Source: Grammothele lineata | Lineage: Eukaryota > Basidiomycota > Agaricomycetes > Polyporales > Polyporaceae | Length of the DNA stretch: 64,000 nucleotides | Assembly: GCA_002150815.3 (NCBI GenBank) | Contig: NDFF03000228.1 | Span: forward strand, 1-64,000 | Direction of reading: 5' to 3' | Part shown: in pieces, positions 1 through 64,000 of the stretch | Position numbering within the stretch: position 1 is the first letter of the stretch | How the letters are laid out: every line of letters begins with the position of its first letter | The notes under the pieces: model-generated | Databases searched by the model: none | What the model was told of the DNA's origin: nothing | The model's input: only the letters and a program-made list of their open reading frames with translations | Translations under genes and position numbers: made by a program

Positions 1-1643
1 TTCAGGCAGTCTCAGACGCTTTAAGGTGAGTTCAGAGACGGTCTTAAGGCATTAAGACAGGTTCAGGTAATACAAGATGGCGCAATTTATTCCTGATGCA
101 GTAAAGCTCGTGAGGGAGCCAGACAGGCTTCTTCACGTGAGTGGAGGTCGTGTCGCTGGCAGCGAGCTTCACGAGATCGAGAAGCTTGCGGTGAATGATC
201 CCATCGACCTTGAAGGTCGGCGCTGACTCCACAGAATCGGCCTTCTTGCAGGCCTTGGGGAGAGGAACATCTACAGAGCCCCGTAGCCAGCCATCAGCTG
301 CAGAAAAAATTCCCTCGGTGCCTTCATACTGCTCCAGAAGCTTCTGAAGCTTCTCGGCGGAGAAGCCTCCCTCGGTGATAGGATGGTTGGGGTCGAAGAA
401 GCCGTCTGACTTGATCATATGGAGGAGCTCGTTGAAGTCACGCATTGACTTCGTCCCGGAGCTGTTCATGAAATAGTTGGCGAGGCGAACCTGAGACTTG
501 TTGAACAGAGGGTGCCAGAACTCGTTGGAGTTGACCTCATTAAAAACAGGGCCAGCCCATTTGCGTGTCGCGTCCTCTTCCACCAACAAGCTCTCGCCGT
601 TCGGCCGAGCGAGCCACGCGATCGTCCGCGGTATGACGTTTTTGTCGGGGACGTCGCGCGCGAGTCCAGGCGCATCGCACAAGTCATCCAGGGAGGGCAC
701 AGGCGTCCGGAAAGCGTCGCTGGGCTGGTGATAGTACCGACGGTAAAGAAAGAAACCGTCGGTGTCGGTGTCCCACGCGTCGAGCGTGTCGTTGTCGTCC
801 GGGGGTCCTCCATTGGGCACGCCGCGATCGACATCTTCGTCACGTTCTGGTTCCCGCGAGGGATTGGAGGAAGGGGTTGGGGGCGCGCGAGGACGAGAAG
901 GAGCTGGCGCGCCTGAGGGCGATGGCGTGCGTGGTGGAGACGACAAGTGTGGGGGTGACGGTGAGCATGGTGAGGAGGAAGGGTGTAATGGTGATGGGGA
1001 GCGGAGGGGTAGGTCCCCGTCCGAGCGGGCGGAGGCATGCGAAGGGTTGGAGGGTGAGGGAGCGGATGTTCCCTCGCGAGGGCGAAGGGGATTGATGTCG
1101 TTATACTGCGAGGGAAGTCCAGCGCCGTCAGATGGGACGAAGTCTTCGAAAAGCCGTGGGAGGCGAATGCGCCGTCCTGACCGGCTGGTCGGGGCAGCGC
1201 TGGGTGCCACAGAGGGCGCGCGAGTATCCTGAGGCTGTGGCTATCAATCACGCAGTCAGTCATCACATAGAATGAGCTACCGTGGCGGACTTACTTCTGG
1301 AACAAGCGAGGACATCTCTCGCTGCAACGTACGAAGGTTTTCGGCACCGCGCGCTGTGAGCGTCGGCTCCAGTTCCCAATACTGAGTCCGATTCCCCACA
1401 GGTGAGCGACTGTATGCGGTGCGAAGAAGATGAACTCACACGGCCAGCCTTCGCGCGAAGCTGTCTTTCAGTTTCCAAACGCGCGCGCTTCACCTGCGCG
1501 GCGTGGTCGAGCTCAGACTTGCGTTTCGCGAATGTTGTTTGCGCAGAGTCGTTCCTCCGGGGACACCAGAGGCTTTCGTGAATGCCGCGGCCCTTGGTCG
1601 TTTTGAAAGACGCGCCACAGTTGTGTGTGCACTTGTAGTACAT
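1..1643 (-). mobile_element. Plavaka transposase, 5' part, runs off window
   Basis: The first exon starts at the ATG at 1643 and encodes a C2H2-like finger (residues CTHNC, then a His and a Cys about 15-20 residues on) followed by a basic, Lys/Arg-rich stretch, as at the start of Plavaka transposases. Exons continue below 1210 with a Pro/Ser-rich low-complexity linker, the RRIRLPRLFEDF motif, and the segment NEFWHPLFNKSQ that resembles the region before the Plavaka core. The same finger-linker-core order is seen in the intact copy at 32842-36215. The catalytic core would lie beyond position 1, so completeness cannot be judged. A stop at 44-46 closes the open frame, so either an intron begins before it or the copy is dead. 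Splice sites between 1210 and 1440 are not fixed. Confidence 0.6.
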
Positions 1644-2220
1644 TGCGCGAGGAGTTCAGCACGAGTGCAGAGGAAGGAGAGTGAGGAGGGAGCAGGCGCG
1701 AGGCAGGAAGGGCGAGCGGGCGTGTCGGAAGGACGGAACGACAAGGACGCAGGCGGGGATGAGAGAAGTCGCGAACGCGGACCGGCCATGCTAGCCGAGA
1801 AGGCACAAGCGCCGGACCGATGGCGCAAGGCTGAAGGCCTGGCGGGCTCTTCCGCTCTCTGGTGTTGCTCTGGTGTGCAGTTCTGCGTGGTTCTCTGTGA
1901 GTCGGTAGGTACGCCGCAGAGGCATGTCAGCCCTGCCCTAAACTCCCGTGGTCCGTGCGCTGCACCAGTGGCAGCTCCAGACAGTGCACAGACGTGAAAT
2001 GGGCTAGATTTTTGGTGAAGAGGACGAAAAGAAGCAGCAAAACGGTCATGTGACGGACGCGTCCGCGCAGAGACGCGTATAAGCGCCCGAATCCGTCCTT
2101 CCCCATAAAAACCCCACTCCTCCTCCCGCTCCTCCTTCAGAGCTTTCTGTCTCTAACCACCACCATCCACAGCCTTCCGCATACATTCATTCCACCGACT
2201 TATCTTCGCCTCCTTCGACC
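1644..2220. promoter_or_regulatory. intergenic, divergent promoter region
   Basis: No gene is seen. The stretch lies between the divergent starts of the Plavaka fragment and the DUF6698-like gene. A TATA-like GTATAAG near 2077 and a C/T-rich run (about 2098-2170) precede the ATG at 2221, as in many basidiomycete promoters. Confidence 0.4.
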
Positions 2221-2493
2221 ATGAACCTGACGAAAGTGACCTCCACCCGGCGCGTCATTGTCCGCCCCCTCCCTTCTAGCGGGCCGCTCGGCACTCGGAC
2301 CGCCACCACTATCAACAGCCGCCAACCTCAAGGCTCCGCCGCCGGCCCGCGCCTTCAAGAGCTTCGTCGCCGTCCACCGACCTCGTCGACAAGCACCTCG
2401 GCACAGGTGAGCAGTGCTGGTGCACCCGGCGGTGGCGATGAACCTCCGCCGGGCCCCACTGGCACCTTCGCTCCCGAAGACGACGACGACATC

Positions 2494-2525
<32 letters not shown>

Positions 2526-4040
2526 CGACGACGATGACGACCTTCAAGGGTTCCTCTGGGAGACCACCCAGCTGTGTCCACGTGCAAGGTGGTTATTTTT
2601 TGATGATTTTCGAGCGCATATATTCACTCACCTTGTCATACCAGCCTGGCTCTCATGACGCAGACCGGCAACCGCGTAAGATACGACAGGACGCGCGTCA
2701 TAGGGCGCTTCGCAGGCATGATGGCGCCGTTCAAGCAGCTCCTCCCGCATGTCCTCGCCGAGCGCACTGCGGAGGTTGTCGCTGGCACTGAGGGGCCAAG
2801 GTGAGTTCTCTTCGCCCATCGGATCAAGCTCCAGTACTCATCTACCACACCACAGGAAGAGGCCACGCCTCGAGGACTTGTCCAACCTCCAGCTCTATGG
2901 CGACACAGCCTTCGACCTCTGTATGGAATACTTCCCTGGCTTCCTCGAGAACGTCCACAAGCTCGCCCGCTACCCTGACGTCCTCAGCCGCATCGGAACA
3001 TTCGTGAGTACTTGCTCATGCAACACGTACACGTGCTGATCTACTGCCTCTCAGATCGAGCGCGTCGCCGTCAAGACGCGCGGCGATGATGCAGCCCGTC
3101 TGGCGCTGCACATCAGGGACCACGCCAACATCAAGGATATCAACAAGACCGACGGCGGCTGGTACAACAGCCGCACCGCCGACTACCTCGTCCCTCTCAC
3201 CATGCTGGAGGAGTATGAGAACGACAAGGAAGCGTAAGTATCTCGTCACTCCAATATTTTGGCGCTGATTGTTGTCCCCGCAGTTTCATGCGCGATGTTG
3301 TCAATGGCCGGCGTGTTATCAAGGTCGCTGACCTATCACTTTTCCTCTACAAGCTGTCCCTGATCCAGCCTGGCTTGGTCAAACCGGGCTTGTTGCTTGC
3401 TGATCTCCTCTTCACGGTGAGTATATGCACTGAATCCCTCCCTTGCATCGCTCATAGTACCCTTCCAGACCGCGAAGATCATTCTCTTCAGCCCGCGCAG
3501 TGCGAAAGACGGCGCTAGTCTGAACGAGACGCGCCGAGGCCAGCCGAACCTCGTCAGGAAGTACGGACTCACGTCCATCACCTTCGAATTCATCATCTAC
3601 ATCGCCATCTTAGTAAGTGTTTCGTCTTCCGGATGGCAATACCTCTCTCACGGTTTATCACCGGTAGCTCCGGCACACGTTCACAGCCCAGGAGGAGTGG
3701 TCGGAGAGGGACGGCCACTGGAGCGCGTCCGACTTCCTCCTCGCGATGCTCCGCATTGCTCGCCAAAACCCTCGGTGGAAGAAGGAGCTCGTCGACACAT
3801 GGAACGAGTAAGTTTTCATTCGTCGTGTGGGCCCGGCACACTGTTGACGCGCACAACAGGAAGCTCTTCGGCAAGAACACCGCAGACGATGAAGACGATG
3901 GGAACAACGCGCTTGGCAAGCTCCTGGGCGCCGAGGCTGAGTCCGAGTCCGAGGACGAGGACGAGCAGCCGCCCCCTGGCGGCGCGCAGGGCAACGACGA
4001 GGACCCGGCCCCTGGCGGTGGCTTGGACGGCGCTAACTAG
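2221..4040 (+). CDS. DUF6698-like hypothetical protein
   Basis: The gene is spliced from eight exons: 2221-2588, 2645-2800, 2856-3003, 3055-3233, 3284-3416, 3469-3612, 3668-3807 and 3860-4040. All have GT-AG borders and the joined frame closes exactly (482 aa). The N-terminal third is low complexity and includes an 11-Asn run coded by an AAC microsatellite (about 2491-2526) between Asp runs. The middle and C-terminal parts follow the layout I recall for the agaricomycete DUF6698 family: a helical block (ARYPDVLSRIGTF), a block around PGLLLADLLF, a segment read as an imported helix (YGLTSITFEFIIYIAIL), then an RHTFTAQEEW / WKKELVDTWN C-terminal block. The tail is acidic and Gly/Pro rich. Molecular function is unknown; the family assignment rests on memory of its pattern, without a profile search. 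The ATG at 2221 has a good context (CGACCATGAA). Confidence 0.6.
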
Positions 4041-4559
4041 TACGTCGTCTCCGTTAGCGTCTGCGCACACCAGTCTAACGAGAGCGTTTACAGGAGATGG
4101 ACGACTTTCTTGAACGCTCCCCGCTACGCTCGCTCACCTCCACGCACTCCACTCCTCATCGCGCGCGCCCAGTCCCCTGCACTTCGCTTGCTGTCTGTTG
4201 CTGTCCCACGTCTCGTTCCTCTTCGCGCGCGCGCCCACGTCGCCGCCCTTTGCTCGCCGTTCCTCCCCGTCCCGTGCTGTTCCGTGCCGTCGCTTTGCTC
4301 GAGTCTGTCTCATGTGTATTAGCAAAATGTTGTACCCTACCTGTGCTCTAGATGCTTACTATCAATGCAATCAATAATTGTACTTATACTTCTGACGTTG
4401 GCATTGAATGCCCTGTAAGCCGCGTGATGATAATCTTTCAACGACATGATGGTGCTTGACATCTCACACCCTTAGAAATGTCAATGCAATGACCATGCGC
4501 GCCCCCGCGTATGACATCCCGCACACTGACGAGTGGTGGTTTCCCCCTCTAGTATACCT
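4041..4559. other. intergenic, 3' flank of the DUF6698-like gene
   Basis: I see no gene. The first 90 bases could be a spliced 3' UTR (GTACGT near 4040, TTTACAG near 4093). The rest is C/T-rich and then AT-richer, without recognisable coding sequence. Confidence 0.4.
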
Positions 4560-4805
4560 GTGCGCGACCATACGTGAGGGATGATATGGCCGTGCACGGC
4601 CTTTCCTGGGGTTGCAAATGGCCGCGCGCGGCCATACCACTGCTCAAGTATGGTCGCGCGTGGCCATACAACCCCTCACATATGGTCGTGCATGACCATA
4701 CACTCACTGTCAGATGGTAACGCATTATCACACGCGCCGCGGGCAATGATAGCGCACCATCATACATGCAGCGCGGTATGGTCGTCACACGATAATACCG
4801 CGCGC
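4560..4805. repeat. cluster of about 20-bp perfect and near-perfect palindromes
   Basis: Successive palindromic units have the pattern ATGGYCGYGCRYGRCCAT: ATGGCCGTGCACGGCC near 4587, ATGGCCGCGCGCGGCCAT near 4618, TATGGTCGCGCGTGGCCATA near 4652 and TATGGTCGTGCATGACCATA near 4682. Degenerate halves lie at about 4566 and 4770. Spacing is 30-40 bp. Each unit could form a hairpin or bind a dimeric protein. No gene overlaps it convincingly. Confidence 0.7.
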
Positions 4806-6158
4806 GAGGTCTTCTAATGAAATATATTGCCCTACGAGAATCAGTAGAACACCAAAGGTCCCTGGCCATTTAACGTCTGTACACATGAAGTATCATAAGG
4901 CCCTACTCTATCTTACATTGAGTTACAAACCATTGCCAAACGTGCAGCCAATTTGCTGATGTATCTCTGCGCGTCTCTGGACCTGGCTTACCCTCGACCT
5001 GCTTCACTGGAGAACTCGGAACACGTGCTGAAACCACTCCAACACCTCATCCCTCTTGCAATCGCTGGTCGTCCAACATAATACGAGCTGAGACTCCTGG
5101 TGCCTGCCTCTGCTCTCTCAAAAGCTCTGTGCTCCCGGTCCTTGCCAGTCGCTTTGTCGCGGCTCTCGTGGTCCCGGCTCTCCTGGCGCCCATCCCTAAG
5201 AATGCTCTGTGCTGCCTCGTCGATCTCCAATGGCACTACGACTTCGTGTCCGTCTCGGCGACATTTCCATCTTGGCGCACATCAGAGATATCAAAAATGC
5301 GGGAGTCTTCCTTCGGAATCCGTATGTCTCCCGCCCTCTGGCCTACACTCCACTCTAACCCAATGTCTAGGAATATCGCCTACGCTCTAGGGGTTTTCGC
5401 TCGATGCTCCGGAAGCTGGCTTCTGGTTGTGCCCGCGAACTTTTAACACTTCTTCCCCCTCAACATCATCCCCCTCTTCCTTTTTTCCTCTTCTCCCTTA
5501 CCCCCCCTTCTCCACATTCTTTCTCCCCCTTTCTTCTCAGTCGCTGCACGTTCTGGACAATTACCTGACCGACGACACAGATAATGTTTGGTGTTTTGTG
5601 CTCGTCAGGTTCGATTGTGCGACTCACTCCGTGGCTGCATAGTGTATCCTGTGCCTTTGCATGGATCCTGCCGCCTCAGAGGCTGCTGCTGCCTCGTGCT
5701 GATGACTAGGAACTACCATTTTTGACTCGGACTTATATCACTTCCAATACGTGTCATGCATGCAAATATCTTCTCACACATTACATCTATGTATCACGTC
5801 AAAATCCATATGTGCTACTCAGCATCATCTACTGTGCACGTGAGTCCGCCGTATAGCAGCATTCATTGCGGTCGGTTATCAAGAGCATGTCAAGAAATCA
5901 TTATTTGACGCGCAGTCCGTAGTATCATCTCTCTTCGTGAATCAGTTGCGCCTCGCATTGACTACTACCCCCCGTCTAGCTTGTGATCTCTTCCCTGTGT
6001 TCATTCTTCGCCTGTCCATTAGAAGCTCGTCTCCTTCGCCCAAGACATCCAACCTGGCCGCACGTTCCCCTTTTCCTTGTCCGATATGCGTTCCTTTTTA
6101 CGCACTGCCCTAGGCTTGCTCGCAGATCGTCTCCTTCGTCATCCGCACCTGGATGCCG
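4806..6158. other. long intergenic stretch
   Basis: No gene is recognised. An extreme pyrimidine tract lies at about 5440-5540. A short two-exon reading frame can be drawn (ATG at 5232, intron near 5323-5370, stop near 5446, about 55 aa), but it resembles nothing I know, so I do not call it. Confidence 0.35.
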
Positions 6159-7070
6159 TTACCAGCCACTGACCTCTGAAGCATGGATTGTGGCCCCTGT
6201 TAGCCACCTCAAACTCAGGAAGAGCCAAAAATGAGTAGAAAGACTCACGGCACTGCCGCTCTCCGAGCTCGAAGGGGCCAGCGTGCTGTCCGACAGTGCA
6301 CCGCCCGTCAGAGCATCTATGTCCATTGAGCCCAAGATGATCACGTCTTGCTGTCGCTCTTCGCAGGATCGCCGCGCGTTCAAGCTAGTTCGTGAGCGAA
6401 GAGTATCAACTATCATACACGCGGGTGTGGTTTGGATAGGACGAGGTATACGCACGCCGCCAATAGTGTGATTGCATACACTGTTCAAAAAAGCCAGCGC
6501 GAAGTTGATGTCAGCCAGATCCCATGATTCGCGAAGGACTCGACTCACGCTTTGTGCCAGCAATACTGATTGCGAGGAAGATGAGATTGTCTGGCATGAA
6601 CACAGACTATTTATCAGAGTCAGACATACTCCGTGACATGGTAAGCAGTAATAGTAGCGCAACGTACAACCAGAAACGACGAGATGTTGACAGCCCTGTA
6701 CCAAGATTAATGAGTGGAAATTCCAGAGAGTTTGTGTAGACCGAGTTTTACACAGTAAGTAGTCCTAAGAGCATCATCAACCAACAGATCCAGAGGAATC
6801 CGAATAGATGAGCATACCAGTGTTGACCCCGTAGAGTATGAGGACATTGATGAGTGAGTCGGTCCTATACAGTGTGTACCACACGTTACTCAGATTATGG
6901 TGTCTTCTACTAAGCCCAATCTAATTGCGCATTACCTTTTGAGTCCCGTCCGAGAACGATGGAGGAAGGTCACCAGGGCGACAGTAGTGAGAGTATCAGC
7001 CAGGGCCGCAGCTCCAGTGCATGCGCAGTCTATCCACGTCTGCTGAGGGAATTAACGTCGTCGCACAGAG
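6159..7070 (-). pseudogene. DUF6534 membrane protein gene, 3' exons, severed by transposon
   Basis: Read on the minus strand, the exons show the C-terminal half of an agaricomycete DUF6534 membrane protein. In order they are: a helix ALADTLTTVALVTFLHRSRTG, then RTDSLINVLILYGVNTG (the family signature), MPDNLIFLAISIAG, a short exon VYAITLLA, and LNARRSCEERQQD with an acidic Ser-rich tail. Introns of about 50-75 bp with GT-AG borders separate them. The upstream exons are absent here and resume in the same orientation at 37086-38401 across the 30-kb insertion, so the gene was interrupted rather than deleted. The copy at 58.3-59.1 kb is very similar, introns included. Biochemical role of the family is unknown. 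Confidence 0.75.
7063..7070. repeat. target-site duplication, left copy (GCACAGAG)
   Basis: This 8-bp sequence is repeated exactly at 37086-37093. The uninterrupted paralogue has one diverged copy at this position (reverse complement of about 58303-58311). Eight bases is the duplication length I recall for the Zisupton/KDZ superfamily. Confidence 0.75.
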
Positions 7071-7094
7071 CAGTGTATACCCATAAAATAGCCA

Positions 7095-8930
7095 CAGTTT
7101 CCGTTCAGTCGGATTACCAAAACGACCGCAGTTTCTGTTCAGTCGGGTCCGGTCGGAAAAATATTTTTTGACGTAGTTACAGTCCGGTCGGACTCGTCCG
7201 GATGTCCACAAACCTCGTCCGGTCGGACCGCCCTGCGCAGGACTTCTGCAGAAGGGTCCGAAAAGTCAGTCCGGTCGGACTCGCCGGGATGTCCACAAGT
7301 TTCGTCCGGTCGGACCGCTCTGCGCAGGACCACCGCAGAGGGGTCCGCAAGTCTCGTCCGGTCGGACCGCCCTACGCAAGACTTTCGCAGAGGGGTCCGC
7401 GAGCCTCGTCCGGTCGGATTTCTCGAGGGGTCCGTAAACCTCGTCCGGTCGGACCGCCTTGCGCAGGACTGCCGCAGAGGGGTCCGCAAGCCTCGTCCGG
7501 TCGGATTTGTCGAGGGGTCCGTAAACCTCGTCCGGTCGGACCACCTTGCACAGGACTTCTCCAGAGGGGTCCGCAAGCCTCGTCCGGTCGGATTTGCCGA
7601 GGGGTCCGTAAACCTCGTCCGGTCGGACCGCCTTGCGCAGGACTTCTCCAGAGGGGTCCGCAAGCCTCGTCCGGTCGGACTGCTCTGTGCAGGGCTGCTG
7701 CAGAGGGGTCCGCAAGCCTCGTCCGGTCGGACTTCTCGGGGGGTCCGCAAACCTCGTCCGGTCGGACCGCCCTGCGCAAGACTTCTCCAGAGGGGTCCGC
7801 AAGCCTCGTCCGGTCGGATTTGTCGAGGGGTCCGTAAACCTCGTCCGGTCGGACCACCTTGCACAGGACTTCTCCAGAGGGGTCCGCAAGCCTCGTCCGG
7901 TCGGATTTGCCGAGGGGTCCGTAAACCTCGTCCGGTCGGACCGCCTTGCGCAGGACTTCTCCAGAGGGGTCCGAAAATTCAGTCCGGTCGGACTGCTCTG
8001 TGCAGGGCTGCTGCAGAGGGGTCCGCAAGCCTCGTCCGGTCGGACTTCTCGGGGGGTCCGCAAACCTCGTCCGGTCGGACCGCCTTGCGCAGGACTTCTC
8101 CAGAGGGGTCCGAAAATTCAGTCCGGTCGGACTCGCCGGGATGTCCGCAAGTCTCGTCCGGTCGGACCGCTCTGCGCCGGACTTCTGCAGAGGGGTCCGC
8201 AAGCCTCGTCCGGTCGGACTTCTCGGGGGGTCCGCAAACCTCGTCCGGTCGGACCGCCTTGCGCAGGACTTCTCCAGAGGGGTCCGTAAACCTCGTCCGG
8301 TCGGACTCGCCAGGACGTCCACAAACCTCGTCCGGTCGGACCACCCTGAGGGGTCCGCAAGCCTCGTCCGGTGGGACTCACTGGGGTGTCCACAGGCCTC
8401 GTCCGGTCGGACCGCCCTGCGCAGGGCTTCTGCAGAAGGGTCCGAAAAGTCAGTCCGGTCGGACTCGCCGGGATGTCCGCAAGTCTCGTCCGGTCGGACC
8501 GCTCTGCGCCGGACTTCTGCAGAGGGGTCCGCAAGCCTCGTCCGGTCGGACTTCTCGGGGGGTCCGCAAACCTCGTCCGGTCGGACCGCCTTGCGCAGGA
8601 CTTCTCCAGAGGGGTCCGTAAACCTCGTCCGGTCGGACTCGCCAGGACGTCCACAAACCTCGTCCGGTCGGACCACCCTGAGGGGTCCGCAAGCCTCGTC
8701 CGGTGGGACTCACTGGGGTGTCCACAGGCCTCGTCCGGTCGGACCGCCCTGCGCAGGGCTTCTGCAGAAGGGTCCGAAAAGTCAGTCCGGTCGGACTCGC
8801 CGGGATGTCCGCAAGTCTCGTCCGGTCGGACCGCTCTGCGCCGGACTTCTGCAGAGGGGTCCGCAAGCCTCGTCCGGTTGGACCGCCCTGCCCAAGATTG
8901 CCGCAAAGGGGTCCAATAACCGGAGAGACT
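7095..8930. repeat. left subterminal array of GTCCGGTCGGAC
   Basis: Roughly 40 copies, counted by eye, of the 12-mer GTCCGGTCGGAC (variants GTCCGGTGGGAC, GTCCGGTTGGAC) are spaced about 35-50 bp apart, with fillers such as AGGGGTCCGCAAGCCTC. The 12-mer is palindromic except at its centre and holds two CpGs. Higher-order copies are visible: ACTCGCCGGG recurs at 8131, 8463 and 8795 (period 332), and GCACAGGACTTC recurs at 7548 and 7861 (period 313). Several frames stay open through the array on both strands only because the unit lacks stops; none is called as a gene. The array is probably a transposase-binding or end-recognition region. Confidence 0.9.
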
Positions 8931-9092
8931 GGCGCAACGCGTTGGTTTCCTCTCTTTTGCTATGGAAAGCAGTAGGTGTCTTTTAGATGTATGTGATGTT
9001 CTTCGATGATCCCACCATTAATTCAAACGGCTTGAATGTCAAATTACATTACAGTAGCCATTCTAACATTTCCATGCAATGTAATACGGTAC
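8931..9092. other. spacer between left array and first cargo gene
   Basis: Short unique sequence downstream of the stop of the minus-strand cargo gene. I see nothing specific in it. Confidence 0.3.
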
Positions 9093-11060
9093 CTATGAAC
9101 GCCGCGGTTGATTCTGAAGACCCGTACTCTCAGCTGCTGCAGTAGGTGCTGTTACAGACCCTGCCTCAGAGCTTGCCGCAATGTCAACCAACAGGTTAAC
9201 GTATGTCAACCAATCTTCGGGAATAAATGAAGACCTACTTAATCCCAGACCGTCGGGCGAGACATTGGGGCTGATGATTGGGCTGCTTCCCTAAATATAA
9301 AGCGTATCAATAACGAGTCTGGTAATCGCACCAGCTCTGAGCGGATACTTACCTGCTCCCCGACATTCAGTTCCATCAAGGTGGGAAGGCTGCGGGATGG
9401 GGGTGCAGCAGGTGCGGGTGGCAACAAAGACGCCGAACCCACGATTGTAGGAGGGGAGTGGCTGTAGGAATCCATGCCTAGGGAGCCTGGTGATGAGGAT
9501 ATAACGCCGACAGGGCCTGGCGGTGATGAGGATATAACGCCGACAGGGCCTGGCGGTGACCATTGCTCGCCGTTGGGGCCTTGCTCGGGAGAGGCCAGGC
9601 CGACGAGCCTGGTGGTGAAAGAGGATGCCGACTGGGCCTGGTGGTGAAAATTGAGGCCGATGGGGCCTGGTGGTGAAGAGAGGAGGCCGACGGGGCCTTG
9701 CGGGGAGGAATCGAGGCCGATGGGGCCTGGTGGTGAAGAGAGGAGGCCGACGGGACCTTGCGGGGAGGAATCGAGGCCGACGAGGCCTGGTGGTGAAGAG
9801 AGGAGGCCGACGGGGCCTGGTGGTGAAAAGAGGAGGCCGACGGGGCCTGGTGGTGAAGAGAGGAGGCCAACGGGACCTTGCGGGGAGGAATCGAGGCCGA
9901 TGGGACCTGGTGGTGAAGAGAGGAGGCCGACGGGACCTTGCGGGGAGGAATCGAGGCCGACGAGGCCTGGTGGTGAAGAGAGGAGGCCGACGGGGCCTGG
10001 TGGTGAAAAGAGGAGGCCGACGGGGCCTGGTGGTGAAGAGAGGAGGCCAACGGGACCTTGCGGAGAGGAATCAAGTCCGACGGGCCCCAGTGGAGAAAAC
10101 AGAACGCCGACTGGGCCCGTCGGTGAGGAACCAAGGCCGACGGGACCTTGCGGAGAAGAATCGAGTCCGATGGGCCCCAGTGGAGAAAACAGAATGCCGA
10201 CTGGGCCCGTCGGTGAAAAACCAAGGCTGACGGTGCCTTGCGCACAAGATTGCGCAGGAGACGCAAGACCGACGGGCCCTGATGGAGAAAGGAGAATGCC
10301 GACGGTGCCCGGCGGTGAGGATATGACGCCGACAGGTCCTGGTGGTGAGGAGAAAAGGCTGACGGGGTCTTGTACAGGAGAGGCAAGGCCGACGGGCCCC
10401 AGTGGAGAAAGCAGATCTCCAGATGATACAGCGGGTGATCCTGGATGACCTGCAGACCCAGAATACACGGGTACGGTTTCATGAGCTCCGTCAGAGTCGT
10501 CTGATTCCCTTAGATCCCACACTGATCGGCGGGGACCTTGCGGGCGCGGCGATCCATCGTCGGACGAACTTGGCGGCGTTGTAAAGGTATTCATATGTAC
10601 CAAATCAACCCGATGACGGGGTGGTTCCGGGGGATTTGAAGGAGCAATCGCGGTCGCAGTGCGGCGCCGCAATGCTTCTGCGGCGGCGGTGTCAATTTTA
10701 GTGTCAAAAGGCCGAAATATTTGTACGCTTACCGTACGTCAAGGGCCCCTCAGCAAGTGCGGCCAGACCCCAGAGTGGGTACAGAGGACTCCCGGGTCGC
10801 GGCAATGACGGCTCTAGCGGCTTGCTAGAGTGCGATAACCCTTCCCGGTGGGTGAGGGAGGCACGGTCCGTGGAAAGCGGTAGCCCCTGGTCTTCACTCT
10901 TCATTGTACGCGGAGATGCGGTGTTCTCGCCCCAGGCATGGGGCCCCATAGCCCCATCAACAGTATCTGCGAGAAAAAGTGTTTAGTTATTCATACTTTC
11001 TACAACGGCCGCCAACTTACCTGTATCACTCTGCAAGTTCCCACTGCGTTGTTCCTCCAT
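9093..11060 (-). CDS. cargo protein with Gly-Pro-Val-Gly tandem repeats
   Basis: Four exons on the minus strand close in frame: 11060-11021, 10966-10733, 10677-9353 and 9290-9093, giving about 598 aa. The centre is built of 11-residue repeats such as SSPPGPVGLLF, in variants with VGLDSS or IGLNF. At the DNA level these are 33-bp units, with a block of about 240 bp repeated near 9660-9840 and 9840-10080. The N-terminal 140 residues are Ser/Pro-rich and charged; the C-terminal exon is not repetitive. I recognise no domain. An alternative upstream ATG at 11234 would add 58 residues but would leave only 82 bp to the divergent gene at 11317, so 11060 is preferred. Its place between the terminal array and the other cargo marks it as an element gene. 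It could be structural or DNA-binding; function is unknown. Confidence 0.6.
9600..10150. repeat. 33-bp coding minisatellite inside the repeat protein gene
   Basis: Tandem units resemble GGGCCTGGTGGTGAAGAG followed by AGGAGGCCGAC. They are in register with codons (33 bp gives 11 residues), so the array is a protein repeat. Long-range copies of identical multi-unit blocks show recent expansion. Confidence 0.8.
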
Positions 11061-11316
11061 CCTTGTCCGGCTTTCCGTGGTGGTGAAATGCCGGAGGACA
11101 TCAGACGCCGGCTGTTGTTTGCACGGGTTGTGCAAGCAAAGGCGCCTTTGGAGCGGGCCGCGTGGCCCCGGCGCTGCGAGCGATAGCCGATTTCGAGAAG
11201 TCCGCTCCGCTGCGGCAACCTTCGACTCGACCATCTCTTCTACCGTCGCCGCACCCGCTGCTCTACTCTTCCTCTACACCGTCGGTTTTCTCTCTTGCTC
11301 TCTTTTCGCTACTGCT
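11061..11316. promoter_or_regulatory. divergent promoter between two cargo genes
   Basis: About 256 bp separate the preferred starts of the minus gene (11060) and the plus gene (11317). A C/T-rich run at 11226-11300 precedes the plus-strand ATG. The spacing suggests shared control of the two cargo genes. Confidence 0.35.
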
Positions 11317-14300
11317 ATGGATCACTCCCCTCGTGCTGCCGCTGCCGTTTCTCTGCCTCAAGAGGCCCGCGAAGCGTTGGAGCAACGCGCCGCTGAAGTG
11401 CATTATGCCGCCCAGCACCTCCCGCCAGCCAACGCTCCCCCACAGCTCCGCTCAAGTTATCAGGAACGTTTCCGAGAAAGTATTCGGGCCATCGCGATCA
11501 TCCTCGTCCAATACGGGAAGGCCGTCAAGGAGCTGCCTGAGGTCGCGCTTGGCGGCATCTATGAATACAATCGCTCGAAGACCCCCCCGTCGCTCCCGCC
11601 ATTCGACGTCTATTCCGTGCAGGCAGTCCAGGGCTCAGCCGCCCCTGATCGATATGCGGGTCACCGGATAGGGATTACCGGGAACAACGAGGGCCACATT
11701 CCGCTCCTTGCGGAGGCCGCGGTGTTGGACAAATGGTGGCTGCGTCCGAGTGAGTCACTCTCTTCTCCACCCTTCCTCAGAAGGTCATCGGTTCCCAGAA
11801 TATGTCCTCCCAGAACCTCCGCATTCAGATCACGGTGTTCCAAGGAGCACACCGGGTGCCTCCTCGTCGACCGGTAAGCTTTGATCTCAGGTGTGCAGAA
11901 ACCGTAATCAACGCCCAACCCTCACATCCGCATTCAGCTCCTTTGCTAGATACTGCGGCGCAGAGCACGGTGGGGCAAACGTCTGGCGGTGAGTGTTTAC
12001 TTTACAGATTCGGCTTGCGATGCTCAGAGTGCTGCTGGAGCAGGGCCGATCACCGCCCGCAAACCATCCCGAACGACCGCCCGACCTGCGAGCAAAGGCG
12101 GTCTTCCTCCGGAAGGTACGTTATTGGCTACTTATGTCTGCTGCTCCCTAACGACTGCGTTCTCTGTGCCGGATACCGATGCTCATATTCAGCGGCAGCA
12201 GGGCCGCGCCGAGGGCGGTCAGCTATGGAGGGTGCGTACTGCCCATGATTTTTTCACATTCCGCGCTGAACGTTGTCTGAATTAGCCTCCAATGCCCGCT
12301 CTGCAGCTCCTGCCATGCCGCAAACCACCCCTAAGACGCCGCCCGCTGCAGAGGGCCGACGAACCCATCAGCGTGCGTTCGTCGAGCTCCCTTTGCGAGT
12401 GCGTTCAAAGGAGGCCCAAAAAGCAGATCTTCCAGTCCGCGGAGGAGACAAAACCGGCCCAGCTGCGGCCGTCGCTCATCGACGAAGGGCAGCTAGCACG
12501 GCGGGGCAGCCAGAGACCGCCAGTGCTCCGTCGGCGTCCACGTCGCGCCAAAAGGAAAAGCGCGTCACAATCGAAGCACCCGGGGACCACGGACGTCGGG
12601 GACGCAAAAGTGATGCTCAGCCCCCAAGGAAAAAATATAAGACCTCAACCGGCAAGGCCGCACGGGCTCCCCGTCCGTATATTCCTCCGGAGCCCGGATT
12701 TCCCCCCGAAGCCGTCATCAAGCTGGGCTATTACCTTCACCGCAAGGTGAGTACATACGCAACCCTTGGGTCTCCGATGACGTTGACCGTATGCCCTCAG
12801 GATCATGCGTGCGCGCAATGCCGGGCCAAGGGCCTGGATTGCGCTGTTTTCCCCCTTTGGGGCACGACGTGCGCAGCATGCCGGTTCTCGAAAGGCGGGT
12901 GTTCGTTCACCGAAATGTCCTTCAAGACCCACGTCAGGGAGCTCGCGTCGTACCTAGCCTGTCGAGGATTCCGACAGATGGTCAACCCCGACATCTACCC
13001 CAACCCGGTCTTTGTCTCCACGAAGTGGATATCGCAAGACGTCCACGCCGTCCCGACCTGGTTCATCGAGCACCTCAAAGCGGAGAACCCCGAGAAGAAG
13101 AAACCCTTCGAGATCAACATCAACAAGTTGAACAAGTTGCCGTTCTACCCTCGCCTCCCTCTCCGGTCCCCGGTGATCTCCTTTGACGGTGAGGAGGACT
13201 TGGGGTTCCCCCAAACTGAGGTGAGTCTCTCCTTTGCGAAAACCTACATGCCGGACTTACACGAGCTTCAGCTTCATCCGCCGAAGACGAAGTCCAGCGG
13301 CAAGGCCAAGAAAGGCAAAAACACCGAACCCGGTACGTTGACTCCGTTATGGACGCTGGTCGGGTTGAAGGCTCGAGGATCGAAGAAGGGCAAGCGGCCC
13401 GGCGTTTGGTTCAGCATCGGCGCTGATTCCAGCTCCGTAGAATCCGCACCGGCGAACTCTGAGCCGGAAGCAGAAGCTAGCCCCAGCAGTAGACAAGTGG
13501 CGTCGCAGAAGAGAGCCGTTCGGCGCGAGAAGGAGAAGATCGGGTCCGATTCCCACCCGAAGAAGGCACCCGCATCCGACTCGGAGGGCGAAGGGGAAGA
13601 GGAGAAGCTGCGCAGTGACGAGGATAGCGACAACGAGGACAACGAAGGCAACGACGCGGTCCAGGAAGCCCGCCCTCAAAAGCGTCGACGCCAGGACGAG
13701 GACGGCGAGGACGACGAAGACCATGAGGAGGACGAGGAGGACGAGGATGACGAGGAGGATGGCGAAAACGACGAGGACGGCGAGGAGGAAGATGAATATG
13801 CACCTCCACCGCCCCTAGAGGACGCCGACGACAACGACGATGATAACGACATCACGCAGACGGGAGGCCAAGATGCAGCGGGCGAGGAGGAAAACGACTA
13901 TGGCGGCGACGGCGACGATGAATACGAGCCCGCAAGAGCCCCAGAAGACGACGGTGTGGAAGTCGATGTCGCCGGGGCGGGCTCAGAGGCTGCAGTCGAC
14001 GGGGTGCCAGACCTCGGGCACGATGACCCCTCTGCGGTGAGTGGGTTTCCCACTTCTGTCCCAATCCCCTCTCACCTCACACTTTATAGCCGAGCGGGGG
14101 CAGGGATGATTCCGCACCCTCGTCTAGCAGCCCGGAGCCCGACGCTGCAGAACGTTCTGCACGCAGGAAGCTCAAGGGCAAGGCGCGAGCAACAAGCCCA
14201 TCCGAGGACGAACGCTATTCCATCGAGAAGCTCGTCCAAGCCCGGGGCAAATCGACCGCCTCTCCAGCTTTGGAGGGTGAGGACGACGAGGCCGAGACAC

Positions 14301-16140
14301 CTGCCCAGAACACCGCCCTTCCTCCGGATTGGAGGCAAAAACGCGCTCCTCGTCCCCCTGGTAAGTCTAGCTTTCTAATACGGCCATCCCTCCTCCTTAT
14401 TGATCAGGCCGCTCTTGGCGAAACCTCCCCCATCTAGCCCAGCCCCCGATCGACTTCATTGCTCGTACCCGAGAGGCCACGTACGGCCGATTCAGTCACA
14501 GGGACGGCCCGGCTTTGCCGCCTCCTTCCGCTTCGAACATTTTCGGCATCACCGACACCCATCCTTCGAGCGACGGTCGGCCGGTGCAAATGCCACCTGC
14601 CCCCCGTGCCGGGAAAGTGGGTGAGCGGTTGCACGCCTTGCGACACCGCCTGCAGGAGCAGCTTTCCAAAGCTCCGCCCTCCGCCAACGCAGACGAATCA
14701 GCGCAACGCGAACATGTCCGGAATGCACTGCGTGACCTCGAAGATGCCACCCTTGACACGCTCAGCATCCTCTCGCAGGTGTCTGACCGGCAGGATGAAA
14801 GCGAGGCGTTCATCGCCACCCTCACGACCTTCAAACAGGCCGTCGGTCCCTCCCTCGAGCGTTTGGACCATGCCGTCGACAAACTCAAAACGAACTGCTG
14901 GAAGCTCAACCAGGACTTCCGCGAGACGGATCAGACCGTCGAAGCGCAGTACCACCACACGAGGGCATTGGATGACACCATGGCCCGGCTTTCCGCGGCG
15001 GCGGCTTCGAAGAGTGCGGCGTTGGACACCGACATTATGGAGCTACGCCGGGAGTTGCGGGGTTCCATCGGCGACGCCACAGATTCCTGGCGGGACATCA
15101 TCGAGAAAATGGGCATCGCCCTTTCGCAGACAGCCGATGTCTCAGAAGAAGACCGCGCCGCTGCCCTTGCAGACCTCGACGCCGCCAACAGCACTCTCGC
15201 AGAAGGTGTTCGCGCTTGGCAGCGGGCAAACGTCGCGTTCTCGCGGGATTCACAGAACCTTCAGCGCCTGACGACCGAAGTCGGCAGCCTCCAGCTACGT
15301 ATGGAGACCGCTGAGGAGTCTCTCCGGTCTCTCCGTGAAGACCGCGCACGACCGGACGCCGCGGCGGTGAACCTCGGGGATGACGCGGCGCCTGCTGCTC
15401 GTCGTGAAGCCGCCAGTTTGGCCCCGCTCGAGATTCCGTATCTCACAGTCCCACTCACTACACTCACCGGCGCCGCAGCCTCTCTTCCTCCCACCACCAA
15501 TCCGACACCGGCCGGCTCACCGTCGGCGCACGTTTACGTGTTCCCGCCTTCGGCCTCACCTATCGCCGCACATTCAGATGCGATCGCCGACCTCACAAAA
15601 CGCGTTCGCGACTTGGAGGCTACCCTTCATAGTGCCCCAGGTTCCCCGGCCCATCCCTCGCCGAAGGCGCCCGATGACCATGTTACAGAGCTGAGGGGCA
15701 AGATCTTCGCCTTAGAAGAGGAGTTACGGGAGCGGGATGCCGAGGTCACACGGCTGCGGGAGGAGGCGCAAGAGCATGACCGAATGATGGAGCGCCTCCG
15801 CAATGAGCTACAGCAGCTTCGCGTTGGGGGCCAGGCGAGTCCTTCGTCGCCAGCGATCGATCCTCCGCCGAAATCATCTGCCGCACCCTCAGCCTCGCCA
15901 GGTCCAGTTGAGAGCAGCCCCGTCCAAGAGCCGGCCGCGCCCTTTCCAACGTCTCCAACATCCCCCGCCGCGGAGGAGGGCCTTGCAAATAGGCCCGGTG
16001 ACGCAGACGTGGAAATGGAGGATCCTGCGTGCGCCTCTCCGCCGGCCTCTCCCGCCGGAGATAAGGCAGGTGAACATGGTAGCCAGTCGGAATCCGAAGA
16101 CGGCGAGATTCGGGAAGACGTTGCAATGGGCACAGTCTGA
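11317..16140 (+). CDS. large cargo protein: cysteine cluster, acidic region, coiled coil
   Basis: The start is taken as the ATG at 11317 (MDHSPRAAAAV). Exons join in frame to one stop at 16140, giving roughly 1,400 residues. A helical N-terminal domain (about 150 aa) is followed by a basic, Pro-rich stretch. Next comes a cysteine cluster after the intron ending near 12800: CAQC, a Cys six residues on, then CAAC and a last Cys seven residues on. This spacing recalls a fungal binuclear-type zinc cluster or the CxC motifs of KDZ-linked proteins. A long Asp/Glu-rich region (about 13550-14030) follows, then a coiled coil of about 540 aa (14515-16140) with heptad-like segments such as LRGKIFALEEELRERDAEV. 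Exon joins between 11.75 and 12.3 kb are ambiguous: the obvious introns there are too short (31 and 19 bp), and more than one frame is open. DNA binding through the cluster and self-association through the coil are inferences. Confidence 0.65.
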
Positions 16141-16404
16141 AAGCCGGCGTTTGGACGTACCTACATAGCATGCACCGTTTTTGTATTATTACCTGTACAG
16201 TAGTAACTCTAGCGATATGTTACTTCCGCTCTCCTTCAGCCTGCGTCTATGTGAATTCATGCCTTGGTGGCGGAATTTTCAGCAGCCTGTGTCGTGAGTA
16301 AGAGGAAGCCGTGACCAAGCCTGCGGCCTCATGTCAGACGCGCGGCGCAGCGAGTCTTGATCGCGATCTTGCCCGGCAACGCGACTTCGCTGCCTACCGC
16401 CAAT
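16141..16404. promoter_or_regulatory. short spacer upstream of the TET/JBP gene
   Basis: 264 bp lie between two same-strand cargo genes. I see no clear motif. Confidence 0.25.
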
Positions 16405-17731
16405 ATGGATCCCGCCGCCTCAACAGTGACGGAGTTTGTTACCTCAAACTTTTTGCGGCATCTCTCCGCACTCCAGCATGGATCTCAGTTCAAGGCCTCG
16501 GAGACTCCACGCGGAATGACAGAAGCCATGCGAGATGCGGCTTTGGACGTTTCATCGTCGTTGGCCGCAGCCCTGAAAAACGCATGTGAGAGCGGCATTT
16601 TCTTTCCCGGAGACTGCAGTTAATAACCAATCTTCTAGATGCGGTCACCTGGAACATAAAAGACTACATGGTTGAGCTACCCCGGACCAAGGTGTTGTTA
16701 GACCGAAAAAAAGCGACGTCTTTGGCGGAAAAGTTTCCGCCGTTGGCACTGAAGGACGACGCCGGACATTTCCCAATCGTCGAAGGGCCGGCGGTCTTCC
16801 TCGACGCTGATGGTGCAGTCTTAGCCTGGTCGCTGCCCGACCTCTTCCCCTCATGGGTGCAGGTCAGCCATGTGTATCGGCGGCGGCATTCAAATATTCA
16901 TACTCTGCATCAGTCAGCCGTGTCGGCCTCTTTTGGTCCCCTCGCCAAGGAGCCCGCTAGCTTAAGACTGGAGGGAAAGGGCAGCGCTGGAGAGGAAAAA
17001 TGGCGTATCGGGAAGCGGCTCTTCTCCCCTGAAACGGATGTAGAATACCGGGGAACGCTATACATCACCCCGGCGGCCATACCCATCTCAGTGCAGGTCC
17101 GGTTTTCTCCACCTGTCTCGGTGAGATTTCACTGAATGCATTTTACCACCGCTAGCATCAGCTAAAAAACCTTCGTCCGTCCAAATCTTTTCCGAAGCCG
17201 AAGGTCCAGACATGGCTCCGGGATGTAGCATTTGCCGCCGGACTCCTCAACGGCGTCCTCGCCATCACACACCCTCGGCAATATTCATTGATGACATCCA
17301 AGCTCCAGAAATGGAGAGAGACCGACCGGACTACAGTTACATGGCCGTTCTCCTTTGGGGCATTGCAAATCATCGCGAATCGGGAAACACTTTTACATCG
17401 TGATCCAAGCGGCGTGCAAGGCATGTACGACGTTCTCCTTACGGTGGGCAGCTATGGGGAACAGGCGTACATGGCGCTTGCTTCTATCGGCGTCTCCCTT
17501 CCTTACAACTCCGGAACAGTCATCGTCGTGGATGCGGGCTCTTTGGAACATGGGGTGCCTGCAGTAAACGGCCACCGTGTATGTCTCGCACTTTTTAACC
17601 GCCGCGAAACCCTCAAGTTATGGGCGCAAAAGGACGACCGCAGCCTCCTCGATGCTAAAGGTAGACTCAAACCGGTACCCCATCCGACGATTCCGGAGGT
17701 TATGCGAGCTAAAGTGGGGATGCCGGAATAA
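16405..17731 (+). CDS. TET/JBP-family 2-oxoglutarate/Fe(II) DNA dioxygenase
   Basis: Four exons (16405-16585, 16639-16862, 16914-17096 and 17156-17731) close exactly in frame to give 387 aa. The last exon holds the catalytic double-stranded beta-helix. It has the metal-binding HxD (His277, Asp279, in LLHRDPSG), the distal His328 (in LEHGVP) and Arg337 (in GHRVCLAL), the residue that binds the 2-oxoglutarate carboxylate. The order HxD, about 50 residues, H, about 9 residues, R and the flanking YDVLLTVG and YNSGTVIVVDAG strands match TET/JBP proteins of basidiomycetes. The N-terminal half carries the family-typical EGPAVFLDADGAVLAWSLP block. The family oxidises 5-methylcytosine (TET) or thymine (JBP) in DNA. 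All key residues are present, so it looks active. Basidiomycete TET/JBP genes are known to expand with KDZ transposons, as seen here. No extra DNA-binding domain is visible; targeting may depend on the cysteine-cluster neighbour. Confidence 0.85.
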
Positions 17732-17744
17732 GCCCGCGGGGCGG

Positions 17745-18003
17745 TTTGTCAAAGAATCGGTTCCTGCAATAGTAGACAGGATGCCTATGCAATTACGGAA
17801 ACTGTATACAAGCCTTCCTTTCTCGCTTCGCTCTGCTGGGTGTGGTAGGCTTTGCCGGAGGCTTCTTTGCGGGCACTGCAGGGGTTTAAGCATCCGCTGC
17901 ATCCTCCTCCGGCTGCATCTCCTGACTGCGCTTGTGGACGCGCTTTCCGGTTTTAGGAGGTTCAACCTTCCAAACGAGGCGGATTGCGGTCTTGAGGCCA
18001 GGT
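17745..18003 (-). repeat. decayed duplicate of the 3' end of the neighbouring charged-protein gene
   Basis: On the minus strand this stretch aligns with 18055-18290. Shared tracts include TAGACAGGATG..ATGC near 17773 and 18062, GGCTTCTT.GC..G..CTGCAGGGG near 17860 and 18146, and TCCTCCGGCTGC.TCTCC near 17904 and 18195. It contains frame-breaking differences and lies past the stop of the active gene, so it is a relic of a tandem duplication of the last exons. Confidence 0.65.
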
Positions 18004-21000
18004 TCAGACATCGGCGTAGGTACGCAGGGCAATTTGCCCGGGAATTGGATTTTGGACTGCTAGACAGGATGTACATGCGATACGGAAACTATTTATGAGC
18101 CGTCCTACCTCGCTTCGATCTATTGGACGCAGCAGCCTTGCCCGGCGGCTTCTTCGCCGGTGCTGCAGGGGCGGACGCGCCCGCCGCGTCGTCCTCCGGC
18201 TGCGTCTCCAGAGTGCGCTTCTGGACGCGCTGTGCGGTCTTGGGAGTTTCATCCGGGCGTGTGGGCCGGCGAACCGCGCGCGCAGAGCGTCTCGTAGAGG
18301 TCTCGGCATCTGCTGCGGCATCCTGAGGAATCGCGGGCTCGACCTCTTTCGCCGCTTTCTTCGCCGGACGCCCGGCGGCGGCCTGTGCGTCATCTCCGGG
18401 CTGACTAGACTTACGCTTGTGTCTCCCTACACCGCCAGAGGACCCCTGCGGAGTTCTCGAAGTGCTGCTGCCGCCGGCGGACTTATTCCCAACTCCAACT
18501 TCGGGAAGGCCGAGCGCTTCGGCGACTCGGGCTTCATCCTCGCTCCCCTCCTGGTCATGCGTCGGAGGTGTTGCAGTCTTCGCCGCGGACGCGGCCTTCT
18601 TCTTCTGCTTCCCTTGGGCAGCCGGGCGGGGCTTCAGTAGCTGAGCGCGCTCCTGCGTAAGCCTGTCGGCCTGCTCCCTGCAGATACCCAATATCGTCTC
18701 GAAGTCGTTGGCGCTAAGCAACGACGTGCTAAACAACAAATGTCGATACTGGCCCCAGGCGTCTTTCGGGAGTCTGTCTTCTGGGAGGTCGACCTCGCAC
18801 TGCAGGGAATCGCCGGAATCCCGAAGCATGAGCGCGGCGCCGAGACACCATCGCTGAACCTCGGCGGAGGTGGACCGAACGGTCAGCGGCCTTCGCAGCC
18901 ATTCCAGGACGTCGTTGATGCGCTCGCGGCTGAAATGGACGTCGGTGGAAACAAGGCCGTTGGTGTTGTCTTCCCATGAAATCCACTCGTATCCTTCTTC
19001 TGGAGCGAGTTGGGCCGGCGTTTGCAACTATTGTCGTCGTCAGCGGGAGCACCGGGAAGTATTCACCGAATGCTTACCTTCTTTTCGAGCAACGTCAGCA
19101 ATTCCTGCCAACGAGTCTGGTTCTTCTCGACCAGCTGAAACCACTCCAACGGTGTTAGTCGGCGACGTTTCAGGGCAGAGGGAGGTGGGCGAGACGCGAT
19201 GAGGACCGCCGGGAGGGGTTCGGAGGGAGGGTGAGTGTAGCCGGCCTGCTCTTGGCTGTCTTCCGCATTGTTCTCCTCGTCGTCGTCGTCGCTCTGACCG
19301 GGATCCCGGAACATGTGAGGCCGAGCCCGCATATCGCGCCGGTAGTCTTTGGGACTCGGTGTGGGGTCTGGGGTGAACTCCGCCTCTGGGGAGTCGGCGG
19401 CATCATCGGCGGCATCGTCTTCGGCAGCGGCGTTCTTCTTCTTTCGGCCTTGATGTGCAGCTTGAACGCGCGACGACTTCGCCACCGGAGCCTTTGCGCT
19501 GGAGGCGGCGCTCTTGCCTTTGGCCTTCCCTGCCTTGCCGCTAACATCGGTCTTGTTTTTCGACGATCCGGCAGCCTTGGCGCTCTTGGCGGCCTTCTTA
19601 CTCGCGACCGTTTTGGCGGCGGACTTCTTGCCCCTCACGCTCGCCCTGCCCTTGGCGGTGCCCTCTGCCAGCAACGTGCCGAGCTCGTCGTCCTCGTCAT
19701 CCTCGTCGCGATCCTCTGACTCCAGGTCATCCTCATCCTCGTCCTCGTTGCCGTGTTGCTCAGTGAGTGGCTCGACCACCAAGCGCGACTTCGAGCCCTT
19801 CCCGAGACTCTTTCCCCGCTCCACGGCTAGCCTCCCCAACGTCCTCTGCGCCTCCTGCACTTGACGTCGTGTCGGCATCGGAGCCTCGTCATCGGAGCTC
19901 TCCTCCTCTCCCGCATCACCCTCGTCCTCCTCCTCATCGTCGCCTTCTCCGTCGCTCGTGCCCACCAGGTCTCGAAACTTGAGGCTCTTCTTCTCTTGAG
20001 GGGCCTTCTTCTTAGGCTTGCCGGTCGTGTTCGAGGGGCCCTTTGGGCGCACATACTCGCCGTCCCCGACAATCTGTCGACCCTTGTGGCTCTCGGTCAT
20101 TCCGCACAAAAGCCGGAAGCGCTTGACGTCTTCTTCCGGGGTGTCCTCCGTTATCTCGCTATCGGGGGTTTCAAGGCTGCGGATGTGGTCGAAGAGCCTG
20201 GTGATTTCCGGGGCTTTCATGTTCTTGACGGCTTTGAACACGAAGCCGTCGGGGACCCACTCCTCGGGGAAGAACACGTACGGGTCGTCGAGGATCAGCT
20301 GCCATCCGACGGAGGACAGCCATTTTCCCGTCCCGCTGCTCCAGCCTGCTGAGCGTGTAAGTCTCCGGGCATAGAGCGGAGGCCGAGGACTTACTGAGAT
20401 GAATGCGGACCCACTCCTTATAGACGTATTGCAGCCTCGGCGCCAACCAGCCCGTAGTGTCGTCCGGCAAGCGGGGAAGGCCGTCGTCGTAAAACTGGAA
20501 GGTGTAACTCTCACCCTTCTTCGTGCGTCGAAGGACCTTCTTTGCCTCACGCCACTCCTCCGACACCGCCGTCTCCGGGTAGTCGTGAGGGGCCCAGTAG
20601 CCCGCCAGGCCGTTGACGAAGTCTTCGGGAAGCGGGTTGGACTTGCTGAAAGTCGGGGTGAATTTCGCGGGGTTGTCCTCCTGCAGATACATCGAGGTGT
20701 CGTATCTGCACAATACCGTGAGTGTGATTTGTGATATCTGATACGTCGGACTCACTCGACGATTGTGTACGTTGCCTTGTCCCGTTTCGGGACGATGCTG
20801 ATGAGAAACCACTTCACGCCCGCTTTGATGAACGTGTAGCTGACGAAACCCCGAACCCACTTGTGAAGATGCCGTTTCGCATACCTGCCGGAGAGCGGGT
20901 GAGATATGAGGGAGTGAATCAAAGCCCGCCGTACGTACATCTCTTGGACGTCATTAGGCGGCCCTTCAATGTTCCACCGCTCTGCCGTCTCGTTGAGCTC

Positions 21001-21563
21001 GGCTTTCGCCTCGTCCTCCAACGCCTGATAGCCTGCCGCTGCAACCTGATTCCAAGTCGCAAGCCAGCTCGGGGCCTCCGGCTCGTCCACTTCCCGGGCT
21101 TTGGTGTTGAGAACCTCGACCTCTTCATACTTGTAGACGGCGAAACCTGTGAAGGCCTGCGTGCGGATAAATTGGGGAGCCTTTTCCTTCGGCTTTGCGC
21201 TGTGGTTGTGGAACCACTGTTGGACGCGCTGCGGAGCGATGAGGGAGATACAGCAGCCCGAAATACGCCTTGACGAACCTTCAACAATGTGCCCGCGAAT
21301 TGTGCGGGGTTTGCGACTTTGTGGTTGTTGGCAATCCACAGCGCGGCCCTCTTAACCTCCTTCACACGGTCTCCCTTGGAGGACGATTTCCACTTCCCCA
21401 GGCGACCCCGCAAATTCTCCACATCATCCTCGTCGAGCTCGAACTCCTTGATGTCGTCGGTGGGGTCTGCGCGCGCCTTACCCTTTTTGGACGGGTTCCG
21501 GGAGGAGGACGCTTTGGGAAGCGCCGGGGATGGGGAGCCGTCGGAATCCTCGTCGCTCGACAT
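18004..21563 (-). CDS. large charged cargo protein of unknown function
   Basis: Read from the ATG at 21563, about seven exons with GT-AG borders join in frame to a stop at 18004, giving about 1,080 aa. The first 45 residues are Ser/Asp/Lys-rich. A globular part follows with conserved-looking aromatic blocks (FIRTQAFTGFAVYKYEE, KRHLHKWVRGFVSYTF, YDTSMYLQEDNP, PLPEDFVNGLAGYWAPHDYP, FFPEEWVPDGFVFKAVKN). A long low-complexity region with alternating acidic and basic runs comes next, then a helical segment (TPLEWFQLVEKNQ) and a second folded block (FETILGICREQADRLTQE). It ends in a Lys/Ala/Pro-rich tail resembling histone-H1-like tails, and a last short exon reached by an intron just inside 18070. 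No domain is recognised. It lies tail to tail with the TET/JBP gene and head to head with the transposase. Chromatin or DNA association is only suggested by the composition. Confidence 0.65.
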
Positions 21564-21915
21564 TGCTGCGGGCAGGGAGAAAGAACCGGGAGGAGGGGGC
21601 AGGTGAGGAAGGCAGATCGGAGGGTGGCTCGTTGTGTTGGGGAAGCGGGCGAGGGGATATCGTGGGGGAGGTTGTCGTCCGCGAGGCCAGGGGCAAGTAT
21701 CTCTTTTGCCGGGGGCGATATAGCCCTATCCGGGATATCCCGAATACCGGCTGGCAAAAAACATCATGCCTCTTGCCCCATTGCGGTCTGGCCTCAGAGC
21801 AACTGATGGAGGGCCCCCGCGCAGAGGAGGAGATAATCGTTGAAGTCCTCGGGCGTGAGGCGTCCGTCCTCCTCTCGCCCACCACACACCATCCTACCGC
21901 CGCGCGCTAAACACT
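21564..21915. promoter_or_regulatory. divergent promoter of charged protein and KDZ transposase
   Basis: This region of 352 bp has an imperfect inverted motif ATATCCCGAATACCGG near 21738 and a C-rich run before the transposase ATG. Both flanking genes start here, so it is the likely shared control region. Confidence 0.35.
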
Positions 21916-24900
21916 ATGAAGAGACGCCTGCTTGAGGACGGCAATGGCCTGACCCGCGAGGCCATGAAGGTGTCTAAGACGCAAGACGGCGGAATTCGTC
22001 GACGTAAAGTGGAGTTCAAACCGCGCCCGCCCGATGCTAAGGAGACCGCAAACCAACCATCCTCAGAGCGGACGCAGACCTCTTCGAGGACCCCGTCCAC
22101 ACCTCAGCCCACACCCGCGGGGATACGGTTCTCAGCGCTGCCGGAATACGAGAACTTTGATGCCTTCTCATTCACGTTCAGGTCTCAACGATGGAAGGTG
22201 TGTGCGGAATTTGCCTGCCCTCTGGACAATGACTTACACCGACTCCGCAGAGCCAGTTCTCATACATGGAGGAGTTTTTGGATGTCCGCTCGGAATACTT
22301 AGCTACTATCTTGGAGACAGAGGCGCCTCCTCACGATCACCTGTGTGGCTGCGGGGAGTCAATGGAATGGCGGTGCGTCACATGTTTGGGACGGCCTGTC
22401 TTCTGCACGAAATGCTGCCACAAGGCCCACCTTCGGAATCCGCTGCATCGAATCGAGAGATGGGAGGGAGAATATTTCCGTTCGGCGTGGTTGCGCGAGA
22501 TTCCCGTTCAGATCCACTGCGGGCACGGCGGCGAACGTTGCCCTCTTCTCAATGCCTATCCGCCGGCCAACCACTCCCGCTTGCGGCATGCCGTTGTTGA
22601 AGACGCCTTGGGGGAGGATCCCGCACCACCCGCGGCATTCTATGCTGAAAATCCGGACTGGGAAGACGAGGAGGGCGTCGAGGATGTTCTTCCCCCTGCC
22701 GACGAAGTAGAAGAACTTCCCTCCGTGGCGCCGCCGAACATGCCGTCAGATTCCTTCTCCCCCCCCATTTACGACAATGACCGCATGCTTCGAATCGTCC
22801 ACACGAACGGAGTGCATGAGATGTCAGTGACGTTTTGCAAATGCCCAAACGCCGTTTCCGAGGACGTGCAGCTCCTGCAGCTGGGTTACTATCCGGCGTC
22901 TCAGAAGAGGCCCACAACGGCATTTACCTTCGAGTGTTTGGACCATTACCTGCTCGCAAATAAGGTGTTGAAATCCTCCCCGCTGGCCTACCACACCATG
23001 CTTTGTCGTCTCACAGACGGTGCATTCCACCAGTCCGTTCCGGTGAGTCGTTTCTCAATTACCTGCCGGGATGTGGCCAAAATGACCGAACGTAATCTAC
23101 AGATGGCCTACAAAGCGCTTTTGCGAGTGTCCCGGCAATGGCGTAACTTGAAACAGCGGAAGTGGCATGGGTACGGACATCGAAACGAGGATGTCGGTGA
23201 TGGTTCGCTTGCGTTGGCCTGCACAATTTGTCCCCGGCCTGGTTTTAACCTGCCGAAGGACTGGGCAACGGACGTCAATAAGTGAGATTTAACCTGCTTC
23301 TCGGATTCCGGGACGGTCTTGGCTAACAGAGCGGACTCCGTTAGATACAAATACATGCCGTCCGTTGTGCTCGATGGCAACTTCACCGCGCAGCACCGAA
23401 AGATGAAGCGGCCGGAGGACGATGTAGCCATCGCCGACGGCCATGCGTTCATGGTGCGCAAGGGTCCATACCAGGCCCATCTCCGTAAAACGTTGAAGCG
23501 GCCCGACCCGGTGAGTGTTGCCAGCAATCATGAGCTAGTCTGCTTACCTCAGTATACAGCGCGAGCCACTCACTTGCAATGATCACCGCGCGGTGTTAGA
23601 AAAGAAGAAGAAAAAGGATCATCTCGACGTCAACGGAATCGGCGCGGCGGCTTGCTCCCGTCACGGCTTTTTTGTACCGCATAGCGTGGTGGATTTTCCG
23701 AACGGCGAAGGGTGAGTCGGCTGACGGGTTTATTGCTCAAAAACGTGCTAAAAGAAATGCTTTCACAGGCATGCTAGCATGGACTACTGCTTCAACAGCG
23801 CGCTGCGGTTCTACGGGCTTGTCGCATTTCTTCTGCTCATATACGACGTCGTTTGCCAATATTCGGTCCATCTCCGGGAGCGGTTTGATCGCCGCGCAGT
23901 GTTGTCCATCCCGAAGAAATTGCTGCTGCTCTTCGGCATTGGTCAATTTCACGTACATGGCCATCGGCCTGTCTGCTTCCCCCGTTTCTCACCAAACTTC
24001 ATCATCGGGGCTGGAGTTCAGGCTGGAGAAACGTTGGAGCCCTTATGGAATCCTCTAAACCGCAACGGCGAGAGCACGCGCGGGATGGTTAATTCACATC
24101 GGCAAGAGGTTCTCGACGACCATATGAACGATTCCAACTGGATGAAGGAAACCCGAGCTCGTACGTACGCCGGCATTATATCTTCCGATTAGATCTCACT
24201 CGGCTCCACAGCCGGCATGTTAGCGAAAGAATGGAAGAGGACGTGCAAGGAGCTTCCGCTTGCGCGGGAAGCCTTTGACGCCATCACCAAAGGCGCGGGA
24301 TCGGCGATGGTCAAGAAGTGGGAAGCCGAGGCATCGGCTGCTCATGAAAAGCGGTTCACTGACATTACGGCTATGGACATTTTTGATGTTCAAAGCGTCA
24401 AACGTAGGTCTCTCTCGCCGGGCAACTGCTATGTGTGCATTTTGACGCCGGTTTGACAGTGCCTAGCCAAAAGGAGATGCAAGTGGATCTGACGCAGCAA
24501 GAAAACCGCGCCGGTGTGGACAGCTCTGGTGAAACGCAATGGCTGGCGGATGGGCTTCGTGTCGAGCAACTCCAGTAAGTCTATCGGAGTCGTGATTTGA
24601 ACCTTCGCAATTAGGTTGGGCATGGGCCGGATTTCGCCGACGATGTCCGAAAGCCGGTTGGCACATTTTCAGGGCTCGGCCTCTTTGTTGTGGTGTTTGG
24701 TGCACTTGCCGGTGGCTAACTGTTTCTTTTGATAGGCTATCGGTGGCCTACATGGTGCGAACACAACGCCGAAACGCAACGCCGAAGCAGCAACTTCAGC
24801 TTGCTCAGCAGCGCCAGCGACTGCTGTTAGCATACGACGCGTTCCATAAGCGCGCCAAGGACCACCTTACTCCGGCTTTCTACTTTGCCGATATCGGAGA

Positions 24901-25803
24901 GGATGCTCCTGTCGACCTGGGTGAGGAATGGGACGAAGCTGAAGACGGGCTTGAATTGGAGGAAGAGGAAGAGCAGGATCCGTCTTGCCCAGAGCGTCGG
25001 CCCATCTCGCTACCCTCTACCCTCGGCATTCCCTTTCTACGATCGGTGGACAAGCTTCGCCTCGTCAAGAAGGAGCGGCAGCTGCGCATCGGACAGATGA
25101 ACGACGCCCTGTTGTCGCTTCGGATTGCCATAGGGTACAAGTCATATTTGTACTACGCCAAGGTCCGTAACGCTTCTTCCATGCGAGCGCGGCTTCGCTC
25201 GTTCGACGATGTCAAGATTACCGCCCACACCGTGACGAAGCACGTACGTAGCTATATGCAAGCTCGCAAAGCTTTTCTCAAACTCTTCGACGAGGACGAC
25301 CCCCGACAGTTGGCCAAGCGGGACAAGTTTGCTGAGCGTTACAAAGTCATTACGCAAGATGACCTCAAGGTAAACACGACGGTTGTGGAGCCATTCGCCG
25401 ACGGTTTGCGCAACATCCACGCCTCTTGGATTTGGCATTTTGAGGACCCCGACACCGGCAATGCCGACACCGGAGAAGACTCATTCGTGGTTCGCCGTAA
25501 GCCGGCTATGTTTGATAAGACAGCCCTTTACTCATATTTCTTGCAGTGCGGCGAGGAATGTGGCTGCGTGCACGCGAGAGGAAGCTAAGGTGGGAAGAGA
25601 ATGAGAAAATTCTGCGGTCAGAGATGAGCTGTCATTTGCGAGGGCTTCGGAGGCGAGCGTTGGATTGGGACAAGTGGGCGGACTTGAAAAAGGAGCTTCC
25701 CGGACATCGTGCATATGCCAAACGGCAAAGTGCGATGTGGCACAGCAGGGGTGTTCATGCGGGGGTTGTATTTAAAAAGGTGGTAGAGACTCACCGGCTA
25801 TAA
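21916..25803 (+). CDS. KDZ (Kyakuja-Dileera-Zisupton) transposase with CxC2-like N-terminus
   Basis: Exons start at the ATG at 21916. Early joins (22197/22251, 23042/23103, 23281/23345, 23510/23560, 23711/23769, 24160/24212) all keep frame. After a short N-terminal tail comes a cysteine cluster (CGCGESMEWRC, CLG, CTKCCHKAH) of the CxC2 type found at the head of KDZ transposases. The core carries the family landmarks in order: VVLDGNF, CNDHRAV, GIGAAACSRHGFFVPHSVVD, MDYCFNSAL, LLIYDVVCQY, GQFHVHGH, ETLEPLWNPLNR and HRQEVLDDHMNDSNW. The C-terminal helical part has KKERQLRIGQMNDAL and KWADLKKELPGHRAYAKRQ. The conserved acidic residues in LDGNF, YDVVCQ and HRQEVLDD are candidates for the RNase-H-fold metal site (inference). 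Joins between 24.4 and 24.8 kb are less sure (one intron of about 160 bp), and the end at 25803 is chosen because the frame closes there. The copy appears intact. Confidence 0.85.
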
Positions 25804-25894
25804 ATGGTATATCGTGATGGGCTTAAGGCATCGATGGAAGGACGCCCCGTGCGCTTGCTTATGAACCGCCACTGCCATCAGGCTGAAACACAAC

Positions 25895-26472
25895 ATGGAT
25901 GTTCGAAGTCTACAAACTATACGCAAAGCACAGACGGCAGCGTCCTGCAATTTAGAGGTAGAGTTGGTGCTGTGGCGCATCGGCGAAGCGCTGCGAGCAT
26001 TTCCAGACAACGCCGATGAGAAGACGACGTCACGGTGGCAAACCGGAATTGCCCGTGAGCTGGTAAGATAATCCTTCAAGTTAGTCTAAATCTACTAACG
26101 CCAGAATAGTGGGTCATTGTGAATGCTGTCGGGGTTTGCAGTGCGGTCAACGCGGTGGCGGATCCGGCAATCACCCCTACCACCACGCCCTTAGAGAATG
26201 AACAACTCAAGATGCTGTTGGCTGCTGTAGAGTGGAGGGGTCGCACCATTCATTTACGCCTGCACAATCTCAACATCGCTCAATATCTCTCTATCGGCGA
26301 AGTGGATGGGGCGCGCTTCGGGCCTTTAAAGGATCGTGAAGGGTTTCCGAAATGGTGGACTTGGGCGGAGTTCTATCCAGAATTGACCAACACACCCGCT
26401 TGGTGGCAGAATCCCAATGATAGGGTGGTAGGTGCTCAAAGCTTGAACAGAAAGGGCTGGCAATTTATATGA
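25895..26472 (+). CDS. short unassigned gene behind the transposase
   Basis: A frame from the ATG at 25895 reads MDVRSLQTIRKAQT and continues to a GT donor near 26063. After an acceptor near 26108 it goes on as WVIVNAVGVCSAV and then VEWRGRTIHLRLHNLNIAQ, ending at 26472. Composition looks coding. It could be a small separate gene or the true C-terminal exons of the transposase, reached by an intron starting near 25782. I recognise no domain. Confidence 0.4.
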
Positions 26473-26659
26473 CTGTTAGATGCAACCGATGCCGGCTTTT
26501 GCCGGAGATGGGGGTTACGGCGAAGGCTTCTGAACGCTTCGGGGTCGTGTTTACCGGGTGGCAGTGCTCACGAAGCGCGTAGTACTACTCGATGTAATCT
26601 TAGCGCGTGAAGTACGCGCTGGCAAAGGGGCTGGGGTGCTGAAAAATATGTATCGCTGA

Positions 26660-28450
26660 AGGTGGTCCGACCGGACGAAAACTGTGTACCCCTACGTGAG
26701 TCCGACCGGACGGAAATTGTGGACCCCCCTGCAGCAATTCCGCGCAGGGTGGTCCGACCGGACGAGATTCGTGAACCCCCCAACGAGTCCGACCGGACGA
26801 GCTTTGTGGAGCCTGCAAGGAGTCCGACCGGACTAGAATCGCGGACATCTTCACGAGTCCGACCGGACAGAAATTGCGGACCCCCTCGCGTGAGTCCTGT
26901 GCAGGGCAGTCCGACCGGGCGAGATTCGTGGGCCCCCCAACGAGTCCGACCGGACGATAATTGCGGACCCGTCTACGGTATTCCTGCGCAGAGCTGTCTG
27001 GCCGAACGGAGACTCCGGACTCCCCCTCAATTTTTGAAAGTAGAGATGGTGCGGCCAGACAAAAGCTCCGGAACCCCTCTACCACCGCTTATAGTGAGAG
27101 CCACCAGAACTGACAGAATATAGGATCTATCTACATTGTTACGGCCCGGACCGGGAGCCCTTGCCGCGGAATACTTTATCAATGCCCGGACTCTCTCTAA
27201 TACTTCTGTAAAATAGCTCCGGGGTTCATTCTTCTCCATCAAAAAGCTTTATTGGAGTCCTAATTTTTTTTGGCTCTCGAGCTGCTTTATAATTTTCGGC
27301 CTGCCGATGCTAGGTTCCTTTTGTGGAATACTATGCTAAAGTCCGGACTTCCGGCTTTGCCTCAACATCCCGTCTCCTCAGCATACTTAGTGGCAGTGCG
27401 GGATTTAGCATCATCTCGGAAATATTTCATCAAACCCCGGGGTTGTTTATGCTGCCTTCGGAAATCCTCTTCGGGATTGTGTATTTGTCTCCGGGATGCC
27501 GAAAAGCATCCCGGACTTTCGGTGTTGCCCTCGGCATGCTTCGCAAAAGTCCTCTTGATGCCCCCGGCGTGGCTGCCACAGCCTATACTCCCACCTGGCC
27601 TCCTGAATATATTGTTCAATGCGATAATGACATCTCTGTGTGCGGCCTTCTCTGTGTGAGGCATCTGAGACTGTATCATGGCCTGACCGAAAAGACATAC
27701 AGGGCCACCCTCTGTTGGGATGGTCCGACCGCACAGAACCTCTGAACCCATGCAGCCCTATAGGGGTGAGGGCGGTCCGAGAAACAGAAAAAAATGCTGA
27801 GCTTCCCTGCGGCAGTCCTGCCCAGGGGCGGTTCGGCCGGACAGAAATCCCGGACCCCTCCACCAGTCCGACCGGACAGAAATCCCGGACCCCTCTACAG
27901 ATCCGACCGGACACAAACCCTGGACGGTCATTTGGATACAACATCTCTCATGTGTGGACAGAAATGCCAGCCCCTGCGGCAGTATCACTGACCAGGGGTG
28001 GTCCGACCGGACAGAAATCCCGGACCCCTCCACCAGTCCGACCGGACAGAAATCCCGGACCCCTCTACAGATCCGACCGGACACAAATCCTGGACAGTCA
28101 TTTGGATACAACATCTCTCATGTGTGGACAGAAATGCCAGCCCCTGCGGCAGTATCACTGACCAGGGGTGGTCCGACCGGACAGAAATCCCGGACCCCTC
28201 CACCAGTCCGACCGGACAGAAATCCCGGACCCCTCCACCAGTCCGGCCGGACACAAACTCTGGACATCCAATCTAGGGCAGCGGTCCGGTGCGGCATAAC
28301 CCGTTACTGAGCGGTATAGCAGCTGGGTGGTCAGGCAACTGCCCAGGGGTGTGGGGGCAGTCCGACCGGACACAAATCCTGGACCCCGCTGCGTGTCCGA
28401 CCGGACGGTAAGTGTGGATATAATTTATTTTCCGACCGGAACCGATCGAA
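26660..28450. repeat. right subterminal array of GTCCGACCGGAC (inverted)
   Basis: About 20 copies of GTCCGACCGGAC, the reverse complement of the left unit, lie in two blocks: 26663-26960 and 27720-28445. The second block contains a 170-bp direct duplication (TTTGGATACAACATC at 27931 and 28101). Opposite orientation to the left array fits the two ends of one inverted-repeat transposon. Open frames through it are artefacts of stop-free units. Confidence 0.88.
27030..27720. other. motif-free interval in the right array
   Basis: The 12-mer is missing for almost 700 bp. The interval has its own flavour, with recurrent CCGGAC / CGGAAAT words and AT-richer text, and no convincing gene. It may be a small insertion or an older diverged stretch of the array. 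Confidence 0.4.
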
Positions 28451-28495
28451 CGGTAACTACGACTATTTAGGTAGTCCGTCTGAACGGTATTACAG

Positions 28496-28513
28496 CATCA
28501 GGGAAAACCCGAG
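28496..28513 (+). repeat. Plavaka left terminal inverted repeat
   Basis: The 18-bp end CATCAGGGAAAACCCGAG matches the right end in inverse orientation at 17 of 18 positions. Confidence 0.8.
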
Positions 28514-28720
28514 GTCCTAAGCCCCATTAATTAGTGCTAATGAGCAGACTTAGATGATTTCTCTAATAAGCTAGGTTCCGATCTAATGAGTGGGCTTAGC
28601 CGTCGCCGTAATGATTAGGACACGATTAGATGGCCATTATATCGGGCCATTAGATGGTCATTATATGTGTTCATTAGCATTCAATTAGTTCATGTTATGC
28701 AGTCATTAGTGTATAGATTC
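28514..28720. repeat. subterminal ATTAG/CTAAT repeats of the Plavaka element
   Basis: Short words ATTAG, CATTAG and CTAATGA recur many times in both directions here. A few more lie by the right end (near 36977 and 37034). Clustered short subterminal motifs of this kind are typical transposase-binding sites in CACTA-like elements. Confidence 0.55.
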
Positions 28721-29102
28721 GGGCACGCGGTACTACGCTGTTTCATCGCAAATGGCAATGGTGAATTCGCTGCATGTCAAGAGTACTACATGACCCTAAA
28801 GTACTGGGCACTACAGACGCTACAAGCACCAGGTGAAATGACCGCATGCGAAGGGGAAACAAATACGCAGACTCGGAGCTGGCTGCTCCGCGCGGGGATG
28901 TAAACGAGTGTGGAGGTGGACTGCATGTCACACAAATAGAATAGAATGAGCGACGGAACGAGCACCGGGACAGGATTATGCCTGTGCGCGGTCGACTCGG
29001 GTCGGAAAAGGGGATGTAGTCGAAAAAGGGGGTGATGGGCGTTGGGATGGTCGGTTGGTGAGCGCACGAAAGCGGAACGTTGCCAGAGACGGATACAAGG
29101 GC

Positions 29103-32100
29103 CTAATCGACGTCCATGTTGTCAATGTCGATGTGGTCGAGTGCTGTCGTGGGTTTGGCCCCAGCCGTCGCACCCGCCGAAACGTTACCACTGCGAAAAG
29201 ATGAGTACGTTGCACGTGTACTACATGGGGACGGGATCACGTACCTTGCAGTCTGGTAGAGGTCGTGCATGAGCTTGTGGTACGCACGCAACTTCTTCGT
29301 CTGAATGTTGGTGAGGATGAGGAGGTGCTCGTTGTAGGCATCAGAAAAGTTGTTCGCCGAAAAATCGATCGTCTTGCCACTGAATGCAAGCCGCCTGTTC
29401 ATGAGAGCGGCATGAATCTGGGACGCATATGAAGTCGTCAGACAAGGGAAGTAATTTCGGCGTATAAAGAAATAAAATACCGCCGTCGCTGTCAGCGCTA
29501 GCATGTGCATCGGGATCTCAGGTTCGTTCGGGCGATCGGCTACGCTGGAGGTAAATATGGCGGTTTGGGTGAGCCCGATGTCCGTCGAACTACTGAAGAA
29601 AGCTTGTTGGAGGGTGGCCGCGACGGCGGGATGCTGGTAAGGCTTCGTCCACGTTACCGAGTTGGTCGAGTTGTCCTGATATGTAATTTTAAGTTCCGTA
29701 GACGTGCGAATCATGTAGTAGGTCAAAAACGAAACACTGGGTACGACGTACCGTGTACTTGTAGGGGAATATGTACCGCGTTTCTTCTAAAAGCCAGGTG
29801 ATCTTGTGGGCATAGTTCTCGTTCGTTATGTCGTAGAGCACCGGGGCCGTGCTGGCGCAGGTCTTGACCTCGCCCCTGAAAGTGCTGAAACGTTGATGGA
29901 CCTTCAAGGCAACGGAGGTGAGGCACGACTCCGTAGGCAGGGAAGGGGTGAACACGGTATCTAACTTACTAGAGTGCTGATGGGATGAGCAAACTTCGAG
30001 TCGCTATCGAGACGTTCATGTAGCCCCGTATAACCGCATGCAAGAGCGGTTTCTTTGAGGGCGTTTTTGACGAGGACAGTGCGTGTGGCAAGGTCGGGCC
30101 AAGCGTGCTCGCAAACCATGTGGCGCTCCATCTTGAGAATTGTGCGGCGCGTGATGTCGACGATGTGGGGGTGTTGCCCAATGAGCTGAACAGGGCCGCC
30201 GTTCCCGTTGTTGAAGACGATACTGTACGCCTGTGGCGGCAAAGCGAGAGGGGGGGGAGCAGCAGGGGCGGGGGCAGGAATAGCAAGAGCAGTGGGGGCA
30301 GCAGCAGGAATTAGCGCACCCGTAGGACCGTGAGCATCCTCCCCCTCGTCCCCATCCTCACGCTCAGACCCGAAGCCATGGGCCTCTTCCTCCATCTGGA
30401 CGTCCTCGGCCACCGCATAGGGGGTCTGCGCTGGGTCGTTGCTGGTACTTGCAGCGGATTGGCTATGGCGGGGCGTGCGCAGTGCGTGCGGCGTTAGCTG
30501 ATAACGAAGCTCCTCGCTAGCTGCACGGTCAGACGCGGAGTCCTCGTCGCCGGCCGCTTGTCTCCAAGTGGGAACCTAAGAAAAAGTGTCGCATTGGTGA
30601 GCACTAGCTTATGGTAGGGGCTGCGCAGAAACTCGTACCTCAATCTGCTGTTTGGCTTGTTGAGCAGGCGTTGCCTGTGCATAGCATGCAGCGCGCGTGA
30701 GGTTGGAGAATAGAGTTCAGACTCAGCTCTAACTTAATCTCACCTTCGTGGGACGGAGTCCGTGCGCGGCGCTCCCTGGTACGACTGAAGGGACACGTAC
30801 GCTATCCTCTCCACCATCGGAGTCCTCAAGAAAGTCGACAACCTGTTATACATCATCAATTGACGCTCTTCTTCAACCTCTCGGTACGCGGCAGTGGCAC
30901 TGAGAGATGACAGACACATGGAACTCACGCTCAGGCTTCGAGCAGGAACGGTCGCCTTTCCTTTGCCCTTTGAGACTGCCTTCAACCCTGATGGAACCTC
31001 TGACGTGGCTTGGTTCCAAACGGGCTGCTAGAGTAACGGAATAATCAAAGTAAGTTTACCTCAGCCTGTAATGTCGAGCATCGCTCACCTCAGATTGTAG
31101 CTGGGCAGCCAGAAGATCGTCTGCGACATCGTCCAGGCCATCTTCCTCGCTCTCCTCCTCCTCCTCCAGGCCAGGTTTATACGAGTCGTCGGATGAGGCC
31201 GCGGACTCGAGCTGTTCGTCCTGGGCATCCGAGTCGAGCTCGGCCATCTCGGTTGCTGCCGGGTCCCTTGATATTGTAGCTGCCGCCACGGTACGTGCAC
31301 TACTCTTCCTAGTGGCAGTACTCGTTCCTAGAGCTAATGATACCGTGGTGTCCGACATCTATTACGACCTCGTATACTAGACGTTCAAAACAAGAACGTG
31401 CCTTTAGTGGAGGTGCGCGGGCGGCTATTCGTGGCGAGCGGCTCATCGTCCTCCGACGACGCTTGCTCAGAGTCCGTTGGGGGTAGATCTATGATCTGAT
31501 ACATGGGCCGTGGCGCCGGCGGGCCCCCTGGAAGAGATGCATGTCAGTGAATCCGGGTTTCGCTTAAAGCGACTCAGCGCAAAAGTTAAGAAACTTACCC
31601 GGGCCTTGCTTAGATCTGGCACTGCGCGCGGTCGCCTTTGCGGAAGCCGGCGGCTGTACAACGCTAGCCGATGCCGTAAAAGGAGCGCCTTCACGGTGCG
31701 GAATCTGCTGGGCTGTGCTGCTGCTGAACGAGCTTGAGACCGAGCCACCAGCAGCCGTCTGAACAAGACCTGCTTCGGTGAGACACTTGACCGATGCTGT
31801 ATAGGTTTCGATGATTATTGTGAGTGCATAGACACGGCATGGCATTAGAAACATTGACTTACCAGAGAGTTTAGAACTGCCGCCAGACTCGGACGCCCTC
31901 GCCTTTTTCGCTCGAGGAGTGGTGGCAGTCGCGAGCTCAGAGTTGGTCGAAACGGCGGTGGCAGCATTCACTCCAGCTGTAGCCTGAAGTTGTGCTGGAG
32001 ATGTCGTCGACTGGGCACGGGTACGCTTGCGCTGCTTGTTCTCCGTGGACCAGACTGAACGAGTTCTTAGTACTGTACCCTCTTGAGTCGCCAGTGAAGA

Positions 32101-32533
32101 TCAAACCCTTACCTCGGTTTTTCAACGCATCAACCTTTGCCTGTCGAATAGGACGAGAGTCGTGTTCGTGTCCGGCCTCAGGCTGGGTTGTCATGGCTGG
32201 CACAGAGCACGTGAGTAGTGAATACGTACTTGTCGATAGTATACCGATGGGATATTGACTTGTGCGGTTTGACAACAGGTACTCACATTGGCTGACGTAC
32301 TTCGGCGGCCTGGGTTGCCCCAACTTTGATTCAACTTGAAGGTCCTTGGCGTGTGTAAGAGCACCAGGCCCCGGCGAAACACCCTCGGGGGGAGGATTGG
32401 TACGGCGACCAGCACCGCTACGACGAGTAGAAGGCCGCTGATTACCATGTGCAGGTTGGGACAGCGGGGCTGCCTCCGCAGACAATGTGTCTGCCTGAGG
32501 AGCTGGAGCACTGCGACGAGATGCCTTGGACAT
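29103..32533 (-). CDS. DUF6532-family protein carried by the Plavaka element
   Basis: The start is the ATG at 32533 (MSKASRRSAPAPQ), 308 bp from the divergent transposase start. The N-terminal half is spread over many short exons and is low complexity (Pro/Ser, basic, then acidic). The C-terminal half holds the DUF6532 core: MVCEHAWPDLATRTVLVKNA, then a block with KITWLLEETRYIFPYKY, then YQHPAVAATLQQAFFS, PMHMLALTATAVFYFFIRRN and FSDAYNEHLLILTNIQ. The last join (donor near 29245, acceptor near 29195) leads to SGNVSAGATAGAK and an acidic end at 29103. The family is abundant in Agaricomycetes and has no assigned function. Its position inside the terminal repeats, paired with the transposase, argues that it is a transposon gene. 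Upstream exon borders (30.4-32.3 kb) were not all fixed. Confidence 0.65.
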
Positions 32534-32841
32534 GGTAATGCGGGATAGAAAGGGCACAGGAGATAATTAGCGAAGTTGAGGTGGGTAGGAAGCGTCGGGT
32601 CAACCGACGTATGAGGAGCGAAGTGCGATGATAAGGTAAGCAAGACGGGTGGTTGCCTTATCCACGGACGCTGACGAGCAGCGGCTGGTACTGTATAGTT
32701 CAGGAGGCTGAGCACGTGTTGTGGCGTCCGCTCTCTAAGGCCGTCTTCAGGCGGCACCGCATTCCGTTCAAGCCACCACTGTTTCTTATCAGTTCAATAG
32801 TATCAGTGTTCTTCTCCGTTCTCCTTCGTTCTCCGCTAGAC
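32534..32841. promoter_or_regulatory. divergent promoter of the Plavaka gene pair
   Basis: 308 bp separate the two start codons. C/T-rich text (32800-32835) precedes the transposase ATG. It probably drives both element genes. Confidence 0.4.
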
Positions 32842-35800
32842 ATGCCGCAATCTCATCAGTGCCCCGGGTGCAAGCGAGACGACTTTACAGCCTCAGGACT
32901 CTCTCACCACCTCACGCAGACGAAGAATCCTGTATGCCAGAATGCCTGGAAGCAACTTCAAGAGTCGGCGAGCGCATCTCTCACCCAACCCCTCCCTTCC
33001 GCCGATTCGGAGATGTTCGATGTCGATTTGGAGGCTGAGCCGGCTCCCTTCTCAGGCGACTACTTTGGTGACTATAACGACGACTTCTTCGACGATGAGC
33101 CCCCCCCAGAGGGCACGCCCCCGCCCGACGACGTTAGCAGTACCAGTTCAGACTCAGACGACGACACCTTCAACGCTCAAGCATCATGGGAACCTCCCCC
33201 ACGGCCTCTTCCAGCGGCGCCCTCTACCTCAGCTTCAGGTGCTGCTTCGGTGGGTGTCGACAACCCAGCACCCCCTGGCCCCCCACTTCCCTCTTCGGAT
33301 GCACGTAAAAGTGCTGATGAAGGCACACGACGTAAGACTTTCATTGTGAAGTTCCCCACCCCCACGGCTGCTGCCCCTCTTCCCCGAGCTCCCCATTCAA
33401 AAACCACCAACGAGCAATACGCCAGCAAGCTTGCGGACGCCTCCGATGACAATCCCTACGCCCCGTTCACGTCCAGAATTGATTGGGAGGTTGCAAAGTG
33501 GGCGAAGCTCCGTGGGTCTGGATCGACTGCGTTCACCGACTTACTCGCCATTGAAGGGGTAAGTACACGCCTTGCTCGGAGTCCAGGCTCTTCGAACTCA
33601 CACTAACATGTAACGACGCCGTCACCCTCTATTAGGTGGCAAAACAGCTCGAACTCTCGTACAACAACTCTCGAGAGCTGAACAACATTGTCGATAAGAA
33701 ACTCCCATCAGCACGCCCACGATTTCAGCGTCACGAGATCGTTGTTGCCGGTGAATCCTTCGACGTCTTCTTCCGCGACATCATTGAATGCATACGAGCT
33801 CTCTTCGGCGACCCTGAATTTGCACCCATCCTCCTCCTCGTCCCGGAACGACACTACACCGACGACACACAGACCGTCCGAGTCTATTTCGATATGAATA
33901 CAGGCAAGTGGTGGTGGGCCACTCAGGTGCGTTCAACGTTGCGTCATGCTGCATGCTCGACACTCCACTCAGATGCTTGTATATCTTGCAGGAAGTTCTC
34001 GAGTCACAGAAGCCAGGAGCGACAGTAATACCTATCATCATCGCCTCCGACAAAACTCAGCTCACGCTCATCGGGAATAAGACCGCCTACCCCGTTTACA
34101 TGACCATCGGCAATCTCCCCAAAGACATTCGCTCGAAACCCTCGCGCGGTGGCCAGATCCTGCTTGCCTACCTTCCGACCTCACGTCTCCTCCATATCTC
34201 CAACAAAGCAGCGCGCCGACGCACGCTCGCCAACCTCTTTCACGCGTGCATGACACGCGTTCTCCAACCGCTCGTTTCGGCTGGTACGGACGGCATCACC
34301 CTCACGAGTGGAGACGGCATTATGCGTCGAGGCCATCCTATTGTCGCTGTGTTCGTCGGCGACTATCCCGAGCAAGTCCTCGCGACGGGCTGCAAGACAG
34401 GCGAGTGCCCCAAGTGCGAAGTTCCCCGTGATGAAGTCGGCGACAACACAGACCCCTCTCGCCCCTTTCGCCAGTTAGACGACATACTCAGCGCTCTCGC
34501 AGCCATAGACGAGGGGCCGAGAGCATTTTCGGAGGCGTGCAAAAGTGTCGGCATTAAGCCGATCTTCCATCCGTTCTGGGAGTCCCTTCCATACACCAAC
34601 ATCTTCTACGCCATCACGCCCGATATTCTCCATCAGCTCTACCAAGGGGTTGTGAAACACCTTGTCGCATGGCTTCAGGAAGCCTACGGTACCGAAGAGA
34701 TAGACGCACGGTGCCGCCGCCTCCCCCCAAATCATAGCCTCCGGCACTTCAGCAAGGGCATCTCCAGCATGTCGCGTGTCACGGGTAAGGAGCACCAGGA
34801 CATCGCACGCATCCTCCTCGGACTCATCATCGGCCTTCCTCTTCCTGGTGGTCTATCTCCTATTCGCCTCGTTCGTGCTGTTCGTGCCATGCTCGACTTT
34901 CTTTACCTCGCTCAATATTCCACGCACACCACTTCGACCCTTCGGCTCCTCAAGGACGCTCTCAAGTCATTCCATGAGAACAAGGCAATCTTCGTCGACC
35001 TCGGCATTCGAGATCACTTCCATCTTCCGAAGCTCCACTCGCTCGACCATTATGCGCGATCGATTGAGCTTTTCGGCACGACGGACAACTACGACACACA
35101 GTACTCTGAGCGCCTTCACATCGACCTCACCAAGGACGCATATCGTGCCACCAACAAGAAGGACGAGTTGACGCAGATGACGGTATGGCTAGAACGCAAG
35201 GAGAAGATCCTACGGCATGAGAAGTATGTCAAATGGCGTCTCGAAAAGGCGGGCCATGCGGCCGCTTCACGCTCGGAGAACATGTCTCTCGTACCTTCGA
35301 CGTCCAACGCTCGACGACCAGGTGCGTGGTTAATTCATACCTTCACATTCTGTCACGCCCTCTGACGCTCAGCTGATTTGCAGGTCGCCCACGCCTGAAC
35401 GTTGCGGAGCCTCTCCCACGAGTGCAGATGACACGCCATCCCTCTGTCGCTAACGTAGACCTCAACGACATTATTACTCTGTACGGCGCGACGTATTTCC
35501 GCGACGCGCTCTCCCGTTTTGTGGTCTCCGTTACACATCCTCAGCTTACTCCTGCTCAGCGTGAACACGCTTCCTCTGGCGTCTATCTCACATTCAAGAA
35601 GATCCCCGTTTTCCATCGCATCAAGCTCCGCATTTCCGACGTGCAGGGCCAGGGTTTGTACATGACGGCGGACACCGTAGATACAGTCCATGTTCAGCCT
35701 GAGCGGAAGAACAAACGCGGAGACGACGTTCCTGCAAGATTTGACACAGTTCTAGTGCGCGAGAGCAGTGCGGATCGACCACGTCGTGTACAAGGTACGA

Positions 35801-36215
35801 TTTATTTGCATGGCTCATCTCGGTCCTATTCTCGAGACTCATACTGCTATCAGAGCTGCAAGTTGCTCAAGTACGCGTTGTGTTCCAAATTCCACGTAAC
35901 GCTATACCCGTCCTCTTCCCTGGCCTCCCAACACCGTCCATACCTAGCCATCTTGCGTACGTAGAGTGGTTCACACCGTTCTCAGCCGTTCCATACCCAG
36001 ATCATGGGTTGTACAAGGTTTCGCGTTCACGTCGAGGCGAGGCACGGCTTGCTAGCATAATTCCTGTAGATCATATCGAGAGGAGCTGTCATCTCTATCC
36101 CGACTTCGGCCCTGTTGCGCCGCGCGACTGGACTAGTAGCACCGTACTTGACCAGTGTCCGTCTTTCTTTGTCAACCCATTCGTAGATCGTCATATGTAC
36201 ATGCTTGTATATTAG
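32842..36215 (+). CDS. Plavaka transposase, complete
   Basis: Five exons (32842-33558, 33636-33926, 33992-35321, 35384-35794 and 35854-36215) close exactly in frame, giving 1,036 aa. The N-terminus has a C2H2-like finger (CPGCKRDDFTASGLSHHL). An acidic, Pro-rich linker of about 200 residues follows, then the Plavaka core: FQRHEIVVAGESFDVFFRD, PILLLVPERHYTDD, VIPIIIASDKTQLTLIGNK, YPVYMTIGNLPKDIRSKPS, AVFVGDYPEQVLATG with a zinc-knuckle-like CKTGECPKC, TPDILHQLYQGVVKHLV, and the helical part ending LHSLDHYARSIELFGTTDNYDTQYSERLH. D in ASDKTQL and D in TPDILHQ are likely catalytic acidic residues (inference). The C-terminal block ends CPSFFVNPFVDRHMYMLVY, the usual family ending. No frame damage is seen. 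Confidence 0.9.
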
Positions 36216-37043
36216 ACTCGGACCTTATGCCGGATCCGCCGGATCCCGGGCCCTATGACTTAATCCGAATGGGCAATAAGCTTGTGTGTGTGAAAATACA
36301 AATTGTGAAGGAGATACAACTGGGGGCATGTTGTCCTTGATTTGATAAAGCTGTTGGAGCTTAGAGTGAGAAGCCTGGAGAATAACGCGGCAATCGAAGG
36401 AAACAACTTGGCTGCATCCGCCTCTCCAGTGAGCGGGCGCTTGTAGCTTAGCCTAAGCGCACGGCTGCGGTCTCGACCGCTGAAGGTGGGGGATTAATTA
36501 GCAAGCTCAGACATGATATGGAAAGAGAAGCCAAGCTTATTACCTAGTATTTGAGGGTAAAATTCTTTGTGGCAGAGCAGATTTGAGGCCATCTTAGGGG
36601 AAACAAACCTGTGTCTATATACCTCGTGTGTGCGCGCAACTCCGAGTGCATCGGCCCTCGCCAAACCCTAATCCAAGGTTTCGTGAACGCGCTGCCGGCG
36701 TACCTCTCTTAGTCATTTCACAGTTCGCTCCCCTGGTGCTGGCATCTCTCAGAAGAAGAGGTAAATGTCCCTGCATACAACCCAATGTCGGTTTCGAGTC
36801 CGAATTCGATACTACAACGTCCGTGACTCGACTCGGAAGGCACCGCTTCAAACTCGCACTCGGACCGGACACAAAAACGAGTGCAAATATTACCTGTAGG
36901 GGTGCACAAAGTACGTGCTCTATTCGTACACTTCGCAGTCGAGTTGTGACTCCCCTTAGTACTTCATAAGTTCCCATTAGCAGCATAAGATAGATCTGAG
37001 CGCGTTAGTAGGGGCTTAGGGCTAAATTCGGCCTAATTAGAGA
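36216..37043. other. 3' subterminal region of the Plavaka element
   Basis: No gene is seen. A degenerate tRNA-like patch lies near 36434-36500 (TAGCTTAGC and a GCGGTCTCGACCGC stem), but its T-arm is not intact. Confidence 0.35.
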
Positions 37044-37061
37044 CTCGGGTTTTTCCTGATG
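37044..37061 (-). repeat. Plavaka right terminal inverted repeat
   Basis: The inverse of the left end with one mismatch (position 8, G to A), followed by AG, which also precedes the left end. Confidence 0.8.
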
Positions 37062-37085
37062 AGGGGTATGATATGGCCATTGAGT

Positions 37086-37093
37086 GCACAGAG
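37086..37093. repeat. target-site duplication, right copy (GCACAGAG)
   Basis: Exact copy of 7063-7070. It marks the right border of the compound insertion. Confidence 0.75.
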
Positions 37094-38401
37094 AGAGAGC
37101 GGCGGTCCGGCTTACGCCAGAATTCAGTCCTAGGGATTGGTCCCCGCTGATCGCGCTATAAAGGCATATCAGGACAGAACCTCTCCTACACCGCATTCAG
37201 ATCTTCAGAAGAGATACTAACGTAGAAATAGTTCCATCTGTCATTTAATGCATTCAGCGACGGATGATGGAAGAGAACGATTTTCACGTACATAGCGTCA
37301 AAGCTTCTCGCGCGCCCTATATTAGTAAACAGGAATTGCACCATAAATCTAATCGCTTGCCTAGTTCCGCGAAGAAAAGAAGACCCTGAGACGGAACGTC
37401 AGCTTTGCTCCCGTAGGACCCAATAAACGTTCCCCGGGCTTACCGCGACCACTCCAACTATCCGTGACCTGCGACCGACTGAATCGGAGACTAAGTGAAT
37501 GCGAATGAAATGTTGTATGAGTTTACATACGCATATACAACCTGCACAAGAAGAAACTTCACACTAGGTCAATCTCTGGAACGACCAGGATTAGTAATAA
37601 AACATACGTTTGCGACAACACAATCACAATCCCCTACGGAGACTACTTAGCTCGTGCAACTAGTTCGAGGTAAAACGTAAACATACCGTGGTGAAGGGAA
37701 GACACTAGTACGTGTCATCGCCATTAGCAAATATGTTGATTATGAGCACGAACGACGCACAATTATTGACCTTCGGTATCCCAGATGAATATCGCTGCAA
37801 TTTTCAAAATGTAAAGGAAAAATCTTACCACGTCGTGCGGTAGAAAGCGAGAGGGTTGAAGAAGTCCGTGACGAGATATGAATAGCTGTCAAGGACGCTA
37901 TCAGTGCCAGAACCATCTTCAAACATTCACAATCACCATATGTGCATGGTGAGCACACTGTGGAAAGATTCGAAGACGCTATGGAGAGGTGAGAAGTAGA
38001 TCAGCAATGGCGTACCAGAGAGCATCGTAGACCAAGAGTTGTTTACAAAACCGCGAAGATCTTCAATATGAATTGGAGATGTCAATGAGGGTTGCACAAC
38101 TGCGGTCACCAATGTTTGAAAAACTTGCCAGCGTTTTCAACCACCGTTTGTCTTTGTACGTCCTAAAGTAACGGTAACATTGATGGGAAATCCAACCGTA
38201 CTCCCTGCCAGAGGAACAACGCGCGTCAGACCCTCCAAACCGCCGATTTGGCGCATAATGGGCACGTACACGAGGCCGATGAATGTACTGACAAGCAGTG
38301 CGCCGAATGTATCGTCTAGTGTGGGCAAATGCGACAATGAAGGAAGGGGTGGGATAACCATCGGAGGGGCCGTGCTGTTGAAGTCGGACGAAGAAACCAT
38401 C
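37086..38401 (-). pseudogene. DUF6534 membrane protein gene, 5' exons, severed by transposon
   Basis: Exon 1 starts at the ATG at 38401 and reaches LDDTFGALLVSTFIG, the usual first DUF6534 helix. After an intron (about 38285-38220) come YGWISHQCYRYFRTYKDKRWLKTL, then VFESFHSVLTMHIC, joined by a short intron to YSYLVTDFFNPLAFYRTTW. These are the second- and third-helix blocks of the family. The join between the second and third blocks does not resolve cleanly. The segment 37094-37400 is colinear with 58020-58302 of the uninterrupted paralogue, up to the 8-bp duplication. The rest of this gene is at 6159-7070. The gene is therefore broken by the 30-kb insertion, though its exons look fairly fresh. 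Confidence 0.75.
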
Positions 38402-39486
38402 TTGTGCTGGAGATAGAGACTCAAGTCTCGGGTGTCTATACGCGTTGTATATATAGCAGGAATCCGATTCTTCGCCACAGCACACATCTGGCCGAATATG
38501 ATTGGTCTTCGTCCCACCGTTTGGGTTGCAAGCTGTAAGGCTCACCGAGACCCTTGAGGGTGCCAGATCTCAGAACTGCACCCCCGGCCCCAGTTCGCAG
38601 AGTTCGCGCCCTAGGCATCATCTTCTGCTGTTCGTAGGCCTTCATGTGCATTATTCGCACGTTGAGGAGTGGATGGCGCGATGGCGACGGTAGAATAGAT
38701 ACTAAATGAAGCATAACGGAGCTACTGAACGCGCGATGGAACGATCAGTATCACGCCCGCAATGATGTTGATTACAAGCAGAGTTAGCTTACCTCGTTTG
38801 TGTACAGTTCTCCTGTATTGAGCCGCCAGTCAGGACTCTGCACTCCGTGTCCTTGTACGCCTCATCAGAATGAGATGAGCTTGCACGGGCCCGGCACTGC
38901 GCGCCCGAGATCCCAGACTCCCAGTTGGCGAAACAGCCTGCAGTCGGAATAGAGACGAGACCTCGGAGATGATACGACACTCACCCAAATGACTTATCCA
39001 AAGTCTCCGGATGGCCCATTAAGAGTACTGGCGCAGACGAGCTAGGACCGGCGCGCCCTTGCTTCATGCTCCGGTACGTAGATCGGCCCCGGGCCTTCGC
39101 TGGCAGCAACATGAGTGTGATTCGACCAGCTGGCAGGGGCAAATGAGACAGATTTTGAGGACCCCACGTATGACTAGCTTGCGTCAACAACATGAGGAAG
39201 GAAATCTGAGAAAATATACCCCGGAAGATAGACTATGGCGAAGAAACAAGTGAAAAAGAAGAAATATTAACTTCCAGTGCGAGGGACTTGAAGGTAACTC
39301 GACGCTCGATGGGGCAGAAAGTGCGGAAGAATCAACGGCGTCAAGAGATGAATCATGACTCTATTGATGACCATGGCAAACCGCAGAACAAGAGGAACGA
39401 ACTGGATAAAGTACAGCCTGAGGACGACGACGGTTGTCGGAAAGCCAACGAACGTGGCCCAACGTTCAGTCTGAACGGCAAAACGT
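38402..39486. other. intergenic stretch
   Basis: Upstream region of the split DUF6534 gene, followed by sequence in which I see no gene. Confidence 0.35.
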
Positions 39487-39558
39487 TCCGACACGGGGAA
39501 TCGAACCCCGGGCTATCGCGTGAGAGGCGATAATGTTAGCCACTACACCATATCGGAT
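39487..39558 (-). tRNA. tRNA-Glu (CTC)
   Basis: The minus strand reads TCCGATATGGTGTAGTGGCT to start, with a CTCTCAC anticodon loop (CTC), a GGTTCGATTCC T-loop and a 3' TGTCGGA closing the acceptor stem. It is 72 nt with an A discriminator and no intron. It is identical to the copy at 53351-53422. Confidence 0.92.
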
Positions 39559-39690
39559 TATAAATCAGTGCAGCAGAACTATCATGACCAGTACTGCCCT
39601 CACGCTTAGCAGGGATTTGAAGTCTTCGCCTGGGCCAAGTCTTCGCTCCGCCACCTTTCGTCCCCAGAGTCGAAATCCTCCTCGTCGGCC

Positions 39691-40471
39691 ATGGTCCGCC
39701 TCATAACGCACAATCTCCTTGGGTGCCACGCGAAGGGCTGCACATCAAACAACTTCCCCCTGCGCTTCCAGGACGTCGCGGTCGAGCTTCGCGACGCCGA
39801 GTTCAACGCCGACTTCCTCCGCGGCTTCCTCCCTCGTCTCGAGTGGACTGCGCTCGTCGACGCTGCGCGCCAGGTGCGCTCCGGTTCCCGTTTGTGCCTT
39901 GAATCGAATGCTTACCATCGTCACCGTTATTCTTACTTTCGTTGACAACGCGTGCGCCCACGCTTCGTACCCGTCTCTATATACAAAATCTACACCTCGC
40001 GCTGTGGCGCTCGCGACGCGACCGTCCGGTCGAAAACACTCACAGCTCGGAGACACGTCTCTCCCCGCGGAGCAGCCGGAGATGCTCGACGACGACTTCC
40101 TGCAGAAGCTGCACCACGTCCTACTCGAGGTGCGTGTGCCTGTCGTTCATTCTCGCCCTCGCGCCTGGCCTGCTTGCTCACCTCGCCTCTCCTCGCTCGT
40201 GCCTCCACTCTTCTTGCCCTCGCGCTCGTGAAAAAATCTTCGCCCGCCCCGCCCCACCCCCTCCGGCCCGCGTCCCCGGTACATTCCCGCCGCCAGATCC
40301 ACGTCGAGGAGGGCGCGATGGTATGCCCAAACTGCGCGCATGTCTATCCGATCTCCAACGGAATCCCGAACATGGTGCGTGCGCTCCCTCTCTCCGCCGC
40401 CGCGATACGATGGGAAACTGAGGCTGGCGGCGCGCCCCTCGCAGTTGCTTGCCGAGCACGAGATAGGTTGA
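39691..40471 (+). CDS. TRM112: Trm112, zinc-binding activator of methyltransferases
   Basis: Four exons (39691-39873, 40046-40129, 40297-40374 and 40445-40471) close in frame to 123 aa, the normal length. Family marks: MVRLITHNLLGCHAKGC at the start (two zinc-ligand cysteines), FPLRFQD, FNADFL, LEWTALVDAA, LPAEQPEMLDDDFLQKLH, then EEGAMVCPNCAHVYPI (the C-terminal CxxC ligands) and GIPNMLL. Trm112 is the shared small subunit that stabilises and activates the methyltransferases acting on tRNA (Trm9, Trm11), 18S rRNA (Bud23) and release factor eRF1 (Mtq2). Introns of 172, 167 and 70 bp are longer than most in this window. A tRNA gene lies 132 bp upstream on the other strand. The assignment is secure from the zinc-ligand pattern and length. 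Confidence 0.92.
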
Positions 40472-41134
40472 TCGTGCCCAATCCACCGCTCGTCTTGCGT
40501 GCGAACGTGTGAGCGTCGCATCTGCTGTCTGTTACACGGTCATTCGCCCGTCCTCAAAACTATCGATGGCGGCCCGGAATACACGGCCCGAAGGAATCGA
40601 TGCCATACTCGCGCATGGGAAATGGAGCAGGAAGTTGAAGCATCGAAGCACACAGGAATCACACATGAGGTTACCACCAATGAACCACGGTTCTATATAC
40701 TTCTAGATCAGCAGCACGACCTCCCCTGCGCGACAACTACATACCAACCGCCTCCTGCGCCATGGCCTATCTGCTACTACCGAGCTGTAAGTAGAGGATT
40801 ATTCTACAACAAAGCCTATATCTACAGCCGCGTCGCCGAGCGTCTTCCCATCTATTCTATCTCTATCAAAACACTCTCTAAGATCTACGAGGGGTGAGGG
40901 GGGAGGGGTTCTTGGTATCCTGACAAACCAGACCACGGGGGGGACGATGCGCACGAGATCAGAGGGAGGAAGGGGGGCACGATCTTTGACAGCGAGACGA
41001 GAGCGGGGGGGGGGACACATGCTCGGCGAAAGATCAGACCCTCCCGGCCTGCCTTTAGTGAGCCTGCTCGGACGTGCCGCGGTGAGTACGAACGAGCGGA
41101 GGGGAGGGTTGATCAGAATCAGGGATCGGCGGAA

Positions 41135-42075
41135 TCAGTCAAGGCGGGCACGCTTCTTGCTCACATTCCCGTTCTCAACGCTGGCGAAGTATTCAAGCGA
41201 GCCCTTGGGGTCCGCCTTCATCGTCTTGGAGCCCTCGCTCCAGTTGGCGGGGCAGACCTCACCGTGCTCGTCCTAGAGCGTCGATGTCGAGTCAGACCAC
41301 GAGCCACGGCAAATGGTGAGAAAGAAACGCACAGTGAACTGGAACGCCTTAACGAGACGGAGAGTCTCCTCGACGGAGCGGCCGACGGGGAGGTCGTTGA
41401 CGGTGATTTGCCTGTAAAGCGGTGGCCGCACCATTATCAGGACGACATACACGGACAACATCTACGACGGAGCGCACCTGAGGATACCCTTGGGGTCGAT
41501 GATGAAGAGGCCACGAAGGGCGATACCCTCCTCCTCGATCAGGACGTTGTAGTCGCGGGAGATGGCCATGTTGCGGTCCGCGAGGAGAGGGAGCTTGAGG
41601 TCGGGGCCGAGACCGCCCTCCTTGCGGGGCGAGGAGGCCCACGCGAAGTGGGAGAACTTGGAGTCGGTCGAGACACCTAGGGGACGCGCGCCACCTGCAT
41701 GAGCCTACGGAGGATGGCGGAAGGATGGTGGGAGACGTACCGAGGACAGCGGTGTTGATCGCCTGGAACGCGGGGAGCGCGTCGTTGAAGGCGAGGATCT
41801 CCGTCGGGCAGACGAAGGTGAAGTCCCTGTGGCACAAAGGCGCAGGCTGAGTGTCCGAGATCGTCGGGTATAATCCGGAGTACAACTTACATGGGGTAGA
41901 AGAAGAGGACAACCCTTTAGAAAGCATAACAGGATGAGATGACGCGAGATTGCGAAGCCAAGACGAGCACGCACCACTGGCCGACATAGTCGGCGAGAGA
42001 GATATCCTTGAAGAGGCCGTCAACGACGGCCTCAGCCTTGAACGCGGGGGCGGGCTTCTGCACGATGGCGACCAT
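41135..42075 (-). CDS. TSA1: typical 2-Cys peroxiredoxin (thioredoxin peroxidase)
   Basis: The start at 42075 gives [20 protein letters not shown]. Six exons follow, including a very short one coding VVLFFYPM, and the stop is at 41135 (about 210 aa). The peroxidatic cysteine is Cys48 in DFTFVCPTE. The resolving cysteine lies in GEVCPANW near the C-terminus. Intervening family blocks are present: [63 protein letters not shown]. The enzyme reduces H2O2 and alkyl peroxides with electrons from thioredoxin and also acts as a chaperone when over-oxidised. The GGLG and C-terminal YF (EYFASVEN) motifs mark the sensitive, eukaryote-type form. It is cytosolic, as no targeting signal is visible. Confidence 0.93.
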
Positions 42076-43877
42076 GGTGGCGGGCGGGGACGAGCGAGGG
42101 ACGAGAGAGATAAGTCAAAAGTCAGAGGCGCAAAAACGCTTGAGCGAGGCCCGGCAGCGCGCCCTGCCACCCAATATTTGTACCCGCCGCTCGCGTTCTT
42201 TGCGCCTGTTTGGGCGCCGGCACGTGCGGTGCTTACGACGCGACAGAACGTGACCCAGCCAGGGGACCTAGGTCAGCCGGACGCCGAGCGCTGGCCGCCG
42301 CGGTGGCTCGCAAATCCCCCAGACGGAACCCGGCGGAATGTTCGACGGGCGAAAAAGAAAGACATGGAGTCGAACGACGTGCGCAGCTGGCGAATCAATC
42401 GATGGGGAACGGAGACTGAGAGAGCAAGGGGCAGGGCGAGGAGGCAACGCCCAAAGCGGACATCAGAGCGTGTATCTGCGTATCTTCGCGGAGGCGAATC
42501 TAGCATCGGACTTGACCCGTCGAGACCGCCGTTAAGCTCGCGCGTGTCGCGCCCGTTCAAACGCCATTGATGTCAACATGGTCATCCATGACAGATCCTC
42601 TGTGCCCGTACACAACGAGGCATGGCAGTTTGCACGCCGTTGAACTTGTCTCGCGTCAGACGAACCGTATGTTGACGCGCGCGACATACAGTACCACCGG
42701 GGAGGTACTCCCCTCTATCATAAGCTCTGCACGGGACTGAATGGGCACTTGGAGAGCTTCACGTAAGGAGCATCCGTGCAGCGCCCGCAGCGCATTTCAT
42801 GCATGATAGAGCCGAGCAATATCATTATGACGCGTCGCGTCACGCACGTGATCGCGACGTCTCGCTTTCTCAGCTTCTTTCACGATAGCGCCTTTCAAAA
42901 CCTCCCCTCGGCATCAGGTTCGGAGCTAAGTAGCAGAAGCAGATGGAGATGCTTATAGAGATATTCCTCGGAACTTGAGATGAGCCTCTGGGCCAGCCGC
43001 CATACGTCACTGCAGGAGGTGGTACTCGCCCTCACGTGCTCTAGGTGAGTGTCTTAGTGAGTGCTGAGGGCATTGGAGAAAGAAAGTGGAACGATGTTGT
43101 ACGGGAAGAAATGCTGCTACAGCTGTGGTGTGCACACTTGCACGGTTTGCCAAGCCGGCACCCTAGAGGACAAGGGCGAGAGAGGACGAATGCACATAGC
43201 CATTGCGGAGGGCGAAGGCATGGTGAAAACACTTCATGCACAATCGCACCAGCCGCAAGCTGGTCATCCAGAGTTCATATGTTGACCGAGGCCGACATAG
43301 AAACGTTGTGAACAGTCCGATCCTACGTCGAGACCCTCACGCACTGGAAGCAAACGCCTCAATACCCTCTGTTTGCCGCAAGAGAGCGCATGTCTGAGTT
43401 ACCTAAAAGACGAAACGAACGTACATTAAGCCAAGCGAGAGGTACACTATCTACTATCTACTCTCGTGCGCGCGCGGGAACTTCCAAGTTGCGTTGAAAG
43501 CCCAATCCCCGGCCGCGCACGCTGATAAGTACTGTAACCCGAGATAATTTTAGCCGAGAAACGGGACGGAACGTGAAGGAAAGGAAGAGGTGGGGGGCGG
43601 GGCGGACGAGTACGTGCTACTACTTAAGTGAGTAAGTATATACAGTGATGATGAACGTTGACAGCAAGATGGAGAACATGGCGACGAGGAGGATAGAAGC
43701 TCACGAAGGCAGAGAGACGCACCGCAGGCGCATCTCGTGTAGCGGCGCACGAACCTTGAGCTTCGTCGACGTCCCACGAACGAATCCCGCCCAACTACCA
43801 GCCTGCCACATACAACCCCGCATCCGCATCCGCATCTCCATCCTGATATCGCCTGATCGTGACGGCATCCGCTTATA
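42076..43877. other. intergenic stretch
   Basis: It holds the upstream region of the peroxiredoxin gene and the 3' side of the F-box gene. I see no gene in it; short frames on both strands lack family features. A stress-responsive promoter could be expected, but no element is clear. Confidence 0.35.
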
Positions 43878-46043
43878 TTATTGCGAGTACCCCACGAACT
43901 CGAACTGCGGCGCGCCCCCGTCCGTCGGGTTCGGGAACACGCCCCACTCCGCGCCCGAGAGGAAGAGCACGCTCTTCAGCGTCGGGCACGTCCTGCTCCA
44001 GAGCGCGAGGTGCGCGCGTTCGTGCACGCGCGGGAACGGCGGCTCCGACGTGCCCCCTCCCCCGCCCCCACCTCCTCCGCCATTCGTCGAGCGCGCGCTG
44101 AGCGGCGGCGGAACGTGCCCGCGCAACGACGGCGACGGCGCGAGCGCCGCCGAGCGCGCAGACGAGATCGACGCGCGCTTGCTCGCGGGGTTGGGCGAGA
44201 TGGGCGGCGTCGCTGGGGGGAGCGGGAACTCGAGCAGCGGCGAGGGCGGGTGCGGCGGCGGGCTGTCGCGGTGCAGGGCGAGGGCGCGCAGGGCGCGGAA
44301 GCGGGAGAGCACGCTTGCGAGGAGCTTGTAGAGCGTCTAATGGGAACAGGAACCCGGAGGACAGAATTTAATCAGAGGGATGCTCGCACGCGAAGGGGGC
44401 AGTGGGAGCGGGGGAAGCGAGGAGAAGCGGGGGCGGACAGGGGCGCGGATAGAAGCGGGGCGGGATGAAGGGCAAGGGGGCGGAGCGAGGGCGGAGACGA
44501 AGGGGTCCGCGCGCACTCGCCAGGGGGGTCGTCGAGCAACGGAAAGAAGCAAGCAAGCGAGGACGGAAAGACTCACCTCATCGTCGAGCACCCAGTGCAC
44601 CTCCAGCGTCTCCACGAACCCGCCCAGCTCCGCCCCCGCGGACATGACGACGCGTTCGAGCGTGCGCTGGTCGATCTTCGCCGACGCGGGCCGCACCGCA
44701 AGCCCGCGCAGCGTCCCTCGCGCGGAGCCCAGTGCGGACATGAGCGCGGACGGGCGCAGGCCGTCGTACAGCGTCTGCTGGATCGGCACCTCGACGCGCT
44801 CGACGGGCCGTCCGGGAACGAGCGCGGCCGCGATCGCGACTGGGGCGTGCAGCGCGCGGAGGTTGGGCAGGGTGGTGGAGGGGAAGGCGGAGGATATGTA
44901 CGAGGGGGCGTCAGAGTCGTTAGCACTTGATGGGGTATCGGGAGTTGCTGGGGTATGCGAGCGCGACGGGCTGCGGCTGCCGTTATTTGCAGATGTGGGC
45001 GAGGAATTAGGCGAGGGGGGCAAGGAGTGCAGCACGAGCCGGGGGAGGGAGAGGGACGTTAATGAGGGGTAGCGGGCGAGCCATGCGAAGAGCTCGTGGT
45101 AGTCCTCGGGCGTGATGTTTTTACATTGCAGCGTGAGGCGCCGCAGGGGGAAGGTCGTGTGGCAGAGGATGCGGATGTCGAAATGGGGGAGCGTGAGCGA
45201 GTGCAGCTGGTCCATGTTCGTGAAGGCAATAGCGTACGTGACGGTTGAGAGCGACGTGGTGCCGACGTCTGACGGAGGGAGGTCGCGGATAGCAAAGGAG
45301 CGCACGAGTCCCGCGAGCGGTCTTCGCGACGCAAGCGAGGAAATACACCTCTCCACCCGCTCGTCGTCAAAATTGCGCAGGTCCAGGTGCTCGTACAGCG
45401 CCGCCAGCGCCGCCTGCGAGAACGCCTGGGACACCTGCGCGAGCGCAAGGAGGTCCGCGTGCGCCGCAAACGCGAACACCGACGAGAGCAATTGCGGCCC
45501 CACGCGCGCGAGCGCAGGCTTCCTCGGCTCCCTCTCCGCCTCCGTCCTCGTCTGAGCCTCTCCCCGCCACCGAGTGACCTCCGTCGCGGAGGGCATGCTG
45601 ATGCTCCGTTTCCTCTCCGCCAGCGCCGCGCCGCCGTCCATCCCATCCAAGAACCCGTCCCTCTCGTCTGCCGCTCCAAAGTCGCTCACCATCCGCCCCA
45701 AGCCCGCCGGCATGCCGATCTCAAAGGACGCCGCGGGCGAGGGCGAGCGGCTCCTCCAGTACGCCAACGGGCTGCCCACATTGCCTACGGGCGCGTGCGC
45801 GAATGTCGACGCGGGTTGTTTCGAGCCGGAGAGGGAGAGCTTCGCGGCGAGCTTGCTGAATGGGGACGAGAAGGGGAGGTGCTTGCGGAGGAGCGAGGGC
45901 GGCTTCTCGACGGAGTAAACGGAGCCGCCGCTGGTGCTCGCGGCGTATGCTTTCCCCGCGCCCCCGACGGGGCTGGCGTCGAGCAGGGAGGAGGGGGATG
46001 GGGATGGGGCGTGGTCGTTCCGGCGGCGCGAAAAGAAGGACAT
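43878..46043 (-). CDS. F-box-like protein with leucine-rich C-terminus
   Basis: Two exons (46043-44577 and 44336-43878) join in frame around a 240-bp, C-rich intron to give 641 aa. The first 170 residues are disordered and Ser/Pro-rich (SKLAAKLSLSGS, YWRSRSPSP). The segment PQLLSSVFAFAAHADLLALAQVSQ, running into AALAALYEHLDLRN, reads as an F-box. It is followed by LRR-like spacing (LHSLTLPHFDIR, LRRLTLQCKNITPED, LTSLSLPRLVLHSL, LRALHAPVAIAA). A Gly run (ten residues) is coded in exon 2. F-box proteins recruit substrates to SCF ubiquitin ligases; this large basidiomycete family is mostly uncharacterised, so the substrate is unknown. Very high GC keeps antisense frames open here; they are not called. 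Confidence 0.7.
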
Positions 46044-49000
46044 GGCGGTCAGAGGCGGGCGGCCGAGGGCATGTACAGGCTAGTAGTAATAGGAGTGGAG
46101 GTAGAGGTCGGAGGTAAGGGCGTACGTGCGACTGCGCCGAGCAGGCTCAGATAGCCGGGGCTCAGGGATCCTCGGGGAGAAGCAGAGGCTGAGAGCGTGC
46201 GCGAGAAGCAGCAGTAGCTCGAGCACGGGCAGCGACCGGGGTGCAGTGGGGTGGCCGGCGACGTGGGGGCCTCTGGAGTCTGCAGCGCGTAGGTGCTGGC
46301 AGTGAGTGGCAGGTGAGCAGAACGAGCGGTATCTGGCTGGCTGGCGGGGTGGGGTCGGCTTAGGGTCAGCTGTATCGCGAAAGAACTGCTCGCGTCGGTT
46401 GTCACGGCATTGGCGGCCGCTTCTCGGGCGCGCGGGCGGGTACGCGAGAGGGGCCAGCGTCCTCGGAGTCGGCCCCTTCCACCTCGACGGTGACCTCGCC
46501 ATGCCCTCGCTGGTGGCGTCGTCGTTCCCGCCCACCCGGCGACGCTCGTCCCCAAATCGCGCGCCGCCGCTGTCGCCGTTGCCGCCGATCGCGCCCCACC
46601 CTCGCCCGCCCCCTCCACATCCCGACCAGCGCCATACGTACCTCCGAATCCCACCCACGGCCTCGCGCACCCGTCCTCTGGAGCAGTCCTCCTCGCGACC
46701 GCCTCCCGTCTCCGAGTGCCCGAGATCCGTGCGCACGCGCGTGTTCGCTGTGTCTGATGCTCGTCGCCGTCGAAAGCCTCGCGAGTCGCGAGAGTCGCGC
46801 GCCCTGTCGCGCCCGCCGCGGCTTCTGGGCTGCCCGAGGACGCCCGAGGACGCCTTCCATGTGTTGGGCCCATCTCTGCCCATCTGCGCATCAGGGCGGG
46901 GTGGGGCTAATTGTTTAGTACTTTAGTTGCAGTCCGCAGATCCGCGAGTAGTTCTGATGAGATACGTTGCGCTTAATACGGAGCACGATCGTTCTCGCTG
47001 CGGGTGGGCGTCTTGCGCCTCTCTTCGTCCCTCCCGCTCCGAGTCTCAGCTGGATTCGCTCTCAGATTATCATTGCCTCCGCTGGCCATGGTGTCGACGA
47101 CGTCGATATCCGCGCGCAAGTACTTGCACTTGCTCACACACTCGTTCACGAACGCCGCCTCGTCGACGTGCACGCGCCCTCGGGCTCGGAAAAATTGCTG
47201 GAACATCCTTTCGCGATCGACTTGCCACGGATCCACCCATCACGGTTCTCCGCAACGCTCCCCGTCCGCGCTGACAAGTGCACATGGCGCCCCCTCCCTT
47301 CCCCTGCGCGCACCTGGTTTGTTCGGACGAAGGCCCGTCGAATCTCCGACATCGACATGTGGGCCAGGAAAGCCGGCGGCGGGCGGCGGCGGCGGTCGAT
47401 ACGACCATGATCATGACGTCGACGATTCATATTCAGACACCAGAGAAATCGAATTCAAGGCCTGATCCAAATCGAAAGATCGTTAAGTAGTACTTACAGC
47501 GCCGGGGTGCCTGCGTCGATCTCGCGGACTCGGGAGCGCCCCGAGGTGGTAAAGTGGTGGTAAGTAAGTCCGGTAACTGAGGGTAACTGAGGGTAACTGG
47601 CGGTCGGCACGGCAGACGAGCCAGGAACGTCCCAGGGGCGCCGTAATTCGAACATCAATTGCGGCGAACTGTTCGAAGTTCGAGAGCCCCTCGGGCCTCG
47701 GGGGGACCTGCGTTCGTTAATGAATGAGTAAGCTTGATAGCGGGCTTCTTTGCGGGGTTGCATGTCCTCGGTCTCGTGGCAAGGGATCACAGCAGTGCAA
47801 CCCGTGGACTCTCCTCTAAATCCCGCATCAGCATGCATCAGCTCTGTTCGAATCGCATTCTATTATAGTGGCCATAGGCAGGTTGCAGTTGACGATACTC
47901 ACCTTGATTCACGATTACAGGAGGCGGGTGCAACTTCATCCCTTCCAGAGACTGTTGGGCGGAGTCCTCTGGGCGTTTCGCAACCATCAACAGTGACGTA
48001 CCGTAAACGTTCCCTTCCAAGTCCCGCTTCCGCTGACTGAGCAATACTCCTCGTTTTCCAGGTGCTTTCGTGTCGCGTATGTAATACCTTAGTTCTACGA
48101 CTGCCCTATAACAAGAACTATGTACAGCAGTGTCCAGCACGCAAAGCCGCCTGAGCGCCAACGAAGTCCAAGAGGATCAACGTCAACGCCCGCCGTTCCC
48201 TTGAGCTTCTCATGAAAGCTTCCAAGACGTACGTCAGTCATGTGGCCATCCACGTCAACCATCCTTGCTCTCCAGGTATCTCTTCCTGAGGATTCTTTCC
48301 CAATCATCGTTGATGTTACTTAGTCCAGTGCCCCTATCAACGAGCCACATACGTACTATGCGAACCGGTTAACACATCTATAGTCCTCCCTCAGCCTTCG
48401 ACTCTAAGTAGAGCCGCCTCAAGAATATGCTTCGGGGATGTGGCAGTCCATGTCAGCGCAGAACGGCCGCAGGCGCTGCACAACGACAGGTGCCGTCGAG
48501 GCAGGTAAGGCGGCCCAGCCCCGAGGACACCGAAATCAAACCTTCCCTGCCCGAAAAGACAGGCCGCTTGCTCAGAATGGACCGACGTCGTGGCGTCCCG
48601 TGCCAGATGCGGTTTTTTGCGCCTTCCAGCTGGGAATAGACTTTGCTGTCTTCGTGTGCAGCCGTCCATGGGCTGTTCGCTACTCTGCCTCTTTCTCCTG
48701 CCCCTCATCGCCCCGGGTGCTGTGGCCGACGTGCAGGCTAGTCATCCTCCTGGGCCCCTTGGGTTAATACGTCCGGCGCGTTTCATCCCGCGAAGAGCCA
48801 ACGACACCTTGTGGCGCTGCCGCGAGTACGTCCGTTCCCCGTCGCGCAATCCCATGCAGCGGGTTGACCCGCCGCCGCTCTAGGTTTGTTCATCCTGATG
48901 CACGAATCCCCTTCGCACCCAACAACATCATATTGCGGCTCTCAACATGCGACCTCCGACATGATGCCTTGGCCCGCCTTCCCCTTCTCCTGTCCGCGAG

Positions 49001-49184
49001 CCTCGATTCCCGACCCCCGAAGCGTTCAACCTGTCGTACTCGTCGTTGCCGTCGTCGCTGGCCGTTCACGTCCTCCGCCTTCAAGTTCTCCCTTTGACCT
49101 ACACCTACCACCCGCCCCGTCTCCGGCGCACCCCTCTCCCCCACCCCCTCCCCCGCCGCTGGCCGCATAACTTAGATAGTCGGG
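46044..49184. other. long GC-rich intergenic stretch
   Basis: I find no gene I can support. A minus-strand frame at 46973-47236 (MFQQFFRARGRVHVDEAAF) looks mildly coding, but it joins nothing recognisable. GGTAACTGA repeats three times near 47570-47600. A run of C/T-rich text (49030-49165) leads into the next gene's start. Confidence 0.35.
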
Positions 49185-51744
49185 ATGCCGGTGAACATCA
49201 CCGTCTCCCACGTCAGTCCGCTCCTTACATACATACCCCGGAATGCCTGGTTCGAAGGCACGCCCCAGGCCGATCCTGATGTAGTGCGTTCGCGGCACAC
49301 TCACGCCTCCTCTAGGCCACCAAGTAGGCTGATCTTCCTCTGTGGGCACTTAGACTCAGTATCCGACCGGGGGATATCACGCGAACAACGCTTCCGCCAC
49401 CGGCAGCGCGAGCTTTACCTTTTCGTGGTGGGGGACGGGTGCGTATCCTACCTTTCACATCCTTTATTCGTCTCCGCTGACTAGTGCGGATGCTGTAGGT
49501 ATATGGTAGGCCCATGACGTCAACGATCTTTCGTGGGTAAAGGAGCTAACGGGAGGCCATAGGGTCCATGGCGGGTACAGGCAGTGGTCGAGCGGGTACC
49601 AGGTGTCGCTCGACGGGCATCCTTCCCAGTCGTTCGCGGGCTACACGGGCGGGGAGGAGACCTTCGACCAGGTCCTGTATGCGGCTTCGGGTCTTCCTGC
49701 CGGTCCGCACCAGATCAGGGTCACGAATGGCGGCCAGGACGCGCAGCGTCCGGTTTTGGACTTCGAGTATGTGAGTACCTAGCCTCGTGCGAACAAGGTG
49801 GTGTGTGGCTGAAGCCTGAGGGCGCATGTAGCTAGTGTTTGAGAGCCCGTTGGCCGACGGCGGTGTCGTCGACCACAACGATCCCGACTGTGTCTGGGGG
49901 CCGGAGACGGCTGGGACATGGCAGGTAGACTCCTTCTCTCAGTGAGTTGGGACACTCTTCGCCGCTGCGCCCGTTGCTGATGTCGTCCCTAGCACGACCA
50001 ACGACAGTTTAGGCTTCCTGGAGCTGGACTTCACTGTACGTACGCGCTGACTTCTGTTGCTGGGCTGCGCTAACCTAAACTCTTTCGCAGGGTGACTATA
50101 TGCGTCTTCTTCCGCGCATGTACACAACTGAACAAGGCACGCAGGTGACGGAATTATCCTCTACGGGAACCTCGATGGCATGAGCGCACCCCTCAGTGTC
50201 TCGATCGACGGCTTGACGTCCCCGCTCCTCACGCCCAACACCGCGATGCCACCCTCCTCCAACGAGTCTCACGTTCTCTTCATGAAATCCGACCTCTTCA
50301 GGGGGAACCACACGCTGCGCGTCGAGAATAACCCCGCCTCGGTCAACGCCGCCAAGCTCAGCATCTCCCACAGCCGGATCCTTGTCGACGCGCAGCCCGT
50401 GTCGCAGCCCCCGGCCAAGTGCGTCCTTCCCGCTGGGTCTTTCGGATGACCTCGTATCTAACCGCGTTCTCCTATGTGTGTGCGTCTTCTGTGCACGTCA
50501 GCATCTCGCAAGACTCGCCCTCCACATCGCGCACCACGCTCGTCGTCGCGATCTGCGCGGGCCTGCTCGGCCTGTTCCTCTTTGCTATAGTCCTCTGGAA
50601 GATCGTGTCCACACTCCGGCGCACCGCGGCGAAACGCAGGTCCCTCATGCGCCCCCGCCCGTTCAGCCGCGACCGCACCAGCCGTACCTCCCGCGGACTC
50701 GCCGCCGCGCCGGGGCACGCCCGCTCTGCGAGCGACCGCGCGCCGCTCCTCCCCCCAGAGTACGCGCAGGCGCACGCGCAAATCGCGTACGGGCACGCGT
50801 GCGGCTCCCCGACGTGCGAGATGGAGCACCGCGCGCTGCAGCTCGCCGTGCCCGACTACGCGTACGAGGAGGCCTTCCACGGCCTCGGCGGCGGGGACGC
50901 CCCAGATCCGATCGTCCCCGAGGCGGACCCGCTCATGCGCGCCTACACCCTCCCGCGCGCGAGCGTCCGCCGGCCCCAGCCCGCGAGCCTCTCGCCGTCA
51001 CTCAGCACCAAGGCCACCGCGGCGGCGGCGATGGGGGCTGCCTTTCCTCCACTTCCGCTTCAGCGCGGCGCGACGGGAAGCAGTGGGTTCGGAGCGCGCG
51101 GGGGCGGGGGGGCAGGCTCGGTCATCGAGCTCGGCGGGCGCCCGCTGAGCACCGCGAGCACGGCGTCGTCGTGCACGATGTTGGACGACTCGCTCGTCGG
51201 GCACGCCTCCGGCTCCTCCCCCGGCTCCCCAGGCTCGGCGTGGCCGAGCTCGTCCCCGCCCTGGTCGCCCACCGGTGCAGGCGGGGAAGCAGCGTGCGGG
51301 GGAAGGGTAGGAGGAGGGGGCACGGCGCCGCTACGCATCACCCGGTCCGTGCGGCGGCGCGCGCCGTCGTACGAGAAGCCGCCGCACTGGGTCCGCCCGC
51401 TCATCCTCGCCAGCTCGCCCGTCACGCTCTCCAGCGCCGCGTCACCCTCGCCCGCGCTCGCCTCCACGCCTACGCCTGCGCCCTCGCCCGCGGTCCTTTC
51501 GCCGACCTCTGCGCGCACGCCCACGCTGGCACGCCGTGGTGCGACGGGGAGGAGAGCTGGGGCAAGCGAGGGGGAGGGGAGGGCGCGGCACTACTACAGC
51601 GCCAGCGTGCGGAGCGCGAAGAGCTCCGCGGCGCACTCGCATGTAGGTTCGACGCGCTCCGCGCCCGAGCGGGAGCACCCGCCGCACTGGGAGGATATCC
51701 AGAGGCACATGCCTCCGCCGTACAGGCTCTTCGACAACCGTTGA
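49185..51744 (+). CDS. single-pass membrane protein with basidiomycete ectodomain
   Basis: The start at 49185 (MPVNITVSHVSPLL) gives an ectodomain spread over about eight short exons: ASATGSASFTFSWWGT, GGYRQWSSGYQVSLDGHPS, TFDQVLYAASGLPAGPHQIRV, VWGPETAGTWQV, IILYGNLDGMSAPLSVSIDG, LFMKSDLFRGNHTLRVEN. The paired beta-sandwich-like layout, in which a polypeptide reading FTFSGT...VYG is followed by LPAGPHQ, is common in basidiomycete cell-surface proteins. A membrane helix follows (TTLVVAICAGLLGLFLFAIVLW), then a basic stop-transfer (RRTAAKRR). The cytosolic tail of about 370 residues is Ser/Pro/Ala-rich. The large last exon starts near 50500. No clear cleavable signal peptide is seen at the N-terminus. 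Function is unknown; cell-wall sensing or adhesion is conjecture. Confidence 0.65.
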
Positions 51745-52053
51745 ACGTTGAGGCCTGCTTGGGTTTGCGGGGGCTCTCGCTCATCTGCCACGGACTTGGA
51801 GAGGTGGATGCGGATGGACATCGTCGCTCGTTATTAGTCGTTTTCGCCATCGTAGATGCCAAAACTTGTATGATTATAACAGAACGGACCGGCCTACACT
51901 CACGCTCGTTATCCGATTACTTATTATGTGTTGTACATATTGCATCATGCGCATTTTTTCCCTTCGCGCCGTGGCGCGACGGCAGCATCTCTGACTAACA
52001 TTACACGCTTCGTTGTTGTACGCGCCAGTCTACTGCGACCAAAGGAGAACGAA
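51745..52053. other. convergent 3' region
   Basis: About 300 bp lie between the stops of two convergent genes. It is AT-richer past 51860, as expected for transcript ends, and nothing else is seen. Confidence 0.35.
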
Positions 52054-53222
52054 TCAGCGTACCTCCACGTTCCTTCCCTTCCAGTCTTCCTGCAGCCTCT
52101 GCTCGACGAGCTTATCCAGCTCGCGCGCTTTGGCGACAGCGACGTCCATCACGCCCAGTACCTCCTCGGGCGCGAGGGGCGTGCCCCCCGCTTTTTGGAC
52201 CACGGAGAGCTCGCGCTGCGCGTTGAGCGCGATCGTGAGCAGCCCGGAACTGAGCGTCTCTTCGAGGTGCGAGGGGTCGAGCAGCGGCGGGGTGGAGGGG
52301 TCGGGGAAGAAGGCGAAGGTGAGGCAGAAGGGCGTGTGGTGCATTGAGAGAGGGACTGGCGCGCGCTCTGAGGGGTGGTGCTGTGAGGGAGGGTGATGTG
52401 TGAGCGGGTGGCTGGAGGAAGGAGGGAGGAGGGCGAAACGGGAGTTTGCAGTGGAGGGGACGGGGTGTATGCGCTCAGAGAGGGAACGGGGAAGCTCACT
52501 ATTGTCACTTCGTCGCCCTCCACTTCAACCTCCGGTCTTCTGAAGTGTTTGAGCGCGACGATGCCCGCGAGACACGCGCAGTCGACCATGTTCCCCGCGT
52601 CCGCCAAAACGTGAATTGTGAGCCGGATATGCCACACCTGCACCGCGCTCCGTCAGCTCCCTTCCATGAGCTTTCTATCACCTGTGAGACACTCACCCTC
52701 TGTCCCGCGAGCACACACAGACTCTCCTTGTCGACAGTGTCTCCTCGCCTGAGCACCTTGTCCAGCATCCGGGTGAGCGTCACCTCCTGATCTGACGGCC
52801 TGTCGCACGCAGCAAGAACGACGCGTCAGGCGCGGCAGCACAGACACAAGCAGAGAGCACGCACCTACCGGCCAGGCTCGTACTCGTTCGCCGCCATGGG
52901 GGAGAGCTCCGAGTGGATCGTGATCACGCCCTCGAGCGGCCGCTCGGGCGGCGGGCGCACCATCTTCCCGTCCACCTGCGCGAGCACCCTATATATGCGC
53001 GACAGTCCACGCATCAATGGATGGGAATGGGTACGGCGCGACTGTATGGCGTACTCACCGTGTCTTGCCCATCGCGCACTCGACCCATCCGAGCTCCGGG
53101 CCGAAGGTGAGGGTCGGGGTGCGCATCTCCAGCATGGCGCGTCCGTCGAGGCGGAGGGACTGCTTGAGCGCGCCATAGACAAACTCTTTCTCTGGTATTG
53201 AGGGTGAAGGTGGTCGAGGCAT
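52054..53222 (-). CDS. RRP45: exosome core subunit Rrp45 (RNase PH fold)
   Basis: Five exons (53222-53059, 52988-52869, 52799-52697, 52637-52500 and 52380-52054) close exactly to 283 aa. Family blocks are: PSIPEKEFVYGALKQSLRLDGR, TFGPELGWVECAMGKTRVLA, MVRPPPERP, IHSELSPMAANEYEPGRPSD, KESLCVLAGQRVWHIRLTIH, LADAGNMVDCACLAGIVAL and HFRRPEVEVEGDEVTI. A second RNase-PH half ends in KARELDKLVEQRLQED. Rrp45 (EXOSC9) is one of six RNase-PH-type subunits in the ring of the nuclear and cytoplasmic RNA exosome. The eukaryotic ring is not catalytic but threads RNA to Rrp44/Rrp6. The start at 53222 (MPRPPSPS) fits the family. The frame stays open to 53309 with a hydrophobic stretch, which I reject as a start. 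It is shorter than human EXOSC9 but near yeast length. Confidence 0.92.
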
Positions 53223-53350
53223 CGCGTACGTGACAAGCCAGAGAGTGCAGAGGAGTAATAGTCTTCCAGCGACGAAACAAGGAAGAAGGCAACTTTCGAG
53301 TACCATCATACTGCATACTCCAATGATTGTTTGTTAAACATTGTATATAA

Positions 53351-53422
53351 TCCGATATGGTGTAGTGGCTAACATTATCGCCTCTCACGCGATAGCCCGG
53401 GGTTCGATTCCCCGTGTCGGAA
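53351..53422 (+). tRNA. tRNA-Glu (CTC), second copy
   Basis: It starts TCCGATATGG and has a CTCTCAC anticodon loop, a GGTTCGATTCC T-arm and a TGTCGGA acceptor end, 72 nt in all. The sequence is identical to the minus-strand tRNA at 39487-39558. The flanking sequence differs, apart from a few bases around each end. Confidence 0.92.
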
Positions 53423-53862
53423 CGTTTTGCTCCTACTTCTCGCTCATGTAGGTTCATGACTCCCAGCCGCCATGCCTAACTTATTCTGCGCCGGATATCG
53501 CTTCGAACTGAGCTGATTGGGGTCTCGCCGCAGGTGCCTCAAGTGAGCTCCAATGACGGTTTCTCCACGGGTTTGAAAATAGTAGATCGCGATGATCTTA
53601 CACATGAATGACGGACGCGAACACATCGAGGTGGCAGAAGACGTGCTCGCGACAACGGTTGTTGTGTAGATCTTCTAAAGAACACGTGTAGGAGCGATGA
53701 AATACAGAGGCAGATCATGGCCGACGAGTGAGACGGCCATGATGTACATATACACCCAAGTGTCCTACGATTATCCCAGTCGAGTTAACCCTCACCTCCA
53801 CTATATCAGGCGCAAAACCAGTGGTGATATCCTTGATGTGCTCCCAACCCCTACTCGCACGT
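53423..53862. other. intergenic stretch
   Basis: 440 bp between the tRNA and the fungalysin stop. No gene is seen. Confidence 0.35.
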
Positions 53863-56205
53863 TCAACAGCCGGCAGGGACGGTGGAGTCGTCAAGGTGGT
53901 TGGCCGCGTTCACACCCAGGCCGCGAGAAGCGAACGCAGTCCAGAGGGTGCAGAAGTTTGCGCCACCGAAGCGATTGGCGTCCGCTTGGATCCAGGCATC
54001 GCGGGCGTTGAGGACTGTAAAACGTCACAGTCAGAATTTTCAAGATAGGAGGGAGGAGGGGGCATTAAAGATGTACGCACATGTCGGGTTGCACGGCTGG
54101 AGGGTGAGCGCGTCGAGGAAGAGGTGAAGGAAGACAGTGTTCCCGCCGGTCGTGCTGATCGCCGTCTCCGTGAGCCCCATACAGGATCGAGCTATGGAAG
54201 CAAGTACTCACGTCGCGTCCGTGTGCGCCGTCGCGGAGAAGCCGTGCGCAGCAACGAGGCTCGCGTACACATTGTGAAGCATATTCGCCCACACCTCACC
54301 GATGGCATGCACTTCCACCAACGCCTGCAGACTCGAGTACCGCAGGGGGTTCGTCGTCGCGCTCGTCGAGTACGGGTGACTCCGAATGCCCGCTGGGTTG
54401 TTGGTGACGTACTGTCCAAGGACGTAGTCGGGGACAGTCGCGTCCTTGTGCTCCGTCCACTCCGCCATCGCGTCGGACCAGCCCTCGCCCAAGCCGCGCG
54501 CTTCGGTCGTCTGCAGGCAGCGCCCGGTGCCACCGCCGGTCATGCGGTTGCTGATCCCGTGTGTGTTCTCGTGCACGACGATGTCGTTCTCGAGCGCGCC
54601 GTCCCGCTCGGGGTTAGTGAAGTCCCAGAGGAACATGCGCATCCGTCCGGACTGACCACTGTGTATGCGGTTAAACTTGAGCTGTTACCATAGCAGAAGT
54701 TACTCCACTTACTCGGGAGGCGTGGCGAAGTCGGCTGTAATCAGGCTTTCTCGTCAACGTCCTCACGTGTTCACTGTAGCATGTCCACATACCGTTATCG
54801 ACCCCAGCAGAGTCCTGGACGGAGATCGTGACGCGGTCATTCCCAGCGCCGCCCTTGTTGAAGTTGTTGTTCTGGAAGTTGAACCCCGCCTCGGTGAAGC
54901 CGTAGATGTACGAGATGTCGTGGACCGTGTTCACAATGTAGAACGCGTTCGTGCGCGCCGCGTCGAGGTTTGCCTGCACGGTCGGCGCCTGATTCGGGTC
55001 CTGCGTGAAGATGAAGTTCAGGCCCGCGGAGGACTCCGAGGTCGTTGAGGTCTCCGCGCCCTTGAACGCGATGGCGTTGTTGCCGCTGGGGAAAAGTACG
55101 TGGTTATTAGTGTCGGCAAGGGTGTGAGCGGGATGGGAACGTACGCGGTCGTGGTCGTGTTCGTGGTACCATCGCTGTGCCAGCCAACAGGCGACGCCGC
55201 AGTGTTCTGGGGGTCAGTGAGGACCTCAAAGCCCTCAGTAAGGATCTCCTTCGTGATGGGCAATACGCGATACTGTATAGCAATCATTTTGATTTGAGTC
55301 GAGGATAATATACTTCAGAATATTGGCACGTACGGACGCCTTGGCGACGAAGTCGGTGAGCTGGACAAGCTCACCGGTGTGCGCGTCGACGAACGCCTCG
55401 AACCACGCGCCGGTCTCGTCGTTCTGGATCTGAACGACGTGCGTGAGGGCGAGCGAGCCGTCCTTCTTCGCGACGAACTCGAGCGTCGCTGGGTGCTCGT
55501 TAAACTTGCCCGACAGTGCGCTCTCCGCCTTCGCGATCGCGTCGGCGAGCGAGACGGTGGGAGTCGTCGAAGGAACAGACGCTATGAAGATCAATGAGCA
55601 TCAAGAGTACGAAGAGAAGTTTGATTATTGGCACGGAACGCACTCTGGTTGACAAAGGATGAGCCGAAGGAGACAACCTTGTTCGCCATGTTGAAGGCGA
55701 CGTTGGCGACGGCGTTGGCTACAGGGACGCCATTCTGCGAAACGTCAGACCGCTAGGCCCACTGGATCACATCAGTCCACAATGAAACTACTCACAATGT
55801 GCTGATTGACGAAGGCGTGCTGGGTGATGTCGCTCGAGAAGGTCTTGCGGACACCCACGGTCGCCGGGTCGACGTTCAAGCGGGACTGGACGAAAGACAC
55901 CGTGGCATCTTCGAGGTCGAACTCCGCCCGGGCGGAGAGCGGGTGGTCGATGCCATCCTTGCCGAACGTCTGTCGCGCGGAACGCAGATGTTGATTCAGT
56001 CCACCCGTACTGACGAACGAGACGCAGACTAACGTACCTCGAGCGTGGACTCGGGGTGGAAACTCTCCACGACCAAGTTGGGCGTGATCTCGCGGATCTG
56101 GAGCGTCGTGTGCTTGAGGCTGCTCGCAAACGGCGCGGCGGATGCTGAGGTCGCGCACACGACCGCGAGGAGGACTGACCGGAAGAAGGCACTGGAGAGC
56201 TTCAT
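53863..56205 (-). CDS. secreted M36 metalloprotease (fungalysin)
   Basis: The start at 56205 gives MKLSSAFFRSVLLAVVCATS, a signal peptide ending near SASA. The propeptide follows (FTP-like: LVVESFHPESTLE, FDLEDATVSFVQSRL, AFVNQHINGVPVANAVANVAF, then a PepSY-like block ALTHVVQIQNDETGAWFEAFVDAHTGELV). The catalytic domain has DISYIYGFTEAGFNFQ and the zinc motif HENTH in DIVVHENTHGISNRMTGG. The third ligand is the Glu in GLGEGWSDAMAEW. The C-terminal half (ALVEVHAIGEVWANMLHNVY, DANRFGGANFCTLW) ends STVPAGC at 53863. About ten short exons are inferred. M36 enzymes are zinc endopeptidases secreted as zymogens to digest protein outside the cell. All catalytic residues are present, so it looks functional. 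Confidence 0.9.
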
Positions 56206-57692
56206 GACTGTGCGTCGAGTCGTCGCCGTGAGCGTGAGCGTGAGGGGTAGGCAGTGGTTCGCGGGTGAACGATCGCCTGGCCTAGCGAAGTGCGCGACCG
56301 CGCCATTTGTACTTGCGAGCTTGGGCGGCCCAGAGGGGATATCGACGCCCTACTAGGCACGCGATGCGCCGGCTCGAAGAGGACGAGTGTGTGGTGCATG
56401 CGGCTATCGGTTCTTGCATGGGAATGCGGCGTGCTGCACTTCTCGGCTCGGATTTTTGGTACATCTTTCCATTTGTCGGCTTCGGAGGCCACGACAGGGA
56501 CGCGCGAGGACGCGCTCAGAGACGCCGAGTGCGTCCTACGGCTGCGGGAGCGTAGAGCGTGATATCCACTACCTCTGAAGATCATGTGAACGCCCGACGG
56601 AAAAAGAAGCTAAGAGACTCACTGTTATGGATCCCGAACGCGCACACGCGTGCGGTGGACTGGCTAGCAAGGATGTGTTGGTGACGTTCCTGACGTCTGG
56701 GTACGTGCAAGCTGACGGGCGAGGCGTGCTTGCAGCTAAAATCGTCCCAGGAAGGCATATGCGGGGAGAGGGAGGTCTACTTAGCACATACAGACCTTGA
56801 CCAGAAGAGCTTGAAGCTTAAGCGGCGATAGTTTACGAAACACCACATAGGCTATTTGCTTCGAAATCTGTATGAGGTGGTGTCCAGCGCATATATGCAT
56901 CATGAGTATGTGCTCATCTTCAATTGCGCCACAAGCTGTAATGTTGATATGAATTGCACGATAGCAGAGTTCATGCAGAAAAAGCAGTAACGCGTCCAAC
57001 GACCGTCCGGGTTCTTGAACAGAGCTCAAATGATTTCGGATTCCAGCACTAACAGAGCGATGAAGAGCTCAGTGTGCTGAAGCTGACGTGAGAAAAGATC
57101 CAAACATATGGCACCAGGAAGCTTTCCATACGTACCTCGTCCACCTTCACATGCCACTAGCATACGATATTTGTGGCGGGGAACCCTGCGAATATGCAAA
57201 GGAAGCCGTCAAGAACAACTTGAAGCACGTTAAATCGGGCCCGTTCCCGACGCGTCAACGTTGAGGGCAGGGTCTTCAGAGCACGTGCCGTAGACCGCGG
57301 TAATGACGTACTACGGGCGCTAAATGATACATTCGTATGTTGAGCGACGCGCGCCTCTCGTTCAGGCCGACTCATTCCGAGAAATGCCGCTCTCAAGGCC
57401 GTCCTCTTGGTGATACACAAATTAGCCTGGACATTTTAGTCAAGGGCAAGTTAAAGGGTAAGCTCGGGTGCATAGATAGTTTGCTACCATCAGTGTGTCT
57501 TGAAAAGGTGGGTTTTTCATTACAACGCGGTCTTTCGATAGCGAGGGTCCGGAACAAATTGTGGGCGCGAGTGTGCGCGGCCCTCTGCCGCTCGGCACTC
57601 GAATTTTGCGACCTTTTGCTCTCTGCCTGACGTACTCTATTCAGTTTCACTGACATCGATTGTGACGCAGGAAATCTTGTCGGGCCCACCTT
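56206..57692. other. intergenic stretch
   Basis: Upstream region of the protease gene, then about 1 kb without recognisable genes. Short frames on both strands look random. Confidence 0.35.
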
Positions 57693-58005
57693 ATGGCACC
57701 ACTCATAAAACTCGCCATTGTGGGCGCAGGCCCGTCGTCGTTCTACGTGGCGTCACGTTTGCTGTCGCTACTCCCGCATTCGAGTCCGCATGGCTCGTCG
57801 CTGGAGATTCACATGTACGACCGCCTATGGTCCCCGTACGGGCTCTACTCGAATACTGTTCGCAAGCCGAAAACTGACAACACTGCAGAACTGCACGCAC
57901 AAATTCGACTCGGCGGCGGAAGACCCTCGTCTCCGCTTCTTCGGCACCGTCAACATCGGGGACCACACTCCCATCTCCGACGCCCTACGTTTCGTCCTAC
58001 TAGGG
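57693..58005 (+). pseudogene. ARH1: 5' fragment of adrenodoxin reductase
   Basis: MAPLIKLAIVGAGPSSFYVA from 57693 shows the FAD-binding GxGxxG/S fingerprint. It is followed by LLSLLPHSSPHGSSLEIHMYDRLWSPYG, close to mitochondrial NADPH-adrenodoxin reductase. The next stretch, which should contain the conserved VRYGVAPDHP block, is missing or replaced. After an acceptor-like CTGCAG the homology returns as NCTHKFDSAAEDPRLRFFG. It ends at about 58000, where sequence joins a DUF6534 remnant. The NADP domain and C-terminus are absent, so this is a dead fragment. A functional ARH1 should exist elsewhere. Confidence 0.75.
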
Positions 58006-59202
58006 GCTGCTTTTTCTCGCAGAACTAGGCAAGTGACTAGATTTCTGACGCGATTCATAACTGCTCATACATGGCGCGCGATAAGCCTTGACACCATGTA
58101 CGTGAAATCCATCTACTTCTACCCTTCCTCGCTGACTTCATCGGATGACAGACGGAACTATTTCTGCGTAATAATTTCTGCAAAATATTTGAATGTAGTG
58201 AAGTGGATGTAGAGGTTTCGTCCTGATATACTTCTACAGTGCGTTTCGTAAGGACCAATAGCTAGCACTGAACTCCGACATGAGCAGAGCCACTACGCGC
58301 TTTCTGTATGCGGTGAAGCTAATTTCCCGGTAGAGATCGCTGGACTGCGCATGTACTGGAGCTACAGCGCTGGCCGATATTCTCGTTGCTGCCACGCTAG
58401 TGACTTTCCTCCATCGCACTCGAACAGGACTCAAGAGGTAAGGCGAACTTGTGCCGGGCCTAGAAGATGGGAGAATCTGAATACCGTTTGGGTCCTGCTC
58501 TATAGGACTGACTCTTTTATCAACGTCCTCATACTCTACGGGGTCAACACCGGTATACTCATCTATCCAGGCTTCGGCTGGGTCTACCCGCTGATGATGC
58601 TTCTAGGACTACTCACTGTGTATAGAGCGGTCTACACAGATTCTCCAAAATCGTTACTCACCTAATTCTTGTACAGGGCTGTCAATGTCTCGTCATTTCT
58701 GGTCGTACGTCACATTAGAGTCATCACTCTCTATAACACGAGATGTATCCGAGTCTTATAAATAGTCGATGCTTATGCCAGATAATCTCATCTTCCCCGG
58801 TATCAGTATTGCTGGCGCAAAATGTGAGTCGAGTTTTTCAAAAATCCCTTCTGGGAGCAACGTCATGCTAATATTTCGAGCAGTGTATGCGATCACACTG
58901 TTGGCCGTGTGAGTACACCTCGTCCCATTCAATACATATCCACGCGCATGAAAACTTAACGCCCTTCTTTCCCAACTAGCTTGAATGCACGGCGGTCCTG
59001 CGAAGAGCGACAGCAAGACGTGATCTTTCTAGGATCAATGGACATAGATGCGCTAACAGGCGGAGCGCCTTCGGATGACGCACTGGCCCCTTCGGGCTCT
59101 GACAGCGGCAGCTCCGTAAATCAGAAGACAACCTGCGATCAGGGCATTGTGAGAAAGGAGAGGAATGCGGGACACTTGGATGAAGCGGGAGCGTGCGGGT
59201 AG
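58006..59202 (+). pseudogene. DUF6534 gene copy lacking its 5' exons
   Basis: From about 58005 the DNA matches the reverse strand of 37094-37400, then (from about 58312) the reverse strand of 6190-7062. The exons read ALADILVAATLVTFLHRTRTG, RTDSFINVLILYGVNTG, MPDNLIFPGISIAG, VYAITLLAV and LNARRSCEERQQD, then a Ser/Asp-rich end. The 5' exons are replaced by the ARH1 fragment. It keeps the undisturbed version of the site where the KDZ element inserted in the other copy (about 58303-58311). It is probably non-functional. Confidence 0.75.
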
Positions 59203-59712
59203 AACGGATACTTGGGCAAGAAAGTGGGTTGCTGATGTACGGGGGAGAATGAGCGCATGAAAGTTATCGCATGCTAGATGGAGGGTAATAGACGGTGCGA
59301 GGTGCAGCCGATGAGGCTGAGCATGAAGAGAAATGAAACTCCATACAGCGCGAATAGTCACGATTTCTTGGCATACTCTTGACAGTCAACTGCAATATTA
59401 TTCTGCTCCAGCCCGGCGCTACTACATACCTTGACAGTGTTTCTCATGATACGCAAGCGGGCTGAACAGCCTGAGCTACTGGTTTCAAAAATTGGGACTC
59501 GCTGTAGGAAGAATACTATCTTTCTCTCAATGTGGGCGATGGCATCCGATAAAGGATTCGTAGAACGTAGGCCTGCAGCGGCTTCAATGCCTCGTATCGT
59601 ACAAATGGCATATCTCGACTGTCCTCCTTACGATTCATAGCCTAGCAGGAAATGAGGAAGTTTAGCATCCCCGAAGTACCACAGGATAAGTGATTACTAA
59701 CCGACGTCCATC
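59203..59712. other. intergenic stretch
   Basis: 510 bp with no supported gene. Confidence 0.35.
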
Positions 59713-60288
59713 TCACATTCCACCAGTTTGAATCAAAATGTCCGTAACAACTTCCTTCATCTTCGCAAAACCTTCATCCGACAAAATATTCAACTCCCAC
59801 TCTCCTGCGAGGAAGCTTGGCGAGAGAACGCGCGCCGATCGCTCGGGGCGCGGAACGGCCGGGGGCGTTACATCTAATGACGTCGTATCGCCGCAATAGA
59901 CGCGCATGGATGTACCGAGTAGGCTGAGGCCCCAGAAGCGGAGAATAGGGCACTCATCGAGCATCAGAGCATACCAATCGCGCATCTGCTTGTCTGCGCG
60001 ATAGCGTAGCTCTGCTTTCTGAGCCCAGCTGTCGTCCTTGACTTCGGCAATAAGAACAGGTTGATCATTCGCATCGAACACAACCAAGAAGACGACGGCA
60101 TCACGGCTGTCGTCCCTGGAAGGGGTCTGCGGCGCAATGTAGAACTTGAAAGTGTCCCCAAAACAGTAGTTTAAGAGTTTGTCGTAGGGGTCATAGTAGC
60201 GGTTTTCGAACGTCGTAGGCTTGGCGCGTGCGTGGTTGAAAATGGTGAGCAGACCGGCGGGCCAAGCATTGTCTTGTTGGAACGGCAT
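59713..60288 (-). CDS. hypothetical protein, PD-(D/E)XK-like
   Basis: A single exon from the ATG at 60288 (MPFQQDNAWP) codes 191 aa. The frame extends upstream to 60444, but MPFQQDN fits the start of related agaricomycete proteins I recall. Conserved-looking blocks are FENRYYDPYDKLLNYCFGD, FKFYIAPQTPSRDDSRDAVV, PVLIAEVKDDSWAQKAELRYRAD, QMRDWYALMLDECPI and FWGLSLLGTSMRVYCGD. An Asp about 15-20 residues before AEVKDD, with hydrophobic strands on both sides, resembles the D...ExK nuclease core of PD-(D/E)XK enzymes. This is a pattern-based guess. Such proteins are common, multicopy and often close to transposons in Agaricomycetes. The gene is divergent from BUD32, with 191 bp between starts. Confidence 0.55.
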   Translation of the reverse strand: MPFQQDNAWPAGLLTIFNHARAKPTTFENRYYDPYDKLLNYCFGDTFKFYIAPQTPSRDDSRDAVVFLVVFDANDQPVLIAEVKDDSWAQKAELRYRADKQMRDWYALMLDECPILRFWGLSLLGTSMRVYCGDTTSLDVTPPAVPRPERSARVLSPSFLAGEWELNILSDEGFAKMKEVVTDILIQTGGM

Positions 60289-60479
60289 GGACTGCTTGAT
60301 GCTCAATGATCTTACGAAATGTGGATGAGCGTGGTGGCGGGTACCTAGGTGCGAAAGTAAGTGGCGGAGGGTGGTGGTTGCACAGAAAACGTTACAGCAG
60401 GAGTCAGTGTGCAGATTGATTGTGGCTGTGTACTCTATCGTCATCGCGCCTCCCCAATCGGGCCTTGGTCTCGACCACG

Positions 60480-61677
60480 ATGTCCGTTGCTCAAGTATCC
60501 GTCATTTCGCCCACAGGGCGCCTCCTCGCGGCTGCAGACAAGATATCACAAGGGGCGGAAGCGGTGAATCAAAATTGACTTTTTACGGAATTTTTCTATA
60601 ACATTTCATCTTGCAACTGGCAGAAAATATACAGAGCGCGCCTACACCCAGATCCGGGCGAGGGTTCTGCATCCTCTTCTGGAGGAGATGTTCTCCTTAA
60701 ACACCGCTTCAATAAGCATTATAGACACCCGACGCTCGACGCTCAGCTTACGAAGGCTCGCGTCGCCGGTGAAGCGCGCGCCCTCATCCGCTGTTTGAGG
60801 TATGCCTATCAGACATCCTCGACGTCGTTTCCTCATCTACGAATCTCACGAGTACCAACAGATCGGGGGTGAATGTCCCTGGTATCCGCATGGTTGATGC
60901 GGTAGAGGGTGTGCTAGGTATTGAATGGATCGACGGCGCGAACGTGCGCGTCTTGCTCGGGGGTGGCGCCGAAGGCGAGGTCGAGGCCGAGGAAACCAGC
61001 TCTGCGGAATCAGAGTCCGAACTTTCCATCGATACCGAAACGACGCCTCTGGAAAATGAGGAGGAAGATCGTCTGAAGGAATACGGAATTTCTCAAGGTA
61101 CTCGCGCAAGCTGCCATGGGATCTGGTCAACTGCTCACTATTCATGCGGACGTTAGACGAGATCATGGCACTCATCGGCACAGAGATCGCCAAGATGCAC
61201 TGCGCAGACGTTATACATGGAGACCTCACAACGTCGAACATGATGCTCCGCCGGCCGGGTCCAGCTCATCCCGCGGTCCAGCTTGTGCGTGCCCGAATTC
61301 TCTGTTGTCCTTCCTGTTTGCCGCTCTTTTTCTTCTGCTCGCTTCACCCTAGAGGCTAGCTTTAACTCTCACGTAGGTGTTGATCGACTTCGGCCTGGCC
61401 TATACCTCTACGCTCGCCGAGGACAAGGCCGTCGACCTCTACGTCCTCGAGCGCGCCTTTGCTTCGACACATCCGCGCTCCGAGCCGCTCTTTGCGGGCG
61501 TGCTCGACTCATATGCGCGAGGCGTCGGGAAGGACTGGCAGCCGATCAAGCGCAGGTTGGATGACGGTGAGCAGCTCCTAGACTACCAATTTGTCTCTCG
61601 GTGTGGCTGACGGAAGCGATCTTTGTTCGCCTCGATCAGTTCGCCTGCGCGGCCGCAAACGGAGCATGGTCGGATAG
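60480..61677 (+). CDS. BUD32: Bud32, KEOPS atypical protein kinase
   Basis: Six exons (60480-60563, 60624-60799, 60862-61097, 61157-61284, 61377-61566 and 61640-61677) close exactly to 283 aa. Landmarks in order are: SQGAEAKIYRAR (nucleotide loop), LLKHRFNKHYRHPTLD (the catalytic Lys region), TKARVAGEARAL, GVNVPGIRMVD, IEWIDGANVR, then an acidic insert (EEDRL). IHGDLTTSNMML (catalytic loop), VLIDFGLAYTS (metal-binding DFG) and the diagnostic C-terminal RGRKRSMVG complete the set. Bud32/PRPK is the ATPase/kinase of the KEOPS complex, needed for the t6A modification at position 37 of ANN-decoding tRNAs and for telomere maintenance. All active-site motifs are present. The acidic insert between the N- and C-lobes is longer than in yeast. 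Confidence 0.93.
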
Positions 61678-61911
61678 CGATAGAGGCTGGCTTGAAAAGT
61701 GCAGGGTGTATGCGCGTGGGTGTACGAATAGAGTCTTCATGAGTGGTGGCTTTGCTGCCGCTACGCCAGAGTCAGCCTCTGGCGAGATCGCACAAAGATC
61801 GGAGGCGGACGCGAGGTTGATCAGTGATCGAAGTGCCGGTAGCCACATGTCCATGTTCAAAGCGATTACAGGCGGACCCGTAGCGAACGACCTCAGAACC
61901 GAGAAGAGGCT

Positions 61912-64000
61912 CTATACCGCCATGCCCAACTCGTCCCGCCGCTCGTAAACCGAGTCTCCGCCCGAGAACGACTCCTTCGCCACCACGATCTCGATCGATT
62001 TCTGATCGTCGTAGAGAGTCAGATCAGTAGGGCTGACGCGGAAGGATAGGGGGGCGGGGGAGATCGACTGACTGGTAGCGTAACCTGCGCCGTGGATGGT
62101 CGCGAGTTCTGGGTGAGGACAGGCATGTCGATCCCCTCGACGTCGGTGTCGATTATGCGGCAAGAGGGGAGCGTCAAGGACTCTCCACGCGCGTTAAGCC
62201 TGTTGGTGAGGATGTCTAGTAATCAGCCATGCATACCGAGGTTGTAGAGAAGAGACGTACACCGTCATCACAGAGTTGGCGTACACTGAATGCTCTCGTT
62301 AGAATTAGAAGCTGACGCTGAGGAACACCGAGAAGACGTACGCATCGTGGTGATAAGATCAATAGCGACGAAGATGAGACTATTTGGTAGTACCAGCGCC
62401 TTGGGGGGAACAACTATTACTTCAGGGCCAGAACACCAGTACGGGCGAAGTGTCTTACCAAGGTCAGGGAGAGGATGTTGAAGATACTGTGTGCACAGAG
62501 CAAGCAATGAGCCAACCGAAACAAGCTGCGCCCGATCAAGATGTAGCTACCCTATAAGAAGACCTGTGCACACACGATGTCTCAGGAATGCAGCCAGCGG
62601 CCGGGATCAGGCTGAAGGTGTACTTACCGGTATTAATGGTGTACAATATCAATCGGTCGATGAGCGAGTCAGTCCTTCCGACCAAACGTTAAACAAATGA
62701 GCTACAGCCAATGTCCCGAAAGCCATCCACGTACTGTTTGATCCCTGTCCGACTGCGATGCAGCGACAGGATGAGCGCAGTAGCCAGAAGCGTGTCTGCA
62801 AGGACTGCTGCGCCAACCCCGGCGGAGTTCATCCACTAGTGCACCCGAGACGGCCCAGATTGCCGGCATGCCGTATAGTCAGACGCAGGTGAGAGATCGT
62901 GAGCTGTAAACTACACTCACGCCGGCGTCCTTCCCATGCTGATCGGGGTGAGTTAGGCTTCGAGGGGAGAAGGCAGAAAGGAGGACACATCAGCGTCGGC
63001 GGAATCGGGTAGCTTGTACGAAAGGATGCCGTGCCTGAGAGCGGTCGAGACTGAGGAGGAAGTTAGAATGGAACCTATCCGTGCACCTCCGCGGAGCCTA
63101 AGAAGCTCACCAGCCGCAATCACTAGACGGGACACAGTGGGCGCGACGAGATCAGCTTCTGTGTCCGCTCCGACCACACATATACTCACCAAGCTCCGCA
63201 ACAACGAGAGCCGCCTGCCACCCCAAAACCATAAGTCTCTGCGCGTTACTATTGAGAAGGCATCGGCATGTCTCACTGCGATGGCAACAATAAACCGGAA
63301 CTTCCGGCTGACTGCTGCCCGTCAGAGAGATGTGAAGGGACTCTACGGGAAAAGAGCGCACTGAGATACACGCGCCGCAGGTAGAAGCTGTAGTTGTGAA
63401 CATTATCACCCTGTTAGCGCTTGGGGTTTTCTTGGGTTTGGTGTCCCCACATTTCACACACGAAGCCTACCGCAACCTGTCAAGGTATCACTGATGAGGA
63501 ATACTGCTACCAGGGACAGAGGGGGAGAGGGAAGCGTACCGTGGATATGCCCAACATCTTGAAGCAAGCTATTAGTCTGAGCGTATCATGGCTACCATGC
63601 CGCAAGCAACAGCTTACATCGAAAGACCTAGAAGGACAATGTCACTTTTGCTGTGGTATTCGAAGGTAAAATGCCTACCATACAGTCTGCGTGGCGGTAG
63701 TCCTGCTTGCGTAGTTTGAAACCAGATAGAAATAACTTGTATTGGAGACAAGACAAACATCAGGGTCCGGGATGAGCTCGGTGATCACAGACTGACCAGA
63801 AATGCATGAAGAGCACTGCATTGAATGTCTCAAGAACACTGTCCGCAGAGGTCAGACGATATTTACGCGTAATGTTGTGACCTACAGAATTGCGGCGACC
63901 TGAAACACTGGTAAGGTTGAAATTCCAGCCCAGAGGTAAGATGGTGCGAACCAGGCCCTTGAGAATCCACCGATCTCTGGAGTAGACGCGGAAATACCGA
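61912..64000 (-). CDS. DUF6534 membrane protein, 5' end beyond window
   Basis: From the right edge inward, exons read YFRVYSRDRWILKGL, VLETFNAVLFMHFC joined to YFYLVSNYAS, NYSFYLRRVYL, VSRKFRFIVAIAV, MNSAGVGAAVLADTLLATAL with LHRSRTGIK, RTDSLIDRLILYTINTG, LPNSLIFVAIDLI and VYANSVMTVLNARGE. A tail of about 95 residues with ESFSGGDSVYERRDEL ends at 61912. The arrangement is that of a seven-helix DUF6534 protein with introns of about 50-60 bp. The section at 62.95-63.15 kb does not splice cleanly by eye, so damage there is possible. The first exon (start codon, helix 1) is outside the window. It is a third member of the family in 64 kb, diverged from the other two. Confidence 0.7.

What the first reader, a model, noticed from the sequence alone, without database searches (positions are those of the whole stretch)
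7063..37093. Exact borders of a 30-kb insertion that cuts a DUF6534 gene in two
GCACAGAG occurs at 7063-7070 and at 37086-37093. Outside these points lie the 3' and 5' halves of one minus-strand DUF6534 gene. The paralogue at 58.0-59.1 kb runs through the same junction with one diverged copy of the 8-mer (about 58303-58311), flanked by sequence matching both halves. This is an internal empty-site proof of insertion, with an 8-bp duplication as expected for Zisupton/KDZ.
Basis: seen in the sequence. Interest (0 to 1): 0.9.

Follow-up and report, generated by a model that had tools for sequence, protein, structure and literature searches.

The report
Jumping gene nested inside another
A 21-kb fungal jumping gene that carries its own DNA-demethylase-like enzyme landed in a membrane-protein gene and was itself hit near its tip by a second, unrelated 8.6-kb jumping gene; both kinds are already known.

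Summary
The insertion is real and its borders are right, but it is two elements. (1) A 21.4-kb KDZ-type DNA transposon, 7071-28495 plus 37064-37086, begins CAGTG and ends GAGT(G). It carries an apparently intact KDZ transposase (1,016 residues, my splice model), a CcTET-like TET/JBP dioxygenase, several uncharacterised genes and polarised subterminal arrays of TCCGGTCGG (38 forward on the left, 17 reverse on the right). (2) An 8,566-bp PlavakaB-type transposon, 28496-37061 (CATCAGG...CCTGATG, 2-bp duplication AG), sits 23 bp inside the right end. A second KDZ copy in the same genome lacks it and shows the joined sequence.

The host site is a DUF6534 gene; the paralogue at 58.0-59.1 kb crosses the junction. 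The duplication GCACAGAG is best read as 8 bp: three insertions in this genome each show exactly 8 bp beside CAGTG, though the right end then varies (GAGT, GAGTG, GAGTGG). Fixing the right end at GAGTG makes the window's copy 7 bp, the published Kyakuja value.

The two copies are mosaic relative to each other: synonymous divergence falls from about 1.0 to 0.04 within about 3 kb. The TET exon is under strong purifying selection (dN/dS 0.08).

It is a new member of a known kind, unusually well delimited.

The parts
7063..7070 (+). Left copy of the target site duplication GCACAGAG (7-bp reading: CACAGAG, 7064-7070)
37086..37093 (+). Right copy of the duplication GCACAGAG (7-bp reading: 37087-37093, base 37086 then being the last base of the element)
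7071..28495 (+). KDZ-type transposon, main part; left terminus CAGTGTATACCC
   Evidence: copy in C194 starts to match at base 7071; right part matches C199 at 97% up to base 28495
37064..37086 (+). KDZ-type transposon, last 23 bp (GGGTATGATATGGCCATTGAGTG), cut off from the rest by the nested element
   Evidence: contiguous with the rest in C199:1339-1369
28496..37061 (+). Nested PlavakaB-type transposon; termini CATCAGG...CCTGATG, 17 of the first 18 bases repeated in inverted order, 2-bp duplication AG at 28494-28495 and 37062-37063
   Evidence: absent from C199; coordinates; termini
7092..8914 (+). Left subterminal array; motif TCCGGTCGG 38 times on +, 0 on - (counted over 7071-8914)
26641..28487 (-). 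Right subterminal array; same motif 17 times on -, 0 on + (counted over 26641-28495)
9242..10738 (-). Repetitive open frame (GPVGLxSSP units) of unknown meaning; region also present in C194
   Evidence: no Pfam family
11317..16137 (+). Uncharacterised gene or genes in several exons (open frames 12270-14375 and 14404-16137); dN/dS against C194 0.25-0.73 by segment
   Evidence: no homologue found for 14404-16137
16590..17728 (+). TET/JBP dioxygenase; Tet_JBP domain in exon 17156-17728, HxD at 17396-17404, second His at 17549
18089..21725 (-). Uncharacterised minus-strand gene or genes (open frames 18092-19027, 19066-20751, 20755-21351, 20922-21725)
   Evidence: no homologue found for 19066-20751
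22266..25803 (+). KDZ transposase, hand-made model of 8 exons, 1,016 residues, no stop in the model; CxC1, CxC2 and KDZ domains
33818..35965 (+). Plavaka transposase (PF18759 in frame 33818-35365; DUF6830 below its cut-off in frame 35377-35964)
29103..30575 (-). Minus-strand gene in the nested element, DUF6532 domain in frame 29103-29786
6247..7062 (-). 3' half of the interrupted DUF6534 gene
37094..37387 (-). 5' neighbouring part of the interrupted DUF6534 gene (the gene probably continues to about 38.4 kb; not shown)
58002..59117 (+). Paralogue that crosses the junction without an insertion

Best explanation
A TET-carrying KDZ transposon, most likely of the Kyakuja lineage, inserted into a DUF6534 gene and made an 8-bp target duplication (7 bp if its right end is fixed at TG). 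It would move by a cut-and-paste reaction of its own KDZ transposase acting on the loosely matching ends and, I infer, on the inward-facing TCCGGTCGG arrays as binding sites. Its TET/JBP enzyme would oxidise 5-methylcytosine on the element and so keep it from being silenced; the arrays carry two CpGs per motif and would be natural targets. Later, I infer, a PlavakaB-type transposon inserted 23 bp from the right terminus, separating the tip from the array, which probably immobilises the older element. Shown: borders, nesting, both duplications, gene content, array polarity, purifying selection on the TET exon, mosaicism between two copies. Inferred: Kyakuja class, binding-site role, demethylation role, order of events, loss of mobility.
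For: Borders and paralogue. Left end seen again in C194 (92%, from base 7071) and, from base 7072, in C219 (84%). Right end seen again in C199 with the nested element absent (TATTACAG|GGGTATG). Transposase model of 8 exons without a stop; the three stops that one search counts in the unspliced stretch lie in one intron of the model. CxC1, CxC2 and KDZ domains. 49 homologues among the 7,997 candidates scored, the best ones from Ganoderma, Polyporus and Earliella; 4 of the 49, three of them from Ganoderma boninense, have a Tet_JBP domain in the same predicted protein: (order Polyporales looked up for two of these species). TET matches CcTET in the PDB (E 3e-13). Its HRDPSGVQGMYD has the Gly and Asp that PMC12730594 describes after the HxD of AG-type enzymes. 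Array polarity 38/0 and 0/17. Plavaka domain E 1e-86. PlavakaB termini CATCA..TGATG with 2- or 3-bp duplications are published in PMC12730594. Three insertions with exactly 8 shared bases next to CAGTG (GCACAGAG, ATGGGATT, AGACGACC). TET exon dN/dS 0.08 (0.05-0.13).
Against: Published Kyakuja duplications are 7 bp with CA..TG ends, not 8. With an 8-bp duplication the last base of the element varies between copies (GAGT, GAGTG, GAGTGG), which needs an imprecise right end. The second copy is on two contigs, so its pairing rests on the shared 8-mer and on both contigs ending inside the element. For C230 I found the left end by looking for the bases next to the presumed right end, so that case is partly selected. 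A further related left end (C219) gave no convincing right end; in C239 and C152 only right-hand stretches were fetched and no end was recognised. The upstream TET segment of C194 holds one stop in the alignment, so that copy's TET may be damaged there (or the stop is in an intron). Kyakuja versus Zisupton was not tested with a tree. No data on methylation, expression or movement.
Confidence: 0.88

Rival explanations
1. One 30-kb KDZ element that carries a Plavaka transposase as cargo and moves as a unit.
For: The outer duplication encloses the whole 30 kb.
Against: The nested part has its own termini and 2-bp duplication, and the second copy lacks it cleanly. The subterminal arrays stop before it: 0 motifs in 28496-37061.
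Confidence: 0.05
2. The duplication is 7 bp (CACAGAG) and the eighth base is the element's own last G, as published for Kyakuja.
For: PMC12730594 gives 7 bp and CA..TG ends for Kyakuja-1_LB and -2_LB. In the window a fixed end GAGTG gives 7 bp.
Against: With the same fixed end C194/C199 gives 8 bp and C230 gives no match at that offset. With the left end as anchor the three insertions give exactly 8, 64 times likelier under 8 than under 7 if the right end may vary. KDZ1 of Cryptococcus gives 8 bp, KDZ2 and KDZ3 4-8 bp, in fresh insertions (PMC12810828, passages).
Confidence: 0.25
3. The two DUF6534 pieces are remnants of two different paralogues brought together by rearrangement, not one gene split by an insertion.
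For: The genome search with 37094-38600 listed only itself and missed even the paralogue seen, so the comparison set is thin.
Against: Both pieces are collinear with one paralogue, do not overlap, and diverge from it about equally (73% and 74%). The duplication sits flush with ends defined by other copies.
Confidence: 0.03
4. The mosaic pattern between the two copies is an assembly artefact: reads of two elements were joined wrongly.
For: C194 ends in a 690-bp stretch that differs from the window at one base, where a short-read assembly would break or join wrongly.
Against: Identity rises gradually from 70% to 98% over about 700 bp (18064-18783) with many differences inside one contig. dS falls stepwise 1.04, 0.26, 0.04.
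Confidence: 0.15

Closest known systems
TET+ Kyakuja transposons of Agaricomycetes (KDZ superfamily; PMC12730594)
   Same: KDZ transposase beside an AG-type TET/JBP gene; CA at the left and TG near the right end; no long terminal inverted repeat; the only TET+ group that the paper reports from Polyporales, where the nearest transposases here come from
   Different: 8-bp rather than 7-bp duplication on the best reading, variable last base, long polarised subterminal arrays, several extra genes, 21.4 kb. The paper's figures and supplements were not seen, so these features may occur there too.
Zisupton / TET+ Zisupton (KDZ)
   Same: 8-bp duplication; AG-type TET in some
   Different: TET+ Zisupton of Agaricomycotina is reported from Auriculariales and Agaricales. 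No tree was made here.
PlavakaB (CACTA/EnSpm-Mirage-Chapaev-Transib group)
   Same: Plavaka transposase, CATCA..TGATG termini, 2-bp duplication
   Different: No TET domain was found in the nested element, either in the six frames scanned or by the genome search with Tet_JBP; it carries a DUF6532 gene
KDZ1-KDZ3 of Cryptococcus neoformans (PMC12810828, passages seen)
   Same: Active KDZ elements, CxC1 plus KDZ transposase, 8-bp or 4-8-bp duplications
   Different: 9-11 kb with terminal inverted repeats of 139-241 bp; the passages seen mention no TET gene and report almost no methylation on the copies

Membership tests
KDZ superfamily | KDZ transposase domain with CxC zinc cluster | tested here: met
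   PF18758 E 1e-42, PF18803 E 7e-23, PF18802 E 4e-8 on the first 575 residues of the spliced protein
KDZ superfamily | Target duplication of about 7-8 bp at defined ends | tested here: met
   GCACAGAG; also ATGGGATT and AGACGACC at two related insertions
Kyakuja lineage | 7-bp duplication | tested here: inconclusive
   7 bp in the window only if the right end is fixed at GAGTG; then 8 bp in C194/C199 and no match at that offset in C230
Kyakuja lineage | CA..TG termini without terminal inverted repeat | tested here: met
   CAGTG...GAGTG; ends only loosely alike. On the 8-bp reading the window's own copy ends GAGT, not TG.
Kyakuja lineage | Position of the transposase in a KDZ tree | not tested
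   No labelled reference sequences were at hand; the nearest relatives are Polyporales proteins
Zisupton lineage | 8-bp duplication | tested here: inconclusive
   8 bp on the best reading, 7 bp in the window if the right end is fixed; published value
TET+ transposons, AG type | TET/JBP gene inside the element with HxD and the Gly and Asp that follow it | tested here: met
   Tet_JBP E 8e-14; CcTET hit; HRDPSGVQGMYD against the description in PMC12730594
PlavakaB | Plavaka transposase | tested here: met
   PF18759 E 1.3e-86
PlavakaB | CATCA..TGATG termini and 2- or 3-bp duplication | tested here: met
   CATCAGG..CCTGATG with AG on both sides, unoccupied site in C199
DUF6534 gene at the target | PF20152 domain | tested here: met
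   E 5e-12 on hand-spliced exons of the 3' half; no match with the raw frames 6159-6764 and 38063-38569

The most novel reading that the evidence does not exclude
These TET-carrying KDZ elements evolve by module exchange, swapping whole halves between lineages that differ by about one synonymous change per site, while the TET gene stays under strong selection; and the TET enzyme's job is local, keeping the CpG-bearing, polarised subterminal arrays free of methylation so that the transposase can bind. The right-end cut would be imprecise by up to two bases while the 8-bp stagger stays constant.
Probability: 0.2. Interest if true: 0.7.

Novelty: new member of a known kind. Interest (0 to 1): 0.42.

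Why it matters
It is an exactly bounded TET-carrying KDZ element in which host site, duplication, ends, gene content and a later nested insertion can all be read. The paired array and TET gene in one element make a clear test of what transposon-borne TET enzymes are for, a question that PMC12730594 calls not experimentally validated. The nested case also warns that a matching pair of outer duplications does not show that everything between them is one element.

Tried and rejected
Tried and rejected: a single 30-kb element (C199 shows the junction without the Plavaka part); rearranged paralogues (collinear, about equal divergence); a plain 8-mer coincidence (ends defined independently). Led nowhere: the right end of the C219 copy (no match preceded by a recognisable end); ends of C239 and C152, of which only right-hand stretches were fetched; homologues of the frames 14404-16137 and 19066-20751 (none at E <= 0.001 among the 7,994 and 7,984 candidates scored); Pfam on the cargo frames scanned, where 14404-16140 gave five coiled-coil-like matches, all below their cut-offs, and the others none. 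CpG depletion as a sign of methylation: observed/expected is 1.08 in the left array and 0.89 in the right array against 1.03 and 1.15 in the flanks, so no strong signal. An early note took 7 bp as settled; the third insertion made me change that.

Numbers to read with care: the row for 19066-20400 was read in a wrong frame and is replaced; the same call counts one stop in C194 in the segment upstream of the TET domain. One search listed only its own place although one search shows the paralogue, so that search is not exhaustive. One search gave C230 as the longest other match to the transposase region (66-69%), besides C194's last 94 bases (100%) and short pieces in C217 and C239 (69-73%). One search had a fourth match, the reverse-oriented right end of C199 (82%).
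Full report
What was checked. The finding claims an exact 30-kb insertion with an 8-bp duplication in a DUF6534 gene, proved by a paralogue in the same window. GCACAGAG is at both stated places. Within the window, 6247-7065 matches 59117-58309 and 37120-37387 matches 58275-58002, both in reverse, at 74% and 73%, and an alignment of the joined flanks to 57990-59130 runs through the junction with a single diverged 8-mer. The 3' half carries the DUF6534 domain when its exons are spliced by hand; the raw frames 6159-6764 and 38063-38569 gave no Pfam match. The match of the paralogue begins only at 58002, so it does not cover the whole gene.

What the insertion is. The window belongs to a 41.8-Mb assembly of 252 contigs, fungal by its gene content. 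Searching that genome with the left border gave, besides itself, two other left ends, C194 at 92% matching from base 7071 and C219 at 84% from base 7072, and one reverse-oriented right end, C199. Searching with 28300-28760 found C199 again, 97% identical up to exactly base 28495. C199 then continues directly with GGGTATGATATGGCCATTGAGTG, which in the window lies at 37064-37086. The stretch 28496-37061 is therefore a second element sitting inside the first. It begins CATCAGGG and ends CCTGATG, 17 of its first 18 bases are repeated in inverted order, it is flanked by AG on both sides, and it encodes a Plavaka transposase. Those ends and a 2- or 3-bp duplication are what PMC12730594 reports for PlavakaB (section 3.2 read).

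The outer element is 21,448 bp. My transposase model reads through eight exons without a stop, 1,016 residues; the three stops counted in the unspliced stretch lie in one intron. Its first 575 residues hold CxC1, CxC2 and KDZ domains. I take the acidic residues in VVLDGNF, IYDVVCQY and GETLEPLW as the likely catalytic ones (recalled motif; positions). The best relatives come from Ganoderma, Polyporus and Earliella (order Polyporales looked up for two of these species), and 4 of 49 homologues, three from Ganoderma boninense and one from Suillus, hold a Tet_JBP domain in the same predicted protein. A TET/JBP gene lies upstream in the same direction; it matches the solved enzyme CcTET and has the HxD, Gly and Asp that PMC12730594 describes for the AG type. 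The other frames scanned in the outer element have no Pfam family above its cut-off, and the two searched further gave no homologue. At both ends lie arrays of TCCGGTCGG, pointing inward: 38 forward and 0 reverse on the left, 0 forward and 17 reverse on the right, 0 in the nested element and in both flanks, and 1 reverse in the interior at 17322; the other copy shows 11 and 0 on its left (C194:9435-9925) and 0 and 9 on its right (C199:1-1369). I read them as transposase-binding arrays; this is inference.

Seven or eight bases. Three insertions can be read. Window: GCACAGAG. C194 (left end) with C199 (right end): ATGGGATT. C230, a related TET-carrying element: AGACGACC. Counting from the left end CAGTG, the shared run is exactly 8 in 3 of 3; under a true length of 7 this is 64 times less likely than under 8, provided the right end may vary. 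The right end then reads GAGT, GAGTG and GAGTGG. If instead the right end is fixed at GAGTG, the lengths are 7, 8 and, in C230, no match at that offset. PMC12730594 gives 7 bp for Kyakuja and 8 bp for Zisupton and for the Dileera element Zisupton-1_PGr. PMC12810828 reports 8 bp for one KDZ element of Cryptococcus and 4-8 bp for two others in fresh insertions (passages seen). I favour 8 bp. C230's left end was found by searching for the bases beside its right end, so it is not a fully independent case. C219 gave no pair of ends; for C239 and C152 I fetched only right-hand stretches and recognised no end.

Two copies, two histories. The window and C194 are 66-75% identical in the aligned pieces between 9.2 and 18.0 kb, yet 94-98% in 250-base bins from 18.5 to 19.75 kb, with one difference in the last 690 bases before C194 ends. 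Synonymous divergence is 1.04 (0.75-1.59) in the TET exon, 0.26 (0.19-0.34) in the next frame and 0.04 (0.02-0.07) in the one after. Selection on proteins does not readily produce that; recombination or gene conversion between diverged elements can. Which of the two is the recombinant is not known. The TET exon has dN/dS 0.08 (0.05-0.13), the lowest of the segments measured. Against an intact second copy: the C194 segment upstream of the TET domain holds one stop.

How it works, and what is known. KDZ elements with a TET gene, and the suggestion that the enzyme counters silencing, are in print (PMC12730594: outline, passages, sections 3.2 and 3.4 and the first of two parts of section 4 read). 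That paper says the function is not experimentally validated. The nested PlavakaB insertion separates the last 23 bp from the array, which should hinder further movement; order and effect are inferred. The full-text search for Kyakuja listed 12 papers, of which I opened PMC12730594, PMC8290104 (passages) and PMC12810828 (passages). A search on KDZ, subterminal repeat, transposase and Basidiomycota listed 3 papers with at least three of these terms, each with 0 occurrences of 'subterminal repeat'. The original description by Iyer and colleagues (recalled) was not held, and figures and supplements were not seen, so I do not claim that the arrays are new.

Verdict. A real, well-delimited insertion, composite rather than single, of known kinds. 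The genome holds many relatives: 71 matches to the KDZ domain, exons counted apart, 65 of them over the cut-off, and 17 to Tet_JBP, 10 of them over the cut-off. What deserves follow-up is the mosaic, the constant 8-base run with a variable right end, and the pairing of CpG-bearing arrays with a TET gene.

Noticed in passing
39478-39562 and 53346-53430: An 85-bp stretch repeated at 100% identity in inverted orientation; each copy holds a tRNA-Glu gene (anticodon CTC).
   Followed up: yes
4561-4725: An imperfect inverted repeat and 32-bp tandem units in the left flank; 4617-4963 also matches C219 at 76%, perhaps a small non-autonomous element.
   Followed up: no
9242-10738: Long repetitive frame of GPVGLxSSP units in 30/60/90/180-bp periods, kept in the second copy at 66-73% DNA identity; which strand is coding, if any, is unclear.
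   Followed up: partly
57709-58020: Just upstream of the DUF6534 paralogue's matching part an open frame resembles the start of an FAD/NAD-binding reductase (recalled resemblance); Pfam finds nothing at E 0.01.
   Followed up: partly
17735-17967 and 18023-18254: A 74% duplicated segment just after the TET gene, apparently present once in C194, lying where the mosaic breakpoint begins.
   Followed up: partly
L057 and L058 (C230:105001-109800, 122001-130000): A related TET-carrying KDZ element of about 20.7 kb with a different right-end repeat unit (GCCCGAGTGGCCCCCCACCAGC-like, read by eye), so the array sequence may be family-specific.
   Followed up: partly
L059 (C239:26001-31000): By eye, a KDZ transposase tail separated from a small downstream gene by about 3 kb of other sequence, possibly another nested insertion.
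   Followed up: no
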